Assembly: GCF_000156335.1 (NCBI RefSeq)
Contig: NZ_DS999215.1
Coordinates: 75,844-139,843 of the forward strand
Direction: 5' to 3'
From: Roseobacter sp. GAI101
Lineage (GTDB): Bacteria; Pseudomonadota; Alphaproteobacteria; Rhodobacterales; Rhodobacteraceae
DNA: 64,000 nt
In this document: piece after piece, positions 1-64,000 of the stretch
Layout: the number at the start of each line of letters is the position of its first letter
Position numbering within the stretch: the first letter of the stretch is position 1
Made by a program: the position numbers and the translations under genes
Notes under the pieces: model-generated
What the model saw: only the letters and a program-made list of their open reading frames with translations
Told to the model about the DNA's origin: nothing
Databases searched by the model: none

Positions 1-55
1 ATGTTACTCACTTTGGGTTGTGGAAGGACGCTAGATCTCCCCTGGGGGTGCCGTC

Positions 56-1477
56 ATGAGCATAACGTTGCCCTCTGAACGCAAGCCTGACGGCTTTCAA
101 AACCCATCGCCTTCAATGGATAAGATACCCTCGGAGAGCCATCGGTTTGACGCCCTGTTCTCCGACAGCTTGATTGCCTACAATCACGCGAAAGAAGCGA
201 ACTTGCTTTATTCCGCGGAAGAGTTAATCGCTTCAGGCACCTGGCAAAAATATGAACAGCGGGCCGCTGCCCTCGCTCGCTCCCACCAAAGGAACGATCC
301 GTTCGCGGCCTTTCTGTCGCATGATCGCTTCAACACCTGGTCGAACGCTAACACAAGGCAGTCGGCGAGATCAGCGCTCGTGCGCATAGCCAGCCAAAAA
401 GTCAGGGAAAGCGTGCCTGCCTATTGGCGAGAACTGTTTTCGATAACGTTGCCGGCCGCAGAGCGAACCAAAATCATCAAAGCGCTTAATGGAGCCGTCG
501 ATGCGGAAGCCATGGAGCGGATGCGTTCTGCGCGCCAGCCTCTTAATAGGGAGGAATGGGAATGTCTGACGAGGGCAATAGCCTTTCTGGTCGCTGTGCC
601 CCCGGATCCGATGCATTGCGCTGTGCGCAAGAGCCTGCCTAAAGATGAGGGTAAGCCGAAAAAGCAGGTATCTTCCGCAATCATAGCCCTGCGGGCCCTC
701 GGAAGACATGAGCGCGGAAAGCAGAAAAAGAGCCCAGATTACGAGTGGCGAAATCAATTCTGGAAGACGGGGCAGACAGATGCGTGTTTAAGCACGCGGC
801 ATCGCATAATCATCGCAACCCTGATGTTGATTGGATGCCGGCCTGTCGAATTTTCTGCGAGGCTGGGAGTCACCGTGGACATAGCGACAGAGGAGGGGAT
901 TCTTGTCCTGACATTTACAGTAAAGGGTGCAAAAACAGCTTTGGAGCGCGCTCCCGAAGTCTCTGGCAAGGGGCAAGGCACCCGAACGATAAGGCTGGTC
1001 TGCAAAACAGAAGAAGCCTGCTGGCTGCATGACTATATTTCGCGGTCTGGTACCCCCCGCTTAGAAATCAAGGAAGCGACAAATCCACGGTCCCCTTCCG
1101 GGATGTGGCTTTCCCGCGCGGAACAAGAGCGCCGTTTGACCGTCAGTATTGACAAATACATCAAAAGGGTAGGGAAGCGCGCCTTCCCCAAGCAAACGAA
1201 TAGCGTAACACCCTATCTATTCCGCCACGCGCTCGCTGCCGATATGCAAGCAGATGAGAGCTTTTCCGATGAAGCTATTACTGCCACGCTCGGTCACCAG
1301 AGCACCCGCACAGCGCGACGATATGGAGGATCAAACCGAGGCCGCAGAACGGTCTCGGTCAGAAGCGAACAAATTATTCAGGTTGACGCAAGCAGTCCTA
1401 TTCGTGGTCGCCAACGAGACTGCATTTATGATGCTAGGTGTTCAGTCCCGCCATTTGGTGGATCGGATTTAGGATGA
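56..1477 (+). CDS. Divergent tyrosine recombinase/integrase
   Basis: A 473-residue protein whose C-terminal half has the layout of a phage-type tyrosine recombinase, the family that cuts and rejoins DNA during integration or resolution. Visible landmarks in order are the first Arg (LIGCRPVEF), a beta-hairpin Lys (FTVKGAKT), the second box TPYLFRHAL, LGHQS, and the nucleophile Tyr (ARRYGG). In the usual H-x-x-R box the His is replaced by Tyr (Y-L-F-R), which is unusual. About 45 residues follow the catalytic Tyr. The N-terminal 180 residues match no domain I can name. The ATG follows a G-rich stretch (GGGGGTGCC) that may serve as the ribosome site. It lies in the mobile, lower-GC left end. Fold and family are fairly sure; activity is uncertain because of the His replacement. 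Confidence 0.7.
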   Translation: MSITLPSERKPDGFQNPSPSMDKIPSESHRFDALFSDSLIAYNHAKEANLLYSAEELIASGTWQKYEQRAAALARSHQRNDPFAAFLSHDRFNTWSNANTRQSARSALVRIASQKVRESVPAYWRELFSITLPAAERTKIIKALNGAVDAEAMERMRSARQPLNREEWECLTRAIAFLVAVPPDPMHCAVRKSLPKDEGKPKKQVSSAIIALRALGRHERGKQKKSPDYEWRNQFWKTGQTDACLSTRHRIIIATLMLIGCRPVEFSARLGVTVDIATEEGILVLTFTVKGAKTALERAPEVSGKGQGTRTIRLVCKTEEACWLHDYISRSGTPRLEIKEATNPRSPSGMWLSRAEQERRLTVSIDKYIKRVGKRAFPKQTNSVTPYLFRHALAADMQADESFSDEAITATLGHQSTRTARRYGGSNRGRRTVSVRSEQIIQVDASSPIRGRQRDCIYDARCSVPPFGGSDLG

Positions 1478-1755
1478 ATCGATCTGGCTCGGATGCCCAG
1501 ATTTTGGAGATGTATTCCTAGGGTGTGAGGCCGCTGAGTGTCTTGAGCCATCGCGCGTACCTTGTGCTTGCTATGGGAAAGACCACTTTTTGACGGCAGA
1601 GTGTTGATTGACATATCAGCCCTGGCCCTTGAGGAAGTCCAACAACCACATGAACAGATCATTTTCGTCGGTTGGATAAGTACCATCCGTTTGGGTTTCG
1701 ATATGCGCGGTTGCACCATCTAGTGTGTTCATTTGCGCCTGCAAGACGGCACGCT

Positions 1756-2340
1756 TTAAGTAAAGTTGCTAGCGTTGAGTTCAATTTTCAATAGAGACGA
1801 TCCCCCTCGACTCCTGCGGGCACCGCGATGCCTAAACCTTGATGAATTTTGGGAGGGCCAAGCTTTTTTCGTCTCAAACATTTCTTCAAGGGTCTCAGCA
1901 CGCAACGTTGCAGCAACCAACGCCTGCTTGGCATCATCTGCACTCCGATTTGCTATTTCGATGCTGCGATGTAGGCTATGGATCGCCACCCTGCGCTTTT
2001 CGCTCTCAACCTCGAGTTCCGCGATCCGTGCATACGCCTGGGTCAACAGTGTCTCGAGAGCAGCCAGGAGAGTTCTATCGACGGCATTAGCAGCTCCGAT
2101 TCCAAGTGATTGGGCCTGCCTCCAGATTTGCCCCGCGGCACGCATGCTTGCTGCGATAACAGGCGACGGTACCATAGCGAGTTCCTCACGCTCCGCTCGC
2201 CAAGCTGACATCACTGCCGTAATCGTCGACATGGAACCACGTGCTAGGCGACTGCGAACTTTCCTGACCGTTGGGACCGTACCGGTCTCCTTGAGCAAAT
2301 CATCAACCACTGAGGCGATGTCTTCAGCCGTTAGCTTCAC
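1756..2340 (-). CDS. KfrA-like plasmid DNA-binding protein (short)
   Basis: 194 residues opening with the KfrA N-terminal DNA-binding domain (plasmid replication region DNA-binding, N-term): LTAEDIASVVDDLL, then GTVPTVRKVRSRL and a serine/threonine-rich turn before AVMSAWRAE. An alanine/glutamate-rich helix likely to form a coiled coil follows (about residues 75-155). KfrA proteins bind DNA as oligomers and support plasmid partition or autoregulation. This one is shorter than the usual 300 or more residues, and the last 35 residues are basic and low in complexity, so the coiled coil may be truncated. The start is GTG with GGGAG six bases upstream. A 28-bp perfect palindrome lies about 120 bp upstream and is a candidate binding site. 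It is the main hint that this DNA is or was plasmid-borne. Confidence 0.7.
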   Translation of the reverse strand: MKLTAEDIASVVDDLLKETGTVPTVRKVRSRLARGSMSTITAVMSAWRAEREELAMVPSPVIAASMRAAGQIWRQAQSLGIGAANAVDRTLLAALETLLTQAYARIAELEVESEKRRVAIHSLHRSIEIANRSADDAKQALVAATLRAETLEEMFETKKAWPSQNSSRFRHRGARRSRGGSSLLKIELNASNFT

Positions 2341-2460
2341 GGTTAGCTCCCTTCACAAAGACATTTACGTCCTTACGGATTGCTACAAAGCCATGCGGAT
2401 TGAGGCCCGGAAAATATTGCACAGGAACCATATCGTTCAACTTCAAGGGGCTCAAAAAGC

Positions 2461-2488
2461 TCTCATATTGCTTGCAAGCAATATGAGA
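2461..2488. repeat. 28-bp perfect palindrome upstream of kfrA-like gene
   Basis: Each half is TCTCATATTGCTTG followed directly by its exact reverse complement, so 14+14 bp with no spacer. It sits between the kfrA-like gene (transcribed leftward) and the tRNA-like gene. A zero-loop palindrome this long fits a dimeric protein-binding site (operator or partition site) better than a terminator, because there is no loop and no T-run. Confidence 0.75.
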
Positions 2489-2572
2489 AGGGGGGTGTTC
2501 AACATTAGATTTTTAACAGACTTAGCTGGCACCTTAGCTCAGAGGCAAAACTTCGCTGAAATACATCAAATA

Positions 2573-2664
2573 TGGTAGGAGGCCCGGGAGTCGAACCCGG
2601 TCGTGAACACTTATCTGGTGCCTAAGGGGATATAAGACCCTCCCGCATACCGATGCTGCCTCCC
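2573..2664 (-). tRNA. Class II tRNA-like gene, probable UAU anticodon, Sec-like D-loop
   Basis: Read from 2664 down to 2573 this gives 92 nt with an encoded CCA end. The acceptor stem is GGGAGGC/GCCTCCT (7 pairs, one G-T). The T arm is perfect: CCGGG-TTCGACT-CCCGG. The D arm is GCAT-CGGT-ATGC, only a 4-nt loop; CGGU is also the D-loop of E. coli tRNA-Sec. The anticodon arm is AGGGT-CTTATAT-CCCCT with a T/C mismatch closing the loop, giving anticodon TAT if T33 is placed normally. The variable arm is long (GGCAC/GTGTT around a 7-nt loop), the mark of class II tRNAs (Leu, Ser, Sec). Position 8 is A, not the usual T. It may be an allo-tRNA-like gene, a mobile-element tRNA, or a decayed tRNA-Leu(TAA), whose anticodon arm it resembles. 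Confidence 0.55.
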
Positions 2665-3018
2665 CATGAAATCTAGGGGTTATCTTGGGCTCAAGATATT
2701 CGGCAGGTGTGATGTAGTCGGGTGATCATGCAGCAATGATGGGGCCATTCGCAAAGTTAAGTCAACGGTCAAGCTTAACCACCGGCGTCAAACTGCCAGA
2801 GTAGGATTTAACTCTTGCTGTCTTCGATCGCTGCCATCGTATTTCTAAGGGCGGATATTCTTCAGCCATAACACCCGAATCCGGGTCAAAGCTTTCTTTT
2901 GTGGGCATGGGCCATTCAATAGTGAAATAATTTTACTGTTCCTGGCGGAGCGATGTAAGTTGGCTGCATGACCTGAGTGCTACGAAATCGAACATTTTTC
3001 AGACTGCCCTTGGACCAA
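2665..3018. other. Non-coding stretch in mobile zone
   Basis: About 350 bp between the tRNA-like gene and a strong inverted repeat. I see no open frame with a believable start or family match, no tRNA fold and no IS end. Base composition is lower in GC than the region right of 9 kb. It probably is remnant DNA between insertions. Confidence 0.5.
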
Positions 3019-3058
3019 GTCAGGAACCGCACTACGAGATTGTAGTGCGGTTCCTGAC
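3019..3058. repeat. 17-bp perfect inverted repeat, 6-nt loop
   Basis: The left arm GTCAGGAACCGCACTAC (3019-3035) is matched exactly by its reverse complement at 3042-3058, with GAGATT between. No T-run follows on either strand, so it is not a classic Rho-independent terminator. It could be a strong RNA hairpin, a protein-binding site, or paired recombination sites left by a lost element. Confidence 0.75.
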
Positions 3059-3083
3059 GGGCGCTGACACACTAAATGAGTGC

Positions 3084-3272
3084 TCAGCGATTTGCCAAAT
3101 GCCGCGTAATCTCGATAGTGGAAACGTAAGTTTGCTGAAATTTGCCATAGCCAAACTCAATCCAATTGTTAAATTCACGGTATGAAATCTCTATCAACTG
3201 GTAGCTCTTCTTCAAGAGCTTGAATGGCAGGTCTAGATACTTCGATAGGAGGATCCATTTATGGAACGACAT
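3084..3272 (-). CDS. Hypothetical small protein, doubtful
   Basis: An open frame of 62 residues starting with ATG at 3272 and overlapping the start of the antitoxin-like frame on the other strand. The predicted protein is rich in aromatic and basic residues (LPFKLLKKSYQLIEISYREF). I recognise no family. The sequence before the ATG has only a weak purine stretch (GAGGGCGAG). It may be a real small gene or the end of a degraded one. Confidence 0.25.
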   Translation of the reverse strand: MSFHKWILLSKYLDLPFKLLKKSYQLIEISYREFNNWIEFGYGKFQQTYVSTIEITRHLANR

Positions 3273-3449
3273 GAGGTGCTCGCCCTCGCAGAGCAGGTTT
3301 TGAAGAACAAGGCGCGGGCGGAGTATTGGCTTTTTCAGCCGTCGCCGTTCCTGAATATGCAGCCTCCCATCCAGATGCTCGATACCCAGACCGGCAGAGA
3401 TCGGGTCGAGCAGCTATTGCTGAGTGCTGAAGCGGGGTTTGCGGTATAG
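3261..3449 (+). CDS. Orphan MbcA/ParS-type antitoxin toxin-binding domain
   Basis: A 62-residue protein that consists almost entirely of the C-terminal domain of MbcA/ParS/Xre antitoxins (DUF2384), which binds and neutralises RES-type NAD-degrading toxins. The pattern seen is ALAEQVLKNKARAEYWL, then PSPFLNMQPPIQML, then TGRDRVEQLLLSAEAG, matching the family scheme WL..pn..l.g..P...l.t..G...V...L....G. The usual N-terminal helix-turn-helix half is missing, although a clean AGGAGG lies 8 bases before this ATG. A RES toxin would be expected immediately downstream, but the sequence there runs into a broken IS256 transposase. I infer that insertion removed the toxin and left the antitoxin domain. 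Confidence 0.55.
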   Translation: MERHEVLALAEQVLKNKARAEYWLFQPSPFLNMQPPIQMLDTQTGRDRVEQLLLSAEAGFAV

Positions 3450-3529
3450 TAAGACTACCTCTGGCAAGCAGAGAGCGGTACTTAGGGCACTGCCACGGCT
3501 GTGTCCTCGGTGGGAGTTTTCAGACGATC

Positions 3530-4346
3530 GGTTTGGCGTGTCACTGAGGCCGTTCTGGAAGAGGTGTCAGACTGGCAGAACCGTGCCTTGGAGCGGATGT
3601 ATCAAATCGTTTTCCTTGATGCGCTTCGGGTCAAAATCCGCGACGTGGAAAGCCGTCAGGTCAAAAATAAGGCTTTTCATGTGGCCTTGGGCGTCACTCC
3701 AAAAGGCGAACGAGAGGTTCTGTGCCTTTGGATTGCCAACAACGAAGGGGCCAAATTCTGACTGTCAGTGATCAACAACCAGCTTAACCGTGGCGTCGAA
3801 GACATCCTCATTGCCCTCGTGGACGGCCTCAATGACTTCCCTGACGCCATCAATGCGGCCTTCCCTGAGGCGACCCTCCAAATATACATCGTGCATTTCG
3901 TGCGCCATTCCCTGAACTTCTGTGGATGGAAGAATCGCAAGAACGTCGCCAGAGATCTCAAGCGCGTTTACCAGGCAATCGATGATGTTGCCGCAGACAA
4001 AGCCCTCGCTGATTTCGAGGCCGAATGGGGGCAGAAATACCCCTCAATCGCAGCCTGATGGCGGCGCGCATGGCAAGAGGTCAACCCGTTCGTTGCCTTC
4101 CCGCCAGCCGTATGCAAAATCATCTACACCACGAATTCGATCGAGAGCCTGAACAGGGTCATCAGGAAAAACACAAAAACACGCGGCAGCGTTTCAACGA
4201 TGACGCAGCAACAAGGCAGATCTACTTGGCGATCGGCAGCTTCGAGAAGGCGGCGCTCTGTCAGGGAATGGAGTGCTGCCCGAAATCAGTTCGCTATCAT
4301 ATACCCAGAACGGTTCAACAGATGATCCGTCTCAACCGCATGGGCT
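3530..4346 (+). pseudogene. Decayed IS256-family transposase
   Basis: Remnant of a Mutator/IS256 transposase, spread over two frames. Recognisable blocks are RVTEAVLEEVSDWQNRALERMY, LRVKIRDVESRQVKNKAFHV and LCLWIANNEGAKF; then, past an in-frame TGA (3759-3761) where the family has Trp, LNRGVEDILIALVDGLNDFPDAIN. A second TGA at 4056-4058 is followed by AWQEVNPFVAFPP and YTTNSIESLNRVIRK. Near 4180 the match moves to another frame (FNDDAATRQIYLAI) and later returns (SAARNQFAIIYPERF). The N-terminal third is missing. Two nonsense changes and two frameshifts make it inactive. No terminal repeats were identified. Confidence 0.8.
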
Positions 4347-4780
4347 GAGCCCCATACACAGAGTTTCAGATGCTCCCGCGGGGGCCAGTGCCAAGCCAGC
4401 ATTCCTAGGGCCACTCTCAAAGTTTACACGGGCAACTCAAAATAGAAACAATCGCATAATTTGGCTCGCAACCCGAGCGATCTTAAGATAATTTGGCAAT
4501 ATGTCATGTAGTTAATACATACCCCGCCGGCTTCCCCATCAAGCTAATGTCATTTTCCATCCGTAGTGTATTCCCAAGTCTCTTTTAGTGGAGCCTTGTA
4601 ATAGACATACGCTCGCTCTTCTGTGACATGGCCCAACTGTTCTTGTCAACGGCGGCGTAACAACCTGCCATTGGGGCGGAGCAAAAGTCGGCCACTTGGT
4701 TACGCGCCTTGGGGCGTGATGCCATTAAGTAGCAAGCACGTTCCATGGCGCGTTGGCCGTCAGGCCAACCTGATGATGTG

Positions 4781-5536
4781 TTAAGTTTTGGTACGCTTTG
4801 ATTTGCTCTGATTGAGCCTGTAGCTTTCACCATTCATTTCCAGAATGTTCACGTGGTGTGTCAGCCGATCCAGTAATGCGCCGGTCAGTCGTTCTGTGCC
4901 GAAGGTTTCTGTCCACTCTTCGAACGGCAGGTTGCTGGTGATGAGTGTTGATCCACGCTCGTAGCGTTGCGAGATCAGTTCGAACAGCAGTTCAGCGCCT
5001 GTTTTACTGAGCGGCACAAAACCCAGTTCATCGATGATCAACAGGCTGACCTTAGCGAGCTGGCGTTGCAATCGCAGCAGCCGTTTCTCGTCTCGCGCTT
5101 CCATCAACTCGTTCACCAGTGAGGCCGCCGTGACAAAAGCGACAGGCATGCCCTTTTGGCAGGCGGCCAGGCCCAACCCGAGGGCGATGTGGGTCTTTCC
5201 AGTGCCAGATGGGCCAAGTGCGATGACATTCTCCCGCCGTTCGACCCAATCACACCGCGCCAGATCCAAGACCATCATCTGTCAACGACGGGATTGCCTT
5301 GAAGTCGAAACTGTCCAGGCTTTTGACGGCTGGGAACTTGGCCGATTTGATCTGCGCTCGACCATGCGGCGTTCGCGGTCGATCAGTTCAAGCTCGGTCA
5401 GCCGGGCCAAATAACGGACATGATCCACGCCCTGCGCGGCACAGATGCGCGCGAGCTTGTCGTGTTCACGCTGGAAGGTCGGTAAGCGCAGGGTTTTGAG
5501 ATGGTTGGCCAAGAGCAGTTCTGGTGCATCGGTCAT
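4781..5536 (-). pseudogene. istB: istB, IS21 transposition helper ATPase, frame-disrupted
   Basis: IstB is the AAA+ helper that selects targets for IstA. The N-terminal piece (5282-5536) reads normally to RERRMVERR, then the frame slips by one base near 5350. The expected IKxAKFPAVKSLDSFDF stretch appears in the neighbouring frame, and a second 2-base loss near 5283 returns to the original frame, with a stop codon at 5282-5284 in between. The C-terminal piece (4781-5278) keeps Walker A (GPSGTGKTH) and Walker B (LLIIDELGF). The lesion removes the link between the two, so a full-length product is not expected unless translation restarts at ATG 5276-5278. It overlaps istA by 4 bp (ATGA), the usual coupling. 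Confidence 0.8.
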
Positions 5537-7038
5537 GCGCCACCTCCATCCAGCAGGCTCATGTAGGATGCGGCTGATGTCGTCGCGACATGCGTTCTGG
5601 GCAGAAACGGATAGAGATCCAAATCCAACCGAGGCTGCCTGCGTTCAACGCGGCATAGCACAAGGTGTTTGATGGCATCAAAGCTGATGGCTCCCATTTG
5701 AAGCGCATCTTTGACTGCATTGTGCAGCACCTCCATCTCAAAGCGTTCCAGCAGACGGAGGACCTGCACGTACTCGCGCTTCCCAGCCTTGCCCTGCCGC
5801 GCTTCCAACAACCGTTGCAACGTTGAAAATGCATCAGGTAGGTTCCAGTTTTGCAACGGAGCTGCCTGATCAAAGGCCATGATCTTACGCTCAATCAGTC
5901 GTAGATAATGCACAGGGTCAAAGGTGATATCGTCTTTGTCGTATGACCTGACATGCTGCGCAATCACCTCAGCAGCGCAGCCAATAACGACCCGATCCAC
6001 AAATCCCTTTATCCAGACCTCACGGTGACCAAAGGCCACCGGCACTGAGTAATCATTGCCGCGATAGCGCACCACGGATGTCGATGTGACCTGGCCACTG
6101 CGCAGGTCGCAAGCTTCAAACGGCGCATCTGGCAAGCCCTGCATCGCAGCCAGATCAGCCTGCAATCGTTCACCGATGCTGATCTTATAGCCGCGCAAGA
6201 TGTCTGCTTGCCGTTTGCAGCACTGTTCTTCGAGGTAATCGTTGAACGCTGCCCAACTCGCAAAGCGGGGCATTGGTACCATGAAGTTACGACGAGAATA
6301 GCCGACGAGACCTTCGACTTTACCTTTATCGTTCCCCTTTCCGGGGCGACCGTATCGGTCTCGGACCACGTAATGCGACAGCATCGCGCTGAACCGCTGT
6401 GTTCTCTGACGTTCGCCATTCGGCATGATCTTTGCAACCAAGCAACGGTCATTGTCGTAGAGCACCGACTGTGGCACCGCTCCAAAGAACGCAAACGCGT
6501 GAACATGCCCATCCAACCAAGCCTCGGTGTTCGCGGCAGGATAGGCACGGACATAACAGGCATCACTATGCGGCAGATCCAGCGCGAAGAAATAGGCTTT
6601 CTGCTCAATGCCACCAATCACAACCAACGCTTCGCCAAAGTCGGCCTGCGCATGTCCGGGCGGATGGCTCAACGGCACGAACATCTCACGCGAACCGCGC
6701 TTCTTGTTGCGCACATAATCTTTGACGATGGTGTACCCGCCGTTGAAGCCGCATTCATCACGGAGCCGTTCAAAAATGCGCTTGGATGTGTGTCGCTGCT
6801 TACGAGGGCGCATCTTGTCTTCCGCCAACCACCGATCAATCTGATCGATATATGCATCCAACTTCGGGCGTTTAATCGCCGCCGTCCGCCGGTATCCAGG
6901 CGGCTCAGAATGCGCCAACATCTTCGCAACACTGTCCCGGCTGATCCCAAAATCCCGAGCTATCTGCCGCCCGCTCAACCCATCCTGAAAATGGGCGCGA
7001 CGCACCTTCAAATATAATTCCACAGTGAATATCCCCAA
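5533..7038 (-). CDS. istA: IS21-family transposase IstA
   Basis: Full-length 501-residue IS21 transposase. An N-terminal helix-turn-helix (LSGRQIARDFGISRDSVAKML) binds the IS ends. The DDE-type integrase core shows the first Asp in HAQADFGEA, the second Asp in VLYDNDR and the Glu in GKVEGLVGYSRRNF. A basic C-terminal region with RYRGNDYSVP, found in many IS21 transposases, follows. It lies just inside the left and right ends of the element and overlaps istB by 4 bp. The protein looks intact, but its helper gene is damaged, so transposition would need IstB supplied from another copy. Confidence 0.92.
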   Translation of the reverse strand: MGIFTVELYLKVRRAHFQDGLSGRQIARDFGISRDSVAKMLAHSEPPGYRRTAAIKRPKLDAYIDQIDRWLAEDKMRPRKQRHTSKRIFERLRDECGFNGGYTIVKDYVRNKKRGSREMFVPLSHPPGHAQADFGEALVVIGGIEQKAYFFALDLPHSDACYVRAYPAANTEAWLDGHVHAFAFFGAVPQSVLYDNDRCLVAKIMPNGERQRTQRFSAMLSHYVVRDRYGRPGKGNDKGKVEGLVGYSRRNFMVPMPRFASWAAFNDYLEEQCCKRQADILRGYKISIGERLQADLAAMQGLPDAPFEACDLRSGQVTSTSVVRYRGNDYSVPVAFGHREVWIKGFVDRVVIGCAAEVIAQHVRSYDKDDITFDPVHYLRLIERKIMAFDQAAPLQNWNLPDAFSTLQRLLEARQGKAGKREYVQVLRLLERFEMEVLHNAVKDALQMGAISFDAIKHLVLCRVERRQPRLDLDLYPFLPRTHVATTSAASYMSLLDGGGA

Positions 7039-7135
7039 ACCCTCCCATCAAATGAAAGGGCCAAAGTGGCCGACTTTTAAGCCGCCCGCGACCGCACTAC
7101 GCCGCCGCTACCGTGGTCGAGTATTGCTCCGCCGA

Positions 7136-7405
7136 TCACAGTTCTAACATGTATGCAAAAACGCGAGGTGCATTAGCTTCCTCCAAATTCAATATCACCT
7201 CCACCTCGCGTCGCCCACGTCTAGTAAGTTGCGTAGCCCGCCCGAGGTTCGCCGGATCTGAAGAGCGATGCAATACGATCAGGCGCTTGCGCAACGCGAT
7301 CGCTCCCTGTCGTTTCGACAGATAACCGAACCAAATTAAGTGGAAGGGAAGAAGAACCCTCGGGCGAGTGTTCTGTCGAGTCAGCGAAAGTATCAGATCA
7401 GTCAT
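7136..7405 (-). CDS. Small hypothetical protein with hairpin-covered start
   Basis: 89 residues of unknown function. The sequence ends with LTRRGRREVEVILNLEEANAPRVFAYMLEL, a pattern loosely like the C-terminal half of winged-helix regulators, but I cannot assign a family. The ATG at 7403-7405 has an excellent ribosome site (AAGGAG, 7 bases upstream). Both the ribosome site and the ATG lie in the 3' arm of an inverted repeat (7401-7437), so initiation may be controlled. The gene is divergent from an Xre-type regulator at 7479. Two small divergent genes, one a repressor-like protein, would fit a regulator pair or toxin-antitoxin-like unit, but that is only a guess. Confidence 0.5.
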   Translation of the reverse strand: MTDLILSLTRQNTRPRVLLPFHLIWFGYLSKRQGAIALRKRLIVLHRSSDPANLGRATQLTRRGRREVEVILNLEEANAPRVFAYMLEL

Positions 7406-7437
7406 GAATCACTCCTTTTTTGGGAGTGACTCATGAC
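7401..7437. promoter_or_regulatory. 15-position inverted repeat over RBS and start codon
   Basis: GTCATGA-a-TCACTCC is mirrored by GGAGTGA-c-TCATGAC around a TTTTTTG centre, giving 14 of 15 matched positions. In the leftward transcript the AAGGAG and ATG of the small gene ending at 7136 are in the 3' arm. The site is in the divergent space shared with the Xre-type gene, so it may be an operator, a translation-blocking hairpin, or both. Confidence 0.65.
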
Positions 7438-7478
7438 TCAGTTAAGGGTGCCTGTCGAGTAGATTCGGAGTAAACTAA

Positions 7479-7730
7479 TTGGCAGGTGCAGTTCATACTG
7501 AAGCATACCGATTTCTCCGGAGGGAACTGGTACGACTGAGACGTTCAGCTGGGTTCTCGCAGGCCGCGCTTGCTAAAGAGCTTGGCAAACCCCCGTCCTA
7601 TGTCGCCAAATACGAACTTGGCGAGCGGCGGCTCGATGCTGTCGAGCTTTGCATCATCCTAAAAGCTCTAAGCACTGAACCGGAAGTATTTTTCGGAAAG
7701 CTTTTTAGTCTTTCGCCCGGTAAGCTTTGA
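7479..7730 (+). CDS. Xre-family helix-turn-helix regulator
   Basis: 83 residues forming a single Cro/C1-type helix-turn-helix domain: LRRELVRLRRSAGFSQAALAKELG, then KPPSYVAKYELGERRLDAVELCIILKAL. This matches the family pattern of R..aGlsQ..lA...g.....vs..E.G.r......l..i. The start is TTG, supported by CGGAG eight bases upstream; no ATG gives a complete domain. The remaining 20 residues after the domain (TEPEVFFGKLFSLSPGKL) carry nothing recognisable. It is divergent from the small gene at 7136-7405 and probably acts on the inverted repeat between them. Confidence 0.75.
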   Translation: MAGAVHTEAYRFLRRELVRLRRSAGFSQAALAKELGKPPSYVAKYELGERRLDAVELCIILKALSTEPEVFFGKLFSLSPGKL

Positions 7731-7868
7731 TATTGCGCGACGCAATGCTTTCAATTTCAGCTTCTACAGTCACTAGCTGAATTAGGCTCATCACTCCTTG
7801 CTTTCCAGCAAGATAGAGGATTTGTCGCAACCCAGTTTAGAATGGGCCTTAGCGTGTGAACTCATGGT

Positions 7869-8952
7869 GAAGTGCAGTTCTTGATATCTCGTTTTACTCC
7901 AACCGGTTCTGTATTTCCATCAGGTTGCTTTCAAAGACCTCAGCGGGCGTCCGGTAGCCAAGGCACTTGCGCGGCGTTGCGTTGAGGCGGTGGCAAATCG
8001 ACCTCAAATATCGATTTGTCAGCGCCGTCGGTGCGGTTGATCTTGGCAGGTATCGGCGCAGCCTGTTGTTCGTATTCTCAACACTGCCTTTCTGATAGGG
8101 CGCTTGCGGGTCACAGAACCAGGCATCCGCACCGATCCCGGCCTTGAGATGCTTCCATGCCGAAAACTCGGTGCCGCGATCAAAGGTGATAGACTGGCGC
8201 GCGTCGGCGGGCAGGGGAGCCAACCCGTTGATCAGGGACTCCATGATCGGTTTGGATTGGCGATCTTCATTACGCATCACGACGGCATAGCGGCTGACGC
8301 GCTCGACCAATGACGTCACGTTTACCTTCCCATGCTCCTTGCGGAACATCATCAAGTCGCACTCCCAATGGCCGAATTCCAAGCGTTCTGAGACGCGCTC
8401 AGGCCTGTGTGACAGGCTTTGAACGTCGAATATGTGGGTTCTGTTGTGCCTGCGGTAACCACGCGGTCGGCGGCGACGGCGATGCTCAGGGAGATGGCGG
8501 TAGAACTGTTCCTCGCGACCGTCTTTGGAATAGGCAAAGCGATAGATCGTCTCGTGGCTCACGCGGATCGGGTGCCGTTCGAGCCGCATCCGGCCGGCGA
8601 TCTGTTCGGGGGACCAGCCAGCCTTCAGGCGGTCTTCGATCGCGGCTTTCAAATCAGGGTGAATGATCATCTTGCGATGGATCGCGCGGCGCTGCTCATA
8701 TTTGTCCTGAGCGACGAGCGCGTGATACCCATTTAGCTCAGGGAGTTCGTCGTCCGTGTACCGATTACGCTTAATGTCTCGGTAGATCGTGGACGGGTCG
8801 CGACCCAGTCGATCCGCGATCTCTGAAATCGGCATTTTGGCTTCAAGCCACTTTGCAAGCTTGCGACGTTCGTCCAGCTTCAGGTGACAGTAGTGGGTTC
8901 CCATTCTTCATCCTCCGTGCAACTCTCTGTTTTAGTAAAGAATTTGCACTTC
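7869..8952. mobile_element. IS30-family insertion sequence
   Basis: An intact transposase flanked by imperfect inverted ends. The left end begins GAAGTGCAGTTCTTGATA at 7869; the right end read inward from 8952 begins GAAGTGCAAATTCTTTAC. The element is about 1.08 kb, normal for IS30. The exact last base and target duplication are not settled. Confidence 0.75.
7894..8904 (-). CDS. IS30-family transposase
   Basis: 336 residues, full length for the family. The N-terminal helix-turn-helix (LDERRKLAKWLEAKMPISEI, then ADRLGRDPSTIYRDI) is followed by a second helix-turn-helix region (GWSPEQIAGRMRLE). The catalytic core has the three acidic residues in FGHWECDLM, ITFDRGTEF and KGSVENTNNRLRRYLP, the last being the IS30 signature. 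It catalyses copy and paste of its own element. No frameshift is seen, so it is probably active. It separates the mobile zone from the metabolic genes to the right. Confidence 0.95.
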   Translation of the reverse strand: MGTHYCHLKLDERRKLAKWLEAKMPISEIADRLGRDPSTIYRDIKRNRYTDDELPELNGYHALVAQDKYEQRRAIHRKMIIHPDLKAAIEDRLKAGWSPEQIAGRMRLERHPIRVSHETIYRFAYSKDGREEQFYRHLPEHRRRRRPRGYRRHNRTHIFDVQSLSHRPERVSERLEFGHWECDLMMFRKEHGKVNVTSLVERVSRYAVVMRNEDRQSKPIMESLINGLAPLPADARQSITFDRGTEFSAWKHLKAGIGADAWFCDPQAPYQKGSVENTNNRLRRYLPRSTAPTALTNRYLRSICHRLNATPRKCLGYRTPAEVFESNLMEIQNRLE

Positions 8953-9032
8953 GTTTGTGAATCCACCGCGTACACACGAAAAAACCCATAAACTAAATTA
9001 TGTAAAATATAGCACGGCTTGTCTCACATTAC

Positions 9033-9356
9033 TCAATCGCCGGCTGCGCAGCGTTTGCATAATTGTGTGTACAGGACCGCCTCAAGCCGTTCTTTCGAAA
9101 TTTGGTCCCCGCATTTCTTGCAGATACCGTAGCTGCCGTTTTCGATCCTTGTTATTGCACGATTGAGCAGCATGATCTCCTTTTGCGCAGCAAGCCCGAG
9201 ACTTTCCAGGACCTCATCATCCTCAAGGTCGATTGACTGATCATCCAGATCTGCGGTCTTGGGTTCGCCCAGTTCATGGTCAAGTTCGTGAACACGTTCA
9301 TCCAACTCTTGCAAACGTGCGGTGATCAAATTTCCGAAGTGGGTCAGGTCAGGCAT
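9033..9356 (-). CDS. DksA/TraR C4-type zinc finger protein
   Basis: 107 residues from the ATG at 9354-9356, chosen because GAGGA lies just upstream. An N-terminal helical part rich in acidic and leucine residues (NLITARLQELDERVHELDHE) and a central acidic tip (DDQSIDLEDDEVLESLG) are followed by the zinc finger CKKC-(17)-CKRC near the C-terminus. Proteins of this family enter the RNA polymerase secondary channel and modulate stringent-response promoters; small versions often accompany stress genes. It is the last gene of a leftward series starting with the Crp/Fnr regulator at 11298, with a 93-bp gap to the preceding gene. It could have its own promoter. Confidence 0.85.
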   Translation of the reverse strand: MPDLTHFGNLITARLQELDERVHELDHELGEPKTADLDDQSIDLEDDEVLESLGLAAQKEIMLLNRAITRIENGSYGICKKCGDQISKERLEAVLYTQLCKRCAAGD

Positions 9357-9449
9357 ATCTTGTCCTCGATCAGGGTGTGACATTTTTGGTAGAGGCCGCC
9401 CAGTCATGGAAACTGATCAAAGGCTACAAGGCGGCTTCAGGTCGGTCGG

Positions 9450-9896
9450 TTATTCCGCAGCGCGCGCGCTGCCTGAACGCGATGCTTTCCAATCCGACAG
9501 GGCCCGTGTCGCCAGCATTCCCGCGATCAGCGCGATCACAAAAGCGATGACGTCCGAATTCAAAGTTCCTAGTGCCGGTAATGCCCCGCCAGGACAGAAG
9601 CCGGCAATGCCCCAACCCACGCCAAAGATACCGGCCCCGGTGATCAACCGGGCATCTAGCCTGCGGTTCTTCGGGATATCGAAGGTCGGCTCGAACACGG
9701 GCGCGGTCCGGCGCAAGACAAGACGGTAGCCGATGAAGGTGACGAGCACGGCACCCCCCATCACAAAGGCCAAGCTGGGGTCCCATGTTCCCGCGACATC
9801 GAAAAAGTTTATCACCTTTGCGGGGTTCGCCATGCCGGACAGGGAAATACCCGTCCCGAACAGAACGCCGACAAGGAATGTCAAAAGGCTGCGCAT
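9450..9896 (-). CDS. YeeE/YedE-family sulfur transporter half (DUF6691-like)
   Basis: 148-residue membrane protein with about four hydrophobic segments. It carries GMANPAKVINFFDVAGTWDPSLA and, near the C-terminus, the conserved GWGIAGFCPGGALPALG with a single Cys. These are hallmarks of the YeeE/YedE (PmpB-type) family, which imports thiosulfate or other reduced sulfur species through conserved Cys residues. Only 3 bp separate it from the other half at 9900-10331, so the two are surely co-translated and probably form one transporter. Such pairs are known next to persulfide-handling genes; here a persulfide dioxygenase-like gene lies at 29.3 kb on the same segment. Confidence 0.85.
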   Translation of the reverse strand: MRSLLTFLVGVLFGTGISLSGMANPAKVINFFDVAGTWDPSLAFVMGGAVLVTFIGYRLVLRRTAPVFEPTFDIPKNRRLDARLITGAGIFGVGWGIAGFCPGGALPALGTLNSDVIAFVIALIAGMLATRALSDWKASRSGSARAAE

Positions 9897-9899
9897 GTT

Positions 9900-10331
9900 T
9901 CAGGCTCCCAGAATATGACGGATGACGTAGACGGTCAGGCCGGTTGTCAGCATGAATGTCCCCGTTGCGGCAAATGATCTGGGCGACAGGCGCGCAAGCC
10001 CGCAGACCCCGTGGCCGGATGTACACCCGCTGCCCAAGGTGACGCCTATGCCTACCAGAACCCCACCTACCGCCAAAACCGGCGTCGAGGCCGTTACGTT
10101 GATCGCAGGCAGCTGGCCTGCGATGACGAAATAGACCCAAGGACCGGCGAACATTCCTGCGAGCATCATCACCCGCCATGTCCAATCATACCTGCTGGCT
10201 GGCAAAAGCACGCCGGCCAGGATGCCGGTTGCCCCCAGAATACGCCCGCGCAACAGCATCAGGCATACCGCCGCAAGGCCGATCAACACGCCTCCTGCCA
10301 GCGATTCAATTGGTGTAAATGCGGTTTCCAT
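9900..10331 (-). CDS. YeeE/YedE-family sulfur transporter half
   Basis: 143 residues from the ATG at 10329-10331, which overlaps the stop of the preceding gene by one base (TGATG). It has about four membrane segments and the conserved VLVGIGVTLGSGCTSGHGVCGLARLSPRS block, where two Cys residues line the substrate path in the YeeE/YedE (PmpA-type) family. The likely role is uptake of reduced inorganic sulfur. It is tightly linked to the second half at 9450-9896. An alternative upstream start exists but would run through the DUF2892 gene, so it is rejected. Confidence 0.88.
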   Translation of the reverse strand: METAFTPIESLAGGVLIGLAAVCLMLLRGRILGATGILAGVLLPASRYDWTWRVMMLAGMFAGPWVYFVIAGQLPAINVTASTPVLAVGGVLVGIGVTLGSGCTSGHGVCGLARLSPRSFAATGTFMLTTGLTVYVIRHILGA

Positions 10332-10546
10332 CAGGTGATCCTGCACGTGGACAGACCGACGAGCCTGTACAGGGGGCAAAACCGGAAAAGCGCGGTGGCG
10401 ATAAGGATCACGCCCAGCGTCATGCTGCCATAGGCATAGTAGGCATTGGACCAGATGGCGGGCATGTTCAAAAGCGGCGCGATGATCAGAACGATGCCCA
10501 GAATGGCCCGTATGATGCGGTCCGCAGTTCCAACGTTGGCACTCAT
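10331..10546 (-). CDS. DUF2892 (YgaP-type transmembrane domain) protein
   Basis: 71 residues with two membrane helices (IIRAILGIVLIIAPLLNM and a second around YGSMTLGVILIATALFRFCPLYRLVGLSTC). This is the DUF2892 domain, which in E. coli YgaP is fused to a rhodanese and here stands alone, as is common in sulfur-import clusters. The FCPLYRLVGLSTC end, with two Cys, is the conserved part of the family. It overlaps the next gene by 1 bp. An AAAGGAG-like stretch lies before the ATG. It probably works with the two YeeE/YedE proteins in moving or holding reduced sulfur. Confidence 0.85.
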   Translation of the reverse strand: MSANVGTADRIIRAILGIVLIIAPLLNMPAIWSNAYYAYGSMTLGVILIATALFRFCPLYRLVGLSTCRIT

Positions 10547-10629
10547 GATAGTCTCCTTTTCGGGTAGAGTTCAGGTTGATTGCGCCGGGCACGCCAGCCT
10601 GTCGGGGGCAATGTGACGTCGTCCGCTAC

Positions 10630-11298
10630 TCAGGGTGATTGCGCCAATCGCCGGATCGCCGGACCATTGCGCAAGTCGATTTCGCCACGGCTCATGCTTA
10701 CCCAGCCCCGCCGTTCGAACTCCTTGAGCTGTCGCGCTACCACTTCGCGTGCCGTCCCCAATTCGGTGGCAAGCTGTTGGTGTGTGAGGTGCAGAACGGA
10801 TTTGGTGCCCTGAAGTTCGAGAAGTTTTTGGGCCACGCGAATGTCCATCCGTTTGAAGGCAATTTCTTCGATCACCTGAAACAGGTCCGTGATCCGCTTT
10901 GAATATGCCTCGAACACGAAGGCGCGAAACTCCTTCGAGACTGACATCAGCTTGTCAAAAACTTCGCGCGGTATCAGGATCGCTTCGACAAAGGTTTCCG
11001 CAATGCCTTCAGCGGTGTAATTTTCAAACGCCAGCAAGCACGCCGTCGTCAACACGCAGCTTTCGCCTGCGTGGACGCGGTAGAGCACAATCTCTCGGCC
11101 ATCTGCGGACCGCTGTTGCACGCGCACGGTCCCCGACACGAGCAACAGAAGATCTTTCGCCGGATTTCCGGGGCCGAAAATCACGGTTCCCTGTTTCAGG
11201 GGTACAAATCGCGCGTGTCGGTCCAGCAACGCCGTCGCCGTTCCGGGCAGCCCTGCAAGCCCCGCAAATTTGTCGCGCCACATTGGTTTAATCAGCAT
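10630..11298 (-). CDS. Crp/Fnr-family transcriptional regulator
   Basis: 222 residues from the ATG at 11296-11298. The N-terminal cyclic-nucleotide-type sensor barrel (about 25-140) includes GTVIFGPGNPAKDLLLLVSG. The C-terminal winged helix has LTHQQLATELGTAREVVARQLKEFERRGWV. The N-terminal Cys cluster of FNR is absent, so it is not an iron-sulfur FNR. Two Cys lie close together in GESCVLTTACLLA and could sense thiols or persulfides; this is inference. The recognition helix reads R-E-V-V-A-R, keeping the Glu and Arg of FNR (E-x-x-S-R) but with Ala for Ser. It heads the leftward sulfur operon and is divergent from the ABC exporter; two FNR-type boxes lie between. Confidence 0.9.
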   Translation of the reverse strand: MLIKPMWRDKFAGLAGLPGTATALLDRHARFVPLKQGTVIFGPGNPAKDLLLLVSGTVRVQQRSADGREIVLYRVHAGESCVLTTACLLAFENYTAEGIAETFVEAILIPREVFDKLMSVSKEFRAFVFEAYSKRITDLFQVIEEIAFKRMDIRVAQKLLELQGTKSVLHLTHQQLATELGTAREVVARQLKEFERRGWVSMSRGEIDLRNGPAIRRLAQSP

Positions 11299-11347
11299 GT
11301 TACCTGTCCTGTTTTTATTGACATTAATCCAATGACGGGGGTGCCTC

Positions 11348-11361
11348 TTGATATTTGTCAA
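11348..11361. promoter_or_regulatory. FNR/FixK-type box TTGATATTTGTCAA
   Basis: Exact match to TTGAY-N4-RTCAA, 50 bp before the Crp/Fnr gene start at 11298 and 147 bp before the ABC ATPase. It may serve either divergent unit; autoregulation is likely. Confidence 0.7.
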
Positions 11362-11444
11362 AGCTCGGGAACCGGTTTCCTGAAGGATCTGACCGCGTGG
11401 TGCGGGACAGCGCGCCGGTCGCTGCAACCCCCGTGCGAAAAGAA

Positions 11445-11458
11445 TTGAGATTGATCAA
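11445..11458. promoter_or_regulatory. FNR/FixK-type box TTGAGATTGATCAA
   Basis: TTGAG-N4-ATCAA, 50 bp before the start of the ABC ATPase gene at 11508. It differs from the FNR consensus only by G at the fifth position, a variant repeated at several other sites in this window. Confidence 0.6.
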
Positions 11459-11507
11459 TGGTGCCCTTCGCGGCCCCTTCTAGGATGGTTCGCAGCAGGA
11501 GAGAGCC

Positions 11508-12215
11508 GTGGCAGATATCATCTTCAGAACGCAAGGCGTGACCAAGATCTATGACACGGGCGGGGTAAAGGTATACGCATTGGACGGCGTTGATCTGGAG
11601 CTTTACAAAAGCGAATTGACCGTGCTGCTGGGCCCCTCGGGCAGCGGGAAATCGACGCTTTTGAACATCCTTGGCGGGCTGGATCATGCCACGGGCGGCC
11701 GCGTCTGGTTTGATCAGACCGAACTGACGAACATGTCCGATCGCGAGCTTACCAGATACCGGCGCGATCACGTCGGGTTCGTGTTCCAGTTCTACAATCT
11801 CGTGCCCAGCCTGACGGCGCGTGAAAACGTGCAACTTGTCACCGACGTGGCCCCTGACCCGATGCCGGCTGACGAAGCATTGGGGCTGGTCGGGCTGGGC
11901 AAGCGGATGGATCACTTTCCGTCCGAAATGTCGGGCGGGGAACAGCAGCGGGTTGCCATCGCGCGGGCCATCGCGAAACGCCCGCAGATCCTGTTATGCG
12001 ATGAACCCACGGGGGCCTTGGACAGCGCCACGGGGGTGCAGGTCCTTGAGGTTCTGCGCGACATCAACGACCGCTTTGGCACCACGACCGTGGTCATCAC
12101 CCATAATGCCGAAATTCAGCGCATGGCCCATCGGGTGATCTTCTTCCAAGACGGTAAAATCAGCGAAACGCGGGTCAATGAAACGCGGCTCGCCCCGTCC
12201 GAGATCGTGTGGTAG
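11508..12215 (+). CDS. ABC transporter ATPase, MacB/LolD/DevA type
   Basis: 235 residues with all ABC motifs: Walker [11 protein letters not shown]-loop FVFQFYNL, signature [14 protein letters not shown], Walker [13 protein letters not shown], and the switch His in VITHN. The [10 protein letters not shown] form is typical of the MacB/LolD/DevA subfamily, which drives export through FtsX-like permeases rather than substrate uptake. It is followed directly by such a permease (12221) and a membrane fusion protein (14589), forming a three-gene export system. Two FNR-type boxes precede it. The transported substrate is not evident from sequence; candidates are lipids, peptides or toxic compounds. 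Confidence 0.93.
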
Positions 12216-12220
12216 CCACC

Positions 12221-14584
12221 ATGCACGCTCTGGACATCAAACTGCTGCGCGACTTCAAGCGGCTTTGGATACAGGCCCTCGCGATTGCGATGGTGCTGGC
12301 GTGTGGGGTGGCGATCCTTTTGACATCTGTCGGGATGTACAAGGCGTTGTCCGAGACCCGCATCGCCTATTACGAACGCAACCGCTTTGCCGATGTCTTT
12401 GCCCATGCCACGCGCGCACCTTTGTCTCTGCTGGCGGAAATTGCCAACATCGACGGGGTGATGAACGTCGAGGCGCGGATCACGGGCGGCGCAACCCTGG
12501 ACATTCCCGGTCGGGTCAGAACCGCGGTGGGGCAAATTCTGTCATACCCCGAAGACGCTGATCCTGTGTTGAACCTGCCCTTTCTGGTGACGGGCCGTTT
12601 CCCCAACGCATTAAGCACCACCGAAGTCACCGTGAACGCCCCCTTTGCCCGCGCCAACGGTTTCGAGCTTGGAGACAGCTTCAGCGCCAACCTGCGCGGG
12701 CAAAAGCGTGACCTGACGATTGTCGGCACCGCCCTGTCGCCCGAGTTTGTTTATACCATCGGCCCCGGTGCGCTGATGCCCGACAACACGGCCTTTGGCA
12801 TCATCTGGATGCCGGAACGCGCGGCGGCAGCGGCGTTTGACATGACGGGTGCGTTCAATGATGTGTCGATCGCCTTGGCAGCGGGCACGACGACAGCGCC
12901 CGTGATTGACGCGGTCGATACGCTGCTGGAACCGTTCGGGGGCTTGGGGGCCTATGACCGCACGACCCAGCAATCCGATGCGTTTCTGGATGCGGAAATC
13001 AACCAGCTGAAAGGTATGGCGGCCATCCTGCCGCCGATCTTTTTCGTGATATCTGGGTTTCTGGTCAGCATGGTGATGAGCCGGATCATCACGCTGGAAC
13101 GCAGCGAGATCGGGTTGCTCAAGGCCATCGGATATTCGAACATCGAGATCTGCTTGCATTATCTCATGCTGGCCGCCCTGATCGCGGTGGTCGGCGTGCT
13201 GGTGGGCTGGGCGGCTGGAACGGCGTTGGCGCGGACAACCGCGTGGCAATACGCACAGTTCTTCGATTTTCCTTTCGTGATCTTCCGCGTGTCCTATTGG
13301 GTTTATGCCGCGTCGGGGCTGGCGGCGTTGCTGACCACCAGTCTGGGGGCCATGCAAGCTGCCCTCAGGGCGGCAAGGCTGGCCCCCGCGATTGCGATGC
13401 AGCCCCCTGCCCCACCCCGCTTCAAGCGGTCCTTCGTCGACGATGTCATGACGCACCTGCGTCTGGCGCAGTCTACCGTCATGATCCTGCGGTCGCTCTT
13501 GCGCTGGCCGCTGCGCAGTTTTCTGACCTCGCTGGGTCTCGCGCTGGCTGTTGCATCGGTGATTGCGGCCACGTTCATCAATGATGCGCTGGACGAGATT
13601 GTCGATCTGGCATTCTACCAAACCAACCGCCAGGACGCGATGTTGCTGTTTGCCGACGAGATTCCCGAAGCCGCCCTGGAAGACGTCCGCCATCTGCCGG
13701 GCGTGTTGCAGGCCGAGAGCCAGCAGTTTCATGCGGCCATTCTGCGCCACGGTCATCTTGCCAAACGCGTGGCAGTCGAAGCGCATCGCCCCGGTAACGA
13801 CCTGAGCCGCGTTCTGGATGCTAAAGGCAAGCCACTGGAGGTCCCCCCCGGCGGTATCGTGCTGTCAGAGCGGCTTGCCGAGTATCTTGAGGTGCAACCC
13901 GGTCAAAGCATTGATGTCGAATTCCTGAGTGGCCGGCGCGAGACATTCAGCGTCAATGTCACGGCGCTGGTGGAGCTGCATTTCGGGCTGGGGGCCTATG
14001 TTGATTTCGCATATCTGAACGCGCTGTTTCGCCAGGCACCGCGGGTTTCAACGGTCAACATCACGCTGGACACGGCGCAGACAGACGCCCTGCATGCCGC
14101 GATCAAGAACACACCGCGCATCACCGGCATCATAGAAATGAACGAAAACCGCCGATCGTTTCAGGATACGATCGAAAAGAATATCCTAGTAATGAACGCG
14201 ATCTACATCGTCGTGGCGGTGCTGATCACCATCGGTGTCGCCTATAACGCCGCACGTATCCAGTTGTCCGAACGCGCGCGCGAATTGGCGAGCCTGCGTA
14301 TCCTCGGTTATGGGCGGGGTGAAATATCCTATATTCTGGTTGGTGAAATGATGCTGATCGCGCTCGTGGCGCAGCCCTTCGGTTGGCTGATCGGTGCAGG
14401 GATCGCCCGTATGATGACGAACGCCTTCACCAGTGATCTCTATGCGATCCCGCTTGTTCTGAAACCGCCGAGATTCACATTTGCCAGTCTTGTCGTGTTA
14501 AGCGCGGCACTTGCATCCGTGATGATCGTCCGGCGTCGCCTGGACCGGCTTGATCTGGTTGCGGTCATGAAAACGAGGGAGTGA
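12221..14584 (+). CDS. FtsX-like ABC permease (MacB/DevC type, double)
   Basis: 787 residues if started at ATG 12221 (a GTG at 12209 overlaps the ATPase stop and is the alternative). It has an N-terminal membrane anchor, a periplasmic MacB-type domain, a first FtsX block (PPIFFVISGFLVSMVMSRII, then LERSEIGLLKAIGYSNIEI), a middle membrane segment, a second periplasmic domain, and a second FtsX block (IYIVVAVLITIGVAYNAARI, then LSERARELASLRILGYGRGEI). The two blocks are internal duplicates, so this is a fused double permease of about 790 residues. It works with the ATPase upstream and the adaptor 4 bp downstream in export from the inner membrane or periplasm. Confidence 0.9.
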   Translation: MHALDIKLLRDFKRLWIQALAIAMVLACGVAILLTSVGMYKALSETRIAYYERNRFADVFAHATRAPLSLLAEIANIDGVMNVEARITGGATLDIPGRVRTAVGQILSYPEDADPVLNLPFLVTGRFPNALSTTEVTVNAPFARANGFELGDSFSANLRGQKRDLTIVGTALSPEFVYTIGPGALMPDNTAFGIIWMPERAAAAAFDMTGAFNDVSIALAAGTTTAPVIDAVDTLLEPFGGLGAYDRTTQQSDAFLDAEINQLKGMAAILPPIFFVISGFLVSMVMSRIITLERSEIGLLKAIGYSNIEICLHYLMLAALIAVVGVLVGWAAGTALARTTAWQYAQFFDFPFVIFRVSYWVYAASGLAALLTTSLGAMQAALRAARLAPAIAMQPPAPPRFKRSFVDDVMTHLRLAQSTVMILRSLLRWPLRSFLTSLGLALAVASVIAATFINDALDEIVDLAFYQTNRQDAMLLFADEIPEAALEDVRHLPGVLQAESQQFHAAILRHGHLAKRVAVEAHRPGNDLSRVLDAKGKPLEVPPGGIVLSERLAEYLEVQPGQSIDVEFLSGRRETFSVNVTALVELHFGLGAYVDFAYLNALFRQAPRVSTVNITLDTAQTDALHAAIKNTPRITGIIEMNENRRSFQDTIEKNILVMNAIYIVVAVLITIGVAYNAARIQLSERARELASLRILGYGRGEISYILVGEMMLIALVAQPFGWLIGAGIARMMTNAFTSDLYAIPLVLKPPRFTFASLVVLSAALASVMIVRRRLDRLDLVAVMKTRE

Positions 14585-14588
14585 ACAC

Positions 14589-15800
14589 ATGCCCTATTCG
14601 ACCCGCACGCTTGTCCTGATCGGCATTGGCACTGCGCTGGTGGCCGGTCTGTCCTATGTCAGCTTTCGCACCGATCCGGTTGCGGTCGATCTGGCCACGG
14701 TCAGCCGAGGCCCTCTCGAGGTTACAATCAATGCCGACGGGCAGACGCAGGTCCGTGACCTGTTCGAGGTCGCATCACCAATCGCCGGGACTGCGTTGCG
14801 GTCCCCTGTCGACGAGGGGGATGTGGTCCGCAAGGGCGAGACGGTCGTCGCGATCGTCCGCCCGTCTTCCGCAGGTTTGCTGGACGCACGCGCCCAGCTT
14901 CAGGCCGAAGCTGCCCTGCAAGAGGCGACAGCCGCACGCCATGTGGCGCAGGCGGATCTTAAACAGGCCCAAGAGACACAACGCTTTGCCCAGGCGCAGT
15001 ATGAACGGACACAGGCGCTGGTCACACGCGGTTTCGCATCCATCACCCGGCTGGAGAATGATACACAGGCGCTGGCGGTCGCTAATGCCACGGTCGAAGC
15101 GGCCCAGGCGCGGATTGATATGGCGGATGGCGCGATTGAACGCGCGCGGGCCAGCCTGCTGCCCCCCAACCCCCAGGATACGCCCCCGGAAAGCTGCTGC
15201 GTCATGATAACTTCGCCCACGGACGGGGTTGTCCTGTCGGTGGCCGCCATCAGTGAACGGCCCGTGTCCATTGGCACCCCGTTGGTCGGCATCGGCGATC
15301 CGGCTCGGCTGGAACTGGTGGCGGACATACTGTCGAATGACGCGGTGCGGCTCAAGCCCGGTGCGCTGGCCTATGTGGAACGCTGGGGCGGCGACGAGGT
15401 GCTGCAGGCAAGGCTTGAACGGATCGACCCCAAGGCGCGGACGAAAGTCTCGGCCCTCGGGATCGAAGAGCAGCGCGTTGACGCCTATTTCGATCTGGTC
15501 AGCCCATCCGGTTCCCGCCCCGAACTGGGGGACGGGTTTTCGGTCTTTCTGCGGATCGTGGAATGGCGTGCAGATGATGTGTTGCAGATCCCGCTTAGCG
15601 CCGCCTTCAGGGATGACATGGGTTGGGCCGTTTTTGTGGCGCTGGATGGGGTCGCGGAAAAGCGTCCCGTGACGTTGGGCCGCCGCAACGACCGGAGGGT
15701 CGAGGTCATAGAAGGGCTGGAGCAGGGAGAGCATGTCGTCACCCACCCCAGCGATGCGATTGCCGCCGGTGTCGCGCTGGTAGAAAGATCGGAGTTGTAG
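14589..15800 (+). CDS. HlyD/MacA-family periplasmic adaptor
   Basis: 403 residues with an N-terminal membrane anchor (TLVLIGIGTALVAGLSYVSF), then a split lipoyl domain (VASPIAGTALRSPVDEGDVVRKGETVVAI and its partner MITSPTDGVVLSV), separated by an alpha-helical hairpin rich in Ala, Gln and Arg (about residues 95-200). Beta-barrel and membrane-proximal domains follow. This is the membrane fusion protein that links inner-membrane ABC exporters to an outer-membrane channel. It starts 4 bp after the permease stop, so it is the third gene of the exporter operon. No TolC-like gene is in the window, so a channel from elsewhere would be used. Confidence 0.9.
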   Translation: MPYSTRTLVLIGIGTALVAGLSYVSFRTDPVAVDLATVSRGPLEVTINADGQTQVRDLFEVASPIAGTALRSPVDEGDVVRKGETVVAIVRPSSAGLLDARAQLQAEAALQEATAARHVAQADLKQAQETQRFAQAQYERTQALVTRGFASITRLENDTQALAVANATVEAAQARIDMADGAIERARASLLPPNPQDTPPESCCVMITSPTDGVVLSVAAISERPVSIGTPLVGIGDPARLELVADILSNDAVRLKPGALAYVERWGGDEVLQARLERIDPKARTKVSALGIEEQRVDAYFDLVSPSGSRPELGDGFSVFLRIVEWRADDVLQIPLSAAFRDDMGWAVFVALDGVAEKRPVTLGRRNDRRVEVIEGLEQGEHVVTHPSDAIAAGVALVERSEL

Positions 15801-15865
15801 GCGCTGGTTTCGGCGCAGGGGGTGCCCCGCCCCGCCCCGCCCCGGCACGGCCCCCATGGCTGCGG

Positions 15866-16219
15866 TCAGCTGCGGTCTTCGCCGTCCGGTAACTTCAGGG
15901 CTTTTGTGCCCATCTCGACCAGCTTGCTGGTCTCGGCTTGGTATTGGTCAATCGCTCTTTGCAAGTACTGGCCACGGATATGCTGAAGGTTCGCCACGTT
16001 CTTGCAGTGCAGAAGCTCGTGCTGAACCTTGACGTCTTCCTTGATGCGTTCAGCCACGAAATCGGCCATTTCCGCGCTCATGTCGCTGAGCGCTTCCACC
16101 CATGCGGTGCCCATGCCCATCATACTGCCAAATCCGGCCTTCTGAATCTGCGTCATCGCGCTGAAAGGATCGGTTGCTGAAGAGGTCTTGGGGGTTTGGG
16201 TCTGAGGTTTGTCGACCAT
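15866..16219 (-). CDS. Phasin-family protein
   Basis: 117 residues, mostly amphipathic helix without membrane segments. The core SAMTQIQKAGFGSMMGMGTAWVEALSDMSAEMADFVAERIKEDVK, followed by QHELLHCKNVANLQHIRGQYLQRAIDQYQAETSKLVEMG, matches the Phasin_2 family, proteins that coat polyhydroxyalkanoate granules or act as chaperone-like stress proteins. The N-terminal 17 residues are polar and disordered. A gene-internal ribosome site (GGAGGACC region) lies before the ATG, and an FNR-type box is 61 bp upstream. In other bacteria phasins are induced when oxygen limits growth and PHA accumulates, which suits the neighbourhood. Confidence 0.85.
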   Translation of the reverse strand: MVDKPQTQTPKTSSATDPFSAMTQIQKAGFGSMMGMGTAWVEALSDMSAEMADFVAERIKEDVKVQHELLHCKNVANLQHIRGQYLQRAIDQYQAETSKLVEMGTKALKLPDGEDRS

Positions 16220-16279
16220 CTCGGGTCCTCCGGTTGATGAAGTTACGGGTGCACGCTAGGCTGGAATGCCGCGGAGGCC

Positions 16280-16293
16280 TTGATATTGCTCAA
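16280..16293. promoter_or_regulatory. FNR/FixK-type box TTGATATTGCTCAA
   Basis: Reads TTGAG-CAAT-ATCAA on the minus strand, 61 bp before the phasin gene start. One position off the TTGAY-N4-RTCAA consensus. Confidence 0.55.
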
Positions 16294-16376
16294 TCGTTGC
16301 CAAGCCCCGAGGGTCGAAAAGAAGATATTGGCGGCGACGGTTGTCCTGCGACGCACAAGACCATCGCGGCGGCCAT

Positions 16377-17414
16377 TCACCGCACATAATAATACGCGGC
16401 GATGCTGGCCAGAAACGTCAACATCACAAGGATTGAATCAAGCCCGATTGACCCGATCCACGGCTTGCGCCGTACGATCAACCCGACCAGATAGATCGAC
16501 GTCACGGTCAGCCCAAAGGCCAGCGAAAGGCTGACCATCGGCGAGGTGTTTTGCAGGATCGGCCCCGAGCGGAACAGGATATCGGCTGGAAATACCAGCA
16601 CCAGCATGATCAGGTTGCTGCCGAATATATTCGAGATCGCCATGGTATAGGCCCCGATGCGCACGGCGGCGATGCTGGTGCTCAGCTCTGGCAATGACGT
16701 GGCACCTGCCAGCAATGTCACACCGATGAACCCGGTACCAAGCCCTGATTGATCCGCAATGCGGTCGGCAAACACGACAAGCAGCAGACCAAAGACCAGA
16801 ATGGCGATGCAGGCGAACACGGCCTGCCAGATCAGATTTACATTCCCCGCCTGCCCCAGCCCGGTCGGCGCAGGAAAGACCAGCGGTTCGGGGTCCGGCA
16901 GATCGACGGGCACCCAGTCACTGCTGGCATCATAGCGGCGCAACAGCCAGATCGCACCGCCATAGATCACCGCGATGCAAAGGCTGCCAAGGCCCACGCC
17001 GGCAAACACGAAGGTCTCTCCCAGATTGGTGATGATCAGGGTCACGGACAACAGCAGGACCAGCAATGTCGCCTCAAGCGCGTGGTTGGCCTTGCGGGGA
17101 TAGTTGGTGATCGGCCCGTGGGCCCAGAAATCTGCCATCGCCAGAATGGCCGTCTGCAAGGCGATGCCGCCGAACAGGTTGTTCAGCACCAGATTGCGCG
17201 ATTGCTGGGCTGCCGCGCTAAGGGTCGTCGCAACCTCTGGCAGTGACGTCGCCAATGACAAAAGCAGCAGACCTACAAGCGATTTGCCCAGCTTGAACCG
17301 GTCCGCCAGGGCATCTGCCAGATAGGCCAGCCGCGCCCCTGCAACCCAGACGCACGCGGCGCTAAAGGTGAAGAAGGCCAGACTTTGAAGCAGGGATGTG
17401 GCGGGGATATGCAT
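16377..17414 (-). CDS. CaCA-superfamily Na+/Ca2+ (cation/proton) exchanger
   Basis: 345 residues with about ten membrane helices in two inverted halves. The duplicated alpha-repeats are visible: SLATSLPEVATTLSAAAQQ in the first half and AGATSLPELSTSIAAVRIG followed by ISNIFGSN in the second. These acidic loop motifs form the ion-binding site of the Ca2+/cation antiporter superfamily. The first repeat keeps LNNLFGG in place of the usual N-x-x-GSN, a mild divergence. It probably extrudes calcium or another cation using an ion gradient. It is divergent from the M50 protease gene; one FNR-type box is 35 bp upstream of this start. Confidence 0.88.
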   Translation of the reverse strand: MHIPATSLLQSLAFFTFSAACVWVAGARLAYLADALADRFKLGKSLVGLLLLSLATSLPEVATTLSAAAQQSRNLVLNNLFGGIALQTAILAMADFWAHGPITNYPRKANHALEATLLVLLLSVTLIITNLGETFVFAGVGLGSLCIAVIYGGAIWLLRRYDASSDWVPVDLPDPEPLVFPAPTGLGQAGNVNLIWQAVFACIAILVFGLLLVVFADRIADQSGLGTGFIGVTLLAGATSLPELSTSIAAVRIGAYTMAISNIFGSNLIMLVLVFPADILFRSGPILQNTSPMVSLSLAFGLTVTSIYLVGLIVRRKPWIGSIGLDSILVMLTFLASIAAYYYVR

Positions 17415-17448
17415 CGATGCGCTTTAGCAAACCGCGCCTTGGTCTTTC

Positions 17449-17462
17449 TTGACATGGCTCAA
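17449..17462. promoter_or_regulatory. FNR/FixK-type box TTGACATGGCTCAA
   Basis: On the minus strand TTGAG-CCAT-GTCAA, 35 bp before the CaCA exchanger start. One position off TTGAY-N4-RTCAA; a position close to a core promoter is plausible. Confidence 0.55.
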
Positions 17463-17511
17463 TCCCGGCGGGCACGGGACCGATTGGCGATTACAGTCTT
17501 GGCCAAGCGGC

Positions 17512-17525
17512 TTGAGCGATATCAA
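17512..17525. promoter_or_regulatory. FNR/FixK-type box TTGAGCGATATCAA
   Basis: TTGAG-N4-ATCAA, 51 bp before the M50 protease start at 17576. Same TTGAG variant as at 11445. Confidence 0.6.
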
Positions 17526-17575
17526 TCAGGGGCGCGGCAATCGCAGTAGGTTGAGCGCAGAAAGCGGAGCCGATT

Positions 17576-18718
17576 ATGTTCTCAAATGCCGTAAAACTCT
17601 TTTCTCTCGGTGGTATCGAAATCAAGGTCGACCCCAGCTGGGTGATCATTGCCTCGTTGATAACGTGGAGCCTGTCGCGCCAGTATTTCCCCGAAGTCCT
17701 GCCCGAGGCGTCAAACCGAACATATCTGGCAATGGGATTGCTGGGGATGTTGGGCCTGTTCTCATCGCTATTATTGCATGAATTGGCGCATTCCGTCGTG
17801 GCAATACGTCTGGGGGTACCGATCAAAAGCATCACGTTGTTCATCTTCGGCGGCATGGCCGAACTCGGGAAGGAACCGACATCGGCGCGGGATGAATTCT
17901 GGATTGCGCTGGCGGGACCCGTCATGTCTTTTTGTCTGGCAACCGGATTTTGGACATTCGCCCAAGGGGTCTGGCTGGCCGCCGGACCTTTCGCGCTTGT
18001 CGAAGTGCTGTTTTATCTGGCGCTGATCAATCTGCTGCTTGCTCTTTTCAATCTGGTGCCCGCGTTTCCGCTGGATGGCGGGCGGGTGTTGCGGGCGTAT
18101 CTGTGGCACCGCAGCGGGGATGTGCTGGCGGCGACCCAGACCGCCGCGCGATCCGGTACGTTCTTCGGGTATCTTCTGATGGGGCTCGGGGTGTTGGCGC
18201 TTTTTCAGGGGGCGTTCGTCGCGGGCCTGTGGCAGCTGATGATCGGCGGGTTCGTCCTGATGGCGGCGCGGGCCAGCTATGTCTCGCAACTGGCCCGCAC
18301 CGTCTTTGAGGACAAGCCGGTAAGCGCGCTGATGTCGCGTCATCCGATCACCGTGGGCCCCAATATGACCCTGTTGGAACTGGCCAATCAGGTCATGCTG
18401 CGCCACGGTGTCAGCTTCGTGCCCGTGGTCGAGGGCAACGTTCTGCTGGGGCATGTGGATCAATCCGTCCTTGAAGGGATCGAGCATCAGAACTGGGGTA
18501 ATACGCGGGTTGGCGATGTCTTTTTCGGCCTTGACGAAAGCGTGATGATTGCGCCGGAATTGCCGATCCCGGACCTTCTCAAGCTGATCGCGGCGACGGG
18601 GCACCGCAAGTTCATGGTCGTGCTGGACCACCATCTGCTTGGCGTGATCACGCTGGCGGATCTGACGCGGTTTCTGGACTACAGCGCTGTTGCCGAGCCT
18701 CGGCAACGGCATGTTTAG
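17576..18718 (+). CDS. Site-2-type M50 metalloprotease with CBS domains
   Basis: 380-residue intramembrane zinc protease. The metal site HELAH is at residues 68-72 in the second or third membrane helix; the third ligand lies in NLVPAFPLDGGRVLRA (about 158-173). About six membrane helices occupy the first 240 residues. Two CBS domains follow (SALMSRHPITVGPNMTLLEL; then VMIAPELPIPDLLKLI), which may bind adenine nucleotides. This is the SpoIVFB-like/Rip3-like architecture found in many bacteria. A substrate cannot be named; anti-sigma factors or membrane regulators are usual. An FNR-type box precedes it, suggesting induction with the surrounding stress genes. Confidence 0.92.
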   Translation: MFSNAVKLFSLGGIEIKVDPSWVIIASLITWSLSRQYFPEVLPEASNRTYLAMGLLGMLGLFSSLLLHELAHSVVAIRLGVPIKSITLFIFGGMAELGKEPTSARDEFWIALAGPVMSFCLATGFWTFAQGVWLAAGPFALVEVLFYLALINLLLALFNLVPAFPLDGGRVLRAYLWHRSGDVLAATQTAARSGTFFGYLLMGLGVLALFQGAFVAGLWQLMIGGFVLMAARASYVSQLARTVFEDKPVSALMSRHPITVGPNMTLLELANQVMLRHGVSFVPVVEGNVLLGHVDQSVLEGIEHQNWGNTRVGDVFFGLDESVMIAPELPIPDLLKLIAATGHRKFMVVLDHHLLGVITLADLTRFLDYSAVAEPRQRHV

Positions 18719-18983
18719 GGGGATGGAAAGGCCGGGCACATTACGGAAACGGGACGTCGATTTGGTCAAGTGCTTGATCAAGCGCGCCATTTTGCAAGCG
18801 GCTGGTGGGCGCGCGCCAGTTCTTGATGAAGTAACGCTCTTATGACTTGCCTTCTCTGCAAACCGACCTAATATTCAACTATAACGTGTCGGCTTAAACC
18901 AGCCCCGCCTTCTACAAAAGGGTCATTTCAGACTTGCACCTGTCGCGCAGCATTTGGCAGGGTTGGCAAAAGGGATTTAACGC

Positions 18984-20534
18984 ATGGGTAATGCCAAGGA
19001 AGACAGCGCGGTTTTACAAGCGATCCTTGAAGCTGCTGTGGATGCCATCATCGTGTCGGATCAGGACGGAACAATCCTGCGTGCCAATCCGGCAGCGGCG
19101 AGGTTGTTCAGGTATGACGTTGCCGAAATGGTCGGGAAAAGCGTGAACATGCTGATGCCCCGCGCGATGGCCGACATTCATGACGGCTTCATGTCGCATC
19201 ATCTTGAGACAGGTGAAAAGCGGATCATAGGGATCGGCCGCGATGTCGAGGGCAAGCGCAAGGATTGCTCTGTGTTTCCGCTCCATCTTTCCGTCGGCCA
19301 CTCAAAGATTGCCGGAAAGCGCATATTCATCGGGATTCTGCATGATCTCACCCACCGCAAAGCGACCGAAGACGCGCTTGCCCGGTCGCGGCGGTTGGAT
19401 GCGATCGGTCAGATGACCGGCGGGATTGCACATGATTTCAATAATCTGCTGACGGTGATCGTCGGCAATCTGGAATTGCTTGAAATGCGCGGGGCCAATC
19501 CGCAGCAACTCGCCTTGATCAGGGACGCGCTTGAATCGGCCGAACTGGGGGCGGATTTAACGTCCCGCTTGATGATCTTTGCGCGGAAAAGCCATCTTAA
19601 ACCCGAACGATCCGATCTGCGGCAGGTCTGCTCGGACACGCTGGCGCTGCTGGAGCGGACGGTGGGGGCGACCTTTGATATCAAAATCGACTTTGCCGAA
19701 AATCTGGACACGGTGATGATTGACCCCGTTCAGTTGAAGTCCGCTGTGATGAATCTTGCGCTGAATGCGCGTGATGCGATGGGGACCAGTGGCGAATTGC
19801 TGGTTTCGCTTCAGAATGTGACCATCGACGATACCTTTATGGCCGAGGAAACTGACATGGAGGCGGGCGATTACGTGCGCCTGTCCGTCAGCGACAACGG
19901 TGCCGGAATGAGCCTTGAGGCGCAGCGCCGCGCATTCGAACCATTCTTCACGACGAAGTCGGACAGCGGTGGAACGGGGCTGGGACTGGCGATGGTGTAC
20001 GGCTTCGTGCGTCAGTCGGGGGGGCATGTCAGACTGTACAGTGAACTGGGTCTTGGCACCAGTTTCGGCCTTTATTTCCCGGCACTGGCGCAAGCGGGTG
20101 GATATCAGGCGGGGGATGCCCGTAGCAATGCCGTAGTACCGCCAGCCCGCGGAAACGGGGAAACAATTCTGGTGGTCGAAGACAACCCCAAGGTGCGCAA
20201 ACTGTCGATTGAACGCGTCCGCGACCTCGGGTTTCTGGCTCTCGAGGCGCAAAGCGGCGATCAGGCATATCAGATCCTCAAAGACGGTGCGCATGTCGAT
20301 CTTGTGTTCTCGGATCTGGTCATGCCAGGCACGTTGAACGGCTATGACCTTGCTGCCAAGATCTCGCTGGAATTCCCACAGCTCAAGGTGCTGTTGACCT
20401 CTGGTTACGCCAGCGATGTCATCAAAACGAGTCTGGCCCGTGAACGGCCCTATGACGTCTTGCACAAGCCTTATCGTCAGTCCGAATTGGCGCAGAAGCT
20501 CAAAGTGCTTTTTAGCGATTGCTCTGCCGCCTGA
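18984..20534 (+). CDS. Hybrid histidine kinase with FixL-like PAS domain
   Basis: 516 residues, soluble. A PAS domain (about 8-125) contains ADIHDGFMSHHLETGEKRII and GIGR, close to the haem PAS of FixL: aligned to Bradyrhizobium FixL, His66 matches proximal His200, Ile81 matches Ile215 and Arg86 matches Arg220, with HLSVG for the HLSIG strand. The Arg206 and His214 positions are His and Arg here. The dimerisation region has phospho-acceptor His150 in GGIAHDFNN. The ATPase domain shows NLALNARDAM, DNGAGM and GGTGLGLAMV, and a receiver (393-510) has Asp444. It may sense oxygen, but haem binding is not proven. Its 3' end overlaps the convergent OmpR-type gene by 58 bp. It resembles the kinase part of the 36860-41326 protein. 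Confidence 0.88.
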   Translation: MGNAKEDSAVLQAILEAAVDAIIVSDQDGTILRANPAAARLFRYDVAEMVGKSVNMLMPRAMADIHDGFMSHHLETGEKRIIGIGRDVEGKRKDCSVFPLHLSVGHSKIAGKRIFIGILHDLTHRKATEDALARSRRLDAIGQMTGGIAHDFNNLLTVIVGNLELLEMRGANPQQLALIRDALESAELGADLTSRLMIFARKSHLKPERSDLRQVCSDTLALLERTVGATFDIKIDFAENLDTVMIDPVQLKSAVMNLALNARDAMGTSGELLVSLQNVTIDDTFMAEETDMEAGDYVRLSVSDNGAGMSLEAQRRAFEPFFTTKSDSGGTGLGLAMVYGFVRQSGGHVRLYSELGLGTSFGLYFPALAQAGGYQAGDARSNAVVPPARGNGETILVVEDNPKVRKLSIERVRDLGFLALEAQSGDQAYQILKDGAHVDLVFSDLVMPGTLNGYDLAAKISLEFPQLKVLLTSGYASDVIKTSLARERPYDVLHKPYRQSELAQKLKVLFSDCSAA

Positions 20535-21283
20535 ATCACCTTGACCTCGCAGGCAAACGAATAGCCGACGCCGCGTACCGTCTTGATCAATTTCGGGTCT
20601 GACGGGTCACGCTCGATTTTCTTGCGCAGACGGGCGATCTGGTTGTCGATGGCACGGTCCATAGGGTTCCACTCCAGACCTCCCGTCAGGTCCATCAGTT
20701 GATCGCGGGACAGGACGCGCTTGGGTCTGTTGAGAAACACATCAAGCAGTTTGAAATCGCCACTGGTCAGGCTACACTCGGCACCGTTGCGGTCTATCAA
20801 TTTCATCTGGTCCGGAATAGCGATCATGCCATCAAAGGAAAAATAGACGCTGTCAGAGGAATCATCCTGGCTGACGGCCTCCGTCCCGGCGGGTTCCTTC
20901 GTACTCTCATACTTCGCTGCGCTTCGGCGCAGGACGCTTCTGATCCGGGCAAGAACCTCTCGGACATGAAAGGGTTTGGTGATGTAATCATCCGCCCCGA
21001 CTTCAAGCCCGACAACACGGTCGATCACATCCTCCTTTCCGGTCACCATGATGATGGGAAGATGTGATGTCTTCCTGATTTTCCGCGCCAGATCGACGCC
21101 GCTTTCGGACCCCAGATTCAAATCCAGGGTGATTAGCATGATGTCCGAGCTTGCAATCGCCGCCATGACGTCGCTTGCATTTTCCGCTTCCAGTACACCA
21201 AAACCGTCACCCTCCAGCACGTTGCGCAGCAGGTTTCTGATTTTAGGATCGTCATCGACAACAAGAATTTTCTGGTTAGTCAT
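20477..21283 (-). CDS. OmpR/PhoB-family response regulator
   Basis: 268 residues. The receiver (about 5-118) has the acidic pair VVDDDPK, the phospho-acceptor Asp in ITLDLNLG, the Thr in MVTGKE and the Lys in YITKPFH. After a linker of about 30 residues the winged-helix domain carries LTSGDFKLLDVFLNRPKRVL, SRDQLMDL and DNQIARLRKKIE, then VRGVGYSF. The C-terminal 30 residues (after SFACEV) extend past the usual end and overlap the kinase gene on the other strand. The ATG has GGAGG just upstream. Its partner may be one of the two hybrid kinases nearby; no dedicated kinase is adjacent in the same operon. It is divergent from the FixK-like regulator at 21457. Confidence 0.92.
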   Translation of the reverse strand: MTNQKILVVDDDPKIRNLLRNVLEGDGFGVLEAENASDVMAAIASSDIMLITLDLNLGSESGVDLARKIRKTSHLPIIMVTGKEDVIDRVVGLEVGADDYITKPFHVREVLARIRSVLRRSAAKYESTKEPAGTEAVSQDDSSDSVYFSFDGMIAIPDQMKLIDRNGAECSLTSGDFKLLDVFLNRPKRVLSRDQLMDLTGGLEWNPMDRAIDNQIARLRKKIERDPSDPKLIKTVRGVGYSFACEVKVIQAAEQSLKSTLSFCANSD

Positions 21284-21456
21284 ATGGCCTCCATCTACCC
21301 CTGAAGGGGCTGGTCGAAGAAGTTGATTAAATATAAATTGTGTCTTGGAAATTGAGAAGCATTGTTACAAATTAATACAAATACCCATACCGTAAGATTA
21401 ATCCGAATTACATTCACCAATCAAGGTGACCTCAAATCAAATAGGAGGTTCACCAT

Positions 21457-22131
21457 ATGTATGTCACGATTCCCAATGAACACGGTACCCCTTGTGCATT
21501 TACTCCGCTTGTTTCCACCCTTCCCCAAACCGCAGAAACCCGCCTGAAAACCGGTGCTTATCTGTACTATGAAGGCGACGAGGTTGAGTGGCTTTATCAA
21601 GTGAACAGCGGTGTTTTGCGGCTGACGCGCCTGCTTTCCGATGGTCGTCGTCAAGTCATTGCTTTCGGCTATCCTGGTGATATCGTTGGGTTTCCTTCTG
21701 CAAATATACATCATACCGACTGCGAAGCATTGACCGATGTGCGCCTGCAACCTTTCCGGCGTTCCGCCCTCGAGAGTGGTGAGGGCGACCCCCAGTTGCA
21801 TACTGCCCTTTTGCAGGCTGCATTGCGCGAAATCAGCGGGATGCAGGATCACTTCATGATGCTTGGCCGGAAGTCGGCGAGTGAAAAGTTGGCCTCTTTT
21901 TTATGTGTACTGGCCGAAAGGGTAGGAATAGACTTAGGTGCATATCGAAGTGTAACGCTCCCGATGAGCCGATCCGACATCGCCGACTTTCTGGGTTTGA
22001 CGACTGAAACCGTTAGCCGGACCTTTACCCAGTTGCGCAAAAGCAAGATCATCGCGATCGACAACATCTACACCATTATCATCCAGCGCCCGACTGCCTT
22101 GCTTGAATTGTCGATGGGCGATTGTGACTGA
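21457..22131 (+). CDS. FixK/Dnr-type Crp/Fnr regulator
   Basis: 224 residues with a sensor barrel (LKTGAYLYYEGDEVEWLYQVNSG) and a C-terminal helix-turn-helix (MSRSDIADFLGLTTETVSRTFTQLR). The recognition helix E-T-V-S-R is the FNR/FixK form that reads TTGAT half-sites. The FNR iron-sulfur cysteines are absent; only one Cys (residue 13) is in the N-terminal tail, so oxygen would be sensed elsewhere, as in FixLJ-FixK circuits. AGGAGG lies 8 bases before the ATG. The upstream 170 bp is markedly AT-rich. A stem-loop at 22163-22194 ends the gene. It is the best candidate for the protein that binds the boxes of this island. Confidence 0.92.
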   Translation: MYVTIPNEHGTPCAFTPLVSTLPQTAETRLKTGAYLYYEGDEVEWLYQVNSGVLRLTRLLSDGRRQVIAFGYPGDIVGFPSANIHHTDCEALTDVRLQPFRRSALESGEGDPQLHTALLQAALREISGMQDHFMMLGRKSASEKLASFLCVLAERVGIDLGAYRSVTLPMSRSDIADFLGLTTETVSRTFTQLRKSKIIAIDNIYTIIIQRPTALLELSMGDCD

Positions 22132-22162
22132 CCCTTGAATGCAGCATCTGCTGTTTGGTCCG

Positions 22163-22194
22163 GACGCCACGGGAAAAGGCTTCCCCGTGGCGTC
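22163..22194. terminator. Stem-loop between convergent genes
   Basis: GACGCCACGGG (22163-22173) and CCCGTGGCGTC (22184-22194) form an 11-bp perfect stem with a 10-nt loop, 32 bp after the FixK-like stop and just before the convergent DUF2267 stop. Only a short T-rich stretch follows. It probably ends transcription from both sides. Confidence 0.7.
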
Positions 22195-22220
22195 TGCCTT
22201 TGTACTGCGGGGTCTGGAGA

Positions 22221-22652
22221 CTAGGGGGCGGCCCAAAGATCACGGATCGGCTCGGACAACGTGGCGCGAAGGTCTTCGACCTCTCCCCTGCTGAGGCGGT
22301 TGTTCAGCAGATCAAACACGCATTTGATGTCTTCACGGCCCCGGTATTCTTCCGCATCGCCCATCTGGGCCGCGATGAAGGCGCTGAAATCGTTGACATG
22401 GCGTTCCTTGATCGGCGTGTGCTTGGGCATCCAGCCTTCAAAGAAGAACCCGCGTATCAGCAGGGGCAGTTGCGCGGACATCTGGGCCACTTCGTTCACC
22501 ACCAGATGATCCCGCACGTGGCGCAAGGTAACCCGCAACAGGCGCAACACACTGCGTTTCGACGACCAGTCAAGGCGCTCGGCCAGTTCGTTGATCCACT
22601 CGTGGGTCAGATGGACGCTGTTGTCGATCACTTCCAAACCTTGGGCTGTCAT
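22221..22652 (-). CDS. DUF2267-family protein
   Basis: 143 residues from the ATG at 22650-22652, chosen over one 6 bp upstream because AGGAG is then 7 bases away. It is all-helical with no membrane segment or signal. Landmarks are VHLTHEWINELAERLDWSSKRSVLRLLRVTLRHVRDHL, then LPLLIRGFFFEGW and the second half with FDLLNNRLSRGEVEDLRATLSEPIRDLW. This two-part pattern is the DUF2267 family, of unknown biochemical role, often found beside universal stress proteins and in low-oxygen gene sets. It is 20 bp after the stop of the gene at 22673-23854, so the two probably form one leftward operon. Confidence 0.85.
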   Translation of the reverse strand: MTAQGLEVIDNSVHLTHEWINELAERLDWSSKRSVLRLLRVTLRHVRDHLVVNEVAQMSAQLPLLIRGFFFEGWMPKHTPIKERHVNDFSAFIAAQMGDAEEYRGREDIKCVFDLLNNRLSRGEVEDLRATLSEPIRDLWAAP

Positions 22653-22672
22653 GGGCATTCTCCTGTGTAAGG

Positions 22673-23854
22673 TCATTCTTCGAGGGGTTTGAGGTCAACA
22701 TCCAAGGCGACGTCGGGATTGCCGAGCAATGATTGAAAGACGGAGCGCGTCATCGCGCCGATGCCAAGCAGGACCAGCGTGAAATTCGCGACCCAGCCGA
22801 CGAAGGGGATGAAATTGAGCAGGGCGACAAAGATGATCGCAGCCGCGAACACCAGCAGGCGCGCGACATTGCTTGGCTCGTCCGAACCACCCAGGGCCGA
22901 CCACAGCCGCATCGAGACACTGTAGGCACCTAACGCATAGCCAAGAGTCCAGAGCACCACGATGGCCAACAAAACCACCGGCACGAAGGGAAGACCGACA
23001 ATCGTCATCGCGGTGATCGGAACCATGCCGAACAACACCGACAGGCCGATCACACCAAGCAGAAGGCTCTGGCCGGGGGCCTCAGCAATGCTGCGGCGCA
23101 TTTTCGCCAGACGTTTGGGCATGAACCCCAGCATCAGGGCCCCCAGCACCAGAAAGAACAAAAGCGCGATGGCAAACCCGAACAGGATGGACATGAAGGT
23201 CGGGAAAGCGGGCATATCCTTGCCCATGTCTTGCCATTCCTCCCAGACACGTCCGCCTGCAATCTTTTCAAAGACCACACGGTCGGCGGGGGCGACGCGG
23301 TCGGGAACGGGAATTTTTCCCTCTGTACTATAGGTCAGCGTGCCACTGACGACAGCATCGGGCCCGAAGGTCAGCGTTTGCGCAAGAATACGGGCATCGC
23401 CGCCAATTGCAGCATTCAGGATCACATCGCGTCCGATCACCGACAGCGCCCCCTGAACCGGGCCCTCGATCGTCACGGTATTGCCCAGCAGGCGCGCATT
23501 GCCCTGGGTCAGAGAGCTGCTTTCGGTACGCAGGGACAGCCCCGCGGCCGTCATGTCCTCTGCGACGGCACTGCGGACCACCAATGTGCCGCCCATCGCA
23601 TAAAGGTCTTCGACCACGTCCGTATTGACCGATATGTCCAGCCCGGCGATGTGCAGATCGCCCTGCGTGGCACCGTCTACGTTGACCGAACGGGCCGCCA
23701 TAAAGGTATCACCGACAGTATCCACCGATTGGCTAAGCTGTGATCCGGCGAAAAACGTATCGTCACCGTTACGGGCAGAAACTGTGTCGGCCAAGGAGGC
23801 CGTTGACATGCCCAAAGCGGCAAGGACGGCCAATGCGTGTGTGAAAGTGAACAT
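22673..23854 (-). CDS. Exported bactofilin-like beta-helix protein with membrane domain
   Basis: 393 residues in three parts. A signal peptide (LAVLAALGMSTASLA) comes first. Residues about 25-185 form a repetitive beta-solenoid with short turns around Gly/Asp/Asn (VNVDGATQGDLHIAGLDISV, AIGGDARILAQTLTFGPDAV), similar to the polymer-forming bactofilin fold. The C-terminal half holds about five membrane helices (AIALLFFLVLGALMLGF; LVFAAAIIFVALLNFIPFVGWVANF). So a periplasmic solenoid is tethered to a membrane bundle. The function is unknown; envelope stabilisation under stress is only a guess. An FNR-type box lies between it and the universal stress protein gene at 23998. Confidence 0.75.
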   Translation of the reverse strand: MFTFTHALAVLAALGMSTASLADTVSARNGDDTFFAGSQLSQSVDTVGDTFMAARSVNVDGATQGDLHIAGLDISVNTDVVEDLYAMGGTLVVRSAVAEDMTAAGLSLRTESSSLTQGNARLLGNTVTIEGPVQGALSVIGRDVILNAAIGGDARILAQTLTFGPDAVVSGTLTYSTEGKIPVPDRVAPADRVVFEKIAGGRVWEEWQDMGKDMPAFPTFMSILFGFAIALLFFLVLGALMLGFMPKRLAKMRRSIAEAPGQSLLLGVIGLSVLFGMVPITAMTIVGLPFVPVVLLAIVVLWTLGYALGAYSVSMRLWSALGGSDEPSNVARLLVFAAAIIFVALLNFIPFVGWVANFTLVLLGIGAMTRSVFQSLLGNPDVALDVDLKPLEE

Positions 23855-23916
23855 AAAAAGTTCCTCGACCGAATTTGGGATTCTTTCTTGGAGTAGCGGA
23901 AAACGCGAACGACCGA

Positions 23917-23930
23917 TTGACTGGGATCAA
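23917..23930. promoter_or_regulatory. FNR/FixK-type box TTGACTGGGATCAA
   Basis: Exact TTGAY-N4-RTCAA, extended to GATTGA...TCAATC on both sides. It is 67 bp before the universal stress protein start (23998) and 62 bp before the divergent membrane protein start (23854), so it may control both. Confidence 0.75.
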
Positions 23931-23997
23931 TCGGATATCTGCACGTCTTGCTAGAGATAATGGGATGCTGAACCTGTCGGAGAAAAGGAATGACCGC

Positions 23998-24837
23998 ATG
24001 GGACCGAAGACGATACTGGTCTGCCTGACCACCCCCGAAAACACCGAAACGCTGTTGAAAGTCGCGGTTCCCCTTGCACGCAAACACGGTGCCCATCTGA
24101 TCGGGCTGCACACGGTCGAGGCATTGCTGGTCTATCCGGGCATTGCCATGCACATCCCCGAACCTGCCTTTGCCACGTTCAATGCCAGCCAGAAGCAGGA
24201 GTCCGAGGCGATCAAGGAGGTCTTTACCAAACATACGAAGATCGAGGATTTCGTCAGCGAATTCCGGTTGATCCGCGCCGAGGCTGTGTCTGCCGTGGAA
24301 CGGATGGTCGAATGCGCGCGGGCGGCGGACCTTGTGATCATGTCGCACGAAGACAAGGAGCATGACCGGTATGACCAGCGGCACGCGCAGGTTCAGGTGA
24401 TCCGTGAAAGCGGGCGCCCCGTTGTCGTGGTCCCGCTGAATTATGACGGCCCCGAGATCGGCACGAACCTGTTGCTGGGCTGGAGCGACACCAGAGAAGC
24501 GGCACGCGCCGCCCATGATATGGTGGGGCTTGCCGATGAAGGCGCAACCCTCACGGTGTTGCGTGTCGTCAAGGCCCAGCAAGATGCGTTGAAAGACGGC
24601 GATGCGATTGACATGGTCGAGATGTTTGCACGGCATGGCCTGAAGCCGACGCTGGAGTACCGCGAACCGATGGGGACCAGCATCGCGGAGGTGTTGAACA
24701 AGGCGGCTTTCGAATTGGGGGCGGACCTGATTGCAACCGGTGCCTTTGGCCACTCGCGCACCTATGATTTCGTCCTTGGCGCTACCACACATGCGCTGCT
24801 GCGGGACCAGAAGGTGCCGATCCTTTTCAGCAAATAA
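23998..24837 (+). CDS. Tandem universal stress protein
   Basis: 279 residues from ATG 23998 (AAAGGA 8 bases before), with two UspA folds. The first is KTILVCLTTPENTETLLKVAVPLA to VIRESGRPVVVVPL. The second has LLGWSDTREAARAAHDMVGLA and ends with GAFGHSRTYDFVLGATTHALL, which fits the ATP-binding pattern G-x2-G-x9-G-[ST]; the first half lacks it. Such tandem proteins support survival when respiration stops. An FNR-type box is 67 bp upstream. The next genes on the strand are a 37-residue ORF and arcA, so this could be the first gene of a run. Confidence 0.9.
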   Translation: MGPKTILVCLTTPENTETLLKVAVPLARKHGAHLIGLHTVEALLVYPGIAMHIPEPAFATFNASQKQESEAIKEVFTKHTKIEDFVSEFRLIRAEAVSAVERMVECARAADLVIMSHEDKEHDRYDQRHAQVQVIRESGRPVVVVPLNYDGPEIGTNLLLGWSDTREAARAAHDMVGLADEGATLTVLRVVKAQQDALKDGDAIDMVEMFARHGLKPTLEYREPMGTSIAEVLNKAAFELGADLIATGAFGHSRTYDFVLGATTHALLRDQKVPILFSK

Positions 24838-24937
24838 CAGCAGGCGCAGCACGTCCGGTTATGACCCATCTCAATCCGTGCACCCTGTGCGACGCTATGA
24901 TCCGAAGACTTCGCCACCCTTTCGAAAGGAATGATCG

Positions 24938-25051
24938 ATGGCCCCTGTCACTGGTTTTCACGGCCCTTCGTCCTTTGGCGCGACCATTTTTGACAGGGCA
25001 TTCCTGTCGCGGGTGTGCATGGCGCTGTTCTGCGCGGTCATGATGCCATGA
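24938..25051 (+). CDS. 37-residue ORF coupled to arcA
   Basis: A small frame encoding [20 protein letters not shown] and then 17 more residues rich in Cys, Met and hydrophobics (FCAVMMP at the end). GAAAGGA lies 7 bases before the ATG, a far better ribosome site than the one before arcA. Its TGA overlaps the arcA ATG (ATGA at 25048-25051), the usual form of translational coupling. I recognise no family. It could be a leader peptide that brings ribosomes to arcA or a small membrane-associated protein. Coding is supported only by the ribosome site and overlap. Confidence 0.4.
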
Positions 25052-26271
25052 CCGGCGGGCTTGGTGTATATTCAGAGATCGGCAAACTGCGGACGGTCAT
25101 GGTGTCCCGCCCCGGTCTGGCGCATGAACGCCTGACCCCTGGTAATTGCGATGCACTGCTGTTTGACAACGTCTTCTGGGTTGATGAGGCCCGCAGGGAC
25201 CATTTCGAGTTTTGCGAAAGGATGCGGGACCGGGGTGTCGAGGTCTTGGAACAGCATGATCTTCTGACGGACATCCTGGGACAGCCCGACGCCCGCCAAT
25301 GGCTGTTGGACCGCAAGATCACCGAAGACCACATCGGCGTCGGCATGATGGACGAATTGCGCAGCTGGCTGAATGAATTGCCTCCCGCCCCCGTGACGCG
25401 GTTTTTGACGGGGGGGATCACGGTCAGCGATCTGCCATTCAAGCCGCACGGCATGTTCGGCAGGTTTCTCGGCCCTGACGGCTTTGTCCTGCCGCCTCTG
25501 CCCAATCTGCTGTTTGCCCGCGACAGCAGCAGCTGGATCTTTGGCGGGGTCACGCTGAACCCCATGCACTGGCCCGCACGCCAGCAAGAGACGTTGATCG
25601 CCGCCGCGATCTATCGGTTTCACCCGCGCTTTACAGGCGTGGCAAAGGTCTTGTGGGGTGATCCAGACCTTGATTTCGGCCCCGCCACGCTTGAAGGCGG
25701 AGACGTGATGCCGCTCGGCAAAGGTTGCGTTCTCATCGGGGTTGGCCAAAGGACGACGCCACAAGCAGCCGGGCAATTGGCGGTATCGCTTTTTGAACAG
25801 GGGGTCGCAGAACGCGTGATTGCCTGCCAGATTCCGGAGTCTCGTGCGGCGATGCATCTTGATACCGTGTTTTCGTTCTGCGACCGCGATCTTGTGACCA
25901 GCTTTACGCAGGTTGCGGACAAGATCAGGTGTTATTCGCTTTACCCAGATGACAAACACGTCCTGCGGGTGGTCAAGGACCCCGGCCATATCTTTGACGT
26001 GGTGCAACAGGCGCTGTCCATCCCGGCCTTGCGCATCATCGGTACCGGCGGTGATCACTTTGAACAGGAACGCGAACAATGGGACAACGGCAACAATGTT
26101 GTCGCCCTAGAGCCGGGCGTGGTGCTGGCCTATGACCGCAACGTTCACACCAACACGCAGCTACGGAAGGCGGGGATCGAAGTCATCACCACACGCGGTG
26201 CGGAACTAAGCCGGGGACACGGGGGTGGTCATTGCATGACCTGTCCCGTCTCACGCGATCCTGTGGCGTAG
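25048..26271 (+). CDS. arcA: Arginine deiminase
   Basis: 407 residues; hydrolyses arginine to citrulline and ammonia, the first step of the arginine deiminase pathway that yields ATP without respiration. Visible features: [23 protein letters not shown] at the start, [13 protein letters not shown], the catalytic His in [28 protein letters not shown], and the nucleophile Cys396 in [10 protein letters not shown]. The start at 25048 gives the usual family N-terminus; no ribosome site precedes it, but it overlaps a small ORF with a good one. Carbamate kinase follows after 115 bp. No ornithine carbamoyltransferase (arcB) is in the window. Confidence 0.95.
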
Positions 26272-26386
26272 CACCATGGCACGCGATGCCGGGTCCTGGT
26301 CTTGCTTTGGCCTTTACGGCGCTAAACCACTGCCGCCCGATCATACGATCGGCAAGACCGGATTGGTCACAACATGGGGGACTTGA

Positions 26387-27292
26387 ATGCGTATTGTCGT
26401 TTCCCTGGGCGGAAATGTCCTGTCAAAGCGGGGTGAGGCCCTGACGGCCGCGATCCAGCGGGCCAGCATCCGCGTCGCGGCCCAATCCCTTGCCGGCCTG
26501 CTGGATGCGGGCCACGAGGTCGTCATCACCCACGGCAATGGACCGCAGATCGGTTATCTGTCGTTGCAGGGCGGGTCCTTTCCGCTTGACGTGCTTGGGG
26601 CTGAAACCGACGGCATGATCGGCTATGTGCTGCAACAGGAACTGGACAACGCCTATGCCCCGGCTGCCAACTATGCGACTCTTCTGACCCAGATCGAGGT
26701 TGACCCGAAAGACCCTGCGTTTCAGGCCCCGACCAAGTTCATCGGCCCGATTTATACCGAAAAGGACGCAGCAAGACTAAGCGCGCAACGCGGTTGGACC
26801 ATAGGGCAGGACGAGGGGCATTTTCGCCGCACGGTGCCATCACCACGACCCAAGCGGATCCTTGAACTTGATGTCATCCGCATGCTGCTGCGGCAAAAGG
26901 TGGTTGTCATCTGTGCAGGCGGGGGCGGCATTCCCGTTGTCCAGAAGCCTGACGGCACGCTGATTGGAATCGAAGCCGTCATCGACAAGGATCACGCCAG
27001 CGGGCTTCTGGCCCGTGCCCTGCATGCGGATGCCTTTTTGATGCTGACCGACGTAGAGGGCGTGTTTAGCGATTGGGGCATGCCCGATCAGGCCGTGATC
27101 AACCGCGCCACCCCGGACGGGCTTGCCGATATGTCGTTCCCTGCCGGTTCCATGGGCCCCAAGGTCGAGGCCGCGTGCGACTTTGTCCGTGCCACGGGCG
27201 GCTTTGCGGCAATCGGACGGCTTTCGGATTGTTCTACGCTGGTCGCGGGGTCGACGGGCACGCGGATCAGCTTGGCTACGACGGTGCCCTAG
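26387..27292 (+). CDS. arcC: Carbamate kinase
   Basis: 301 residues; transfers phosphate from carbamoyl phosphate to ADP, the ATP-forming step of arginine fermentation. The amino-acid kinase fold shows VVSLGGNVL, VITHGNGPQIGYL, GIEAVIDKDHASGLLA and LMLTDVEGVF, and near the end SMGPKVEAACDFV, all typical of ArcC. GGGGGAC lies 7 bases before the ATG. It follows arcA on the same strand. Carbamoyl phosphate would come from citrulline through a carbamoyltransferase encoded outside this window. Confidence 0.95.
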   Translation: MRIVVSLGGNVLSKRGEALTAAIQRASIRVAAQSLAGLLDAGHEVVITHGNGPQIGYLSLQGGSFPLDVLGAETDGMIGYVLQQELDNAYAPAANYATLLTQIEVDPKDPAFQAPTKFIGPIYTEKDAARLSAQRGWTIGQDEGHFRRTVPSPRPKRILELDVIRMLLRQKVVVICAGGGGIPVVQKPDGTLIGIEAVIDKDHASGLLARALHADAFLMLTDVEGVFSDWGMPDQAVINRATPDGLADMSFPAGSMGPKVEAACDFVRATGGFAAIGRLSDCSTLVAGSTGTRISLATTVP

Positions 27293-27319
27293 CACGAAGG
27301 TGCCTCGTTCCCTACCCTG

Positions 27320-27619
27320 TCAAACAGGCTCGTGCTGGGCCAGACGGCGCATGATGGTATCGCGTTCCTCAAGCAGGGCCAGCACCAGCGCGACGCCTGC
27401 CGTGTTGATCCCAAGATCACGGTTCAAGCGCCGGGCTTTCTTGGCCCGCACGATGTTCGTGCCGACAAAGCGCCAGTTGCCGCTGGTGCTGCCCACGGGT
27501 TCAAGCACGCCATGCTCTACCAGATCGACGACCCAGGTTTCGTCAGCATGGCAAAAACGGCACAGATCCTGCAATGACAACGCCTCAACCGTATCGCTTC
27601 GCAATGTGGTCTTTTTCAT
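27320..27619 (-). CDS. CbpM-like chaperone modulator (MerR-type fold)
   Basis: 99 residues. The pattern is LSLQDLCRFCHADETWVVDLVEHGVLEPVGSTSGNWRFVGTNIVRAKKARRLNRDLGINTAGVALVLALLEER, a MerR-like helix bundle that in CbpM binds and inhibits the DnaJ-like co-chaperone CbpA. A final coiled helix (LLEERDTIMRRLAQHE) follows. In most genomes it is adjacent to cbpA, but no J-domain gene is present on either side here. It is convergent with arcC (28-bp gap) and may act on a DnaJ protein elsewhere. Confidence 0.8.
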   Translation of the reverse strand: MKKTTLRSDTVEALSLQDLCRFCHADETWVVDLVEHGVLEPVGSTSGNWRFVGTNIVRAKKARRLNRDLGINTAGVALVLALLEERDTIMRRLAQHEPV

Positions 27620-27781
27620 CTTTCGGTTCCTCCAAAATGGGCGCGCGGATCACACAACCCACAGGGCGCTGCGTTCCGCCGCGAAGAACAGCAGGCGCGC
27701 TGACGTCCTCTGTGAACACCATCTGCCAACTGTCCGTTCATCCGGTTTCGCCCCACCGTGTCACGAAATTCAGGCCCGTAT

Positions 27782-27795
27782 TTGATCTGGATCAT
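27782..27795. promoter_or_regulatory. FNR/FixK-type box TTGATCTGGATCAT
   Basis: TTGAT-N4-ATCAT, one base off at the last position, 81 bp before the second universal stress protein gene. Confidence 0.55.
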
Positions 27796-27876
27796 TTGGA
27801 ATGCGAGCGGGCTGTGCCAGTTTGCACAATACCGCCTGCGCTGATTGGCCGGTGCCACTTTGGAATGGAGAACAAC

Positions 27877-28722
27877 ATGAAACGCCGGACAATCCTGTAT
27901 GTGATGACTGCTGACACCCCGGACAGCCAGATCAGCGATGCTGCCGAAGCAGCAGCGGCGGATGACAACCGCCTGCTTTGCCTGATACTGGGGGCAGCGC
28001 CCGTCTTGCCGGTGTATGCCTACGGCGTGGCCCCTTACGGCGGCATGAACATCCCCGACAACTGGCCCGAAATGGTCGCCGAGGCAAAGCAGGCCCAACA
28101 AGACCGGGTTCAGGAGGTCGAAGCGTTGCTGGCCCGAAGCAACACCTCGGGCGATGTCCAGTCAGCCTTGTGCGTGTCCGTTGATTTCAAACACCACGTC
28201 TCGCAGGTGGCGCGGGTAGCCGACGAGGCGTATTTTGCCGACAACCTGTCTGATACGCCCGAAATCCTGCGCGAATCCGCTGCCGGAATCCTGTTCCATT
28301 CGCCCATCGGATTTCGACTGAACGGGTCGCCCTCCCATAGCGCCAAACAGATCTTCGTGGCATGGGACAGCAGCAATGCGGCCGCGGCGTCCGTACATGC
28401 CGCCCTGCCCTTGTTGAAGGAAGCCCAGGAGGTCGTGATCGGCTGCATTGATCCGGTCATGACCGCCGAACGGGATGGCCAGGACCCCGGTACGGATGTT
28501 GCCGCATGGCTTAGTCACCACGGTTGCAAGGTCACGGTCTCGCAATTTCCCAGCGGCGGTCTGGACGTGGGGCAATGCATTCAGGACCGCGCCAAGGAGG
28601 TTGGGGCTGACCTTGTGGTCATGGGGGCCTACGGTCATGCGAGGATGATCCAAACCGTTCTAGGGGGCACCACACGATCAATGATCGAACAAAAGGCACT
28701 CCCCGTCTTTCTGGCGCATTAA
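27877..28722 (+). CDS. Tandem universal stress protein
   Basis: 281 residues from ATG 27877 (GGAG 6 bases upstream); an ATG 12 bp earlier is possible. Two UspA-like halves: the first, RRTILYVMTADTPDSQISDAAEAAA, is divergent; the second, KQIFVAWDSSNAAAASVHAALPLL to LVVMGAYGHARMIQTVLGGTTRSM, keeps the nucleotide-binding glycines. The first half has an insertion rich in Tyr, Pro and Gly (VYAYGVAPYGGMNIPDNWPE), seen in some alphaproteobacterial stress proteins. It is a paralogue of the protein at 23998. An FNR-type box lies upstream and a hairpin terminator follows. Confidence 0.88.
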   Translation: MKRRTILYVMTADTPDSQISDAAEAAAADDNRLLCLILGAAPVLPVYAYGVAPYGGMNIPDNWPEMVAEAKQAQQDRVQEVEALLARSNTSGDVQSALCVSVDFKHHVSQVARVADEAYFADNLSDTPEILRESAAGILFHSPIGFRLNGSPSHSAKQIFVAWDSSNAAAASVHAALPLLKEAQEVVIGCIDPVMTAERDGQDPGTDVAAWLSHHGCKVTVSQFPSGGLDVGQCIQDRAKEVGADLVVMGAYGHARMIQTVLGGTTRSMIEQKALPVFLAH

Positions 28723-28742
28723 CAAAGGCTTGAAGTCAGGAA

Positions 28743-28778
28743 AGGTGCGCCGGGCAAAGACTGATGCCTGGCGTACCT
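28743..28778. terminator. Stem-loop after universal stress protein gene
   Basis: AGGTGCGCCGGGCA and TGCCTGGCGTACCT pair over 14 positions, two of them G-U in RNA, around an 8-nt loop. It lies between the stop of the stress protein gene and the convergent DUF442 stop. No long T-run follows. Confidence 0.65.
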
Positions 28779-28817
28779 GTTGCAATCCTCATGACAGTAT
28801 GGGGGATACCCGCGGGA

Positions 28818-29249
28818 TCAACCCGTTGGCTTACCGCGATCTGTCGCCTGTCGCACGACATCTTTGACGTCATATCCCGCGTTCCTGGTGGCACTCAGTA
28901 TCTCGGACAGCGGCATGTCCTGCGCCTTGGCCAAAGACCACAACGCAGCCGACCGCATGCCCGTTCGGCAATAAGCCAGAATGGGCTTTGGCAGTATATT
29001 CAGTGCATTGCTGAATTCCGCCACTGACTCGTCATTGAAAATTCCGCCGGAAACGGGAATGTGGCGCATCTCGATCCCCTGTTTCTGCGCTTTGTTCGAC
29101 AGGTCCTGAAATCTGGGCTGGCCTGCGTCTTCGCCGTCGGGACGGTTGCAGATGATGGATCGAATGCCCTTGTCCCGCAGCAATGCAAAATCAGCCTCCG
29201 TGATCTGCGGCGCGATATAGAACTGGTCTGAAATTTCTTTGATATCCAT
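28818..29249 (-). CDS. DUF442/TIGR01244-family sulfurtransferase-like protein
   Basis: 143 residues with a dual-specificity-phosphatase-like fold. The active loop is AYCRTGMRSAALW, a C-x5-R motif; the Cys would carry a persulfide or phosphate. The N-terminal part (ISDQFYIAPQITEADFALLRDKGIRSIICNRPDGED) is the family hallmark. In Blh proteins of Agrobacterium and Xylella this domain is fused to a metallo-beta-lactamase-fold persulfide dioxygenase; here it is a separate gene, 37 bp downstream of such a hydrolase. I infer that both act in hydrogen sulfide or persulfide oxidation. Confidence 0.88.
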   Translation of the reverse strand: MDIKEISDQFYIAPQITEADFALLRDKGIRSIICNRPDGEDAGQPRFQDLSNKAQKQGIEMRHIPVSGGIFNDESVAEFSNALNILPKPILAYCRTGMRSAALWSLAKAQDMPLSEILSATRNAGYDVKDVVRQATDRGKPTG

Positions 29250-29286
29250 AAATATCTCACTTTCTTAGGACGACTGATACCAGCGG

Positions 29287-30171
29287 TCAGATCGCGTTGA
29301 TCGGAACCTTGAGCATCAGCCTACTGCTTTTGGTCTTGGGCAAGGCACCGGCGCGCATGTTCACCTGAAGGGACGGCAGGATCAGCTTGGGAACGTCCAG
29401 CGTCGCGTCCCGTGCCTCGCGGAATTTTATGTAGTCCGCGCGGGTCTTGCCCTTGCCGACATGGATGTTGTTTGCCTTTTCTTCCGCCACAGTGGTTTCC
29501 CACATGAAATCGCGGTCATCGGGGGCATAGTCATGGCACATGAACAGGCGCATGTCGTCCGGCAGCGCCAGCACCCTCTGAATGGAATCGTACAGTTGCC
29601 CCGCGTCACCACCGGGAAAATCGGCGCGCGCAGACCCGCCATCGGGCATGAATAATGTGTCACCGACAAAGGCGGCATCACCGATCACATGCACCATGCA
29701 GGCCGGTGTGTGACCCGGTGTGTGGATCGCAAACGCGGACAAGCCGCCGATTTCATAGATATCACCATCCTTGAACAAGCGGTCGAACTGGGAGCCGTCG
29801 CGCTGGAAATCGGTGCCTTCGTCGAAGACCTTGCCAAAGGTGTCCTGCACGACGGTAATCTGGTCCCCGATCCCGATCTTGCCGCCCAGTTTGGATTGAA
29901 TATAGGGGGCCGCAGACAGATGGTCCGCATGCACATGCGTTTCGATCAACCACTCAAGCTTTAGCTTGTTTTTCTCGATATAGGCGATGATTTCGTCAGC
30001 GTGTTCATATGAAATCCGGCCGGCGGGATAATTGATGTCCATCACGGAATCAATCACGGCACATGAGGTCGATCCAGGGTCCATCACGATATGACTGATC
30101 GTGAAGGTCTGGGGATCGAAGAAGGATTCAATCTCGGGGTGGACATGCATGTTCGTCGGATGGTCTGACAT
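29287..30171 (-). CDS. Metallo-beta-lactamase-fold persulfide dioxygenase-like hydrolase
   Basis: 294 residues from the second ATG (30169-30171), which has GGAG 6 bases away. Metal ligands: ETHVHADHLSAAPYIQ (H-x-H-x-D-H), HTPGHTPACMVH, VGDTLFMPDGGSARADFPGG and MCHDYAPDDRDF. The last two motifs mark the ETHE1/Blh persulfide dioxygenase group, which oxidises glutathione persulfide to sulfite. It is the upstream partner of the DUF442 gene. An FNR-type box lies 96 bp upstream. It links low-oxygen physiology with sulfide handling, as do the sulfur importers at 9.4-10.5 kb. Confidence 0.9.
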   Translation of the reverse strand: MSDHPTNMHVHPEIESFFDPQTFTISHIVMDPGSTSCAVIDSVMDINYPAGRISYEHADEIIAYIEKNKLKLEWLIETHVHADHLSAAPYIQSKLGGKIGIGDQITVVQDTFGKVFDEGTDFQRDGSQFDRLFKDGDIYEIGGLSAFAIHTPGHTPACMVHVIGDAAFVGDTLFMPDGGSARADFPGGDAGQLYDSIQRVLALPDDMRLFMCHDYAPDDRDFMWETTVAEEKANNIHVGKGKTRADYIKFREARDATLDVPKLILPSLQVNMRAGALPKTKSSRLMLKVPINAI

Positions 30172-30266
30172 CGTTTTCTCCATTCCGGGCTTTGGTCAAA
30201 AGCGAGAGCCGCCGAATGCGGACTTGGGTGACCAGATCACACTGGGTTGAAATGCCCCGCCTCGGG

Positions 30267-30280
30267 TTGAGATTTATCAA
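30267..30280. promoter_or_regulatory. FNR/FixK-type box TTGAGATTTATCAA
   Basis: TTGAG-N4-ATCAA on the plus strand (TTGATAAATCTCAA on the minus), 96 bp before the persulfide dioxygenase-like gene. Confidence 0.6.
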
Positions 30281-30314
30281 TGGCGCAGCAGTGAGATGAA
30301 GGATGCGACAGCGG

Positions 30315-31145
30315 TTATTCCAGATAGGAAATGTCGGTCACATCCGCGATGAAGAACGGAAAATACCTGTCAGTACCAAAGAAGTTTCCCGCTTCGACAT
30401 GGGTCGGAACCCGGTACCCCTGAAAGCTTTGAAATTTTGACAGAAACCCGCCAAACGGCTGTTCCTGATACTGTTTCTCTGGATTCGCGTTGCTCCAACG
30501 CGGGAAAGTCACACTTAGGGGCTGACCATCCGTATCGACCGTGACGTCAACGCTTTGCGTCATGGTACCGTGGCGGACAGTTACCTTTGCCACATCCGGC
30601 CCGACTGGCTGCCACGTCACACCCCGCCCCGGCAATACCGCAGCAGGGGTCCAGAAAACAGCTTCTGCCACCATGCGTCCGAAAGCGGCGCGGGCGTGAT
30701 CCTTGTCCCCTCCGGCGCGGGCGACGGGGACGATGCCCCCCATCCAGAACCGGGTCCACGCGGTGCTGTCAGACCCCGACATGGGCAACAAACCCGACTG
30801 CGTGCGCATTTTCCACACAAAGCCATGCGGCGACGCCAAGACCTGCCGCGCGCGCATTTCAAGATAGTCCGGCCGATCCTTGTCGCCCAGACTGAACAGA
30901 CCGGTCATCGACAGGTCGGCAACTGTCAAAAGCGGCGTTCCCTTTGCAATGGCGAACCGGAAATACCGCTGCGCGGGCTCCGGCAAATCTGCAACCATCG
31001 CGGGGTCAAACCGTCTGGGGGCCTGTGGCTGCAAGGCCAACAGGCGGACCATCTCCGTACGGTCCGCATCGTGATCACGCGAACGCCACCCCGCCAATAT
31101 GGCAAAGACAACCGCAAGCGACGCACCAAACAACGCCATTTTCAT
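30315..31145 (-). CDS. Uncharacterised exported or anchored protein (DUF6544-like)
   Basis: 276 residues. One hydrophobic segment at the N-terminus (MALFGASLAVVFAILAGW) acts as anchor or signal. The rest is a soluble beta-rich domain with LPEPAQRYFRFAIAKGTPLL, MRTQSGLLPMSGSDSTAWTRFWMGGIVPVARAGG and GNFFGTDRYFPFFIADVTDISYLE. The pattern resembles the DUF6544 family, whose function is unknown. It is 42 bp after the small proline-rich gene and in the same direction as the persulfide genes downstream, so it may be part of that operon. Confidence 0.65.
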   Translation of the reverse strand: MKMALFGASLAVVFAILAGWRSRDHDADRTEMVRLLALQPQAPRRFDPAMVADLPEPAQRYFRFAIAKGTPLLTVADLSMTGLFSLGDKDRPDYLEMRARQVLASPHGFVWKMRTQSGLLPMSGSDSTAWTRFWMGGIVPVARAGGDKDHARAAFGRMVAEAVFWTPAAVLPGRGVTWQPVGPDVAKVTVRHGTMTQSVDVTVDTDGQPLSVTFPRWSNANPEKQYQEQPFGGFLSKFQSFQGYRVPTHVEAGNFFGTDRYFPFFIADVTDISYLE

Positions 31146-31187
31146 GGGGCAGGCCCTGCCTGAACCAAACCGCCGTTCATCAACTTG

Positions 31188-31421
31188 CTAGACTGGAAAA
31201 TTGCCGTTTTCAAAAGGGTCATACATCGGGTCCTCCGGATGATTGGAGGGCTCTGGAACTTCCGGCGACGCGGGGTCCGTCGCGGGGTCCATTGGCTGTG
31301 GATCCTCTGGCAGTCCCGGTTCCTTTTCGGGATCGACGGGCATGGGGGCTTCCTTGGGGGGATCTTTTGGCGTTTCTTCGGGCGGGTCGTCAGATGTGGG
31401 CCGTGGCGTTGACTGGGTCAT
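31188..31421 (-). CDS. Small proline/acid-rich disordered protein
   Basis: 77 residues, about one third proline, with many Asp and Glu and no hydrophobic core (PPEETPKDPPKEAPMPVDPE is typical). It should be disordered. AAAGGA stands 6 bases before the ATG, and a perfect FNR-type box lies 56 bp upstream of the start, so it is probably a real, regulated gene. The Pro-x-Asp/Glu repeats do not match a family I know. It heads a leftward run with the DUF6544-like and persulfide genes. Confidence 0.6.
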   Translation of the reverse strand: MTQSTPRPTSDDPPEETPKDPPKEAPMPVDPEKEPGLPEDPQPMDPATDPASPEVPEPSNHPEDPMYDPFENGNFPV

Positions 31422-31476
31422 GTCGCGTCCTTTCCGTGGGTCGCCACATGACTACCGCACGGCGCGGGTTGCCGAA

Positions 31477-31490
31477 TTGATCAGCATCAA
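31477..31490. promoter_or_regulatory. FNR/FixK-type box TTGATCAGCATCAA
   Basis: Perfect TTGAT-N4-ATCAA, the canonical FNR site, 56 bp before the proline-rich gene start. It lies after the stop of trxC. Confidence 0.75.
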
Positions 31491-31539
31491 TGACGCTTGC
31501 CTTTCGCAGGCAGAAACGGCGGAAGGATAAGAAATCTTT

Positions 31540-31974
31540 TCAAAGATGTTGGCGCACGAATGCTTCGATATCCGCCGCAGGGCGGGCACCGGACAGCCGC
31601 GCGATTTCCTTGCCCTTGGCATAGAGGATCAACAGCGGAATGCCCCTGATCTGCAACCGTTGGGAAACAGCCTGAAACTGCTGCGTGTCGATCTTGGCAA
31701 AACGGGCCTTGGACCGCAACGCTTTGGCCGCCGTCGCGAATTCGGGGGCCATCGTCCGGCACGGGCCGCACCAGGGGGCCCAGTAATCAATGATCAACGG
31801 CAGGTCGTCCGTCACCGTGGCTTTGTCATGCTGACGTTCCCCGATTGCAGCGACATCGCCAGTGACCAGCAGGGCACCGCATTTCGCGCATTTCGGACTG
31901 GCGTCAAGCTTGGCAGCGGGAAAACGGTTCGCCTGCCCGCAGGACAGACAGCTTAGTTTGAGAGTCTCCTTCAT
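31540..31974 (-). CDS. trxC: Thioredoxin TrxC (thioredoxin 2)
   Basis: 144 residues from the ATG at 31972-31974; AAAGGA is 9 bases upstream, while an ATG 9 bp earlier abuts the ribosome site. The N-terminal zinc-binding part has two CxxC pairs (LSCLSCGQ and SPKCAKCGA), the mark of TrxC. The thioredoxin fold follows with the active site WAPWCGPCRTMAPEF and the cis-Pro in IRGIPLLILY. It reduces disulfides in the cytoplasm, especially under oxidative stress. A perfect FNR-type box lies in the shared upstream region with the Lon-like gene. Confidence 0.93.
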   Translation of the reverse strand: MKETLKLSCLSCGQANRFPAAKLDASPKCAKCGALLVTGDVAAIGERQHDKATVTDDLPLIIDYWAPWCGPCRTMAPEFATAAKALRSKARFAKIDTQQFQAVSQRLQIRGIPLLILYAKGKEIARLSGARPAADIEAFVRQHL

Positions 31975-32114
31975 CGTCTGCATTCCTTTCCGCCATTGAG
32001 CTGTGTCTGTGATCTGGCCGCCTAAAGCCTCGTCCATCCCGCGTTTGTTACGGCAGGATCGCCGTGTCCATTTGACGACGATCAATCCGCCCCCGGAAAC
32101 AGGAACAATGCGAA

Positions 32115-32128
32115 TTGATACGTGTCAA
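32115..32128. promoter_or_regulatory. FNR/FixK-type box TTGATACGTGTCAA
   Basis: Exact TTGAY-N4-RTCAA, between divergent trxC (141 bp from its start) and the Lon-like protease gene (116 bp from its start). Confidence 0.7.
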
Positions 32129-32243
32129 TCAGGCAGGTCCGGAAATCTGTGAGAGTAATGACAGACAAGTGGCAGATATCAGGAGTTTTCTCATGCACCT
32201 CGTCCTTTCACGGCCTGATTTTCCACGGCTTCAATCGGCGTGA

Positions 32244-34754
32244 ATGGAAATTGATGTGGTCGGCAAAGCACGCAAAAAGTCAGCCCTCCCCGCTGGGTTA
32301 TCGTTCAAGCGTCTGCGCGCGGAATGTGACCCCGAAACGCTTGGGTTCGACACCACCGCATCGCTGAAGCCGGCACGCGGGTTGACCGGACAGGATCGTG
32401 CGATTGATGCGATCAAATTATCCGCCAATATCGACCACAAGGATTTCAATCTATACGTTTTGGGCCGCGAGGGCACCGGGCGGCATACTGCGGTTGCCAG
32501 ACTGCTGTCGGATGCCGCCGCAACGCGCCCGCTTCCGTGCGACTGGGTCTACGTCAACAATTTTGATGCACCACACAAACCCCACGCGATGAAACTCACA
32601 CCCGGCACCGCAGCCGAGTTGAAACTGGCGATGCAGAGCCTGGTTGATGATCTGGCCAATGACATACCCGCCCTGTTTGAATCCGAGGACTATCAAACGC
32701 AGCGCCGCGCCATCGAGGAGGAGTTCGGCCAAAAGCACGAAGAACCCATCGCAGAATTCTCTGAACGCGCACACGCGCAGAACGTTGCATTGTTGCGGAC
32801 CCCGATGGGGTTCATGTTGTCGGCGATTGTGGACGGTAAACCCATCAAGCCGGAGGTGTACGAGGCGTTGCCCACAGAGCAACGCAAGGCAATCGACACT
32901 AAGATCGAGGAATTGCAAAAGCAACTGGCAGATATCCTCAAGCATGGCCCGCAACTGGAAAAGGAACACCGGCACCGGATCGAAGAGTTGCATGCCGCGA
33001 TGGCCGAGCAGATCGTTTCGATCCGGATGAAAGAGGTCGAAACCCAGTTCGCGCAGGCCGACAACGTCTTGGCCTATCTGGAAAATGTGCGTGTGGACAT
33101 GATTTCCAACGCCGAACTGTTCCTGATGTCGGTGACCAGACCCAATGGGGGGCCGTTCCCCGAAGTCATCCATAAGTACCATCAGGACCCGCGTTTTGAC
33201 CGATACGCAGTTAATATCATGGTCTCGCACGACGAAGCCCCGCCCGCCGCACCGATTGTGACCGAGGAAATGCCATCACTTGGTCATCTGACAGGCCGGA
33301 TCGAATACGTCTCCGAGATGGGTACCCTGTCGACCAATTTCACGCTGATCAAACCCGGTGCGCTGCACCGCGCGAATGGCGGCTATCTGGTACTGGATGC
33401 CAACCGCATCCTGTCCGAACCCTACGCGTGGGATACGCTCAAGCGATGTCTGCAAAGCCAGTCCATCTCCATCACCTCGCTAGCCGAACGCCTGAGCCTG
33501 TCGTCAACGGTGACGCTTGAACCCGACCCCATCCCGCTGGATATCCGGATCATTCTGGTCGGTGGCAGGCGGCTTCACATGTTGCTGCTGCATCTCGATC
33601 CGGAATTCGGCAAGTTGTTCAAGCTTGAGGCTGATTTCGAAGATGATCTGCCGCGCACGGCCAAAAACACCCGCGCACTGGCACGGATTGTGGCCGGATA
33701 TGCGAGCAGGGAAAACCTCAAGCCGCTGACAGCCGCCGCCGTTGCCGCCTTGCTGGATCACGCTGTCCGGCTTGCCGGCGACAGCACGAAACTGACGCTT
33801 GAGCTTTCCAAGTTGACGGATGTCATGCGAGAGGCTGATTTTTACGCCACGGGCCACAAGCAAGATCTGATTTCCGACGATGATATCGACCATGCGATCA
33901 AGCAATCCGTGCTGCGGGGATCGCGCATCAAGGAACGGATGCAAGAGGCCGTGACGCGCAAAACCATCCTGATCGACGTGAAAGGACAGTCGGTCGGCCA
34001 GATAAACGGCCTGTCCGTTGTCGGGATCGGCAAGAACCCCTTTGGGCGGCCATCGCGCATCACGGCCCGCGTGCGCATGGGCAGCGGCAGGCTGGTCGAT
34101 ATCGAACGCGAGGTCGAACTCGGCGGTCCGCTGCACTCCAAGGGCGTGCTTATTCTGGGCAGCTATCTCGCCTCGCATTATGCGCTGGATGTCCCGATGT
34201 CGTTGCATGCAAGTCTGGTGTTCGAACAAAGCTATGGCGGCATAGACGGGGATAGCGCGTCGTCAGCCGAACTTTATGCCCTGCTTTCGGCATTGTCCGG
34301 CGTGTCGATCCGCCAGGGCTTTGCCGTGACGGGGTCGGTGAACCAGAACGGTGATGTGCAAGCCATCGGCGGCGTCAATGAAAAGATCGAGGGGTTTTTC
34401 GACATCTGCATGGCGCAAGGCCTGACCGGCGATCAGGGCGTTCTTATCCCGGCGTCGAATGTCGATCATCTCATGCTGCGCCGCGACGTCGTCGAGGCAG
34501 CCAAATCAGAGGATTTCCGTGTCATACCCGTCAAAACGATTGATCAGGGGATAGAAATTTTGACAGGGACGCCTGCGGGCAAACGTGGCCGTCGCGGGAA
34601 GTTTCCGGAAGACAGCATCAACGGCAAAGTCGAAGCACAATTACATGCCTTTGCGGAAACCCGCCGCCAGTTCGGTGCCAAAGACGATGGCGGCGCAGAT
34701 GCGGGGCCGGATATGGATGCCGACATCGGCACAGACTTGGGGGCGGGCCGATGA
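32244..34754 (+). CDS. Lon-like ATP-dependent protease (LonB/YcbZ type)
   Basis: 836 residues. An AAA+ module with a long helical insertion (about 150-300, e.g. EYVSEMG follows later) precedes a C-terminal S16 protease domain. The catalytic dyad is Ser671 in GDSASSAELYALLS and Lys714 in GGVNEKIEGFF, 43 residues apart exactly as in E. coli Lon. The P-loop region reads LGREGTGRHTA, where Arg stands at the position of the usual Lys, as in many proteins of this Lon-related group. The last 50 residues are acidic and disordered. It probably degrades misfolded or regulatory proteins. A perfect FNR-type box is upstream and the next gene overlaps its stop by 4 bp. Confidence 0.9.
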   Translation: MEIDVVGKARKKSALPAGLSFKRLRAECDPETLGFDTTASLKPARGLTGQDRAIDAIKLSANIDHKDFNLYVLGREGTGRHTAVARLLSDAAATRPLPCDWVYVNNFDAPHKPHAMKLTPGTAAELKLAMQSLVDDLANDIPALFESEDYQTQRRAIEEEFGQKHEEPIAEFSERAHAQNVALLRTPMGFMLSAIVDGKPIKPEVYEALPTEQRKAIDTKIEELQKQLADILKHGPQLEKEHRHRIEELHAAMAEQIVSIRMKEVETQFAQADNVLAYLENVRVDMISNAELFLMSVTRPNGGPFPEVIHKYHQDPRFDRYAVNIMVSHDEAPPAAPIVTEEMPSLGHLTGRIEYVSEMGTLSTNFTLIKPGALHRANGGYLVLDANRILSEPYAWDTLKRCLQSQSISITSLAERLSLSSTVTLEPDPIPLDIRIILVGGRRLHMLLLHLDPEFGKLFKLEADFEDDLPRTAKNTRALARIVAGYASRENLKPLTAAAVAALLDHAVRLAGDSTKLTLELSKLTDVMREADFYATGHKQDLISDDDIDHAIKQSVLRGSRIKERMQEAVTRKTILIDVKGQSVGQINGLSVVGIGKNPFGRPSRITARVRMGSGRLVDIEREVELGGPLHSKGVLILGSYLASHYALDVPMSLHASLVFEQSYGGIDGDSASSAELYALLSALSGVSIRQGFAVTGSVNQNGDVQAIGGVNEKIEGFFDICMAQGLTGDQGVLIPASNVDHLMLRRDVVEAAKSEDFRVIPVKTIDQGIEILTGTPAGKRGRRGKFPEDSINGKVEAQLHAFAETRRQFGAKDDGGADAGPDMDADIGTDLGAGR

Positions 34755-35548
34755 ACACGGTGCGCCGTCCCGGCCTGCGGATTCTCGTGGGTGCAGGGTC
34801 ATATGCAGATGCCGCAGCAGGGTTGCGGATCATCGAACATTTGCCAAGCACCTTCTTTGCTGGCCTTGGCGGCATCCTCGTCGAAGAGGTCGACATTTTC
34901 GCGACATGTCAGATCCCAGACCAACGCATCGTTCTGCTTAGCGGCAAGACGGCATTGGCCCCAAGCCATGCGCAACTGCACACTCTCTTGAGGGCCGATG
35001 CACGTGCGTTCCGACGTATTCTGGCGCGGGCAGCCGGTCCGAGCGGAGCGCAATGGGCCTTCATGCAAGACAAGGGGGAACTTGTCAGGACCGCGCTGCG
35101 CGCCGCAGCAGGATGGGATGTTCTTGTGCTGGGGTATCGCCAAATTCACAAGATTCCGGGCAAGATCATTCTCTTGCAAAACTCCGGCACCCCAAGTGCC
35201 GAAATGGAAGAAGCATCCAGTCGCCTTTCACACCAACTGTCGGCGCAGCGATTTGTATTTTCAGTTCGGGAGAACGGTGATGATGGTCTCGACGCGCCGC
35301 CTTCAACAGCCTTTCAATTCAAGACCCTAGATGACGCCCTCGCCGCTCTTGGGCGTCAGAATGCACAGGCCGTGCTGATGGACTTTGCGCGGGGTCCTAT
35401 TCGGGATCAGACCGATCTGTTGCGTCTTCTTGAAGCGGCGCGATGTCCGGTGGTCGTGTTTAGTGCGTCAAACAACCCTTCTCTGCTTGAGCACAACACG
35501 CATATTCCCCCCGCCCCTGCCAAACCAGAGCGCGATGATGACGGCTGA
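34751..35548 (+). CDS. Hypothetical protein, possibly UspA-like fold
   Basis: 265 residues with no clear family. It starts within the Lon-like stop (ATGA) and its own stop lies inside the next gene's start region, so the three genes are translationally coupled. The N-terminal half has LRILVGAGSYADAAAGLRIIEHLP, a pattern reminiscent of universal stress proteins, and a second half with VLMDFARGPIRDQTDLLRLLEAARCPVVVFSAS, where a strand ends in CPVVVF as in UspA. An ATP-binding Gly motif is not obvious. The last 25 residues are Pro-rich. I treat it as a diverged tandem Usp, with low certainty. Confidence 0.5.
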   Translation: MNTVRRPGLRILVGAGSYADAAAGLRIIEHLPSTFFAGLGGILVEEVDIFATCQIPDQRIVLLSGKTALAPSHAQLHTLLRADARAFRRILARAAGPSGAQWAFMQDKGELVRTALRAAAGWDVLVLGYRQIHKIPGKIILLQNSGTPSAEMEEASSRLSHQLSAQRFVFSVRENGDDGLDAPPSTAFQFKTLDDALAALGRQNAQAVLMDFARGPIRDQTDLLRLLEAARCPVVVFSASNNPSLLEHNTHIPPAPAKPERDDDG

Positions 35549-36794
35549 CCCCGACCCAGGCCCGCCATCGCAGACCACGCCCCCCACCACACTGCGGCGC
35601 GCCATTACGCTGCCGCTTTTGGTGTTTTACGGATTGGGGGTCACGATCGGGGCGGGCATCTATGTGCTTGTCGGCGCGACGGCAGTGCAGGCCGGGATCC
35701 ATGCGCCGGTGTCCTTTCTTGTCGCCGCTTTCGTCATGCTGTTCAGCGCCAGCAGTTTTAGCGAACTTTCAGGCCGTTTCCCCCAAAGCGCAGGCGAAGC
35801 CGCCTATGTCGAAGCGGCCTTCAGGTTGCCGTCCCTGACAGTGCTGACAGGGGCCTTGTTGCTTGTCGCCGGGACCATTTCCGCATCGGCGATTGCGGTT
35901 GGCTGTGCGGGCTATGTCGCGTTGCTTGTGCCGCTGCCCCTTTGGTTGATCATCACGCTGACTGTTCTGTTTTCCGGGCTGGTCGCCGCGTGGGGTGTCG
36001 TTGAATCGGTAAAATTTGCCGCAGTCCTGACCATCGTCGAAGTGCTGGGACTGGTCGTCGTCGTGATCGCTGGCATATGGCACCAACCGGAGATCATCCT
36101 TGCCCTGCCGTCCGTTTTACCCGACCCGTCGGACACGCCCGCGCTGGCTTCAATCGGCATGGCCAGCCTGCTCGCCTTCTTTGCCTTCATCGGGTTCGAT
36201 GGTATGGTCAACATCGTCGAAGAAACCGAAAATCCCGCCCGCAACATGCCGTTGGGCATCTTCATCACCTTGATGATCACAACGCTGCTTTACTTTTCGG
36301 TGGCGGCCATTGCCGTGTTGCTTCTGCCTCTCGAAGACTTGGGCCGTTCGGCCGCGCCTATCAGCCTGCTGTTCGAAAGCCTTACCGGGATGTCGCCGAT
36401 CGCGATTACGCTTGTCGCGATTGCGGCGACGCTGAACGGGGTCATCATTCAGGCCATCTTATCGGCACGCATCATCTATGGCATGGCCAAGGTAGGCCGT
36501 CTGCCCAAGGGGCTGGCCCAGCTGAATGCCCGCACACGCACGCCCTTGCTGGCGACCGCGCTGGTGACCGGCTGCACCCTGGTCTTTGCGGTGTTCTTCC
36601 CCATCGGCATTCTGGCTGAACGCACATCGCAGGTCGTGCTTGTGGTCTTTATCCTGATCAACCTGTCGCTCTTGCGGATCAAATGGCGCGGCGATCCGGC
36701 ACCTGACGGGATATTCATCGTGCCGGCTATTGTACCCGTGATCGGCCTTGTCACCTGCATCGCCATGCTTGTCGGGCCGGTCCTTATCGGCTGA
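35535..36794 (+). CDS. APC-family amino acid permease
   Basis: 419 residues, about 12 membrane helices. The first helix carries the family's substrate motif GLGVTIGAGIYVLVG; helix 6 has FFAFIGFDGMVNIVEETENPARNMP, typical of the APC superfamily (cationic amino acid transporter-like). Of the two adjacent ATGs at 35535 and 35538 either may be used; the start overlaps the previous gene by 14 bp. The substrate could be arginine/ornithine because arginine deiminase and carbamate kinase lie 9 kb away and no arcD is seen, but this is inference. Confidence 0.88.
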   Translation: MMTADPDPGPPSQTTPPTTLRRAITLPLLVFYGLGVTIGAGIYVLVGATAVQAGIHAPVSFLVAAFVMLFSASSFSELSGRFPQSAGEAAYVEAAFRLPSLTVLTGALLLVAGTISASAIAVGCAGYVALLVPLPLWLIITLTVLFSGLVAAWGVVESVKFAAVLTIVEVLGLVVVVIAGIWHQPEIILALPSVLPDPSDTPALASIGMASLLAFFAFIGFDGMVNIVEETENPARNMPLGIFITLMITTLLYFSVAAIAVLLLPLEDLGRSAAPISLLFESLTGMSPIAITLVAIAATLNGVIIQAILSARIIYGMAKVGRLPKGLAQLNARTRTPLLATALVTGCTLVFAVFFPIGILAERTSQVVLVVFILINLSLLRIKWRGDPAPDGIFIVPAIVPVIGLVTCIAMLVGPVLIG

Positions 36795-36859
36795 AACACG
36801 CGGATTGCGCCGCGCGGGCGACAATCAGCGTGCATCTGACGAAATCTTGGAAAGGCCTG

Positions 36860-39800
36860 TCAGTCCAGTATCTCGCGCAACTTTCGTGCCAATTCCCGCA
36901 AGCCGTAGGGCTTCCGAAGAACGCGGTAGCCGGAGTCGTTGGTGTTCCTGTTTGGCTCGACCCCTTTTGCATAGCCCGTCGCCAACAGGATCTTGACCCC
37001 TGGACGCAAAGCCAGTGCTTTCTTGGCGACATCGAAACCCGTCATCCCGCCCGGCATCAGGACGTCAGACAAGACCAGGTCTATATCGTCGCGCTTCTTC
37101 AATATCTCCATCGCTGCAGGGCCGTCTTGCGCGGCAACAACTTTGTACTGCAATTCCTCAAGGCGGGTCACTGTCAGGCGCCGCACCTTTTCATCATCCT
37201 CAACCACCAGAATCGTTTCTGTCCCGGTTTCCGAACCTTGCTCCAAAGGTTGAGCCTCGACAGTGGCCGCGCGCCCCTCGGCGACGGGCAGGAACAGCTT
37301 TATGGTCGCGCCCTCTCCGATCTTGCTGTGGATCGCGACGTGCCCGCCTGACTGCTTGGCAAAGCCGTACACCATGCTTAGCCCCAGACCGGACCCGGCA
37401 CCGGGCCCCTTGGTGGTGAAAAACGGTTCGAACACCCGCGATTGGGTTTCCGGTGTCATGCCGACGCCCGTATCCGTCACGGACAGGCATACGTAATCGC
37501 CGGGCGTGACGTCGACCTGCGTCGCGGCATAGGCAGCATCCAGCGTCACATTGCTGGTTTCGATGATAAGCGTCCCGCCATCGGGCATCGCGTCGCGCGC
37601 ATTTATCGCCAAGTTCAGGATGACGCTTTCGATCTGTCCGGGATCTGCCACTGTCGCGGCCAGATCGTCAGCAAGCCGCGTTTCAATGGCAATCTGTTCG
37701 TTCAGCGTCCGTGTCAGGATCGGAAGCATCGTTTTGACCAATTTATTCAACGCGACATTTTCCGGCGCAAGGGACTGCCTTTTCGCGAAGGACAACAGCT
37801 GGCTGGTCAGTGCGGCACCCAGGTTGGACGCCTCCAGCGCTTCCTTGATCAGCCCATGCAACTTCTTTTCGTCGGTGCGCATCTCGAGAAGCTCAAGATT
37901 GCCGATAACCACCGTCAGAAGATTGTTGAAGTCATGCGCCAAACCGCCCGTCAGTTGGCCGACGGCCTCCATCTTCTGGGCGCGGTGCAATTCGGCCTGC
38001 CGCTCCTTCTCGGTGGTCAGGTCCTGCATGATGCCCAGAAAGTGCCGCACACCGTCCAGCTTCAATTCTGACACCGTCAGCCGGATCGGGACACGGGACC
38101 CGTCCTTGCGTCCGCCGAACATTTCGCGACCGACACCGATGATCTTTTTCTCTCCCGTCTTGAGGTAGTGCTCAAGATAGCTGTCATGCTTGCTGCGGTC
38201 CGGTTCGGACATCAATATGTTGACGTTCTTGCCGATCACCTCGTCGGCGCTGAACCCGAATATGGTCTCAGCCCCGGGGCTGAAACTGCCGATGATGCCC
38301 TCTTCGTCTATCGTCACGATCGCTTCCGGTGCCGCCTCGAGAATGGCGCTCAGCCGGGCTTCGCGGTCCAGAATGGCACGCTGCGCCTTCTTTTGTTCGG
38401 TCACATCCTCGACTGCCAGCAGGATGGATTCTTCGTCTTTTGGCCGCCCTTCGATCCTGCGGGCATTCAAAAGCATTTCGCGATGTCCCAACTCGCCGGC
38501 ATCCAGGCTTATATCAAAGGCCTCGACCGTGACCTTCTCGGGCAGGACGGTTTCCAGCAATTCGCGCAGCCGCGGGACAAGCCATTGCTTGTTCTGGATC
38601 GCGAACAGATCCTTTCCGATGATGTCGGCCCCTTCGGTTGCGAACATGCGATTGAAGGACAGGCTCGCCGATAGGATCTTGAAATTGCCGTCAAGCACAA
38701 GCATCGGTTCACGCACGGTGCTGATGATGCTTTCTGCAAACTCGCGGGCGGCGGCGGTTTCACGTTGCAGCACCTTGAGGTCGGACACTTCGGAGAAGGT
38801 CACCGCGACCCCGTCGATCTTGCCGCTTTGCGTGCGGTAGGGAAGGATGCGGCGGACGAACCAGCGTCCGTCGTTGCTTTCGACCTCGCACTCGGAGGTG
38901 ACCAGCGTGTCAAGGACCTTTTCGGCATCCTTGAGAAGTTCCGGATCCTTGACCTTGCCGGTGATGTCGCTGAACGGGCGCCCGATGTCCTTGGTGATCA
39001 GGTTGAACAGATCGCGCACGGCCGGCGTAAACCGCATGATCTTGAAATCCGTATCCAGAAACAGCGTAGCGATCCCCGAACTTGACAGCAGGTTGTTCAG
39101 GTCGTCGGACATGCGGCGTTCGTCGTCGATCTTCTGCTGCAGCTGCGTGTTAAGCGTCGTCAGCTCTTCGTTGAGCGATTGAAGCTCTTCCTTGGATGTC
39201 TCAAGCTCTTCGTTCGTCGATTGGAACTCCTCGTTCATCGACATGGCTTCTTCGTTGACGGCCTTCAACTCTTCGGTTGACCGTTCATAGTCACGTATCG
39301 TCGTGCGCAGATCGGCGCGTGTGGTCTCAAGCTCCTGTTCAAGCTGGCGGTTGACCTCTGCGTTGGGTTCTTCCGATGCCAGCACAGCTTCCTTGGCGGG
39401 CTGGTCCGCGAAAGTGACCAGAAACAGCTTGGCTTCGCCATACGCAACAGGGTGCACATGGATCGTGACCCCTACCCTTTTGTTGCCACGCGTGATCGTG
39501 GCGCGTTCCACGGCATCGGCATCTTCTGCCCGCGCCTTGCGTATGGCGCTGCTCAGGCGTGCGCGCAGTCCCTGACGTGCCATGGCCAAAAGGTCACGGC
39601 TTGTTTCGCCCGAAGGCACCCTGAGGTAATCATCGGTGGGCCCTTCGAGGTAAAGCGCCTCTGACTGGGTGTTGATCAGAACAGCGGCAGGGGCATAGTG
39701 TTCGACAAGCAGGCTTTGGCTAAGCTCAGCCAGTTTGTTGCTGGTGGCCGGAAAATGGCCCCGCGTCGGGATGGTCGCCGGGTTTGCAAAGGGGCGTTGC

Positions 39801-41326
39801 ACGATCGGAAAATCGAACGCACGGCTGCGCGTGTGCGGCACACGCTTGTAAAGGCGGTATTTTTTCGACACCGGCTCAAACAGGGCTTCGTAATTGCCTG
39901 TCGTCTCGGACATTCCCAAAAACAAAATGCCGCTTTCATTGAGCGCAAAGTGGAACAGCTGCATGACCCGTTCCTGCGCATCAGGCGTCAGGTAAATCAT
40001 TAAATTGCGGCACGAGATCATGTCGATCTTCGAGAAAGGCGCATCCGACAGGACGTTCTGATTGGCAAAGACCACCGCGTCACGCAGTTCCGGTGTCACG
40101 CGGTAGCTGTGATCTTCAGCAAGAAAAAAGCGTTTCAGCCTGCTTTCAGAGACATCTTCGGCGATCGATTCAGGGTAGACGCCATTGCGCGCGATCGCCA
40201 AGGCGCGTTCATCGACGTCCGAGGCGAAGACCTGCAATTTCACGTTCTTGCGCAGGGTCGATATCTTTTCGATGATGACCATCGCCAGCGAATAGGCTTC
40301 TTCGCCAGTGGCACATCCCGGTACCCAGATCCGGACGGGATGTCCCGCATCGTGGGATTTGACCAGTCCGTCGATCACGTTCTTTTCAAGAAATTCGAAA
40401 GCTTCCGCATCCCGGAAAAACGACGTGACGCTGATCAGAAGATCTGTGCAGAGGTTCTGCGCCTCTTCGTCCGAGTCCTTCAGGAGCGCGAGGTAATCGC
40501 CCGAATTCTCCATGTGGCGCAACGCCATCCGCCGTTCGATCCGGCGCAGCAACGTGCCATCTTTGTAAAGGTTGAAGTCGATTGGCGAATGGGCTTTCAA
40601 GACTTCGATGATCTGTTCGAGAGAGTCCTTCGCATTTTCGCCAAGAACCTTTTTCACTTTACTATTCTTGACGAAGGGATGGCGGACGTAATCCGCAATA
40701 ATGTCGGGCATCTTGGCAACTTCGACAACATGATCCGCCGCCCCGGTCGCAATCGCGCTGCGCGGCATACCGTCATGCTGTGCTTCAATGGGGTCTTGTA
40801 CCAAGACGATGCCGTTTTTTTCCTTGATCTCGCGGATGGCGGCAGACCCGTCACTGCCGGTTCCCGACATGATCACAGCGATTGCGTTCTGACCCAGATC
40901 CTTGGCCAATGACCGCAGAAACATGTCAATCGGCAGGCGCGTCCCGCGCCGGTCCGTCGGCTTGGAAAGGTGCAGGACACCGTCCCTGATTTCCAGATAG
41001 TAGTTTGGGGGGATCACATACACATGATCCGCCTGCACGACGCTATTATCCTCGGCCAGCACCACTGGCATATCCGTATGTGTGGCCAGAATATCTGCCA
41101 TCAGGCTTTTGTGATCCGGGTCCACATGGTGAACCATGACAAAGGCCGTTCCTGTGTCAGACGGTGTCGCGTCCAGAAAATCACTATAGGCCAGAAGGCC
41201 CCCGGCAGAGGCACCCAGCCCGACGACAGGGATGGCACCCTTTGCCGCTACCTTGGCCTTGGCACCCGCTGACTGGGTTGGCTTGGGCTTGCGCTTTGCC
41301 GTTGCTTTTGTTGTTTTTCGCGCCAT
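36860..41326 (-). CDS. CheB-CheR-PAS hybrid histidine kinase with receiver
   Basis: 1488 residues. CheB methylesterase (about 32-215): Ser40 in GLGASAGG, His66/67 in MVHHVDPDH, Asp159 in GTGSDGS. CheR methyltransferase (about 240-500): WVPGCATGEEAYSLA and SCRNLMIYL. A long coiled coil (655-745, repeated NEELE/NEEL units) is followed by three PAS domains. The third (about 990-1105) is FixL-like: His1047 in SKHDSYLEHYLKTGEKKII and Arg1067 in GVGRE. Kinase: His1131 in GGLAHDFNN, then NLAINARDAMPDGG and GLGLSMVYGF. A C-terminal receiver has VLSDVLMPGG. Such fusions occur without chemotaxis receptors, and none is nearby. It is paralogous to the kinase at 18984. No FNR-type box lies in the 194 bp upstream. 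Confidence 0.92.
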   Translation of the reverse strand: MARKTTKATAKRKPKPTQSAGAKAKVAAKGAIPVVGLGASAGGLLAYSDFLDATPSDTGTAFVMVHHVDPDHKSLMADILATHTDMPVVLAEDNSVVQADHVYVIPPNYYLEIRDGVLHLSKPTDRRGTRLPIDMFLRSLAKDLGQNAIAVIMSGTGSDGSAAIREIKEKNGIVLVQDPIEAQHDGMPRSAIATGAADHVVEVAKMPDIIADYVRHPFVKNSKVKKVLGENAKDSLEQIIEVLKAHSPIDFNLYKDGTLLRRIERRMALRHMENSGDYLALLKDSDEEAQNLCTDLLISVTSFFRDAEAFEFLEKNVIDGLVKSHDAGHPVRIWVPGCATGEEAYSLAMVIIEKISTLRKNVKLQVFASDVDERALAIARNGVYPESIAEDVSESRLKRFFLAEDHSYRVTPELRDAVVFANQNVLSDAPFSKIDMISCRNLMIYLTPDAQERVMQLFHFALNESGILFLGMSETTGNYEALFEPVSKKYRLYKRVPHTRSRAFDFPIVQRPFANPATIPTRGHFPATSNKLAELSQSLLVEHYAPAAVLINTQSEALYLEGPTDDYLRVPSGETSRDLLAMARQGLRARLSSAIRKARAEDADAVERATITRGNKRVGVTIHVHPVAYGEAKLFLVTFADQPAKEAVLASEEPNAEVNRQLEQELETTRADLRTTIRDYERSTEELKAVNEEAMSMNEEFQSTNEELETSKEELQSLNEELTTLNTQLQQKIDDERRMSDDLNNLLSSSGIATLFLDTDFKIMRFTPAVRDLFNLITKDIGRPFSDITGKVKDPELLKDAEKVLDTLVTSECEVESNDGRWFVRRILPYRTQSGKIDGVAVTFSEVSDLKVLQRETAAAREFAESIISTVREPMLVLDGNFKILSASLSFNRMFATEGADIIGKDLFAIQNKQWLVPRLRELLETVLPEKVTVEAFDISLDAGELGHREMLLNARRIEGRPKDEESILLAVEDVTEQKKAQRAILDREARLSAILEAAPEAIVTIDEEGIIGSFSPGAETIFGFSADEVIGKNVNILMSEPDRSKHDSYLEHYLKTGEKKIIGVGREMFGGRKDGSRVPIRLTVSELKLDGVRHFLGIMQDLTTEKERQAELHRAQKMEAVGQLTGGLAHDFNNLLTVVIGNLELLEMRTDEKKLHGLIKEALEASNLGAALTSQLLSFAKRQSLAPENVALNKLVKTMLPILTRTLNEQIAIETRLADDLAATVADPGQIESVILNLAINARDAMPDGGTLIIETSNVTLDAAYAATQVDVTPGDYVCLSVTDTGVGMTPETQSRVFEPFFTTKGPGAGSGLGLSMVYGFAKQSGGHVAIHSKIGEGATIKLFLPVAEGRAATVEAQPLEQGSETGTETILVVEDDEKVRRLTVTRLEELQYKVVAAQDGPAAMEILKKRDDIDLVLSDVLMPGGMTGFDVAKKALALRPGVKILLATGYAKGVEPNRNTNDSGYRVLRKPYGLRELARKLREILD

Positions 41327-41520
41327 GTCGTCTCAGGTTCCTGCCAAAAAGGCTCGTATTGCAGTTCTAATGTAAGACGTCCACGTCATCTGGGTCTCCC
41401 GATCTTTAAAGAAGACTGCTTTGGTGCAAAAAAGTAAAGGAATACCGAAGGATATCTAGCAATAGGTATCAATTTGGCCACGGGTCCGCCGGGCTGCGTC
41501 CAGGGTGAAAACATCGCCTT

Positions 41521-42081
41521 TCAGCGCGGCATGACAGCGGCCAGCAGGACAAGGGCTATGCCGGAAGATAACAGGTCAATTCCCAATAGAATACCCAGCA
41601 AGACAGTCGATGCCTCGGGTAGAATCGCAAAGATCAAAGCGGCCAACCCGACGCTGATCAGACCCGACACCAAAACCCAGCCCGCCCCCTTAGTCCCGCG
41701 CATGTCGAAAGCGAACGCGCTTTGGGAAAGACCGGTCAGCAACAGGATCGCCGCAATCAGGAACGTCAGCGTCACCAGCCCTGCTGACGGAAAAAACAAA
41801 AGATACAGTCCGGCGCACAGCGGGAACATCCCCGCCACCAGCATCCAGACAAAGACCCGCGTTCCCTGAAAGGACAATGCCATGAGCACGGCAAGAAGGC
41901 CGCCGAACGTCAGCACAGCCCCGATCAGAAAATCCACCGCATAGGAACTGACGACCGGCATGATGATGGCAAGGATGCCAAGCACGATCATCAAGACGCC
42001 GGTTCCCGACAATCGCCGTCGCCAGTGCTGGATGGCGACAACGACGGGTCTGTGCGGGGTTGCGGGATATTGGCGGTCCAT
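41521..42081 (-). CDS. HdeD/DUF308-family membrane protein
   Basis: 186 residues from the ATG at 42079-42081, with six membrane helices in paired form: GTGVLMIVLGILAIIMPVVS, FLIGAVLTFGGLLAVLMAL, MLVAGMFPLCAGLYLLFFP and others. Conserved Pro-containing turns between helices mark the HdeD family, acid-resistance membrane proteins in E. coli with unclear mechanism. An ATG upstream (42252) would add a long polar extension, and I reject it. It has the same direction as the stress membrane protein at 42230-42814. Confidence 0.85.
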   Translation of the reverse strand: MDRQYPATPHRPVVVAIQHWRRRLSGTGVLMIVLGILAIIMPVVSSYAVDFLIGAVLTFGGLLAVLMALSFQGTRVFVWMLVAGMFPLCAGLYLLFFPSAGLVTLTFLIAAILLLTGLSQSAFAFDMRGTKGAGWVLVSGLISVGLAALIFAILPEASTVLLGILLGIDLLSSGIALVLLAAVMPR

Positions 42082-42229
42082 TTGGTGTGCCCTTGCTCTC
42101 TCTTGAAGTGGTTGATTGCCAGTCTGTGCTATGATGGTCAGATTTGGGCTGTCATCGCGGCCTGAAAACGCCGTGCCTGCGTTCCCTTTCGCGAAGTCCT
42201 TTCGGCCCAAGCTTCGACGGTGCCACGCA

Positions 42230-42814
42230 TCATTCGCTCCAGGCGTGGACATGTACGTCGTGTCCCGAGTGTGCTTTCATGATCTTGACCGCAAGGTCTT
42301 CCCGTTCCTTGTCACGGGTGCGGACCCACATCAGAATGCCGCCGTGCCGGATCTGGTTTTCGTAATATTCCCTGTGATGCTGCCCGGCCCGTCTGGCAAG
42401 CAGGGTCCCGATGACGGCGGCGGGGCTTCCTCCGATGGCGATGGCGGCGATCGACGCGGCCAGGGTGCTTGCTGGCGTCAGCAGCGCCGTCATGGCAATC
42501 GCGGACCCCACGAAAAAGAAACCGCCGGCAATGGCCCCTTCAAGCTCTCCGATGGCCTCCTCCGAGACAAAATTCGCACGTGGGGCCTTCGGGTCATCCT
42601 CAAGCTCGGTGGCGCGCCAATACGCCCGCCCAAGCTTTTCCTGCAACGCTTCCTGGCTTCCCAAAAGACTGATGTCCGAATGGTGAAACCCGACTGCGCG
42701 CAGATCATAGAATGCGGCCTGCTGGGCTTCGAACGTGTCAAACACGCCGACAGCTTCGGGAATGTTGATGTAGGTCGTCTTGTGCTCTTTCGGTTTTGTC
42801 TCAAGGTCGGCCAT
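42230..42814 (-). CDS. General stress-type protein with glycine zipper membrane segment
   Basis: 194 residues. The N-terminal domain (INIPEAVGVFDTFEAQQAAFYDLRAVGFHHSDISLLG) resembles the YflT/general stress domain in which a protein is recognised by residues around F..x..A...L...G. The middle has hydrophobic Gly/Ala-rich helices (AIAGGFFFVGSAIAMTALLT, SIAAIAIGGSPAAVIGTLLA), and the end returns to a polar domain (GGILMWVRTRDKEREDLAVKIMKAHSGHDVHVHAW). Similar proteins are annotated as heat-induced or low-oxygen stress proteins. An FNR-type box is 66 bp upstream. Confidence 0.7.
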   Translation of the reverse strand: MADLETKPKEHKTTYINIPEAVGVFDTFEAQQAAFYDLRAVGFHHSDISLLGSQEALQEKLGRAYWRATELEDDPKAPRANFVSEEAIGELEGAIAGGFFFVGSAIAMTALLTPASTLAASIAAIAIGGSPAAVIGTLLARRAGQHHREYYENQIRHGGILMWVRTRDKEREDLAVKIMKAHSGHDVHVHAWSE

Positions 42815-42879
42815 TCCGGTCTCCGGCGTGTGCGCAATGGGTGTCGCCGTTAACTATGCGTCCCATGGGGATCACCGGA

Positions 42880-42893
42880 TTGAGATGTATCAA
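42880..42893. promoter_or_regulatory. FNR/FixK-type box TTGAGATGTATCAA
   Basis: TTGAG-N4-ATCAA between the stress protein start (42814) and coxC (43013). Same variant as at 11445 and 30267. It may serve either unit. Confidence 0.6.
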
Positions 42894-43012
42894 GAGGGGC
42901 GGCGCAAATTTGCCCGATCATCAATGATAGGATGATCTGGTCGCGTGGCGCAGGTCTGGTCATCTGACGTATGATATAATTGCAAACGTCTGCCGCCGCG
43001 CTAAAAAGGGGC

Positions 43013-44140
43013 ATGTTGGAACACGGTCACAATATCTACCTCATTGTCGCAGCGCTGGCGATCGCGGTGATGTCGGGATTCACGGGCCTGTCCCTGACGC
43101 AAGGCGCATCGGCGATGGGGGTGGCGCGCCGCAAGCTGGTCGTGTCCATGTCCGCCATCGCATTGGGAAGCGGCATCTGGTCGATGCATTTCGTCGCCAT
43201 GCTTGGAATGACCTTGCCTGTCGCATTCCACTACGACGCGTTGGTCACGATGATCTCGGCATTGGTGGCCATCCTGCTGACCGGCATCGCGCTGCTTCTG
43301 GTGCATTTCGGCGCACGGACCGGGGTGCGGATCACCTTGGCCGGTATCTGTGTGGGGGCCGGTATTCTGGCGATGCACTATATCGGCATGTCGGGCATTC
43401 AGGAGGTAAAGCCCGTCTATTATTCGGCCTTTGGCGTCGGTGTAGCGATTGTCGCGTCTGTCCTGCTTTGCGTTGTGTCGTTCTGGATCAGCTACGGCCA
43501 CCGCGAAAGCCGCAATATCCTGACCGGCACGTTGGTGTTCGGGATCAGCGTCGTCGCCGTTCACTTCATCGCGATGGCAAGTACGCATTTCGTCAAGATC
43601 GACGGTGCCCAGTCAACCGGCTTGTGGATGAGCAACGAAGTGCTGGCCTTCGGCGTAACCCTGTCGTCCTTCGTGATTTCCGGGGCCTTTCTGCTTGTCG
43701 GGGTGACCTTTGCAGCCGGGTTGGGCAAACCGCAGGATGATACCCGGATGCGCCAACCTGTTGCAGAAGACCCTGGTGCCAGCGCCCCTGCCCTGTCCCA
43801 GCCGCAGATCATCAGAATACCCTATGAAAGCGACGGGCAGGCCCATTTCGTGCAAAGTGAAGATGTCGCCGCGGTTCAGGCCGAGGGGCGGTATACCTAT
43901 CTTTATCACCCGTCGGGTCGGTTGTTCTGCCCCTGGTCCATTTCCACGATGGAAGCCAAGCTTGCCGACACCCGGTTTGTGAAAGTCCACCGCAGTTATC
44001 TGGTCAACACCAACCACGTCACCAGCTTTCAGCGCAAGAAAGACAACGGGGTGTGCTTCTTTGAGCAGGCACCGCATCTTGATCACGTCACCGTCAGCCG
44101 GTCCTACCTGAAACAGGTGCGTGAACGCCTCGGCGTCTGA
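43013..44140 (+). CDS. coxC: CoxC-like MHYT-LytTR regulator
   Basis: 375 residues from ATG 43013 (MLEHGHNIYLIVAALAIAVM is the usual family start; a TTG at 42980 is possible). Seven or so membrane helices carry the repeated MHYT-type motifs MHFVAMLGM, MHYIGMSGI and a degenerate VHFIAMAST, which may bind copper or sense diatomic gases. The C-terminal LytTR DNA-binding domain has VAAVQAEGRYTYLYHPSGRL, FVKVHRSYLVNTNHV and VTVSRSYLKQVRERL. CoxC/CoxH proteins with this layout control cox genes in CO-oxidising bacteria. It is directly upstream of coxM. Paired direct repeats at 44183-44214 could be its binding site. Confidence 0.88.
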   Translation: MLEHGHNIYLIVAALAIAVMSGFTGLSLTQGASAMGVARRKLVVSMSAIALGSGIWSMHFVAMLGMTLPVAFHYDALVTMISALVAILLTGIALLLVHFGARTGVRITLAGICVGAGILAMHYIGMSGIQEVKPVYYSAFGVGVAIVASVLLCVVSFWISYGHRESRNILTGTLVFGISVVAVHFIAMASTHFVKIDGAQSTGLWMSNEVLAFGVTLSSFVISGAFLLVGVTFAAGLGKPQDDTRMRQPVAEDPGASAPALSQPQIIRIPYESDGQAHFVQSEDVAAVQAEGRYTYLYHPSGRLFCPWSISTMEAKLADTRFVKVHRSYLVNTNHVTSFQRKKDNGVCFFEQAPHLDHVTVSRSYLKQVRERLGV

Positions 44141-44182
44141 CGAACCCGCGAAACAGGACCAGCAGATTGCTGCGGATGCATA

Positions 44183-44214
44183 CGCACCTCGTGCGCATAA
44201 TTCGCATTTCGTGC
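44183..44214 (+). promoter_or_regulatory. Direct repeats upstream of coxM, candidate LytTR operator
   Basis: CGCACCTCGTGC (44183-44194) and CGCATTTCGTGC (44203-44214) match at 10 of 12 positions with a 20-bp period, close to two helical turns. LytTR-domain proteins bind paired direct repeats with this kind of spacing. The site lies 93 bp before coxM, next to the coxC stop. Confidence 0.55.
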
Positions 44215-44306
44215 ACCGGGCATCGCGCCTGAAACCTTAGTCATAGCACCATTTGCGACCTGTCCTTTTCAATACCGCCAAGTACCGGCGTCAGGGAGGA
44301 CAACGT

Positions 44307-45161
44307 ATGATACCAGCAGCATTTGAATACCATCGACCCTCGGATATCGCAGGCGCGTTATCCGTGTTGGCCGAACATGGAGACGAGGCGCGCGTGCTTG
44401 CAGGGGGGCACAGCCTGATCCCGATGATGAAGTTGCGCATGGCCGATGTCCCGCATCTGATCGACTTGCAGGATATCGCAGACCTCAAGGGGATCACGAT
44501 TGACGGCGACACGGTAACCCTTGGCGCGATGACAACGCAGCACGAACTGATCGCCGACGAGGCGCTGTTTGCGGCCTGCCCGATCATCCGAGAAGCGGCG
44601 CTTCAGATCGCAGATCCGCAGGTCCGTTACATGGGCACAATCGGCGGCAACGTGGCGAATGGAGACCCCGGAAATGACATGCCCGGTTTGATGCAATGTC
44701 TTGATGCACGCTTTACCCTTGTCGGTGCGGACGGAACGCGGTCTGTCGCAGCGCGCGATTTCTATGAATCCGCCTACATGACCGAACGGGACGACGAGGA
44801 AATTCTGACGCAGATCACGTTTTCCGCCACCGGCGCAGGCTATGCCTACGAAAAGCAAAAGCGCAAGATCGGGGACTATGCCACCGCCGCCTGTGCCGCG
44901 CTGATCACCAAGGATGGCGACAAGGTTGCAACCGCGGCCATCGCGATGACGAACCTGAGCGATATCCCGGTCCTGTCAGAAGCTGCCGCCGCCGCATTGG
45001 TCGGCACATCCTGTGACGCAGACGCCGTGAAAGCCGCCGTTGCAGCCGCGCTCGAAGATATCGACCCGACCGAAGACAATCGTGGACCCGTGGCATTCAA
45101 GATGCATGTCGCCGGGATCATCATTTCACGCGCGATCACGCGCGCTTGGTCAGGGGCATAA
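44307..45161 (+). CDS. coxM: CO dehydrogenase medium (FAD) subunit
   Basis: 284 residues from ATG 44307, with GGGAGGA 6 bases before. It carries FAD and passes electrons from the iron-sulfur subunit to quinone. Motifs: [20 protein letters not shown], the FAD pyrophosphate loop [27 protein letters not shown] and [20 protein letters not shown]. This matches CoxM of the xanthine dehydrogenase family. It is the first structural gene of coxMSL, with 11 bp to coxS. Confidence 0.95.
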
Positions 45162-45172
45162 GAGAGAACATC

Positions 45173-45664
45173 ATGACAAAACAAATGATTACGATGACGG
45201 TGAACGGCGAGAAGAAAGAAGTCCTGGCCGAACCGCGCGAACTGCTGATCTATGTCCTGCGTGAAAAAATGGGCATGACAGGCCCGCATGTCGGCTGCGA
45301 GACGTCCCATTGCGGGGCCTGCACCGTCGAGATTGACGGGAAGTCCGTGAAATCCTGCACCATGTTCGCAGCGCAAGCGCAAGGTGCCGAGATCACGACG
45401 ATCGAAGGGCTTGGCAGCCCGGATAGCCTGCATGTCTTGCAGGAGAGTTTCAAAGAACATCATGGCTTGCAGTGCGGCTATTGCACGCCGGGCATGATCA
45501 CGCGCGCCCACCGGTTGCTGCAGGCAAATCCGAACCCTACCGAAGAAGAGGTCCGGTTTGGGATCGCGGGCAACATCTGCCGCTGCACCGGCTACCAGAA
45601 TATCGTGAAATCCATTTTGTCGGCTGCTGCTGAACTGAATGCAGCCAAGGAGGCGGCACAATGA
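45173..45664 (+). CDS. coxS: CO dehydrogenase small (2Fe-2S) subunit
   Basis: 163 residues from ATG 45173. Two [2Fe-2S] clusters: the plant-type ferredoxin set [13 protein letters not shown] with the fourth Cys in KSC, and the four-helix bundle set QCGYCTPGM with CRCTGYQNI. It transfers electrons from the molybdenum-copper site in CoxL to the flavin in CoxM. Its stop overlaps the coxL ATG by 4 bp (ATGA), typical for fixed stoichiometry. Confidence 0.96.
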
Positions 45665-48075
45665 AGGACGAAGTCACACGCGAGGAACGCGTAACGAACC
45701 TCAAGGGGCTGGGCTGTTCACGCAAACGGGTCGAAGACGCACGTTTCACCCAAGGCAAAGGCAACTACGTCGACGATATCAACCTGCCCGGCATGTTGAC
45801 CGGCGATTTCGTCCGCTCGCCCTACGCCCATGCCCGCATCAAGTCGATCAACACCGATGCCGCGATGGCCTTGGACGGCGTTATCGCGGTCCTGACCGCC
45901 AAAGATCTTGAACCGCTTGGGCTGCACTGGATGCCGACGCTGGCGGGCGACAAGCAGATGGTACTGGCTGACGGCAAGGTTCTGTTTCAAGGTCAGGAAG
46001 TCGCCTTTGTCGTCGCCAAGGACCGCTATATCGCCTCTGATGCGGTTGAACTGGTCGAGGTGGATTACGAAGAACTGCCGGTCATCGTGGACCCGTTCAA
46101 ATCGATGCAGTCAGACGTTGTATTGCGCGAGGATCTGGACCCCAAGGCACCCGGTGCGCACGGCCCTCGCAAGCATCACAACCATATCTTTACCTGGGAA
46201 GTGGGCGACGAGGACGGCACGAACGCCGTCATAGATGACGCTGATATCGTGGCCGAAGAATCCATGTATTATCACCGCACCCACCCCTGCCCGCTTGAAC
46301 CTTGCGGGGCTGTGGCAAGCATGGACAAGGTCAACGGCAAGCTGACGCTTTGGGGCACATTCCAGGCACCGCATGTGGTGCGGACTGTTGCGTCGCTGCT
46401 GTCAGGGATCGAAGAACATAACATCCGCGTGGTGTCCCCCGATATCGGGGGCGGTTTCGGCAACAAGGTTGGCGTCTACCCCGGCTATGTCTGTTCAATC
46501 GTTGCGTCCATCGTCACCGGCGTGCCCGTGAAATGGGTCGAGGACCGGATGGAAAACCTGATGTCCACCGCCTTTGCGCGGGACTACTGGATGAAGGGTA
46601 AAATCTCGGCCACCAAAGAAGGCAAGATCACCGGGCTGCATTGCCATGTGACCGCCGATCACGGTGCCTTTGACGCCTGCGCGGACCCGACGAAATTTCC
46701 CGCGGGCTTCATGAACATCTGTACCGGTTCCTATGACATCCCGATCGCCTATCTGGGCGTTGACGGGGTCTATACCAACAAGGCGCCCGGTGGCGTGTCC
46801 TATCGCTGTTCGTTCCGCGTGACCGAGGCGGTGTACTTTATCGAACGGATGATCGAGGTTCTGGCGATCGAGATGAACATGGATGCGGCAGAACTGCGGC
46901 GGATCAACTTTATCAAGAAAGAGCAATTTCCCTACAACTCGGCGCTTGGCTGGGAGTACGACAGCGGCGACTATCACACCGCTTGGGACAAGGCGCTGAA
47001 GGCGGTCGATTACGAAGGGTTGCGCAAGGAGCAAGCCGAACGGGTCGCCGCGTTCAAGGCAGGCGAAACCCGCAGCATCATGGGGATCGGCCTTAGCTTT
47101 TTCACCGAGATCGTGGGGGCCGGACCGGTCAAGAACTGCGATATCCTTGGCATGGGCATGTTCGACAGTTGTGAAATCCGCATACACCCCACGGGGTCTG
47201 CGGTGGCACGGCTGGGGACGATCAGCCAAGGTCAGGGGCATGCGACAACATTCGCGCAAATCCTCGCCTCCGAGATCGGCATTTCAGCCGACAGCATCAC
47301 CATCGAGGAAGGCGATACAGATACGGCCCCTTACGGGCTGGGCACCTACGGGTCGCGGTCTACGCCGGTGGCGGGCGCCGCTGCGGCGATGGTGGGGCGC
47401 AAGATCCGTGCCAAGGCGCAAATGATCGCGGCCTATCTTCTGGAAGTGCACGATGACGATGTCGAATTCGACGTGGACCGTTTCGTGGTCAAAGGCGCGC
47501 CCGAGCGTTTCAAGACCATGAGCGAAATTGCCTATGCTGCCTATAATCAGGCCATTCCCGGCCTCGAGCCGGGGCTTGAAGCGGTCAGCTATTACGATCC
47601 GCCCAACATGACCTATCCCTTTGGGGCCTATGTCTGCGTCATGGATATCGACGTGGACACCGGTGTGCCGACCATCAACCGCTTTTGCGCACTGGACGAT
47701 TGCGGCACGCGGATCAACCCGATGGTGATCGAAGGTCAGGTTCACGGTGGACTGACCGAAGCCCTAGCTGTCGCGTTGGGCCAGGAGATTGCCTATGACG
47801 ACATGGGGAATTGCAAGACCGGCACGCTGATGGACTTTTTCCTGCCGACCGCATGGGAGGTGCCGAATTACGAGACCGATTTTACCGTCACCCCGTCACC
47901 GCATCATCCGATCGGGGCCAAGGGCGTCGGTGAAAGCCCGCATGTGGGGGGCGTGCCGTGTTTCTCGAACGCGGTGCAGGAAGCGTTCCGTCCGTTTGGC
48001 AACCGTCACACAAATATGCCCCATGATCATTGGCGTATCTGGAAGACGGCAAACGATCTTGGCATGCACGACTGA
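45661..48075 (+). CDS. coxL: Form I CO dehydrogenase large (Mo-Cu) subunit
   Basis: 804 residues, the catalytic subunit oxidising CO to CO2 in air. The form I active-site loop reads [16 protein letters not shown]; Cys383 would hold the copper. Known form I proteins have AYRCSFR here, so Ser stands for Ala. Glu758 in [13 protein letters not shown] is the catalytic base; GGGFGNKVG and [12 protein letters not shown] are cofactor loops. The C-S-F-R signature separates it from form II proteins (A-Y-R-G-A-G-R), which may not oxidise CO. A hairpin follows the stop. Confidence 0.96.
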
Positions 48076-48082
48076 AGAAAGG

Positions 48083-48106
48083 GCGGGGCATTCCTGCATG
48101 CCCCGC
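48083..48106 (+). promoter_or_regulatory. Hairpin between coxL and coxD
   Basis: GCGGGGCAT and ATGCCCCGC form a 9-bp perfect stem with loop TCCTGC, beginning 8 bp after the coxL stop and ending 8 bp before the coxD ATG. No T-run follows. It may protect the coxMSL transcript 3' end or lower expression of the maturation genes. Confidence 0.6.
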
Positions 48107-48114
48107 ACATTACC

Positions 48115-48993
48115 ATGACATCTTGGAAAACCCTTCAGGCAGCGCTGGCTGGCACCGGATATATCGCATCCGATGATCTGGCGACTGCATTGCACATCGC
48201 GATCACCCTTGGCCGGCCCCTTCTTTTGGAGGGCGCGGCCGGCGTGGGAAAAACCGAAATCGCGCGCGCCCTTGCGACCGTGAAAGAGACGCAGTTGATC
48301 CGGCTGCAATGCTACGAAGGTCTGGATGCGTCGCAAGCCATTTACGAATGGAATTACCAGCGGCAACTGCTGTCGATCCGCGCGGCCTCCGAAGCAGGTG
48401 AAACGGGTGCAGCTGTCGAAGCCCGGATATTCTCCGAAGACTACCTGCTTGAGCGCCCGCTGCTGAAAGCCATCCGCCAAGAGACGCCCCCCGTTCTGCT
48501 GATCGACGAAATCGATCGCGGGGACGAGGAATTCGAGGCCTATCTGCTTGAGGTTCTGTCGGAATTCCAGATCACCATTCCCGAACTGGGCACAATCACC
48601 GCAAAGACGCGCCCCTTGGTAATCCTTACGGCCAATGGCACACGCGACCTGTCAGACGCGCTGCGCAGGCGCTGCATCTATGCGCATGTCGATTACCCTG
48701 ATCGCCAGACAGAGCTGGCAATTCTGGCGTCCCGATCCCCGACCACAGAAGCGCATCTGGCCCGGCAAATTGTCGGGTTTGTCCAGAAACTGCGCGAAGA
48801 AGAGCTGGAGAAGGTACCGGGCGTCGCCGAGATGCTTGATTTTGCAGCCGCCCTTGCCGGGTTGGGGATCAAGGATCTTACCGCTGATCCGGATGTTCTT
48901 CTGGCGTGCCTTGCGACCCTGCTGAAAACGCAGTCAGACCGGGCCGCCGTCCCGATCGAAGTCGCGGCGCGCATCGCAGGGAAAGCAGCATGA
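48115..48993 (+). CDS. coxD: CoxD, MoxR-type AAA+ ATPase
   Basis: 292 residues. Walker A in LEGAAGVGKTEIARAL, Walker B in VLLIDEIDRGDEEFEAYLLEVL, sensor 1 in VILTANGTRD and the arginine-containing LRRRCIYAHVDYPD show a MoxR-group AAA+ protein. CoxD works with CoxE and CoxF to insert sulfur and copper in the CO dehydrogenase active site. The ATG at 48115 has no clear ribosome site (CACATTACC before it) and follows the hairpin, so expression may be weaker than that of coxMSL. It overlaps coxE by 4 bp. Confidence 0.93.
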   Translation: MTSWKTLQAALAGTGYIASDDLATALHIAITLGRPLLLEGAAGVGKTEIARALATVKETQLIRLQCYEGLDASQAIYEWNYQRQLLSIRAASEAGETGAAVEARIFSEDYLLERPLLKAIRQETPPVLLIDEIDRGDEEFEAYLLEVLSEFQITIPELGTITAKTRPLVILTANGTRDLSDALRRRCIYAHVDYPDRQTELAILASRSPTTEAHLARQIVGFVQKLREEELEKVPGVAEMLDFAAALAGLGIKDLTADPDVLLACLATLLKTQSDRAAVPIEVAARIAGKAA

Positions 48994-50177
48994 GCAAGGT
49001 GACGCGTTTTGCAGCAGCCGACCCCGGTCCGGCAGCACGGGTATCGGGCTTCATGGCGCATCTGCGTGAACATGGCTTCCGTCTTGGTGTGGCCGAAACC
49101 GAAACCGCCTTGCAGGCGCTGTCCTGCGTGAACCCTATCGTGCCATCCGACGCGCGACTGGCGCTCAAATCCGTCTGCGCGGGGTCTGTTGAAGACATTG
49201 CGCAATTTGATCTGCTGTTTGATGCCTTCTGGATGGCCGAGGGGCGGGTATGTCAAAAGGTCGTGCCGACGGACCACGTCAAACCGATCGAAAACACCAA
49301 AAGTTCGCGTACGGATACTACTCAAGCCACGCAGGACACAGGAGCTGTCCACGCGCCGGAGGACGGGGCGGAAGGCAGTGAAAGCCATTCAGAAGGGACA
49401 GGCAAACTGGTCGCGTCCAAAGTCACCAATCTGATGAAGAAAGACCTGCGCGAACTGGTATCCGCAGAAGATATCCGCGCGGCGGAACTGGTCGCGATCC
49501 GGCTGGGAAAGGCGCTGAAAGACCGCAGATCACGCAGACGCAAGGCCGCGAAAAGGGGCGCGTCAATTGACCTGCGCCGGACCATGCGCCAAAGCCTCGC
49601 GTCGGGGGGCGAACCCTTGCGCCTTGCCAGACGGACGCGCCCCGACCGGCCTTTGAAAATTGTCACTCTGTGCGATGTCTCCGGGTCGATGATGGACTAT
49701 GCGCGACCGTTCCTTGCCTTCCTTGCGGGCCTGATGCGCGCAGATAGTGCCAGCGACGCGTATTTGTTTCATACCCGGTTGGTGCGGATTACAAATGCCC
49801 TGCGCGACGATGATCCGCTGCGGGCGTTGAACCGGATTACACTGTTGGCTGATGGCTTTGGCGGCGGGTCCAAAATCGGCGCAAATCTTCAGCAATTTGC
49901 CGACAGCTATGCGCGTCATTTCGTGGATGGTCGCAGCGTCGTGATCATCCTTTCGGATGGCTATGACAGCGAAAGCCCCGAGGTGCTGGGAACCGCCTTG
50001 GCCAAGCTGAAGCGGCGCGACTGCAAGATCATCTGGCTCAACCCGCTGAAAGGCTGGAAAGGCTACGAACCTGTTGCCAGGGGCATGGCTGCTGCCTTGC
50101 CACATCTTGATGCCTTTGCCGCCGCGACAACGCTGAACGATCTGGCGGCCCTCGAACACACGCTGGCGCGGTTATGA
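48990..50177 (+). CDS. coxE: CoxE, von Willebrand A-domain maturation factor
   Basis: 395 residues from ATG 48990 (ATGA overlap with coxD). The N-terminal half has a polar, low-complexity linker (about 85-125). The C-terminal half is a vWA domain with the metal site DVSGSMMDYARPF (D-x-S-x-S) and a later Asp in LSDGYDSESPE. CoxE teams with the MoxR ATPase CoxD, a pairing used for metal-centre assembly. An Arg-rich stretch DRRSRRRKAAKRG precedes the domain. The gene overlaps coxF by 4 bp. Confidence 0.93.
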   Translation: MSKVTRFAAADPGPAARVSGFMAHLREHGFRLGVAETETALQALSCVNPIVPSDARLALKSVCAGSVEDIAQFDLLFDAFWMAEGRVCQKVVPTDHVKPIENTKSSRTDTTQATQDTGAVHAPEDGAEGSESHSEGTGKLVASKVTNLMKKDLRELVSAEDIRAAELVAIRLGKALKDRRSRRRKAAKRGASIDLRRTMRQSLASGGEPLRLARRTRPDRPLKIVTLCDVSGSMMDYARPFLAFLAGLMRADSASDAYLFHTRLVRITNALRDDDPLRALNRITLLADGFGGGSKIGANLQQFADSYARHFVDGRSVVIILSDGYDSESPEVLGTALAKLKRRDCKIIWLNPLKGWKGYEPVARGMAAALPHLDAFAAATTLNDLAALEHTLARL

Positions 50178-51034
50178 CGCTGTCGCACTCTGAACACTCC
50201 CGGCTCGAGGCCGAAATGAAAGCGCTCAAGGCCAAGGGTGTGCCCTTTGCCATGGCCACCGTGGTGCGGACAGTAAATGCGACCTCGGCAAAGCCCGGGG
50301 GCAAGGCGCTGTTGGATCTTGAGGGTAAAATCCTGATGGGGTGGGTCGGCGGCGGCTGTGCGCGCGGCGCGGTTGGCAAGGCCGCGCGTGAGGCGATCAG
50401 GACAGGCGAACCTCAATTCATCTCGCTGCGGCCTCAGGAATTGCTGGAGACCGAAGGCGTGGTCGCAGGAGACATCCGCGACGGTGTGCGTTTCTCGCGC
50501 AACGGCTGCCCGTCACAAGGAACGATGGACGTGTTTGTTGAACCGGTCCTGCCGCTGCCCGAACTGGTGATATGTGGCACGGGGCTGGTGGCGTTAGCCC
50601 TCGCGGAACTGGGTGCACGCTTCGATTTCAAGGTGTCGGTCCACGCTGCAGAAGACGTTGAAACCGACGCGGATGCCCTGCGGGGATTTGATTTTGAGAC
50701 CCGTGATTATGTCGTGGTTGCGACCCAGGGCCAAGGGGACAAAGACGCATTGCGCGCCGCCGTCAGTGGCGATTGTCGCTATCTGAGCTTTGTCGGGAGC
50801 ATCAAAAAGTTCGACACCATCGCGGCCAAGCTGATTGCGGAAAACCCTGAGCTTGAACGCCCCCTCGCACAGGTGAAGGCCCCCGCCGGTCTGGATATCA
50901 ACGCGATTACCCCCGATGAAATCGCAATGTCGATCCTGGCTGAAATCACCCAACTTCGGCGCGCGAACCTGACGCACAGGGCCGCACACGAGGGTGAAAA
51001 CCGGACAACCGCGACACAAGGTTCACACCAATGA
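50174..51034 (+). CDS. coxF: CoxF, XdhC-family maturation factor
   Basis: 286 residues. N-terminal XdhC_CoxI domain with ATVVRTVNATSAKPGGKALLDLEGKILMGWVGGGCARGAV and a Rossmann C-terminal domain (LVICGTGLVALALAELGARFDFKVSVHAA). XdhC proteins bind and sulfurate the molybdenum cofactor before its insertion in xanthine dehydrogenase-type enzymes; CoxF is the CO dehydrogenase version. The end of the protein (HRAAHEGENRTT) is polar. Its stop overlaps the ATG of a 35-residue ORF. Confidence 0.92.
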   Translation: MTLSHSEHSRLEAEMKALKAKGVPFAMATVVRTVNATSAKPGGKALLDLEGKILMGWVGGGCARGAVGKAAREAIRTGEPQFISLRPQELLETEGVVAGDIRDGVRFSRNGCPSQGTMDVFVEPVLPLPELVICGTGLVALALAELGARFDFKVSVHAAEDVETDADALRGFDFETRDYVVVATQGQGDKDALRAAVSGDCRYLSFVGSIKKFDTIAAKLIAENPELERPLAQVKAPAGLDINAITPDEIAMSILAEITQLRRANLTHRAAHEGENRTTATQGSHQ

Positions 51035-51138
51035 CCCGCATCACGACACTCATGCGGACCCTCCGCAATCGCATCTTTCCCCCGATGACCAAAGCGCAGG
51101 CCGAGCTTTTGGCCACGATCAAATACCCTTGCTGTTGA
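51031..51138 (+). CDS. 35-residue ORF between coxF and coxG
   Basis: A small frame beginning within the coxF stop (ATGA at 51031-51034) and encoding MTRITTLMRTLRNRIFPPMT, then KAQAELLATIKYPCC. It is basic in the first half, helix-forming later, and ends in a Cys-Cys pair. It is placed in the continuous coxD-E-F-G series, 15 bp before coxG, and fits translational coupling. I know no family for it. The terminal double Cys could bind a metal such as copper, needed for form I CO dehydrogenase, but that is a guess. Confidence 0.45.
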   Translation: MTRITTLMRTLRNRIFPPMTKAQAELLATIKYPCC

Positions 51139-51153
51139 GAATAGGAATGACCA

Positions 51154-51606
51154 ATGGAACTTAAAGACGAGATCATCATCAATGCACCCCGCGCCGTCGT
51201 CTATGCAGCGCTGAATGACCCTGAAATCCTGAGGGAATGCATTCCCGGCTGCGAAGAGTTGATCAAACATTCCGATACGGAGCTGGAAGCCAAGGTCGTG
51301 CTCAAGATCGGCCCGGTGAAAGCCAGATTCAGCGGCGACGTCACGTTAAGCCCGGACGCCCCACCGGAGCGGTTTTCGCTGACTGGCACAGGCAACGGCG
51401 GCGCTGCGGGCTTTGCGAAAGGCGGGGCCGAAGTAGAGCTTGAGGAGCATCCGGAAGGGACCTTGTTGCGCTACAACGCTTCTGCAGACATCGGCGGCAA
51501 ACTTGCCCAGTTGGGCAGCAGATTGATCCAGAGCACAGCCAAGAAACTGGCGGCAAAATTCTTCAAGAAGTTTGCAGAAACTGTCAGCGAACACGAAGTC
51601 AGCTGA
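51154..51606 (+). CDS. coxG: CoxG, SRPBCC-fold membrane-recruitment protein
   Basis: 150 residues from ATG 51154 with AGGA 7 bases before. The SRPBCC/CoxG fold shows MELKDEIIINAPRAVVYAAL, NDPEILRECIPGCEEL and VKARFSGDVTLSP. The end has an amphipathic basic helix (SRLIQSTAKKLAAKFFKKFA) that could touch the membrane. CoxG in other CO oxidisers helps anchor CO dehydrogenase to the inner membrane and, in mycobacteria, can deliver quinone. It is the last gene of the cox operon in this window; coxH, I and K are absent. Confidence 0.92.
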   Translation: MELKDEIIINAPRAVVYAALNDPEILRECIPGCEELIKHSDTELEAKVVLKIGPVKARFSGDVTLSPDAPPERFSLTGTGNGGAAGFAKGGAEVELEEHPEGTLLRYNASADIGGKLAQLGSRLIQSTAKKLAAKFFKKFAETVSEHEVS

Positions 51607-51637
51607 CGGCAAGGTCGCCTTCGCCGGTCAATGAAGT

Positions 51638-52555
51638 TCAGCGGCGCGCCTTGATCGCAGCGATCAAGGCGGCGTCACGTTCCCGTTCGAGGGTTGGGAT
51701 ATCACGGCCGGCCGCCTCTGCTGCGACGCCTTCCACAAGGGCCTCGCGCACCTCGGCAGTAAGGCTGGGTGACCCCAATGACGCCCACCGGCGTTCCTGG
51801 CTTGGCCCAAGATGCGCCAGATAACCCGCCATCCCCCCTTCGCCGCCGCCCAGATGATAGGCCATGTGTGCACCGATCGCTGACCAGCGCAGGCCGGGAC
51901 CGTTTACAAGGGCTGCGTCGACCGCGGCCACATCGGCGATGCCTTCGGCCACCATGTGCACCGCCTCGCGCCAAAGTGCAGAGGACAGGCGGTTGGCAAT
52001 GTGACCCGTCGCGTCCTTGTTCATCCGCACCGGGACACGGCCCGCAGCGCGGTAAATCGCCTCTGCCCGGTCAAGCCGGTCCATGTCTTGCCCGTAGGTT
52101 TCAACCAGCGGCACCAGATGCGGCGGGTTGAACGGATGCGCTGTGATCATGCAGGCGGGGTTCGCCAGGCCCGGTGCCAATTCGGACCAGGTAAGGGCAG
52201 AGGTTGAGGAGGCAAGAATCGCGTCGGCGCGCATCAGTGGTTCGACTTGTCGATACAGATCATGTTTGAGAGCCAGATTTTCGGGTGCATTTTCCTGCAC
52301 CAGATCGGCCCCCGCGACGACAGTTTCCAGATCATCCGAGACTGTCACGTTGCCCAATGGACCGGCATCTGGCGCGATATCAAGGAGTTGTGCCAGAGGA
52401 CCTGCCATCCGATCGGGAAGCTTCACCAATGCCTCTGGCGTTGGATCCCAAACGCGGACAACCGCGCCATGATGTGCAAATAACGCAGCCCAACACGCCC
52501 CGATCAGGCCCGCGCCCAGAATAGCGATTTGATTTTGTTCAAGCCCTTGGGTCAT
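51638..52555 (-). CDS. 3-hydroxyacyl-CoA/L-carnitine dehydrogenase-like protein
   Basis: 305 residues from the ATG at 52553-52555, with GGGAGGA 6 bases before. The NAD-binding domain has IAILGAGLIGACWAALFAHHGAVVRVWDP; the catalytic part shows the Ser in SSTSALTWSEL and the His-Pro-Phe-Asn-Pro-Pro block in MITAHPFNPPHLVPLVE. The single-domain length and the ATGHIANRLSSALWREA block fit L-carnitine dehydrogenase or short hydroxybutyryl-CoA dehydrogenases. It is convergent with coxG and has no metabolic partner nearby, so the substrate is open. Confidence 0.82.
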   Translation of the reverse strand: MTQGLEQNQIAILGAGLIGACWAALFAHHGAVVRVWDPTPEALVKLPDRMAGPLAQLLDIAPDAGPLGNVTVSDDLETVVAGADLVQENAPENLALKHDLYRQVEPLMRADAILASSTSALTWSELAPGLANPACMITAHPFNPPHLVPLVETYGQDMDRLDRAEAIYRAAGRVPVRMNKDATGHIANRLSSALWREAVHMVAEGIADVAAVDAALVNGPGLRWSAIGAHMAYHLGGGEGGMAGYLAHLGPSQERRWASLGSPSLTAEVREALVEGVAAEAAGRDIPTLERERDAALIAAIKARR

Positions 52556-52676
52556 GACGTCCTCCCTGTTTTGTGGGCGGACAGTCGCATTGGCCGGGCA
52601 GCTTGGCAACTTGTGACCGTATCGCCTGGAGGGGATGTATCAATTGGCGCGATTTTTTTGACCGCGCAAAGATGTC

Positions 52677-54512
52677 TCAAAGGGTACCGACGCCTCCTCT
52701 CGCGTGTGGCGGATGGAGGGGCGGCCGTGCGCCGTTCGGCTTGATCGGGGTCGGTCCGGTAGTCCTGACCATGGGGGCCACGTTCGCGCCACCCAATACG
52801 GCCTCTTTTGTATCAAACCGGACCATGCGCCCGTTTTCCAGGATCATGATCTTGTTCATTGCCGAAATCGCACTGGGTCGATGGGCCATGACGATAACTG
52901 TCGACCCCGCCGTGCGAAGTTTCATAATGGCGGCATCCAGTGCATCATCGCCGTCACCGTCAAGATGGGCGTTCGGTTCGTCGAGGACCAACAGTTTGGG
53001 GCAAAACAACACGGCACGCGCCAAACCAATGCGTTGCACCTGCCCCCCTGACAACGGCGTACCGGACGCGCCACCGACCTGGCTGGCGTAGCCATCTGGC
53101 AAAGCGTTTATCAGGTCATGGACGCCCGCCAGCTGTGCTGCTGCAATCACGTCCGCGTCGGATGCAGCAGGGTCGAACCGCGCGATATTCTGACTGATGC
53201 TGCCGGGCAAAAGATCAATGCGTTGGGGCAGATACCCGATGGCGCGGCCTAGAATACCATCTTGCCATTTGGTCAGGGAAGCCCCGTCAAGCTGAACCTC
53301 GCCTTGATCGGGTTGCCACGCCCCGACCAAGACCCGCGCCAACATCGACTTGCCCGCCGCAGATTTTCCGATGACACCCAGACCATCGCCGGGGGCCAAG
53401 TCGAATGAAATTGATTGCAGCAGTGCTTTGCGCATCTGGGTCCCGCGTTGCGGTGAAAACTTGGACAAGGATTTGACCGCAATGCGACCCGTTGGTTCGG
53501 GAAATTCCACCAACTGAGGATCGGCACCGATCTGGGCGAAGAAATCGCGCAAAATTCTATTGGCAGCCACAGCGGTGCCGATGGCACGCCACTGACCGAT
53601 CACCTGATCGATCGGCGCAAGCGCACGGCTGGACAGGACAGAAGACGCGATGATCATGCCCGCTGAAATCTGGTTTTGCATGACCAGTACCGCACCAACG
53701 GACAGAATTGCCGACTGGAGCAAAAGGCGGAATGTCTTGCTGAAAGCGGATATCACCTCGGATGGGTTGCTCGCGTTCTGATGCAACGCCAGCCGTGTTT
53801 CGTGCATGGTTTTCCAATGGTTCCCCAAGTTGTCATGCATGTGCATCGCGGTCAGCACCTCGGCACTTTGGCGGCTATGCCGGGAGAATTCCTGCAATGT
53901 GTTGTTCTGGATGGCGGCCTGTTCTTGCCATTTGCGTGTCAAAACCCGCCCCAAAATTGCGGCGATCCCCGCCACGCACGCGCCCGCCAACACCATCATG
54001 CCAAGCCACGGATGAACCAGAAAAAGCGCCGCGAGAAATATCGGGACAAAGGGCAGGTCGAACAGACTGACAGCTGTCGGGCCGGATAAAAACTGTCGTA
54101 ACATGCTGAGCTGCCGTAGCGGTTCCGGGCTGGCTGACTGCGGGGGCAGGCCGGACTGAACCCAGGATTTATAGCTGGGCTTGCCAAGGGCTACATCAAG
54201 GCGGATCGCGATACGCGACAAAAGCCGCTGCCGCAGAAAATCAAACAGACCCAAAAAGAGATAGAGAATAACGACGATTGTAAAAAGGCCAGCCAAGGTC
54301 ACCATCGAGCCACTGGAAAGCACGCGGTCATAGACCTGCAACATGTAAACTGATCCGGTCAACATCAGGACATTGACCAGCCCGCTCAGGATGAAAACCA
54401 TGGCAAAGCCTGTCCGCTGATCCTTCAGCGCATCAAGGTATGTATTAGACAGGACATGATCGGCCATGCTGACGCGGCTCCGTTTATGGGCATCACCAGT
54501 ACGAAACTGCAT
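52677..54512 (-). CDS. Type I secretion ABC transporter (PrtD/PrsD-like)
   Basis: 611 residues (a later ATG gives about 595). Six membrane helices in the first 330 residues (FAMVFILSGLVNVLMLTGSVYMLQVYDRVLSSGS is the hallmark start) and a C-terminal ATPase with Walker A GVIGKSAAGKSMLARVL, signature PLSGGQVQRIGLARA and Walker B LLVLDEPNAHLD. This is the PrtD-type ATPase-permease of type I secretion. In rhizobia the PrsD version exports glycanases that trim exopolysaccharide. Here no PrsE-like adaptor is in the window, and the divergent gene is a large beta-helix protein. Confidence 0.92.
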   Translation of the reverse strand: MQFRTGDAHKRSRVSMADHVLSNTYLDALKDQRTGFAMVFILSGLVNVLMLTGSVYMLQVYDRVLSSGSMVTLAGLFTIVVILYLFLGLFDFLRQRLLSRIAIRLDVALGKPSYKSWVQSGLPPQSASPEPLRQLSMLRQFLSGPTAVSLFDLPFVPIFLAALFLVHPWLGMMVLAGACVAGIAAILGRVLTRKWQEQAAIQNNTLQEFSRHSRQSAEVLTAMHMHDNLGNHWKTMHETRLALHQNASNPSEVISAFSKTFRLLLQSAILSVGAVLVMQNQISAGMIIASSVLSSRALAPIDQVIGQWRAIGTAVAANRILRDFFAQIGADPQLVEFPEPTGRIAVKSLSKFSPQRGTQMRKALLQSISFDLAPGDGLGVIGKSAAGKSMLARVLVGAWQPDQGEVQLDGASLTKWQDGILGRAIGYLPQRIDLLPGSISQNIARFDPAASDADVIAAAQLAGVHDLINALPDGYASQVGGASGTPLSGGQVQRIGLARAVLFCPKLLVLDEPNAHLDGDGDDALDAAIMKLRTAGSTVIVMAHRPSAISAMNKIMILENGRMVRFDTKEAVLGGANVAPMVRTTGPTPIKPNGARPPLHPPHARGGVGTL

Positions 54513-54772
54513 ACTGAATTTGCATCAGGGTAGCGTCGAATTCTTTCCAATCGTCACCTCTCTCGGGATAATCACAGGGTTTGTACCTAAAGTTTTGCAT
54601 ATTCCCGGAAGGCATTTGCGTGCGGCACTGGCTTGGCAGGGACCGAAAGCGTCAAAATCCTTCAATTTATAGGTAAGAACCACACACCTGCCCGGTTTCG
54701 GCCCAGAGAACCGAACAGTCACAGGTCAGACCGACCGCAGCGATATCAATACTGCGAAGACGGGAATGACCC

Positions 54773-56974
54773 ATGGGCGTAACCATATCGGTGACAAGCC
54801 GCGACGACCTTTATGACACCCTAAACCAGGTGCGTGGAGGCGAGACTATCTTGCTGGTGCCTGGACACTACGGTGCCTTGACGATGAACGGTAAGACCGG
54901 GTTTCCCAACCGCTTCGATCCGCCTTTGACCCTCACCTCGGCCAACCCCGACGATCCCGCGATTTTTGACTGGATGGATATCCATGGCGGGCAAAATATC
55001 ACCTTGGACAGTGTAAGGTTCGACTATGCATATCAGGCCGGTCAACCGGATCACATCCGCCCGTTCGAGATCAACGACAGTCGCGGTATCGAAATCAGAA
55101 ATTCCGTCTTTTCCGGCGATCGGGTGCTGGAAGGTGTCGCATCGGACGACGGTTTCGGCCACGGCTACGGGCTTTCTGTGCGCGACAGCCGGCAGGTTAC
55201 CATCGAAGCAAATGATTTCCATCATTGGGGGCGCGGCGCGATTTTCAGCCAGTCGCACGGGGTCATCGTTCGGGCCAATGACATTCATCATGTCCGCAGT
55301 GACGGGTTGAACTTTGCCGAAGTGACCGGCGTTCTGATCGAAGAAAATCACCTGCATGATTTCAGCGCCGCTTATGGATCGCAGGACCATCGGGACATGA
55401 TACAGTTCTGGACCAACGGCACGGACAGTCCCAGTGCCGAGATTTTGATCAGGCACAACCGGCTGGACATGGGCCAAGGGTCCTTTACCCAGTCGATATT
55501 CATGCGCAACGAAGCCGTGGATTCCCAAGATGCGACCGATGCGATGTATTATCGAAATGTCACGATAGAAGAGAACAGCATTTATAACGGACACTTGCAT
55601 GGCATCACGGTGGGTGAAACCGATGGGCTGACCGTAGGGCGCAACAGTTTGATCGCCGTTCCCGATCCGCAGAATGAGGGGCAGAATAAAACCGCGCTTT
55701 GGGTGCCTGCGATCACTGTCGCATCAGCGTCCAGAAACGTTTCGATCAAGGGTAACTTGACCAACCAGATCAACGGGGAAAACGGGCAGACCGATTGGCA
55801 GGTGCAGGACAACACGATGATCCAGAACCTGGTCCCCACGATGCCCGGTCATTACGACGATCTGTTTGCAAGCTCCTCGATGGACAGAGGGTCGAACGGG
55901 CATCACTTTATTCCCCTCGCCGGTACACTGGTGGATAGGGGGACGACAGAAATGAATTCGGGGTTTGCATTTGGTGAAATCGGCCCGCTGTTTCAGGTCG
56001 GGCAAGGGGAGAGCCTGAATACAAAGGTTTTCGATGCCAGTCTGACCGCGCAGATGTTGCACGATGCCGGGGTCGGTGATGCGATTTACACGTGGCATTT
56101 TTCAGACGGCACCACGGCACAAGGCCTGCGCGCCATTCGTCCTTTTGCCCAGGCCGGTTCGCATGAGGTCACCCTAAGCGTCATGCACCCCAGTGGTTTA
56201 ACCTACGTCGCGCAAACCATCGTTGAGATACGGGGTGGCAAGCTGCTTTCGTTTGACAGCGGTGACGAGGGCGATTTTTTTGCGCATGGCTTCGGGCGAT
56301 CGCATGGTTTGGACGTGATGGATGCGGTGCAAGACGATGGCTTGGTCCTGACAGGACACAACGCGGTCGCAACGGTAGACCGTGCCGCACTTGAGGGGTT
56401 GCGCGGCAGTGATGCGATGGCGTTGAACTTCAGCGTCCAAGGCACAGGCGCGGGCGATCTGTTTCGCGCGCACATGGTGTTTCAGGCCGTAGTGACCATC
56501 GGCGGGGCCATCCGGTTTCAGCTATATGATCAGGCGGGGAATAGTGCAGTTGTGACCTCGCGCGGGGTATGGGTAAATGACGATCTGCCCCACGATGTAT
56601 CGGTCACGCTGAAGGATGGTATTCTTGACCTGAATATTGACGGCGTTCAAACTGCAATTGCGCGGTTTCCGGGCACATTGCCTGTGTCCGAAGGATGGGA
56701 TTTGATCTTTGGCAATCCGTGGGGGCAGAGGGGAAATTTTGACGGTGCAATCGTCGCGTTTGACTTGGCCGCAGGGCCGGAATTGCCCCCCCTTGATCCG
56801 CTTCAGTTGGAGTTTTTGTCCCGTCAGGTCGATTTGCAACCTTCTGTAATCCCTGCAACCGAGGGGCTGGAATGGGGCAAAGGCATTGAATTCAACTACG
56901 GGGCTGGCGAGGTTCCGGATGGATCTGCTGAAGGTGACGCGCGTATGCCGGCACCTGACACCCTCGGGTTTTGA
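54773..56974 (+). CDS. Large beta-helix protein with PKD-like and lectin-like domains
   Basis: 733 residues without a signal peptide. The first 350 are a right-handed parallel beta-helix with regular Asn/Asp-rich turns (GIEIRNSVFSGDR, QVTIEANDFHHWGRGA, VIVRANDIHHV), as in pectate lyases and alginate epimerases. A PKD-like segment follows (IYTWHFSDGTTAQGLRA; HEVTLSVMHPSG), then a LamG-like beta-sandwich (about 500-670). No RTX Ca-binding repeats occur. The lack of a signal peptide beside a type I exporter suggests secretion through it. It may cut, modify or bind exopolysaccharide; catalysis is not proven. Its 3' end overlaps the convergent gene by 83 bp. Confidence 0.75.
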   Translation: MGVTISVTSRDDLYDTLNQVRGGETILLVPGHYGALTMNGKTGFPNRFDPPLTLTSANPDDPAIFDWMDIHGGQNITLDSVRFDYAYQAGQPDHIRPFEINDSRGIEIRNSVFSGDRVLEGVASDDGFGHGYGLSVRDSRQVTIEANDFHHWGRGAIFSQSHGVIVRANDIHHVRSDGLNFAEVTGVLIEENHLHDFSAAYGSQDHRDMIQFWTNGTDSPSAEILIRHNRLDMGQGSFTQSIFMRNEAVDSQDATDAMYYRNVTIEENSIYNGHLHGITVGETDGLTVGRNSLIAVPDPQNEGQNKTALWVPAITVASASRNVSIKGNLTNQINGENGQTDWQVQDNTMIQNLVPTMPGHYDDLFASSSMDRGSNGHHFIPLAGTLVDRGTTEMNSGFAFGEIGPLFQVGQGESLNTKVFDASLTAQMLHDAGVGDAIYTWHFSDGTTAQGLRAIRPFAQAGSHEVTLSVMHPSGLTYVAQTIVEIRGGKLLSFDSGDEGDFFAHGFGRSHGLDVMDAVQDDGLVLTGHNAVATVDRAALEGLRGSDAMALNFSVQGTGAGDLFRAHMVFQAVVTIGGAIRFQLYDQAGNSAVVTSRGVWVNDDLPHDVSVTLKDGILDLNIDGVQTAIARFPGTLPVSEGWDLIFGNPWGQRGNFDGAIVAFDLAAGPELPPLDPLQLEFLSRQVDLQPSVIPATEGLEWGKGIEFNYGAGEVPDGSAEGDARMPAPDTLGF

Positions 56975-58346
56975 GGGTTGCGTCGCAATCGAGAAACCTT
57001 GAGAAAACAGGAGGCGGCACGTCACTGCGGGTCCATGGACCAGCGCTACGTCTGACAGTCATCTCTTGCGCGGCCTCTGCCGTGACCAGCCACATGCCGG
57101 CCCCAAAAAAGAAGAAGACCAGCGCATATACAGCCCCCCAGATATGCACCGTCGTGAGCGTGAAGGTCAGCCCTAGAAAGCAGAACATCCATGCCCGGCG
57201 CAGGTGCCACAGACCTGCATCCCCGTCCAACGACCGCCGCCCGATCCGCCAAAGCGCCAACAGATAGCCGACAGCGAGAAACGCAAACCCTGGAATGCCG
57301 TAACGCATTGTGATCAGCAGCCAGAAATTATCCACGCTGGGCGTATGCATCCAGACCGGTCGCACCCAATCACGCAGGCCCAGACCGAAAACCGGATTGG
57401 CCCAGACATTGACCATGCCCCATTCAAAAATGGTCGACCGCCAGTATGCGCTATGGGCGGAAAATGTCGCATAGCTCATGAACACTTGCAGCGGGGCGCG
57501 GTTGGAAATCATGTCGACGACACCATAGCCGACAGCAAACAGCGCCAAGAGGATCACCCATCGTTTCGTATTCGCCTGAAAGAGCGCGGCCCAGCTGATC
57601 AGCCCCAATTGCAGGGCAATCGCCAGAATTGCACCGCTTGACAGGGCCAGTAGTCCGCTAAGGCAAATCAACGCCGTGATGACGGCCCGCAGGCGCAAAC
57701 CGTAGCGGTCTTTCAGCCCGACAAAGCAAAGGGCTGTGGCCAGCGAACATAACAAGCCCCAATGGATCGGATGCTCAAACGACATCTGTACCCGCTCCAG
57801 CCCCAGACGCCGGTCAATCGCCAGATCAATCGGGGTCGCAACCCCAGGCAATTTTTCGAATAGATCAAGAAGCAAGGCCTTGCCGGTCCACGCCTCGACC
57901 AAAGCGAGGGGAAAGCAAAGGATCACAAGGGCAGTAAGTGTCTGGATCAACGCGACAAAGCTTTGCCTGTCGCGGATATACGCGCGACCCAGCAAATAGC
58001 CACCTAAAAATTCCACCCCGGTGGCACCAGCGTTCTGGATCACCTGCGCCGGATTGTTGACTACCAAGGCAGCGATGATCCAGCAGAAATGCAGCACAAA
58101 GAACACATCGGTCGCCAGCAGCCTGCCATATTTTCCACGGATCAAGTTAACGCCAAGCGGCACAATCATCGCGATCAGCAGCAGACGCGTCGCCGTCAGA
58201 TAAAGCGGCCCAAGCTGGAACCCAACGGGCAAAATGACAGCCACGAGATAGACCAGCACCGGCAGCGCCAAAGGCAGGCGCGGCTTGAGCAGCACAGGAC
58301 TGTGCCTGTGTATCTTGGCAAAGGTGCTTGGTTCGGCAAGGCTCAA
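56892..58346 (-). CDS. O-antigen ligase/Wzy-like polysaccharide polymerase
   Basis: 484 residues, about 11-12 membrane helices (LPLALPVLVYLVAVILPVGF; VITALICLSGLLALSSGAIL). A large outer loop before the last helices has NPVFGLGLRDWVRPVWMHTPSVDNFWLLITMRYGIPG, the pattern of the O-antigen ligase/Wzy superfamily. The start appears to be TTG at 58346. The tail after VTAEAAQEM is polar, rich in Arg and Cys, and overlaps the beta-helix gene on the opposite strand. Given the neighbours it probably polymerises an exopolysaccharide. Confidence 0.82.
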   Translation of the reverse strand: MSLAEPSTFAKIHRHSPVLLKPRLPLALPVLVYLVAVILPVGFQLGPLYLTATRLLLIAMIVPLGVNLIRGKYGRLLATDVFFVLHFCWIIAALVVNNPAQVIQNAGATGVEFLGGYLLGRAYIRDRQSFVALIQTLTALVILCFPLALVEAWTGKALLLDLFEKLPGVATPIDLAIDRRLGLERVQMSFEHPIHWGLLCSLATALCFVGLKDRYGLRLRAVITALICLSGLLALSSGAILAIALQLGLISWAALFQANTKRWVILLALFAVGYGVVDMISNRAPLQVFMSYATFSAHSAYWRSTIFEWGMVNVWANPVFGLGLRDWVRPVWMHTPSVDNFWLLITMRYGIPGFAFLAVGYLLALWRIGRRSLDGDAGLWHLRRAWMFCFLGLTFTLTTVHIWGAVYALVFFFFGAGMWLVTAEAAQEMTVRRSAGPWTRSDVPPPVFSRFLDCDATLKTRGCQVPAYARHLQQIHPEPRQPRS

Positions 58347-58461
58347 GATATACGGCCCTTGGATGACTGAGAGGGGTCAGAATTCAGGGTTGATGTCACC
58401 CCGCCACCAAACCGGCGCAGCCTTAATATTTCGTGAAAATTAACCAGGCTCACGGTGAATC

Positions 58462-60630
58462 ATGCCTGAACGCAACGTGCGCAGTGCAGTGCTATATGCT
58501 GATCCACAAGAGATTTGGAACGAAAAGGGTCGGGCAATGCAAATGATGATCGGCGTAGGGATTGAACTGGGGCAGATTGCGAAAGGGGTGCAAAATACGC
58601 CGCCGGTCGTGCCTACTTCGCCGGTCTCCTATGTGGCAGACGATGGCTGGCAGGCGACCCATCCAGCGCCAAACGCATTTGATCCGGCCACATCCGACCC
58701 CGTGATCGTAACCCGCCAGGGCTTTGACGCGGGCGGCACCCCTATCACCGTCACGGATACGCTGGCGCTGACCACGCGCATCCGCCTGCCCTATCCGGAC
58801 CAAGCCAGCTTGTCCGCCAATCAGATCGCCTTGTCCGACTTTGTCTATGCCGGCGACACGATTGAGGGCACGACAAACGCCAGCACTGTGCCTTACCCCA
58901 AACCGATCGCGATGTGGCTGAACCACGACCGCGAGCGCGCAACATCCGCTAACCATACGCTGCGTCTGGCAGTTGCCCATGCCCATGCGCGCGGTGGTCG
59001 TCCTGTTGCCGCAGTCAAGTTCATCCTGAGCGATGGGACGAACGAAGTTTCCCAGATCGTGTCAGCCATGAGCAGCATCAGCTACGCAGCCTCGGGGCTG
59101 ACTGTTCCGCATTTCGCCGCCGATATGGACCTTTCAACATTGGACCAGGGGGCGCTCCTGACGGTGGACGCTGTGATCTACCCTTGGGTCGGTGCGGCAT
59201 TTAGCATCTCGGTCGACGCGGACAGCTATCCGTCACCCAACCTGACAACCCTGCGCCTGCTTAATGACCGGACCGGGGAATATGGCACGGGCTTTGCCTA
59301 TGTCGATGTTGCGACGGGCAGCGACGGGACCGGCGCGGTTTCAGCCGACGCGCCGACCGCTGCGACAACGCCCTTTGCCACCATCGCCGCCGCCGTCACC
59401 GCGATACGAGCGTTCAATGCAGCCGCATATGGCCGCAGCGATGACAGCGGCGGCGGTATCGTTCGGCTGACTGAAGGCGTGCACAATCACAGTGCTTTCA
59501 AAACGCAAGGCAGTGCCGTCGACATCCCCTTGGTCATCGAGGCTGCGGACCCGCTGAGACAATCCACCACTGTGCTGACCGATGCAGGTACCAGCACGTT
59601 CAACGGCATTCCCGCATGGCTGAAGCTGCGCAATATCACCTTGCGCAAAACCGGCTCAAGCGTCGTGTTTCTGGACAGTGGTGCCAATTCGGCAGACAGC
59701 CTACTGGTCACTGAAGGCTGCACTTGGGACGCAAATGCGACGAATTATTATGGTGCCTGGGTGTATCGCGTGGGCCGGATGATCCAGATTAATTGTGCGA
59801 TCGGGGCCGGGGGCGATCCGCAGCAGGGCAACTTCTTTTCGACCGAAGCCATCATGGTCACCGCCATTGGCTGTGAACGCTGCGCGGGCACGATCACTTA
59901 TCAGGCGGCGGGCTGTTCGGACCTGCCCGAATTCAATCTGCGTGATCCTTTGGGCAGCCGCCCGGCGATGGCGGGGGTGTTTCTGGGATGGAACGTCTTT
60001 TCCAACGGGACGACGTCAAACCCGATCGTCAGCGCCAGTGCCCCGATCGGTCCTCGCGGCATCGCCTTTGTCGGTAATATCGTCGAAAGCTGGGGCGCGA
60101 CGACGAACGCAGCCATCCGCCTGAACGCCGACAGCGATACCAACCCCGCGCAGAATGTCGTGGTGCAGCACAATACCGTCATCGGAGAGCGCGCAAATAT
60201 GCTTTATCTGGACGATACGGTGAATGTCGCAAAGACCGCCCATGCGCGCTTTAATCTTTTTCACCGCTTCAATGTCAAAAGCGATGTCTTTGCCAGCCAA
60301 TCCGCGAATACCGGCAACTGGTCAGTCCGTTTCAAGGTGGGCTGGTCGCATAATGCCACCTTTGCGGGGGCCAACAACACCAGTGAATTCAGCGCGCTGT
60401 CCTGGCTGGGGGACATCCCCGCAGAAGGAGAAATCACCGGGTTTGATCCCCTTTGGCAAGATGACCGGTCCCATAGCGGGACCGATACCGGGGGCGGCAA
60501 TTACACCCCCCTGCCCGGCTCTCCCGTACCCAAGGTCCCGTTGGGGCAGGCCGCCTATGCGACCGATCTGTTCGGCAACGCGATCACGGCGGGGCAATCC
60601 TATATCGGGGCGGTCACCACTGTCGGCTAA
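58462..60630 (+). CDS. Large beta-helix protein, possibly secreted
   Basis: 722 residues if started at ATG 58462; an ATG at 58537 (MQMMIGVGIELGQ) is an equally possible start. No signal peptide is visible. Residues about 280-640 hold a right-handed beta-helix-like repeat (IPAWLKLRNITLRKTGSSVVFLDSG, VVVQHNTVIGERANMLYLDD), and the first 250 form an Ala/Thr-rich beta domain. Cys residues in the helix region (EGCTW, INCAIG, GCERCAG) are unusual for such proteins. No catalytic motif is certain; lyase, hydrolase or adhesin are possible. It has the same setting as the beta-helix protein at 54773, and its 3' end overlaps the acyltransferase gene by 17 bp. Confidence 0.7.
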   Translation: MPERNVRSAVLYADPQEIWNEKGRAMQMMIGVGIELGQIAKGVQNTPPVVPTSPVSYVADDGWQATHPAPNAFDPATSDPVIVTRQGFDAGGTPITVTDTLALTTRIRLPYPDQASLSANQIALSDFVYAGDTIEGTTNASTVPYPKPIAMWLNHDRERATSANHTLRLAVAHAHARGGRPVAAVKFILSDGTNEVSQIVSAMSSISYAASGLTVPHFAADMDLSTLDQGALLTVDAVIYPWVGAAFSISVDADSYPSPNLTTLRLLNDRTGEYGTGFAYVDVATGSDGTGAVSADAPTAATTPFATIAAAVTAIRAFNAAAYGRSDDSGGGIVRLTEGVHNHSAFKTQGSAVDIPLVIEAADPLRQSTTVLTDAGTSTFNGIPAWLKLRNITLRKTGSSVVFLDSGANSADSLLVTEGCTWDANATNYYGAWVYRVGRMIQINCAIGAGGDPQQGNFFSTEAIMVTAIGCERCAGTITYQAAGCSDLPEFNLRDPLGSRPAMAGVFLGWNVFSNGTTSNPIVSASAPIGPRGIAFVGNIVESWGATTNAAIRLNADSDTNPAQNVVVQHNTVIGERANMLYLDDTVNVAKTAHARFNLFHRFNVKSDVFASQSANTGNWSVRFKVGWSHNATFAGANNTSEFSALSWLGDIPAEGEITGFDPLWQDDRSHSGTDTGGGNYTPLPGSPVPKVPLGQAAYATDLFGNAITAGQSYIGAVTTVG

Positions 60631-61705
60631 GCCGGTGCCGCCTGCCCGATCCCGCCCGCGCGAGAACAAGTGCGGGCCTCTCGACCCAGTGCCATGAAGC
60701 AACGGCGCAGATAAGCGTCATCGGCAGGGCCTGCGCTATGTTCAGCGCAGGCCCCATCGGCCCCCACAACCAGATCGCCAGCCCCTGCAGCGGGAAGGCG
60801 TAAATATAGATGCCATAGGAATAATCCCCAAGCCGATTGAACCGCCGCACGATGCCACGCGGCACGTGTCCCAGCCAGAATGCGCCATAGCTTAGCGCCA
60901 AAACCAACGTCGGATAGGCAAGCGCTGTTTCATGCGCAACAATCGCCGCGACAATCATCCCCACACATATCGGCAAAGACAAGACGACGCGGTCGCGCCA
61001 GACCCAGAACGCGACACCCACCACGAACGGAAGCGACAGATTGCGCATATGTGCGATGCTTGGATGAAGCTCGACCTTTGCCAGAAGTGGCGCGCACCAG
61101 ACCAGCGTATAGATCACAAAGACAGCAAACATCGCGCGGCGGCGTATCAAAAGGCCAAGGACGCCCACGGCAAAGACCATGCCATAGCAGAGAACTTCGT
61201 AGACCAGCGTCCAGATGGACCCTTCGACGGTTGGGTAGGGAAATGTGTCGAACACGCCAGGCAGGCTGTATTGCAGGTTGACCAAGCCAAGATTTCGCAG
61301 AACGAACGCGCCCGTTTCAGGGTAAATCAGATAGGCAGCCACGCCCAGATCACTGACAACCGGTCCCATGACGAATGCCACAAAAATCAGGGAGACTGCC
61401 AGGCCGGGAAACAGCCGTGCCGCGCGCGCCATGGTGAAACGCAGTGCAGATTTCGACCGTTCGTAACTGCCGGCGATGAAAAACCCCGACAGCGCGAAGA
61501 AAATATAGACCGCAAGACTGCCAAGCGAATGGCCCATGCCAGCCTTCAAAGGCTCGATCGTTCCGGCCCCGCCGGTAATCGGCCACGCATGGGACACCAG
61601 GACCGCGATGGCCGCCAGAAACCGGATCAGGTTGAAGTTGTTGTCCTGCCCCTGCGCGACGTCGCCCAGAACGATGCGCGCGTTCAGCATTTTCCTTGCG
61701 CTCAT
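60614..61705 (-). CDS. Acyltransferase-3 family (OafA/ExoZ-like) O-acyltransferase
   Basis: 363 residues from the ATG at 61703-61705, which has GGAGGAAGG just before it. Ten membrane helices; the catalytic His is in IRFLAAIAVLVSHAWPI, and FFALSGFFIAGSYERSK and TVEGSIWTLVYEVLCYG are family hallmarks. Such enzymes transfer acetyl or other acyl groups to sugars of exopolysaccharide at the membrane. It overlaps the flippase stop by 4 bp (ATGA), so both belong to one operon. Confidence 0.9.
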   Translation of the reverse strand: MSARKMLNARIVLGDVAQGQDNNFNLIRFLAAIAVLVSHAWPITGGAGTIEPLKAGMGHSLGSLAVYIFFALSGFFIAGSYERSKSALRFTMARAARLFPGLAVSLIFVAFVMGPVVSDLGVAAYLIYPETGAFVLRNLGLVNLQYSLPGVFDTFPYPTVEGSIWTLVYEVLCYGMVFAVGVLGLLIRRRAMFAVFVIYTLVWCAPLLAKVELHPSIAHMRNLSLPFVVGVAFWVWRDRVVLSLPICVGMIVAAIVAHETALAYPTLVLALSYGAFWLGHVPRGIVRRFNRLGDYSYGIYIYAFPLQGLAIWLWGPMGPALNIAQALPMTLICAVASWHWVERPALVLARAGSGRRHRLSRQW

Positions 61706-63099
61706 CCTTCCTCCAGATGCCCGACGGCAGTTCTTTTGCGCAGATAGATATGGAAATCCGGCATCGCGAACCCCACCGCTGCCAACAGTGCCACCAGAGC
61801 TACGCCGACCTGCCAGTCGGTACCCTGCCCCGCCGTCAAACATGCCAGGGTGATCAGCACAGCGGCCACGCAAAGCGGTGCCAGCAAGGGGCGTAGCGCA
61901 ACGCCTTGACGCGTCAGTACAAGCATCAACCCGATGATAAAGCCCGCTGCCTCGCCCAGCATGCCGATCCGGATCACGGTCATCACATCGCCGCCGCGCG
62001 CCACCACCAGCCACGCGACCGGCAACAAGGACACCCGCACGACATTCGCCAGCATCTCGTTTCTGGTCTGCGCAGCGGCAAGGGCGACGACCGCGCACCC
62101 CCCTTCAAAGACGCGAAATGCCTGAAGCGCCGCAAGCCACGTCAACAAAGGAATAGCGGCGGCATATTTGTCACCCAAAACCGATTGCAAGAATGGCCCT
62201 CCCGTCAGCGCTACCCCGACAACCATCACACAGCCCAATAAGATATGGCATTGCATGGTCGCCGTGGCGAGCGGCGCATAGCCGGCCCTGCCCCGCCAGG
62301 CCGAAAGCTGGGGCAGAAAAAAGCTGGTCGTTGTGCGGGAAATCACCAAAGCGGGCGTCAGGGTCAGCGACAACGCCATGGAAAACAGCGCCAGCACCTC
62401 AAGGCCCAAGGTGCGTCCGATGATGGCGCGTTCCCCGTTGAACACCAGAAACATCAACGCGCCGCTGATCATGATCGGCCAGCCAAACCGCAGACTGCGC
62501 AAGATCACCGCCCCGTCGAAACGCAGCAGATACCGCCGCCGCGCAAACAGGTGCGACACCAGCACGCCCAGCCCCATTTGAACCAGAATGGCAAACAGCA
62601 GCACGCGGTAATCGCCGAACAGATGACACAATGGGACCACCGCCATCAGCGATCCGACTGGCGGCAGAACGGCGACCATGACGCTGGGTCCGTACTGCAT
62701 GCGGCGGCTGAGGCGGTGCAGGTCGAAATGGGTGAAACCTGACACGAAGGGCACCAGCGCAATCAGTTGAAACGCCCACAACGCCTGCGGGATGTCAAAA
62801 AACCACGCCATCGGCCCCGCCAGCGCAAACAGCAGCAGCGCATTGACCGCGCCACGCAGCACCGAAAACCCCTGAAGCGCGCCTTGAAAAGTGGGCTCAT
62901 TGCCATCTTCGGTCTGGATCATCTGCTGTTGAAACCCAAGCGCCGATATCATCTCAATCATCGCCAAGGCCAGCAAAAACGTCGAGGCAATGCCGAAATC
63001 CTCGAGACTGATCAGACGCGACACCAGCAGGGTGCGCAGCATCATCAGCGCGGCGCTTGCCAGATTGCCCGACAGGATCACCCCGATGGAGCGGGTCAC
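61702..63099 (-). CDS. Polysaccharide flippase (Wzx/MATE-like)
   Basis: 465 residues with 12-14 membrane helices. It starts with VILSGNLASAALMMLRTLLVSRLISLEDFGIASTFLLALAMIEMI, characteristic of oligosaccharide flippases (polysaccharide biosynthesis protein family), followed by MQYGPSVMVAVLPPVG and FLVFNGERAIIGRTLGLEVLALFSMALSL. It moves lipid-linked sugar repeat units across the inner membrane. It is coupled to the acyltransferase downstream and starts 4 bp after the methyltransferase gene stop. Confidence 0.9.
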   Translation of the reverse strand: MTRSIGVILSGNLASAALMMLRTLLVSRLISLEDFGIASTFLLALAMIEMISALGFQQQMIQTEDGNEPTFQGALQGFSVLRGAVNALLLFALAGPMAWFFDIPQALWAFQLIALVPFVSGFTHFDLHRLSRRMQYGPSVMVAVLPPVGSLMAVVPLCHLFGDYRVLLFAILVQMGLGVLVSHLFARRRYLLRFDGAVILRSLRFGWPIMISGALMFLVFNGERAIIGRTLGLEVLALFSMALSLTLTPALVISRTTTSFFLPQLSAWRGRAGYAPLATATMQCHILLGCVMVVGVALTGGPFLQSVLGDKYAAAIPLLTWLAALQAFRVFEGGCAVVALAAAQTRNEMLANVVRVSLLPVAWLVVARGGDVMTVIRIGMLGEAAGFIIGLMLVLTRQGVALRPLLAPLCVAAVLITLACLTAGQGTDWQVGVALVALLAAVGFAMPDFHIYLRKRTAVGHLEEG

Positions 63100-63103
63100 C
63101 GCC

Positions 63104-63775
63104 CTATCCCTGCTTGACCGAGCGGATATAGAACTGGATCGTCAGAAAGTCGTGGAACAGACCCAGCGTGAGCGTGTTGAACAACGTCTTCCTGGGTCCC
63201 TCAAAGAACTTTTGGAACACATCGACTTGCAAACTTCCACGTGACATCAGTGCCTTGGCCGTTCCGCCCACGAACCAGCGCAGATGCGTCCTGTCAAGAA
63301 TGCCCCGCTCCACCAGTTCAAAACGCCCTTGGAACAGGAGCGGCCCCAGCAGCCTGTAGTTACGCACATTGGGGATGCTGGCAACGATCACGCCTCCGGG
63401 TACCAGCATATCAGACAGCCGGCCCACCACGGTCCAAGGGTCGCTAAGATGCTCAAGCACATCAAGGCACAAAATCACATCGAACGGCCCGCAATCGCGC
63501 GCAACCTGTTCCAGCAAGGATGGGTCCTCAAGGTCACCGCCAAAGGCGCGGTCAATCTGGGGCAGGCACGCGGTGCCGACCAGATCTACAACCGTCGCCC
63601 GCACGGCTTTGCCGGTGCTTTTCAGATAGGCTGAACTTGCCCCGATACCGCCCCCCACATCGAGCACGTTATTTTCCCCTTCAGGCACCAGTTTCAGCAC
63701 CTCTGTGCGGACCAGCGCGTGATAGTCTTCACGCACCGCAAGGGGGATTTCCAATGCAGGGGTATCAATGCGCAT
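63104..63775 (-). CDS. Class I SAM-dependent methyltransferase
   Basis: 223 residues from the ATG at 63773-63775. Motif I is NNVLDVGGGIGASSAYLKSTG, motif II ATVVDL, and FDVILCLDVLEHLSDPWTVV with VPGGVIVASIPNVRNYRLL complete the SAM-binding fold. Methyltransferases with the LDVLEHL and PNVRN blocks occur in polysaccharide and O-antigen loci and often modify sugars or chain ends. A longer frame to 63943 starts with a Cys/Arg-rich stretch that overlaps the upstream gene in another frame and is probably not translated. Its start overlaps the end of that gene by 11 bp. Confidence 0.85.
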   Translation of the reverse strand: MRIDTPALEIPLAVREDYHALVRTEVLKLVPEGENNVLDVGGGIGASSAYLKSTGKAVRATVVDLVGTACLPQIDRAFGGDLEDPSLLEQVARDCGPFDVILCLDVLEHLSDPWTVVGRLSDMLVPGGVIVASIPNVRNYRLLGPLLFQGRFELVERGILDRTHLRWFVGGTAKALMSRGSLQVDVFQKFFEGPRKTLFNTLTLGLFHDFLTIQFYIRSVKQG

Positions 63776-64000
63776 CCGACGGATTCCAACGTTGTAAAAG
63801 GTGATCGGGGTCCATCCCCGCCAGCAACTGCGCCATACGCACCGCGCGGTACATCCGGATCCTGCAAAGCGCGCCAAACGCCAGCAAGCGGTTGCGCAGC
63901 CCGTTGATCCGTTCGGAGCTGGCAATGCGCGGCACTTCGGCAAGGGGCGACGGGATCAATGCTGCCGCTTTCAGCGCCCATTTCACGCGTCCCCATTTGC
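63765..64000 (-). CDS. C-terminal end of an unidentified protein (partial)
   Basis: An open frame that continues past the window edge; only the last 78 residues are seen. It contains VKWALKAAALIPSPLAEVPR and RMYRAVRMAQLLAGMDPDHLL, ending 11 bp inside the methyltransferase start. The basic, helical tail would suit the end of a glycosyltransferase in this exopolysaccharide region, but no motif proves it. A GTG at 63984-63986 could start a short protein instead. Confidence 0.45.
   Translation of the reverse strand, partial: KWGRVKWALKAAALIPSPLAEVPRIASSERINGLRNRLLAFGALCRIRMYRAVRMAQLLAGMDPDHLLQRWNPSDAH

Follow-up and report, generated by a model that had tools for sequence, protein, structure and literature searches.

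A box-rich stress gene island of a marine Sulfitobacter-type bacterium and its putative FixL-, FxkR- and FixK-like oxygen switch

We analysed a 64-kb stretch of DNA (the window) from a marine Sulfitobacter-type bacterium. On balance, it appears to hold an island of genes for stress survival at low oxygen that brings its own oxygen switch, in which CrpB plus FnrL would act on the boxes of the island. That these boxes mark an FNR/FixK-type regulon, as a sequence-only reading had proposed, is well supported by their density, place, conservation and spacing to a -10-like signal, with binding and low-oxygen induction as predicted properties. A regulatory cascade amid the island may help to switch the stress cluster on when oxygen is short.

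For the box census, we scored TTGAN6TCAA (the FNR/FixK-type box, or anaerobox) in its exact form. The window contains 14 exact matches, against 1.12 expected from shuffles (largest count 4); equal density in shuffled DNA, which the sequence-only reading had named as refuting its regulon, was not observed. With one mismatch allowed, 44 sites were counted against 23.3 expected, so that site 27782 says little by itself. Within the island bounds used for counting (11299-42979), 2,898 bp of intergenic DNA hold 11 exact boxes against 0.051 expected (at most 2 in 2000 simulations), the label intergenic resting on gene starts of which several are estimated, with boxes 11348, 23917 and 32072 falling within longer open frames; the 28,783 bp of coding DNA hold one. 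The boxes are real, and chance is excluded. The joint reading of the boxes as chance matches or functionless relics is hardly worth entertaining: coding sequence accounts for two of the 14 exact matches (39255 in the CheB/CheR-kinase gene, 56637 in the beta-helix protein gene) and certain boxes of the window are not conserved in relatives, but the intergenic excess and the conserved position and sequence of the boxes speak against it. Another exact match, 52529, stands outside the island at the 5' end of a 3-hydroxyacyl-CoA dehydrogenase frame. The boxes and their neighbouring genes are as follows.

11348..11361, no strand assigned: anaerobox TTGATATTTGTCAA, between crpA and the ABC exporter gene; not kept in the relative G044
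11445..11458, plus strand: anaerobox TTGAGATTGATCAA, 63 bases before abcA; at -62 in G044
16280..16293, minus strand: anaerobox upstream of the phasin gene (15866-16219)
17449..17462, minus strand: anaerobox TTGACATGGCTCAA, upstream of the CaCA exchanger gene (16377-17414)
17512..17525, plus strand: anaerobox upstream of the M50-CBS protease gene (17576-18718)
22673..23854, minus strand: protein without Pfam match, earlier read as bactofilin-like
23917..23930, no strand assigned: anaerobox common to the 22673-23854 gene (-76) and usp1 (-81)
23998..24837, plus strand: usp1, universal stress protein, start estimated
25015..27292, plus strand: arginine deiminase (25015-26271) followed by carbamate kinase (26387-27292), neither with an exact box to itself
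27782..27795, plus strand: degenerate anaerobox TTGATCTGGATCAT with one mismatch, before usp2 (27859-28722, start estimated)
28818..30183, minus strand: Blh-type phosphatase-like protein and metallo-beta-lactamase-fold protein, the latter nearest to sulfur dioxygenase Blh, below cut-off
30267..30280, minus strand: anaerobox upstream of the dioxygenase-type gene, at -97 in the window and in the relative G042
31188..31421, minus strand: 77-aa proline-rich protein, read from the translation
31477..31490, minus strand: anaerobox TTGATCAGCATCAA, upstream of the proline-rich gene
31540..32085, minus strand: thioredoxin 2 (trxC) frame, true start probably within the frame
32072..32085, no strand assigned: anaerobox between trxC and lonB
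32115..32128, plus strand: anaerobox upstream of lonB
32244..36794, plus strand: lonB-like protease, protein of unknown family and amino acid permease
42230..42814, minus strand: protein of unknown family, then the HdeD-like DUF308 gene (41521-42252)
42880..42893, no strand assigned: anaerobox between the 42230-42814 gene (-79) and the MHYT-LytTR gene at 42980

Ten of the eleven sites in the sequence-only reading are exact (11348, 11445, 16280, 17449, 17512, 23917, 30267, 31477, 32115 and 42880), whereas 27782 has one mismatch; the exact box 32072 had been overlooked. The latter is intergenic if the trxC start is internal to the frame, as the zinc-ribbon position suggests.

In the mean profile of the boxes, -10-like bases are at their maximum 22 bases beyond the box (p 0.0002 for this offset and 0.005 when all offsets are considered), as in FNR-activated promoters; taken individually, just 2 of 14 hexamers reach a score of at least 6 out of 8. 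Boxes shared with three sister genomes stand at a constant distance from the start codon, to within 1-2 bases, with about half of the surrounding DNA changed. The CaCA box has the same sequence at -47/-48 in all four genomes scored, the window counted in, and box 23917 keeps 8 of 8 box bases in each of three relatives aligned. Box 27782 is supported by a counterpart in G042, likewise degenerate and also at -77, and the M50 protease box lies at -64 in the window and -63 in G042, is one base off in G044 and is absent in G016. For 18 lonB orthologues the upstream DNA could be read, and 12 of them have an exact box at most 260 bases away, the other 6 none; lonB lacks one in L026, two Leisingera plasmids (L071, L072), the same-genus G032 and the same-class G088. 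Distant lonB homologues (L027-L069) have 0-3 boxes per locus, overall near chance. Within the window, no exact box occurs within 260 bases upstream of the hk1, rr, crpB, arcA, DUF2267, DUF6544, HdeD and CheB/R-kinase genes. The G half-sites are kept at the abcA, pdo, m50 and CaCA boxes, a hint of a TTGAG class for CrpB alone that we do not claim.

Three parts of an hFixL-FxkR-FixK-like cascade, which the sequence-only reading had not recognised, lie inside the island:

18984..20534, plus strand: hk1, hFixL-like hybrid kinase with FixL-type PAS, HisKA, HATPase and receiver
20477..21283, minus strand: rr, FxkR-like OmpR-type response regulator by sequence comparison
21364..21379, plus strand: K-box-like repeat GTTACAAATTAATACA, 93 bases before crpB
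21457..22131, plus strand: crpB, FixK-type CRP/FNR regulator without FnrL's cysteines, recognition helix ETVSR
22221..22676, minus strand: DUF2267 protein gene, which adjoins crpB in a number of relatives

By sequence, hk1 is a hybrid FixL-like kinase, with a FixL-type PAS, a kinase core and a C-terminal receiver, and the gas-sensing kinase expected earlier is present in FixL-like form. Its PAS aligns to Sinorhizobium meliloti FixL 1d06 (E 1.4e-27) and keeps the H of HDG and the R of RIIGIxR, which we take to be FixL His194 and Arg214. Two rhizobial hFixL match hk1 at 40-44% identity across 95-98% of its length, receiver included; the kinase would presumably bind heme. The rr product shares 45-48% identity with pRL9 FxkR9 and two rhizobial kin, against 23-38% with 13 OmpR-type paralogues of its own genome. 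Its assignment as FxkR-like is not firm, because a Gemmobacter regulator adjoining another kinase is equally similar (45% to rr, 46% to FxkR9) and rr is sister to rhizobial FxkR with support of 92/59 only.

CrpB carries the sequence marks of FixK, namely no Fe-S cysteines (none of FnrL's six cysteine columns is conserved in more than 1 of 54 rows) and a helix that we take to be FNR-type. It shares 35-39% identity with rhizobial FixK and scores below the cut-off of the NCBIfam FixK model (152 of 300 bits). Its best solved-structure match is FixK2, with 120 bits, far above DNR, with 30 bits, which argues against the very unlikely reading of the boxes as targets of a nitric-oxide regulator (Dnr/NnrR type) and of the island as a denitrification-stress set. 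According to an excerpt of one study, Dnr-type proteins may recognise similar boxes (PMC5398030), but among 50 window proteins scanned nir, nor and nos are absent, a NosD-model match excepted. The latter is the beta-helix protein at 54773-56974, outside the island, which also matches the Pfam NosD model.

The sequence-only reading had counted two Crp/Fnr proteins, of which CrpB (21457) has the FNR-type helix and CrpA (10630) has R-E-V-V-A-R, presumably not of that type. That CrpA (10630-11298) is the island's regulator is extremely unlikely: its gene stands at the island's opening with two boxes in the divergent promoter, but besides this helix its named matches are CRP- and NtcA-like, below cut-off, and its gene neighbours are YeeE-type sulphur transport genes.

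The repeat before crpB has GTTACA as first and AATACA as second half, and by sequence the promoter carries a K-box of the GTTACA-N4-GTTACA type with a putative operator role. NNTACA-N4-NNTACA precedes crpB in 53 of 58 roseobacter loci (43 in the strict RWTACA form), the control giving 0/58 on the other strand and 0.5% of shuffles; five crpB promoters have no K-box. No exact anaerobox lies within 200 bases before crpB in any of the 58 loci, and in L127 and L138 a box lies about 200-290 bases before it, inside the rr frame. The strict K-box pattern has 3 matches in the 4.5 Mb genome, and we set it aside as a mark of a wider regulon. At the same 58 loci, rr was matched in 56 and hk1 in 50.

From these parts we propose the following course. 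As oxygen falls, the heme-PAS kinase hk1 would signal by phosphotransfer to the FxkR-like regulator, which would bind the K-box at 21364 and turn on crpB as a FixK-type activator. CrpB, joined by chromosomal FnrL at still lower oxygen, would then occupy the TTGAN6TCAA boxes and activate class-II promoters upstream of genes for stress, protein quality, redox and energy storage.

FnrL is encoded by a chromosomal gene, scores over the equivalog cut-off and adjoins boxed cco genes; the boxes of this locus could be used by FnrL or FixK. Since chromosomal FnrL can read the island boxes, CrpB and FnrL probably share them. An improbable but weightier alternative is that FnrL alone drives the boxes, the cassette being a mere neighbour with other targets. 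Besides the standing of FnrL itself, the genome G068, with a boxed lonB and no CrpB at E 1e-50, favours it, as do excerpts of two studies, in which Dinoroseobacter shibae Usp genes are FnrL targets (PMC5398030) and Rhodobacter sphaeroides FnrL sites look alike, the ChIP sites including TTGAC half-sites (PMC2908626). Against it, the cassette lies within the island and, in 9 of the 15 loci with a readable usp1, next to a boxed copy of that gene (in the other 6 it has no exact box), CrpB carries the FNR-type helix, and lonB and CrpB co-occur. lonB was found in 13 of 62 genus genomes; CrpB at 63% or more occurs in 10 of these 13 against 7 of the 49 others (p 3e-5, uncorrected for ancestry and with a cut chosen afterwards), and a match at E 1e-30 in 12 of 13 against 23 of 49. 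In G044, boxes are kept although its CrpB, a 54% relative, is encoded on a different contig.

The shared reading, with CrpB and FnrL on one box set, leaves the island less self-contained than had been claimed, as FnrL is chromosomal, G068 has a boxed lonB without CrpB at the threshold, and 119 of the 133 exact boxes in the whole genome (4.52 Mb; reversed control pattern, 24) lie outside the window. The 31.5-kb island interval holds 12 boxes against 0.84 expected at the genome's own rate, the interval having been picked post hoc. Outside the window, density was judged by genome-wide pattern counts and selected stretches, with positions listed for about 50 of the 133 sites: 7 boxes were counted across 19 kb at the cco/FnrL locus and 12 within a pair of 20-kb stretches at C8:118-146 kb, so that the density is not unique, and flanking DNA on the window's own contig is free of exact boxes in two stretches (16.5 and 19 kb). 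Rfam and tRNA scans of the window gave no matches, nor did megablast of 11300-36200 against plasmids, a search from which records near the window's own genome were possibly left out. RepC, sought as a plasmid mark of contig C7, was found on C6 only, and C7 as a plasmid is unproven.

With the hFixL-FxkR-FixK cascade known from Rhizobium etli, R. leguminosarum and S. meliloti, the cassette shares a hybrid kinase of FixL type that carries a receiver, a regulator of OmpR type, a FixK-type protein lacking Fe-S cysteines, the K-box form upstream of fixK and neighbouring anaeroboxes. It differs in its host (Roseobacteraceae), in gene order (hk1/rr convergent, rr/crpB divergent), in K-box halves that are often GATACA in roseobacters, and in its place among stress genes, with no fixNOQP or nif among the window proteins scanned. 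In an excerpt of a 2016 survey of 50 Alphaproteobacteria, hFixL-FxkR-FixKf is placed in Rhizobiaceae and Rhodobacterales have FnrN only (PMC4999443). If true, the presence of the cascade parts and operator among marine roseobacter stress genes, rather than with nitrogenase or oxidase, would revise views of the cascade's origin and first use, and the island would offer a test case for how one box set serves two oxygen thresholds, that of the heme kinase and that of Fe-S FnrL.

Compared with the FnrL regulon of R. sphaeroides and D. shibae, the box is the same and Usp genes and dksA are targets, according to excerpts of the literature; unlike there, the genes here are accessory (lonB as above), with a second FixK-type regulator among them. 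Like DosR/DevR of mycobacteria and OsdR of Streptomyces, the island would place stress proteins under an oxygen-responsive two-component system, with CRP/FNR and OmpR regulators, another sensor domain and another DNA box setting it apart. DosR is NarL-type and DosS GAF-type; sought in the island, a DosR-type regulator and DosS/DosT-type kinases were not found, the regulator having Trans_reg_C (OmpR type) and the kinase a PAS sensor. The likeness to DosR drawn earlier fits the island less well, the most DosR-like genes lying outside the window, than the second box-rich cluster (C8:118-146 kb), whose genes include an Acg-family oxidoreductase, Hsp20, Usp, PRTase-erythromycin-esterase and a Ca2+-type ATPase. 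We tentatively raise the possibility, itself doubtful, that roseobacters own an hFixL-FxkR-FixK cascade, so far credited to Rhizobiaceae, and employ it as master switch for a programme resembling dormancy. Such a programme would span two or more accessory clusters rich in boxes (the present island and the one on C8) and form an alphaproteobacterial counterpart of DosR.

A similar arrangement was found on S. meliloti LMB1 plasmid pB, where kinase, FixK and regulator genes stand beside genes for two Usp, OTC, MBL and a trypsin-like protease. The gene list differs from that of the island and there is no K-box by the pattern used; the plasmid cluster (hfixL, fixK, fxkR-like) has 7 exact anaeroboxes in 16.7 kb.

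In the window, the exact FNR/FixK-type box TTGAN6TCAA was observed 14 times, against 1.12 in shuffles. The sequence-only reading had listed eleven such sites as marks of a self-contained low-oxygen island; ten were exact, the one at 27782 was off by one mismatch, and a further exact box (32072) was absent from its list. The box observation stands: from 11348 to 42893 there are 12 exact boxes, 11 intergenic and one coding (39255) by our own gene starts, and 0.05 would be expected in the island's 2,898 intergenic bases. The whole genome holds 133 exact sites versus 24 for the reversed control pattern. A separate exact box (52529) lies outside the island with the cox (CO dehydrogenase) genes nearby; it falls on the 5' end of a frame for 3-hydroxyacyl-CoA dehydrogenase.

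Contig sizes in the GAI101 genome
C7: 259,980 bases, of which the window takes up positions 75,844-139,843
C8: 306,904 bases
C9: 3,794,933 bases

Relatives' DNA for comparison comprised 20 stretches from 12 genomes. The island gene order was partially conserved in genomes G044, G042, and G016, and boxes recurred at similar positions.

Box positions in relatives, window counted among the genomes
usp1 box: -80 to -82, 4/4 genomes
box of bact, the gene divergent from usp1: -76/-77, 4/4 genomes
CaCA exchanger box: -47/-48, 4/4 genomes
M50 protease box: -63/-64, 2/2 genomes
pdo (dioxygenase-type) box: -97, 2/2 genomes
abcA (ABC exporter) box: -62/-63, 2/2 genomes
usp2 box, degenerate: -77, 2/2 genomes

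Over a wider set of crpB neighbourhoods, 9 of the 15 in which usp1 could be read carried its box, between -75 and -149. The bact/usp1 box was identical at 8/8 bases in 3/3 relatives, with 48-60% matching in the other aligned intergenic columns. The CaCA/M50 box pair kept 15/16, 16/16, and 11/14 bases across relatives, the M50 box being lost in G016, and the crpA/abcA pair kept 12/16, with the box on the crpA side lost in G044. The pdo box kept 8/8 bases and the usp2 box 7/8, again in aligned intergenic DNA.

For 14 box-gene directions of our own selection, the mean -10-like score peaked 22 bases beyond the box at 3.2 of 8 (p 0.0002 at this offset and 0.005 for any offset, versus shuffled segments), with hexamers scoring at least 6 there in only 2/14; the wrong side of ten one-way boxes gave no -10-like peak. 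FNR class II promoters are activated from a site near -41.5, and the box-to--10 spacing fits such activation. As sequence evidence, the FNR/FixK-type regulon proposed for the island is well supported.

The new part of the finding is the identification of a candidate cascade within the island, formed by hk1 (18984-20534), rr (20477-21283), and crpB (21457-22131), in which the kinase, FixK type, and operator identifications are firm. The hk1 protein is built of PAS, HisKA, HATPase, and receiver domains; its PAS domain matches the FixL structures 1d06 (E 1.4e-27) and 1dp6 and keeps the histidine and arginine that serve FixL in heme binding and sensing. By domain matches, rr is OmpR-type and crpB CRP/FNR-type. 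The rhizobial references were R. leguminosarum pRL9 (L153), S. meliloti LMB1 (L156), and Rhizobium sp. 007 (L154). Identity to their kinases was 40-44% for hk1 (two of the three loci) and to their regulators 45-48% for rr, against 23-38% for rr and thirteen OmpR-type paralogues of its own genome. A Gemmobacter regulator (L157) was 45% identical to rr and 46% to FxkR9, and rr and FxkR9 shared 45%. A tree was built from 33 rows, namely 10 of the 13 paralogues, 16 of the 32 cassette regulators that were read, and seven others. In it, the roseobacter cassette regulators formed one group (support 100/99), with rhizobial FxkR as their sister at a support of 92/59, which is not decisive. Judged from these sequences, rr is likely akin to FxkR.

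CrpB was 35-39% identical to FixK of pRL9 and LMB1 versus 34% to FnrL; for Rhizobium sp. 007, the comparison with its CRP-type protein gave no reported match. Each of the six cysteine columns of FnrL was kept in at most one of 54 CrpB rows, and a search conditioned on the ETVSR-type helix found it in 53/58 CrpB loci. At alignment column 150, all 54 CrpB-type rows carry a cysteine missing from FnrL there, possibly a redox switch.

Upstream of crpB, an alignment of 17 genus members revealed a kept repeat, GATACA-N4-GATACA; the FxkR K-box is GTTACA-N4-GTTACA (PMC7888657 and PMC4999443). We examined 58 crpB loci, own genome counted: from the genus, the best 30 among 38 matches, and from the family, 28 further ones among 31. 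Of these, 53 carry NNTACA-N4-NNTACA in the 200 bases upstream of crpB, 52 at -80 to -95 and one at -113, versus 0.5% in shuffles; the strict RWTACA form was found in 43, and none has the pattern on the other strand. A complete rr was missing from L176, L179, and L186, the last two being among the five loci lacking the K-box. The pattern detects the K-box of pRL9 fixK9a; it misses the published fixK9b one and finds none in L154 and L156, so it misses some K-boxes. No exact anaerobox lay within 200 bases before crpB in the 58 promoters; L127 and L138 have one somewhat beyond, inside the rr frame.

The wiring of this cascade to the island is no more than likely, since the chromosomal Fe-S regulator FnrL can read these boxes too. 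FnrL exceeds the NCBIfam cut-off and sits in a 19-kb stretch of C9 that holds 7 boxes and encodes matches to COX1, FixO, FixP, and FixG. According to PMC4999443, Rhodobacterales carry FnrN alone, and hFixL-FxkR-FixKf originated in Rhizobiaceae. Literature searches, covering titles among the matches listed with subscription papers mostly outside, returned no report of the cascade or island in roseobacters. CrpA (10630-11298), whose gene adjoins YeeE-type sulphur transport genes (9450-10592), has a C-x5-C stretch (CVLTTAC) in common with a chromosomal paralogue (L005); a sulphur-sensing role would be a guess.

A DosR-like content had also been suggested for the island. There is something to this parallel, chiefly beyond the window: C8:110-150 kb holds 12 boxes and encodes two Usp, Hsp20, an Acg-family oxidoreductase (above cut-off), a PRTase-erythromycin-esterase protein, a Ca2+-type ATPase (below equivalog cut-offs), a DegP-like protease, a beta-CASP nuclease, and a PhaC-like protein. 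Within it, the second FNR-boxed stress cluster (C8:118-146 kb, L014/L015) has the Usp, Hsp20, Acg, PRTase-erythromycin-esterase, and ATPase genes together with AAA_33. PMC11876180 counts Acg and Usp in the minimal dormancy regulon. Within the window, a scan of the proteins around arginine deiminase and carbamate kinase (25015-27292) found no ornithine carbamoyltransferase; the comparable LMB1 cluster (L156) has one.

CrpB relatives were detected in 35/62 genus genomes (E 1e-30) and 30/295 family genomes (E 1e-50), and lonB-like matches in 34/145 genomes (E 1e-100), own genome counted in each; 12 same-genus genomes besides our own have lonB. Judging by their handles, all 62 genus genomes would be among the 145. 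CrpB of at least 63% identity, a cut picked afterwards, occurred in 10/13 lonB-bearing genus genomes versus 7/49 others (p 3e-5, uncorrected for ancestry), and any match at 1e-30 in 12/13 versus 23/49. In GTDB terms the genus is probably Sulfitobacter, given that lonB of one of its genomes (G002) agrees in coordinates with lonB on a Sulfitobacter plasmid.

Positions of lonB
same-genus genome G002: C2:108523-110958
Sulfitobacter sp. SK012 plasmid NZ_CP025805: 108535-110955

In the first scored lonB set, 12/13 had an exact box, G033 being the exception. Among 18 orthologues with readable upstream DNA, truncated L024 excluded, 12 had one within 260 bases, and none was found at that distance in G032, G088, L026, L071, and L072. 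Around lonB in same-genus genomes G033 (L113) and G025 (L115), 20 kb held 9 and 6 boxes amid differing genes, so boxed modules may reshuffle. In five distant alphaproteobacterial loci, mostly Parvibaculum, one exact box follows lonB by about 0.7-0.8 kb, and its recurring place hints at a kept site.

Boxes downstream of distant lonB (locus:position)
L033:13327
L037:13282
L041:13250
L061:13237
L039:3602
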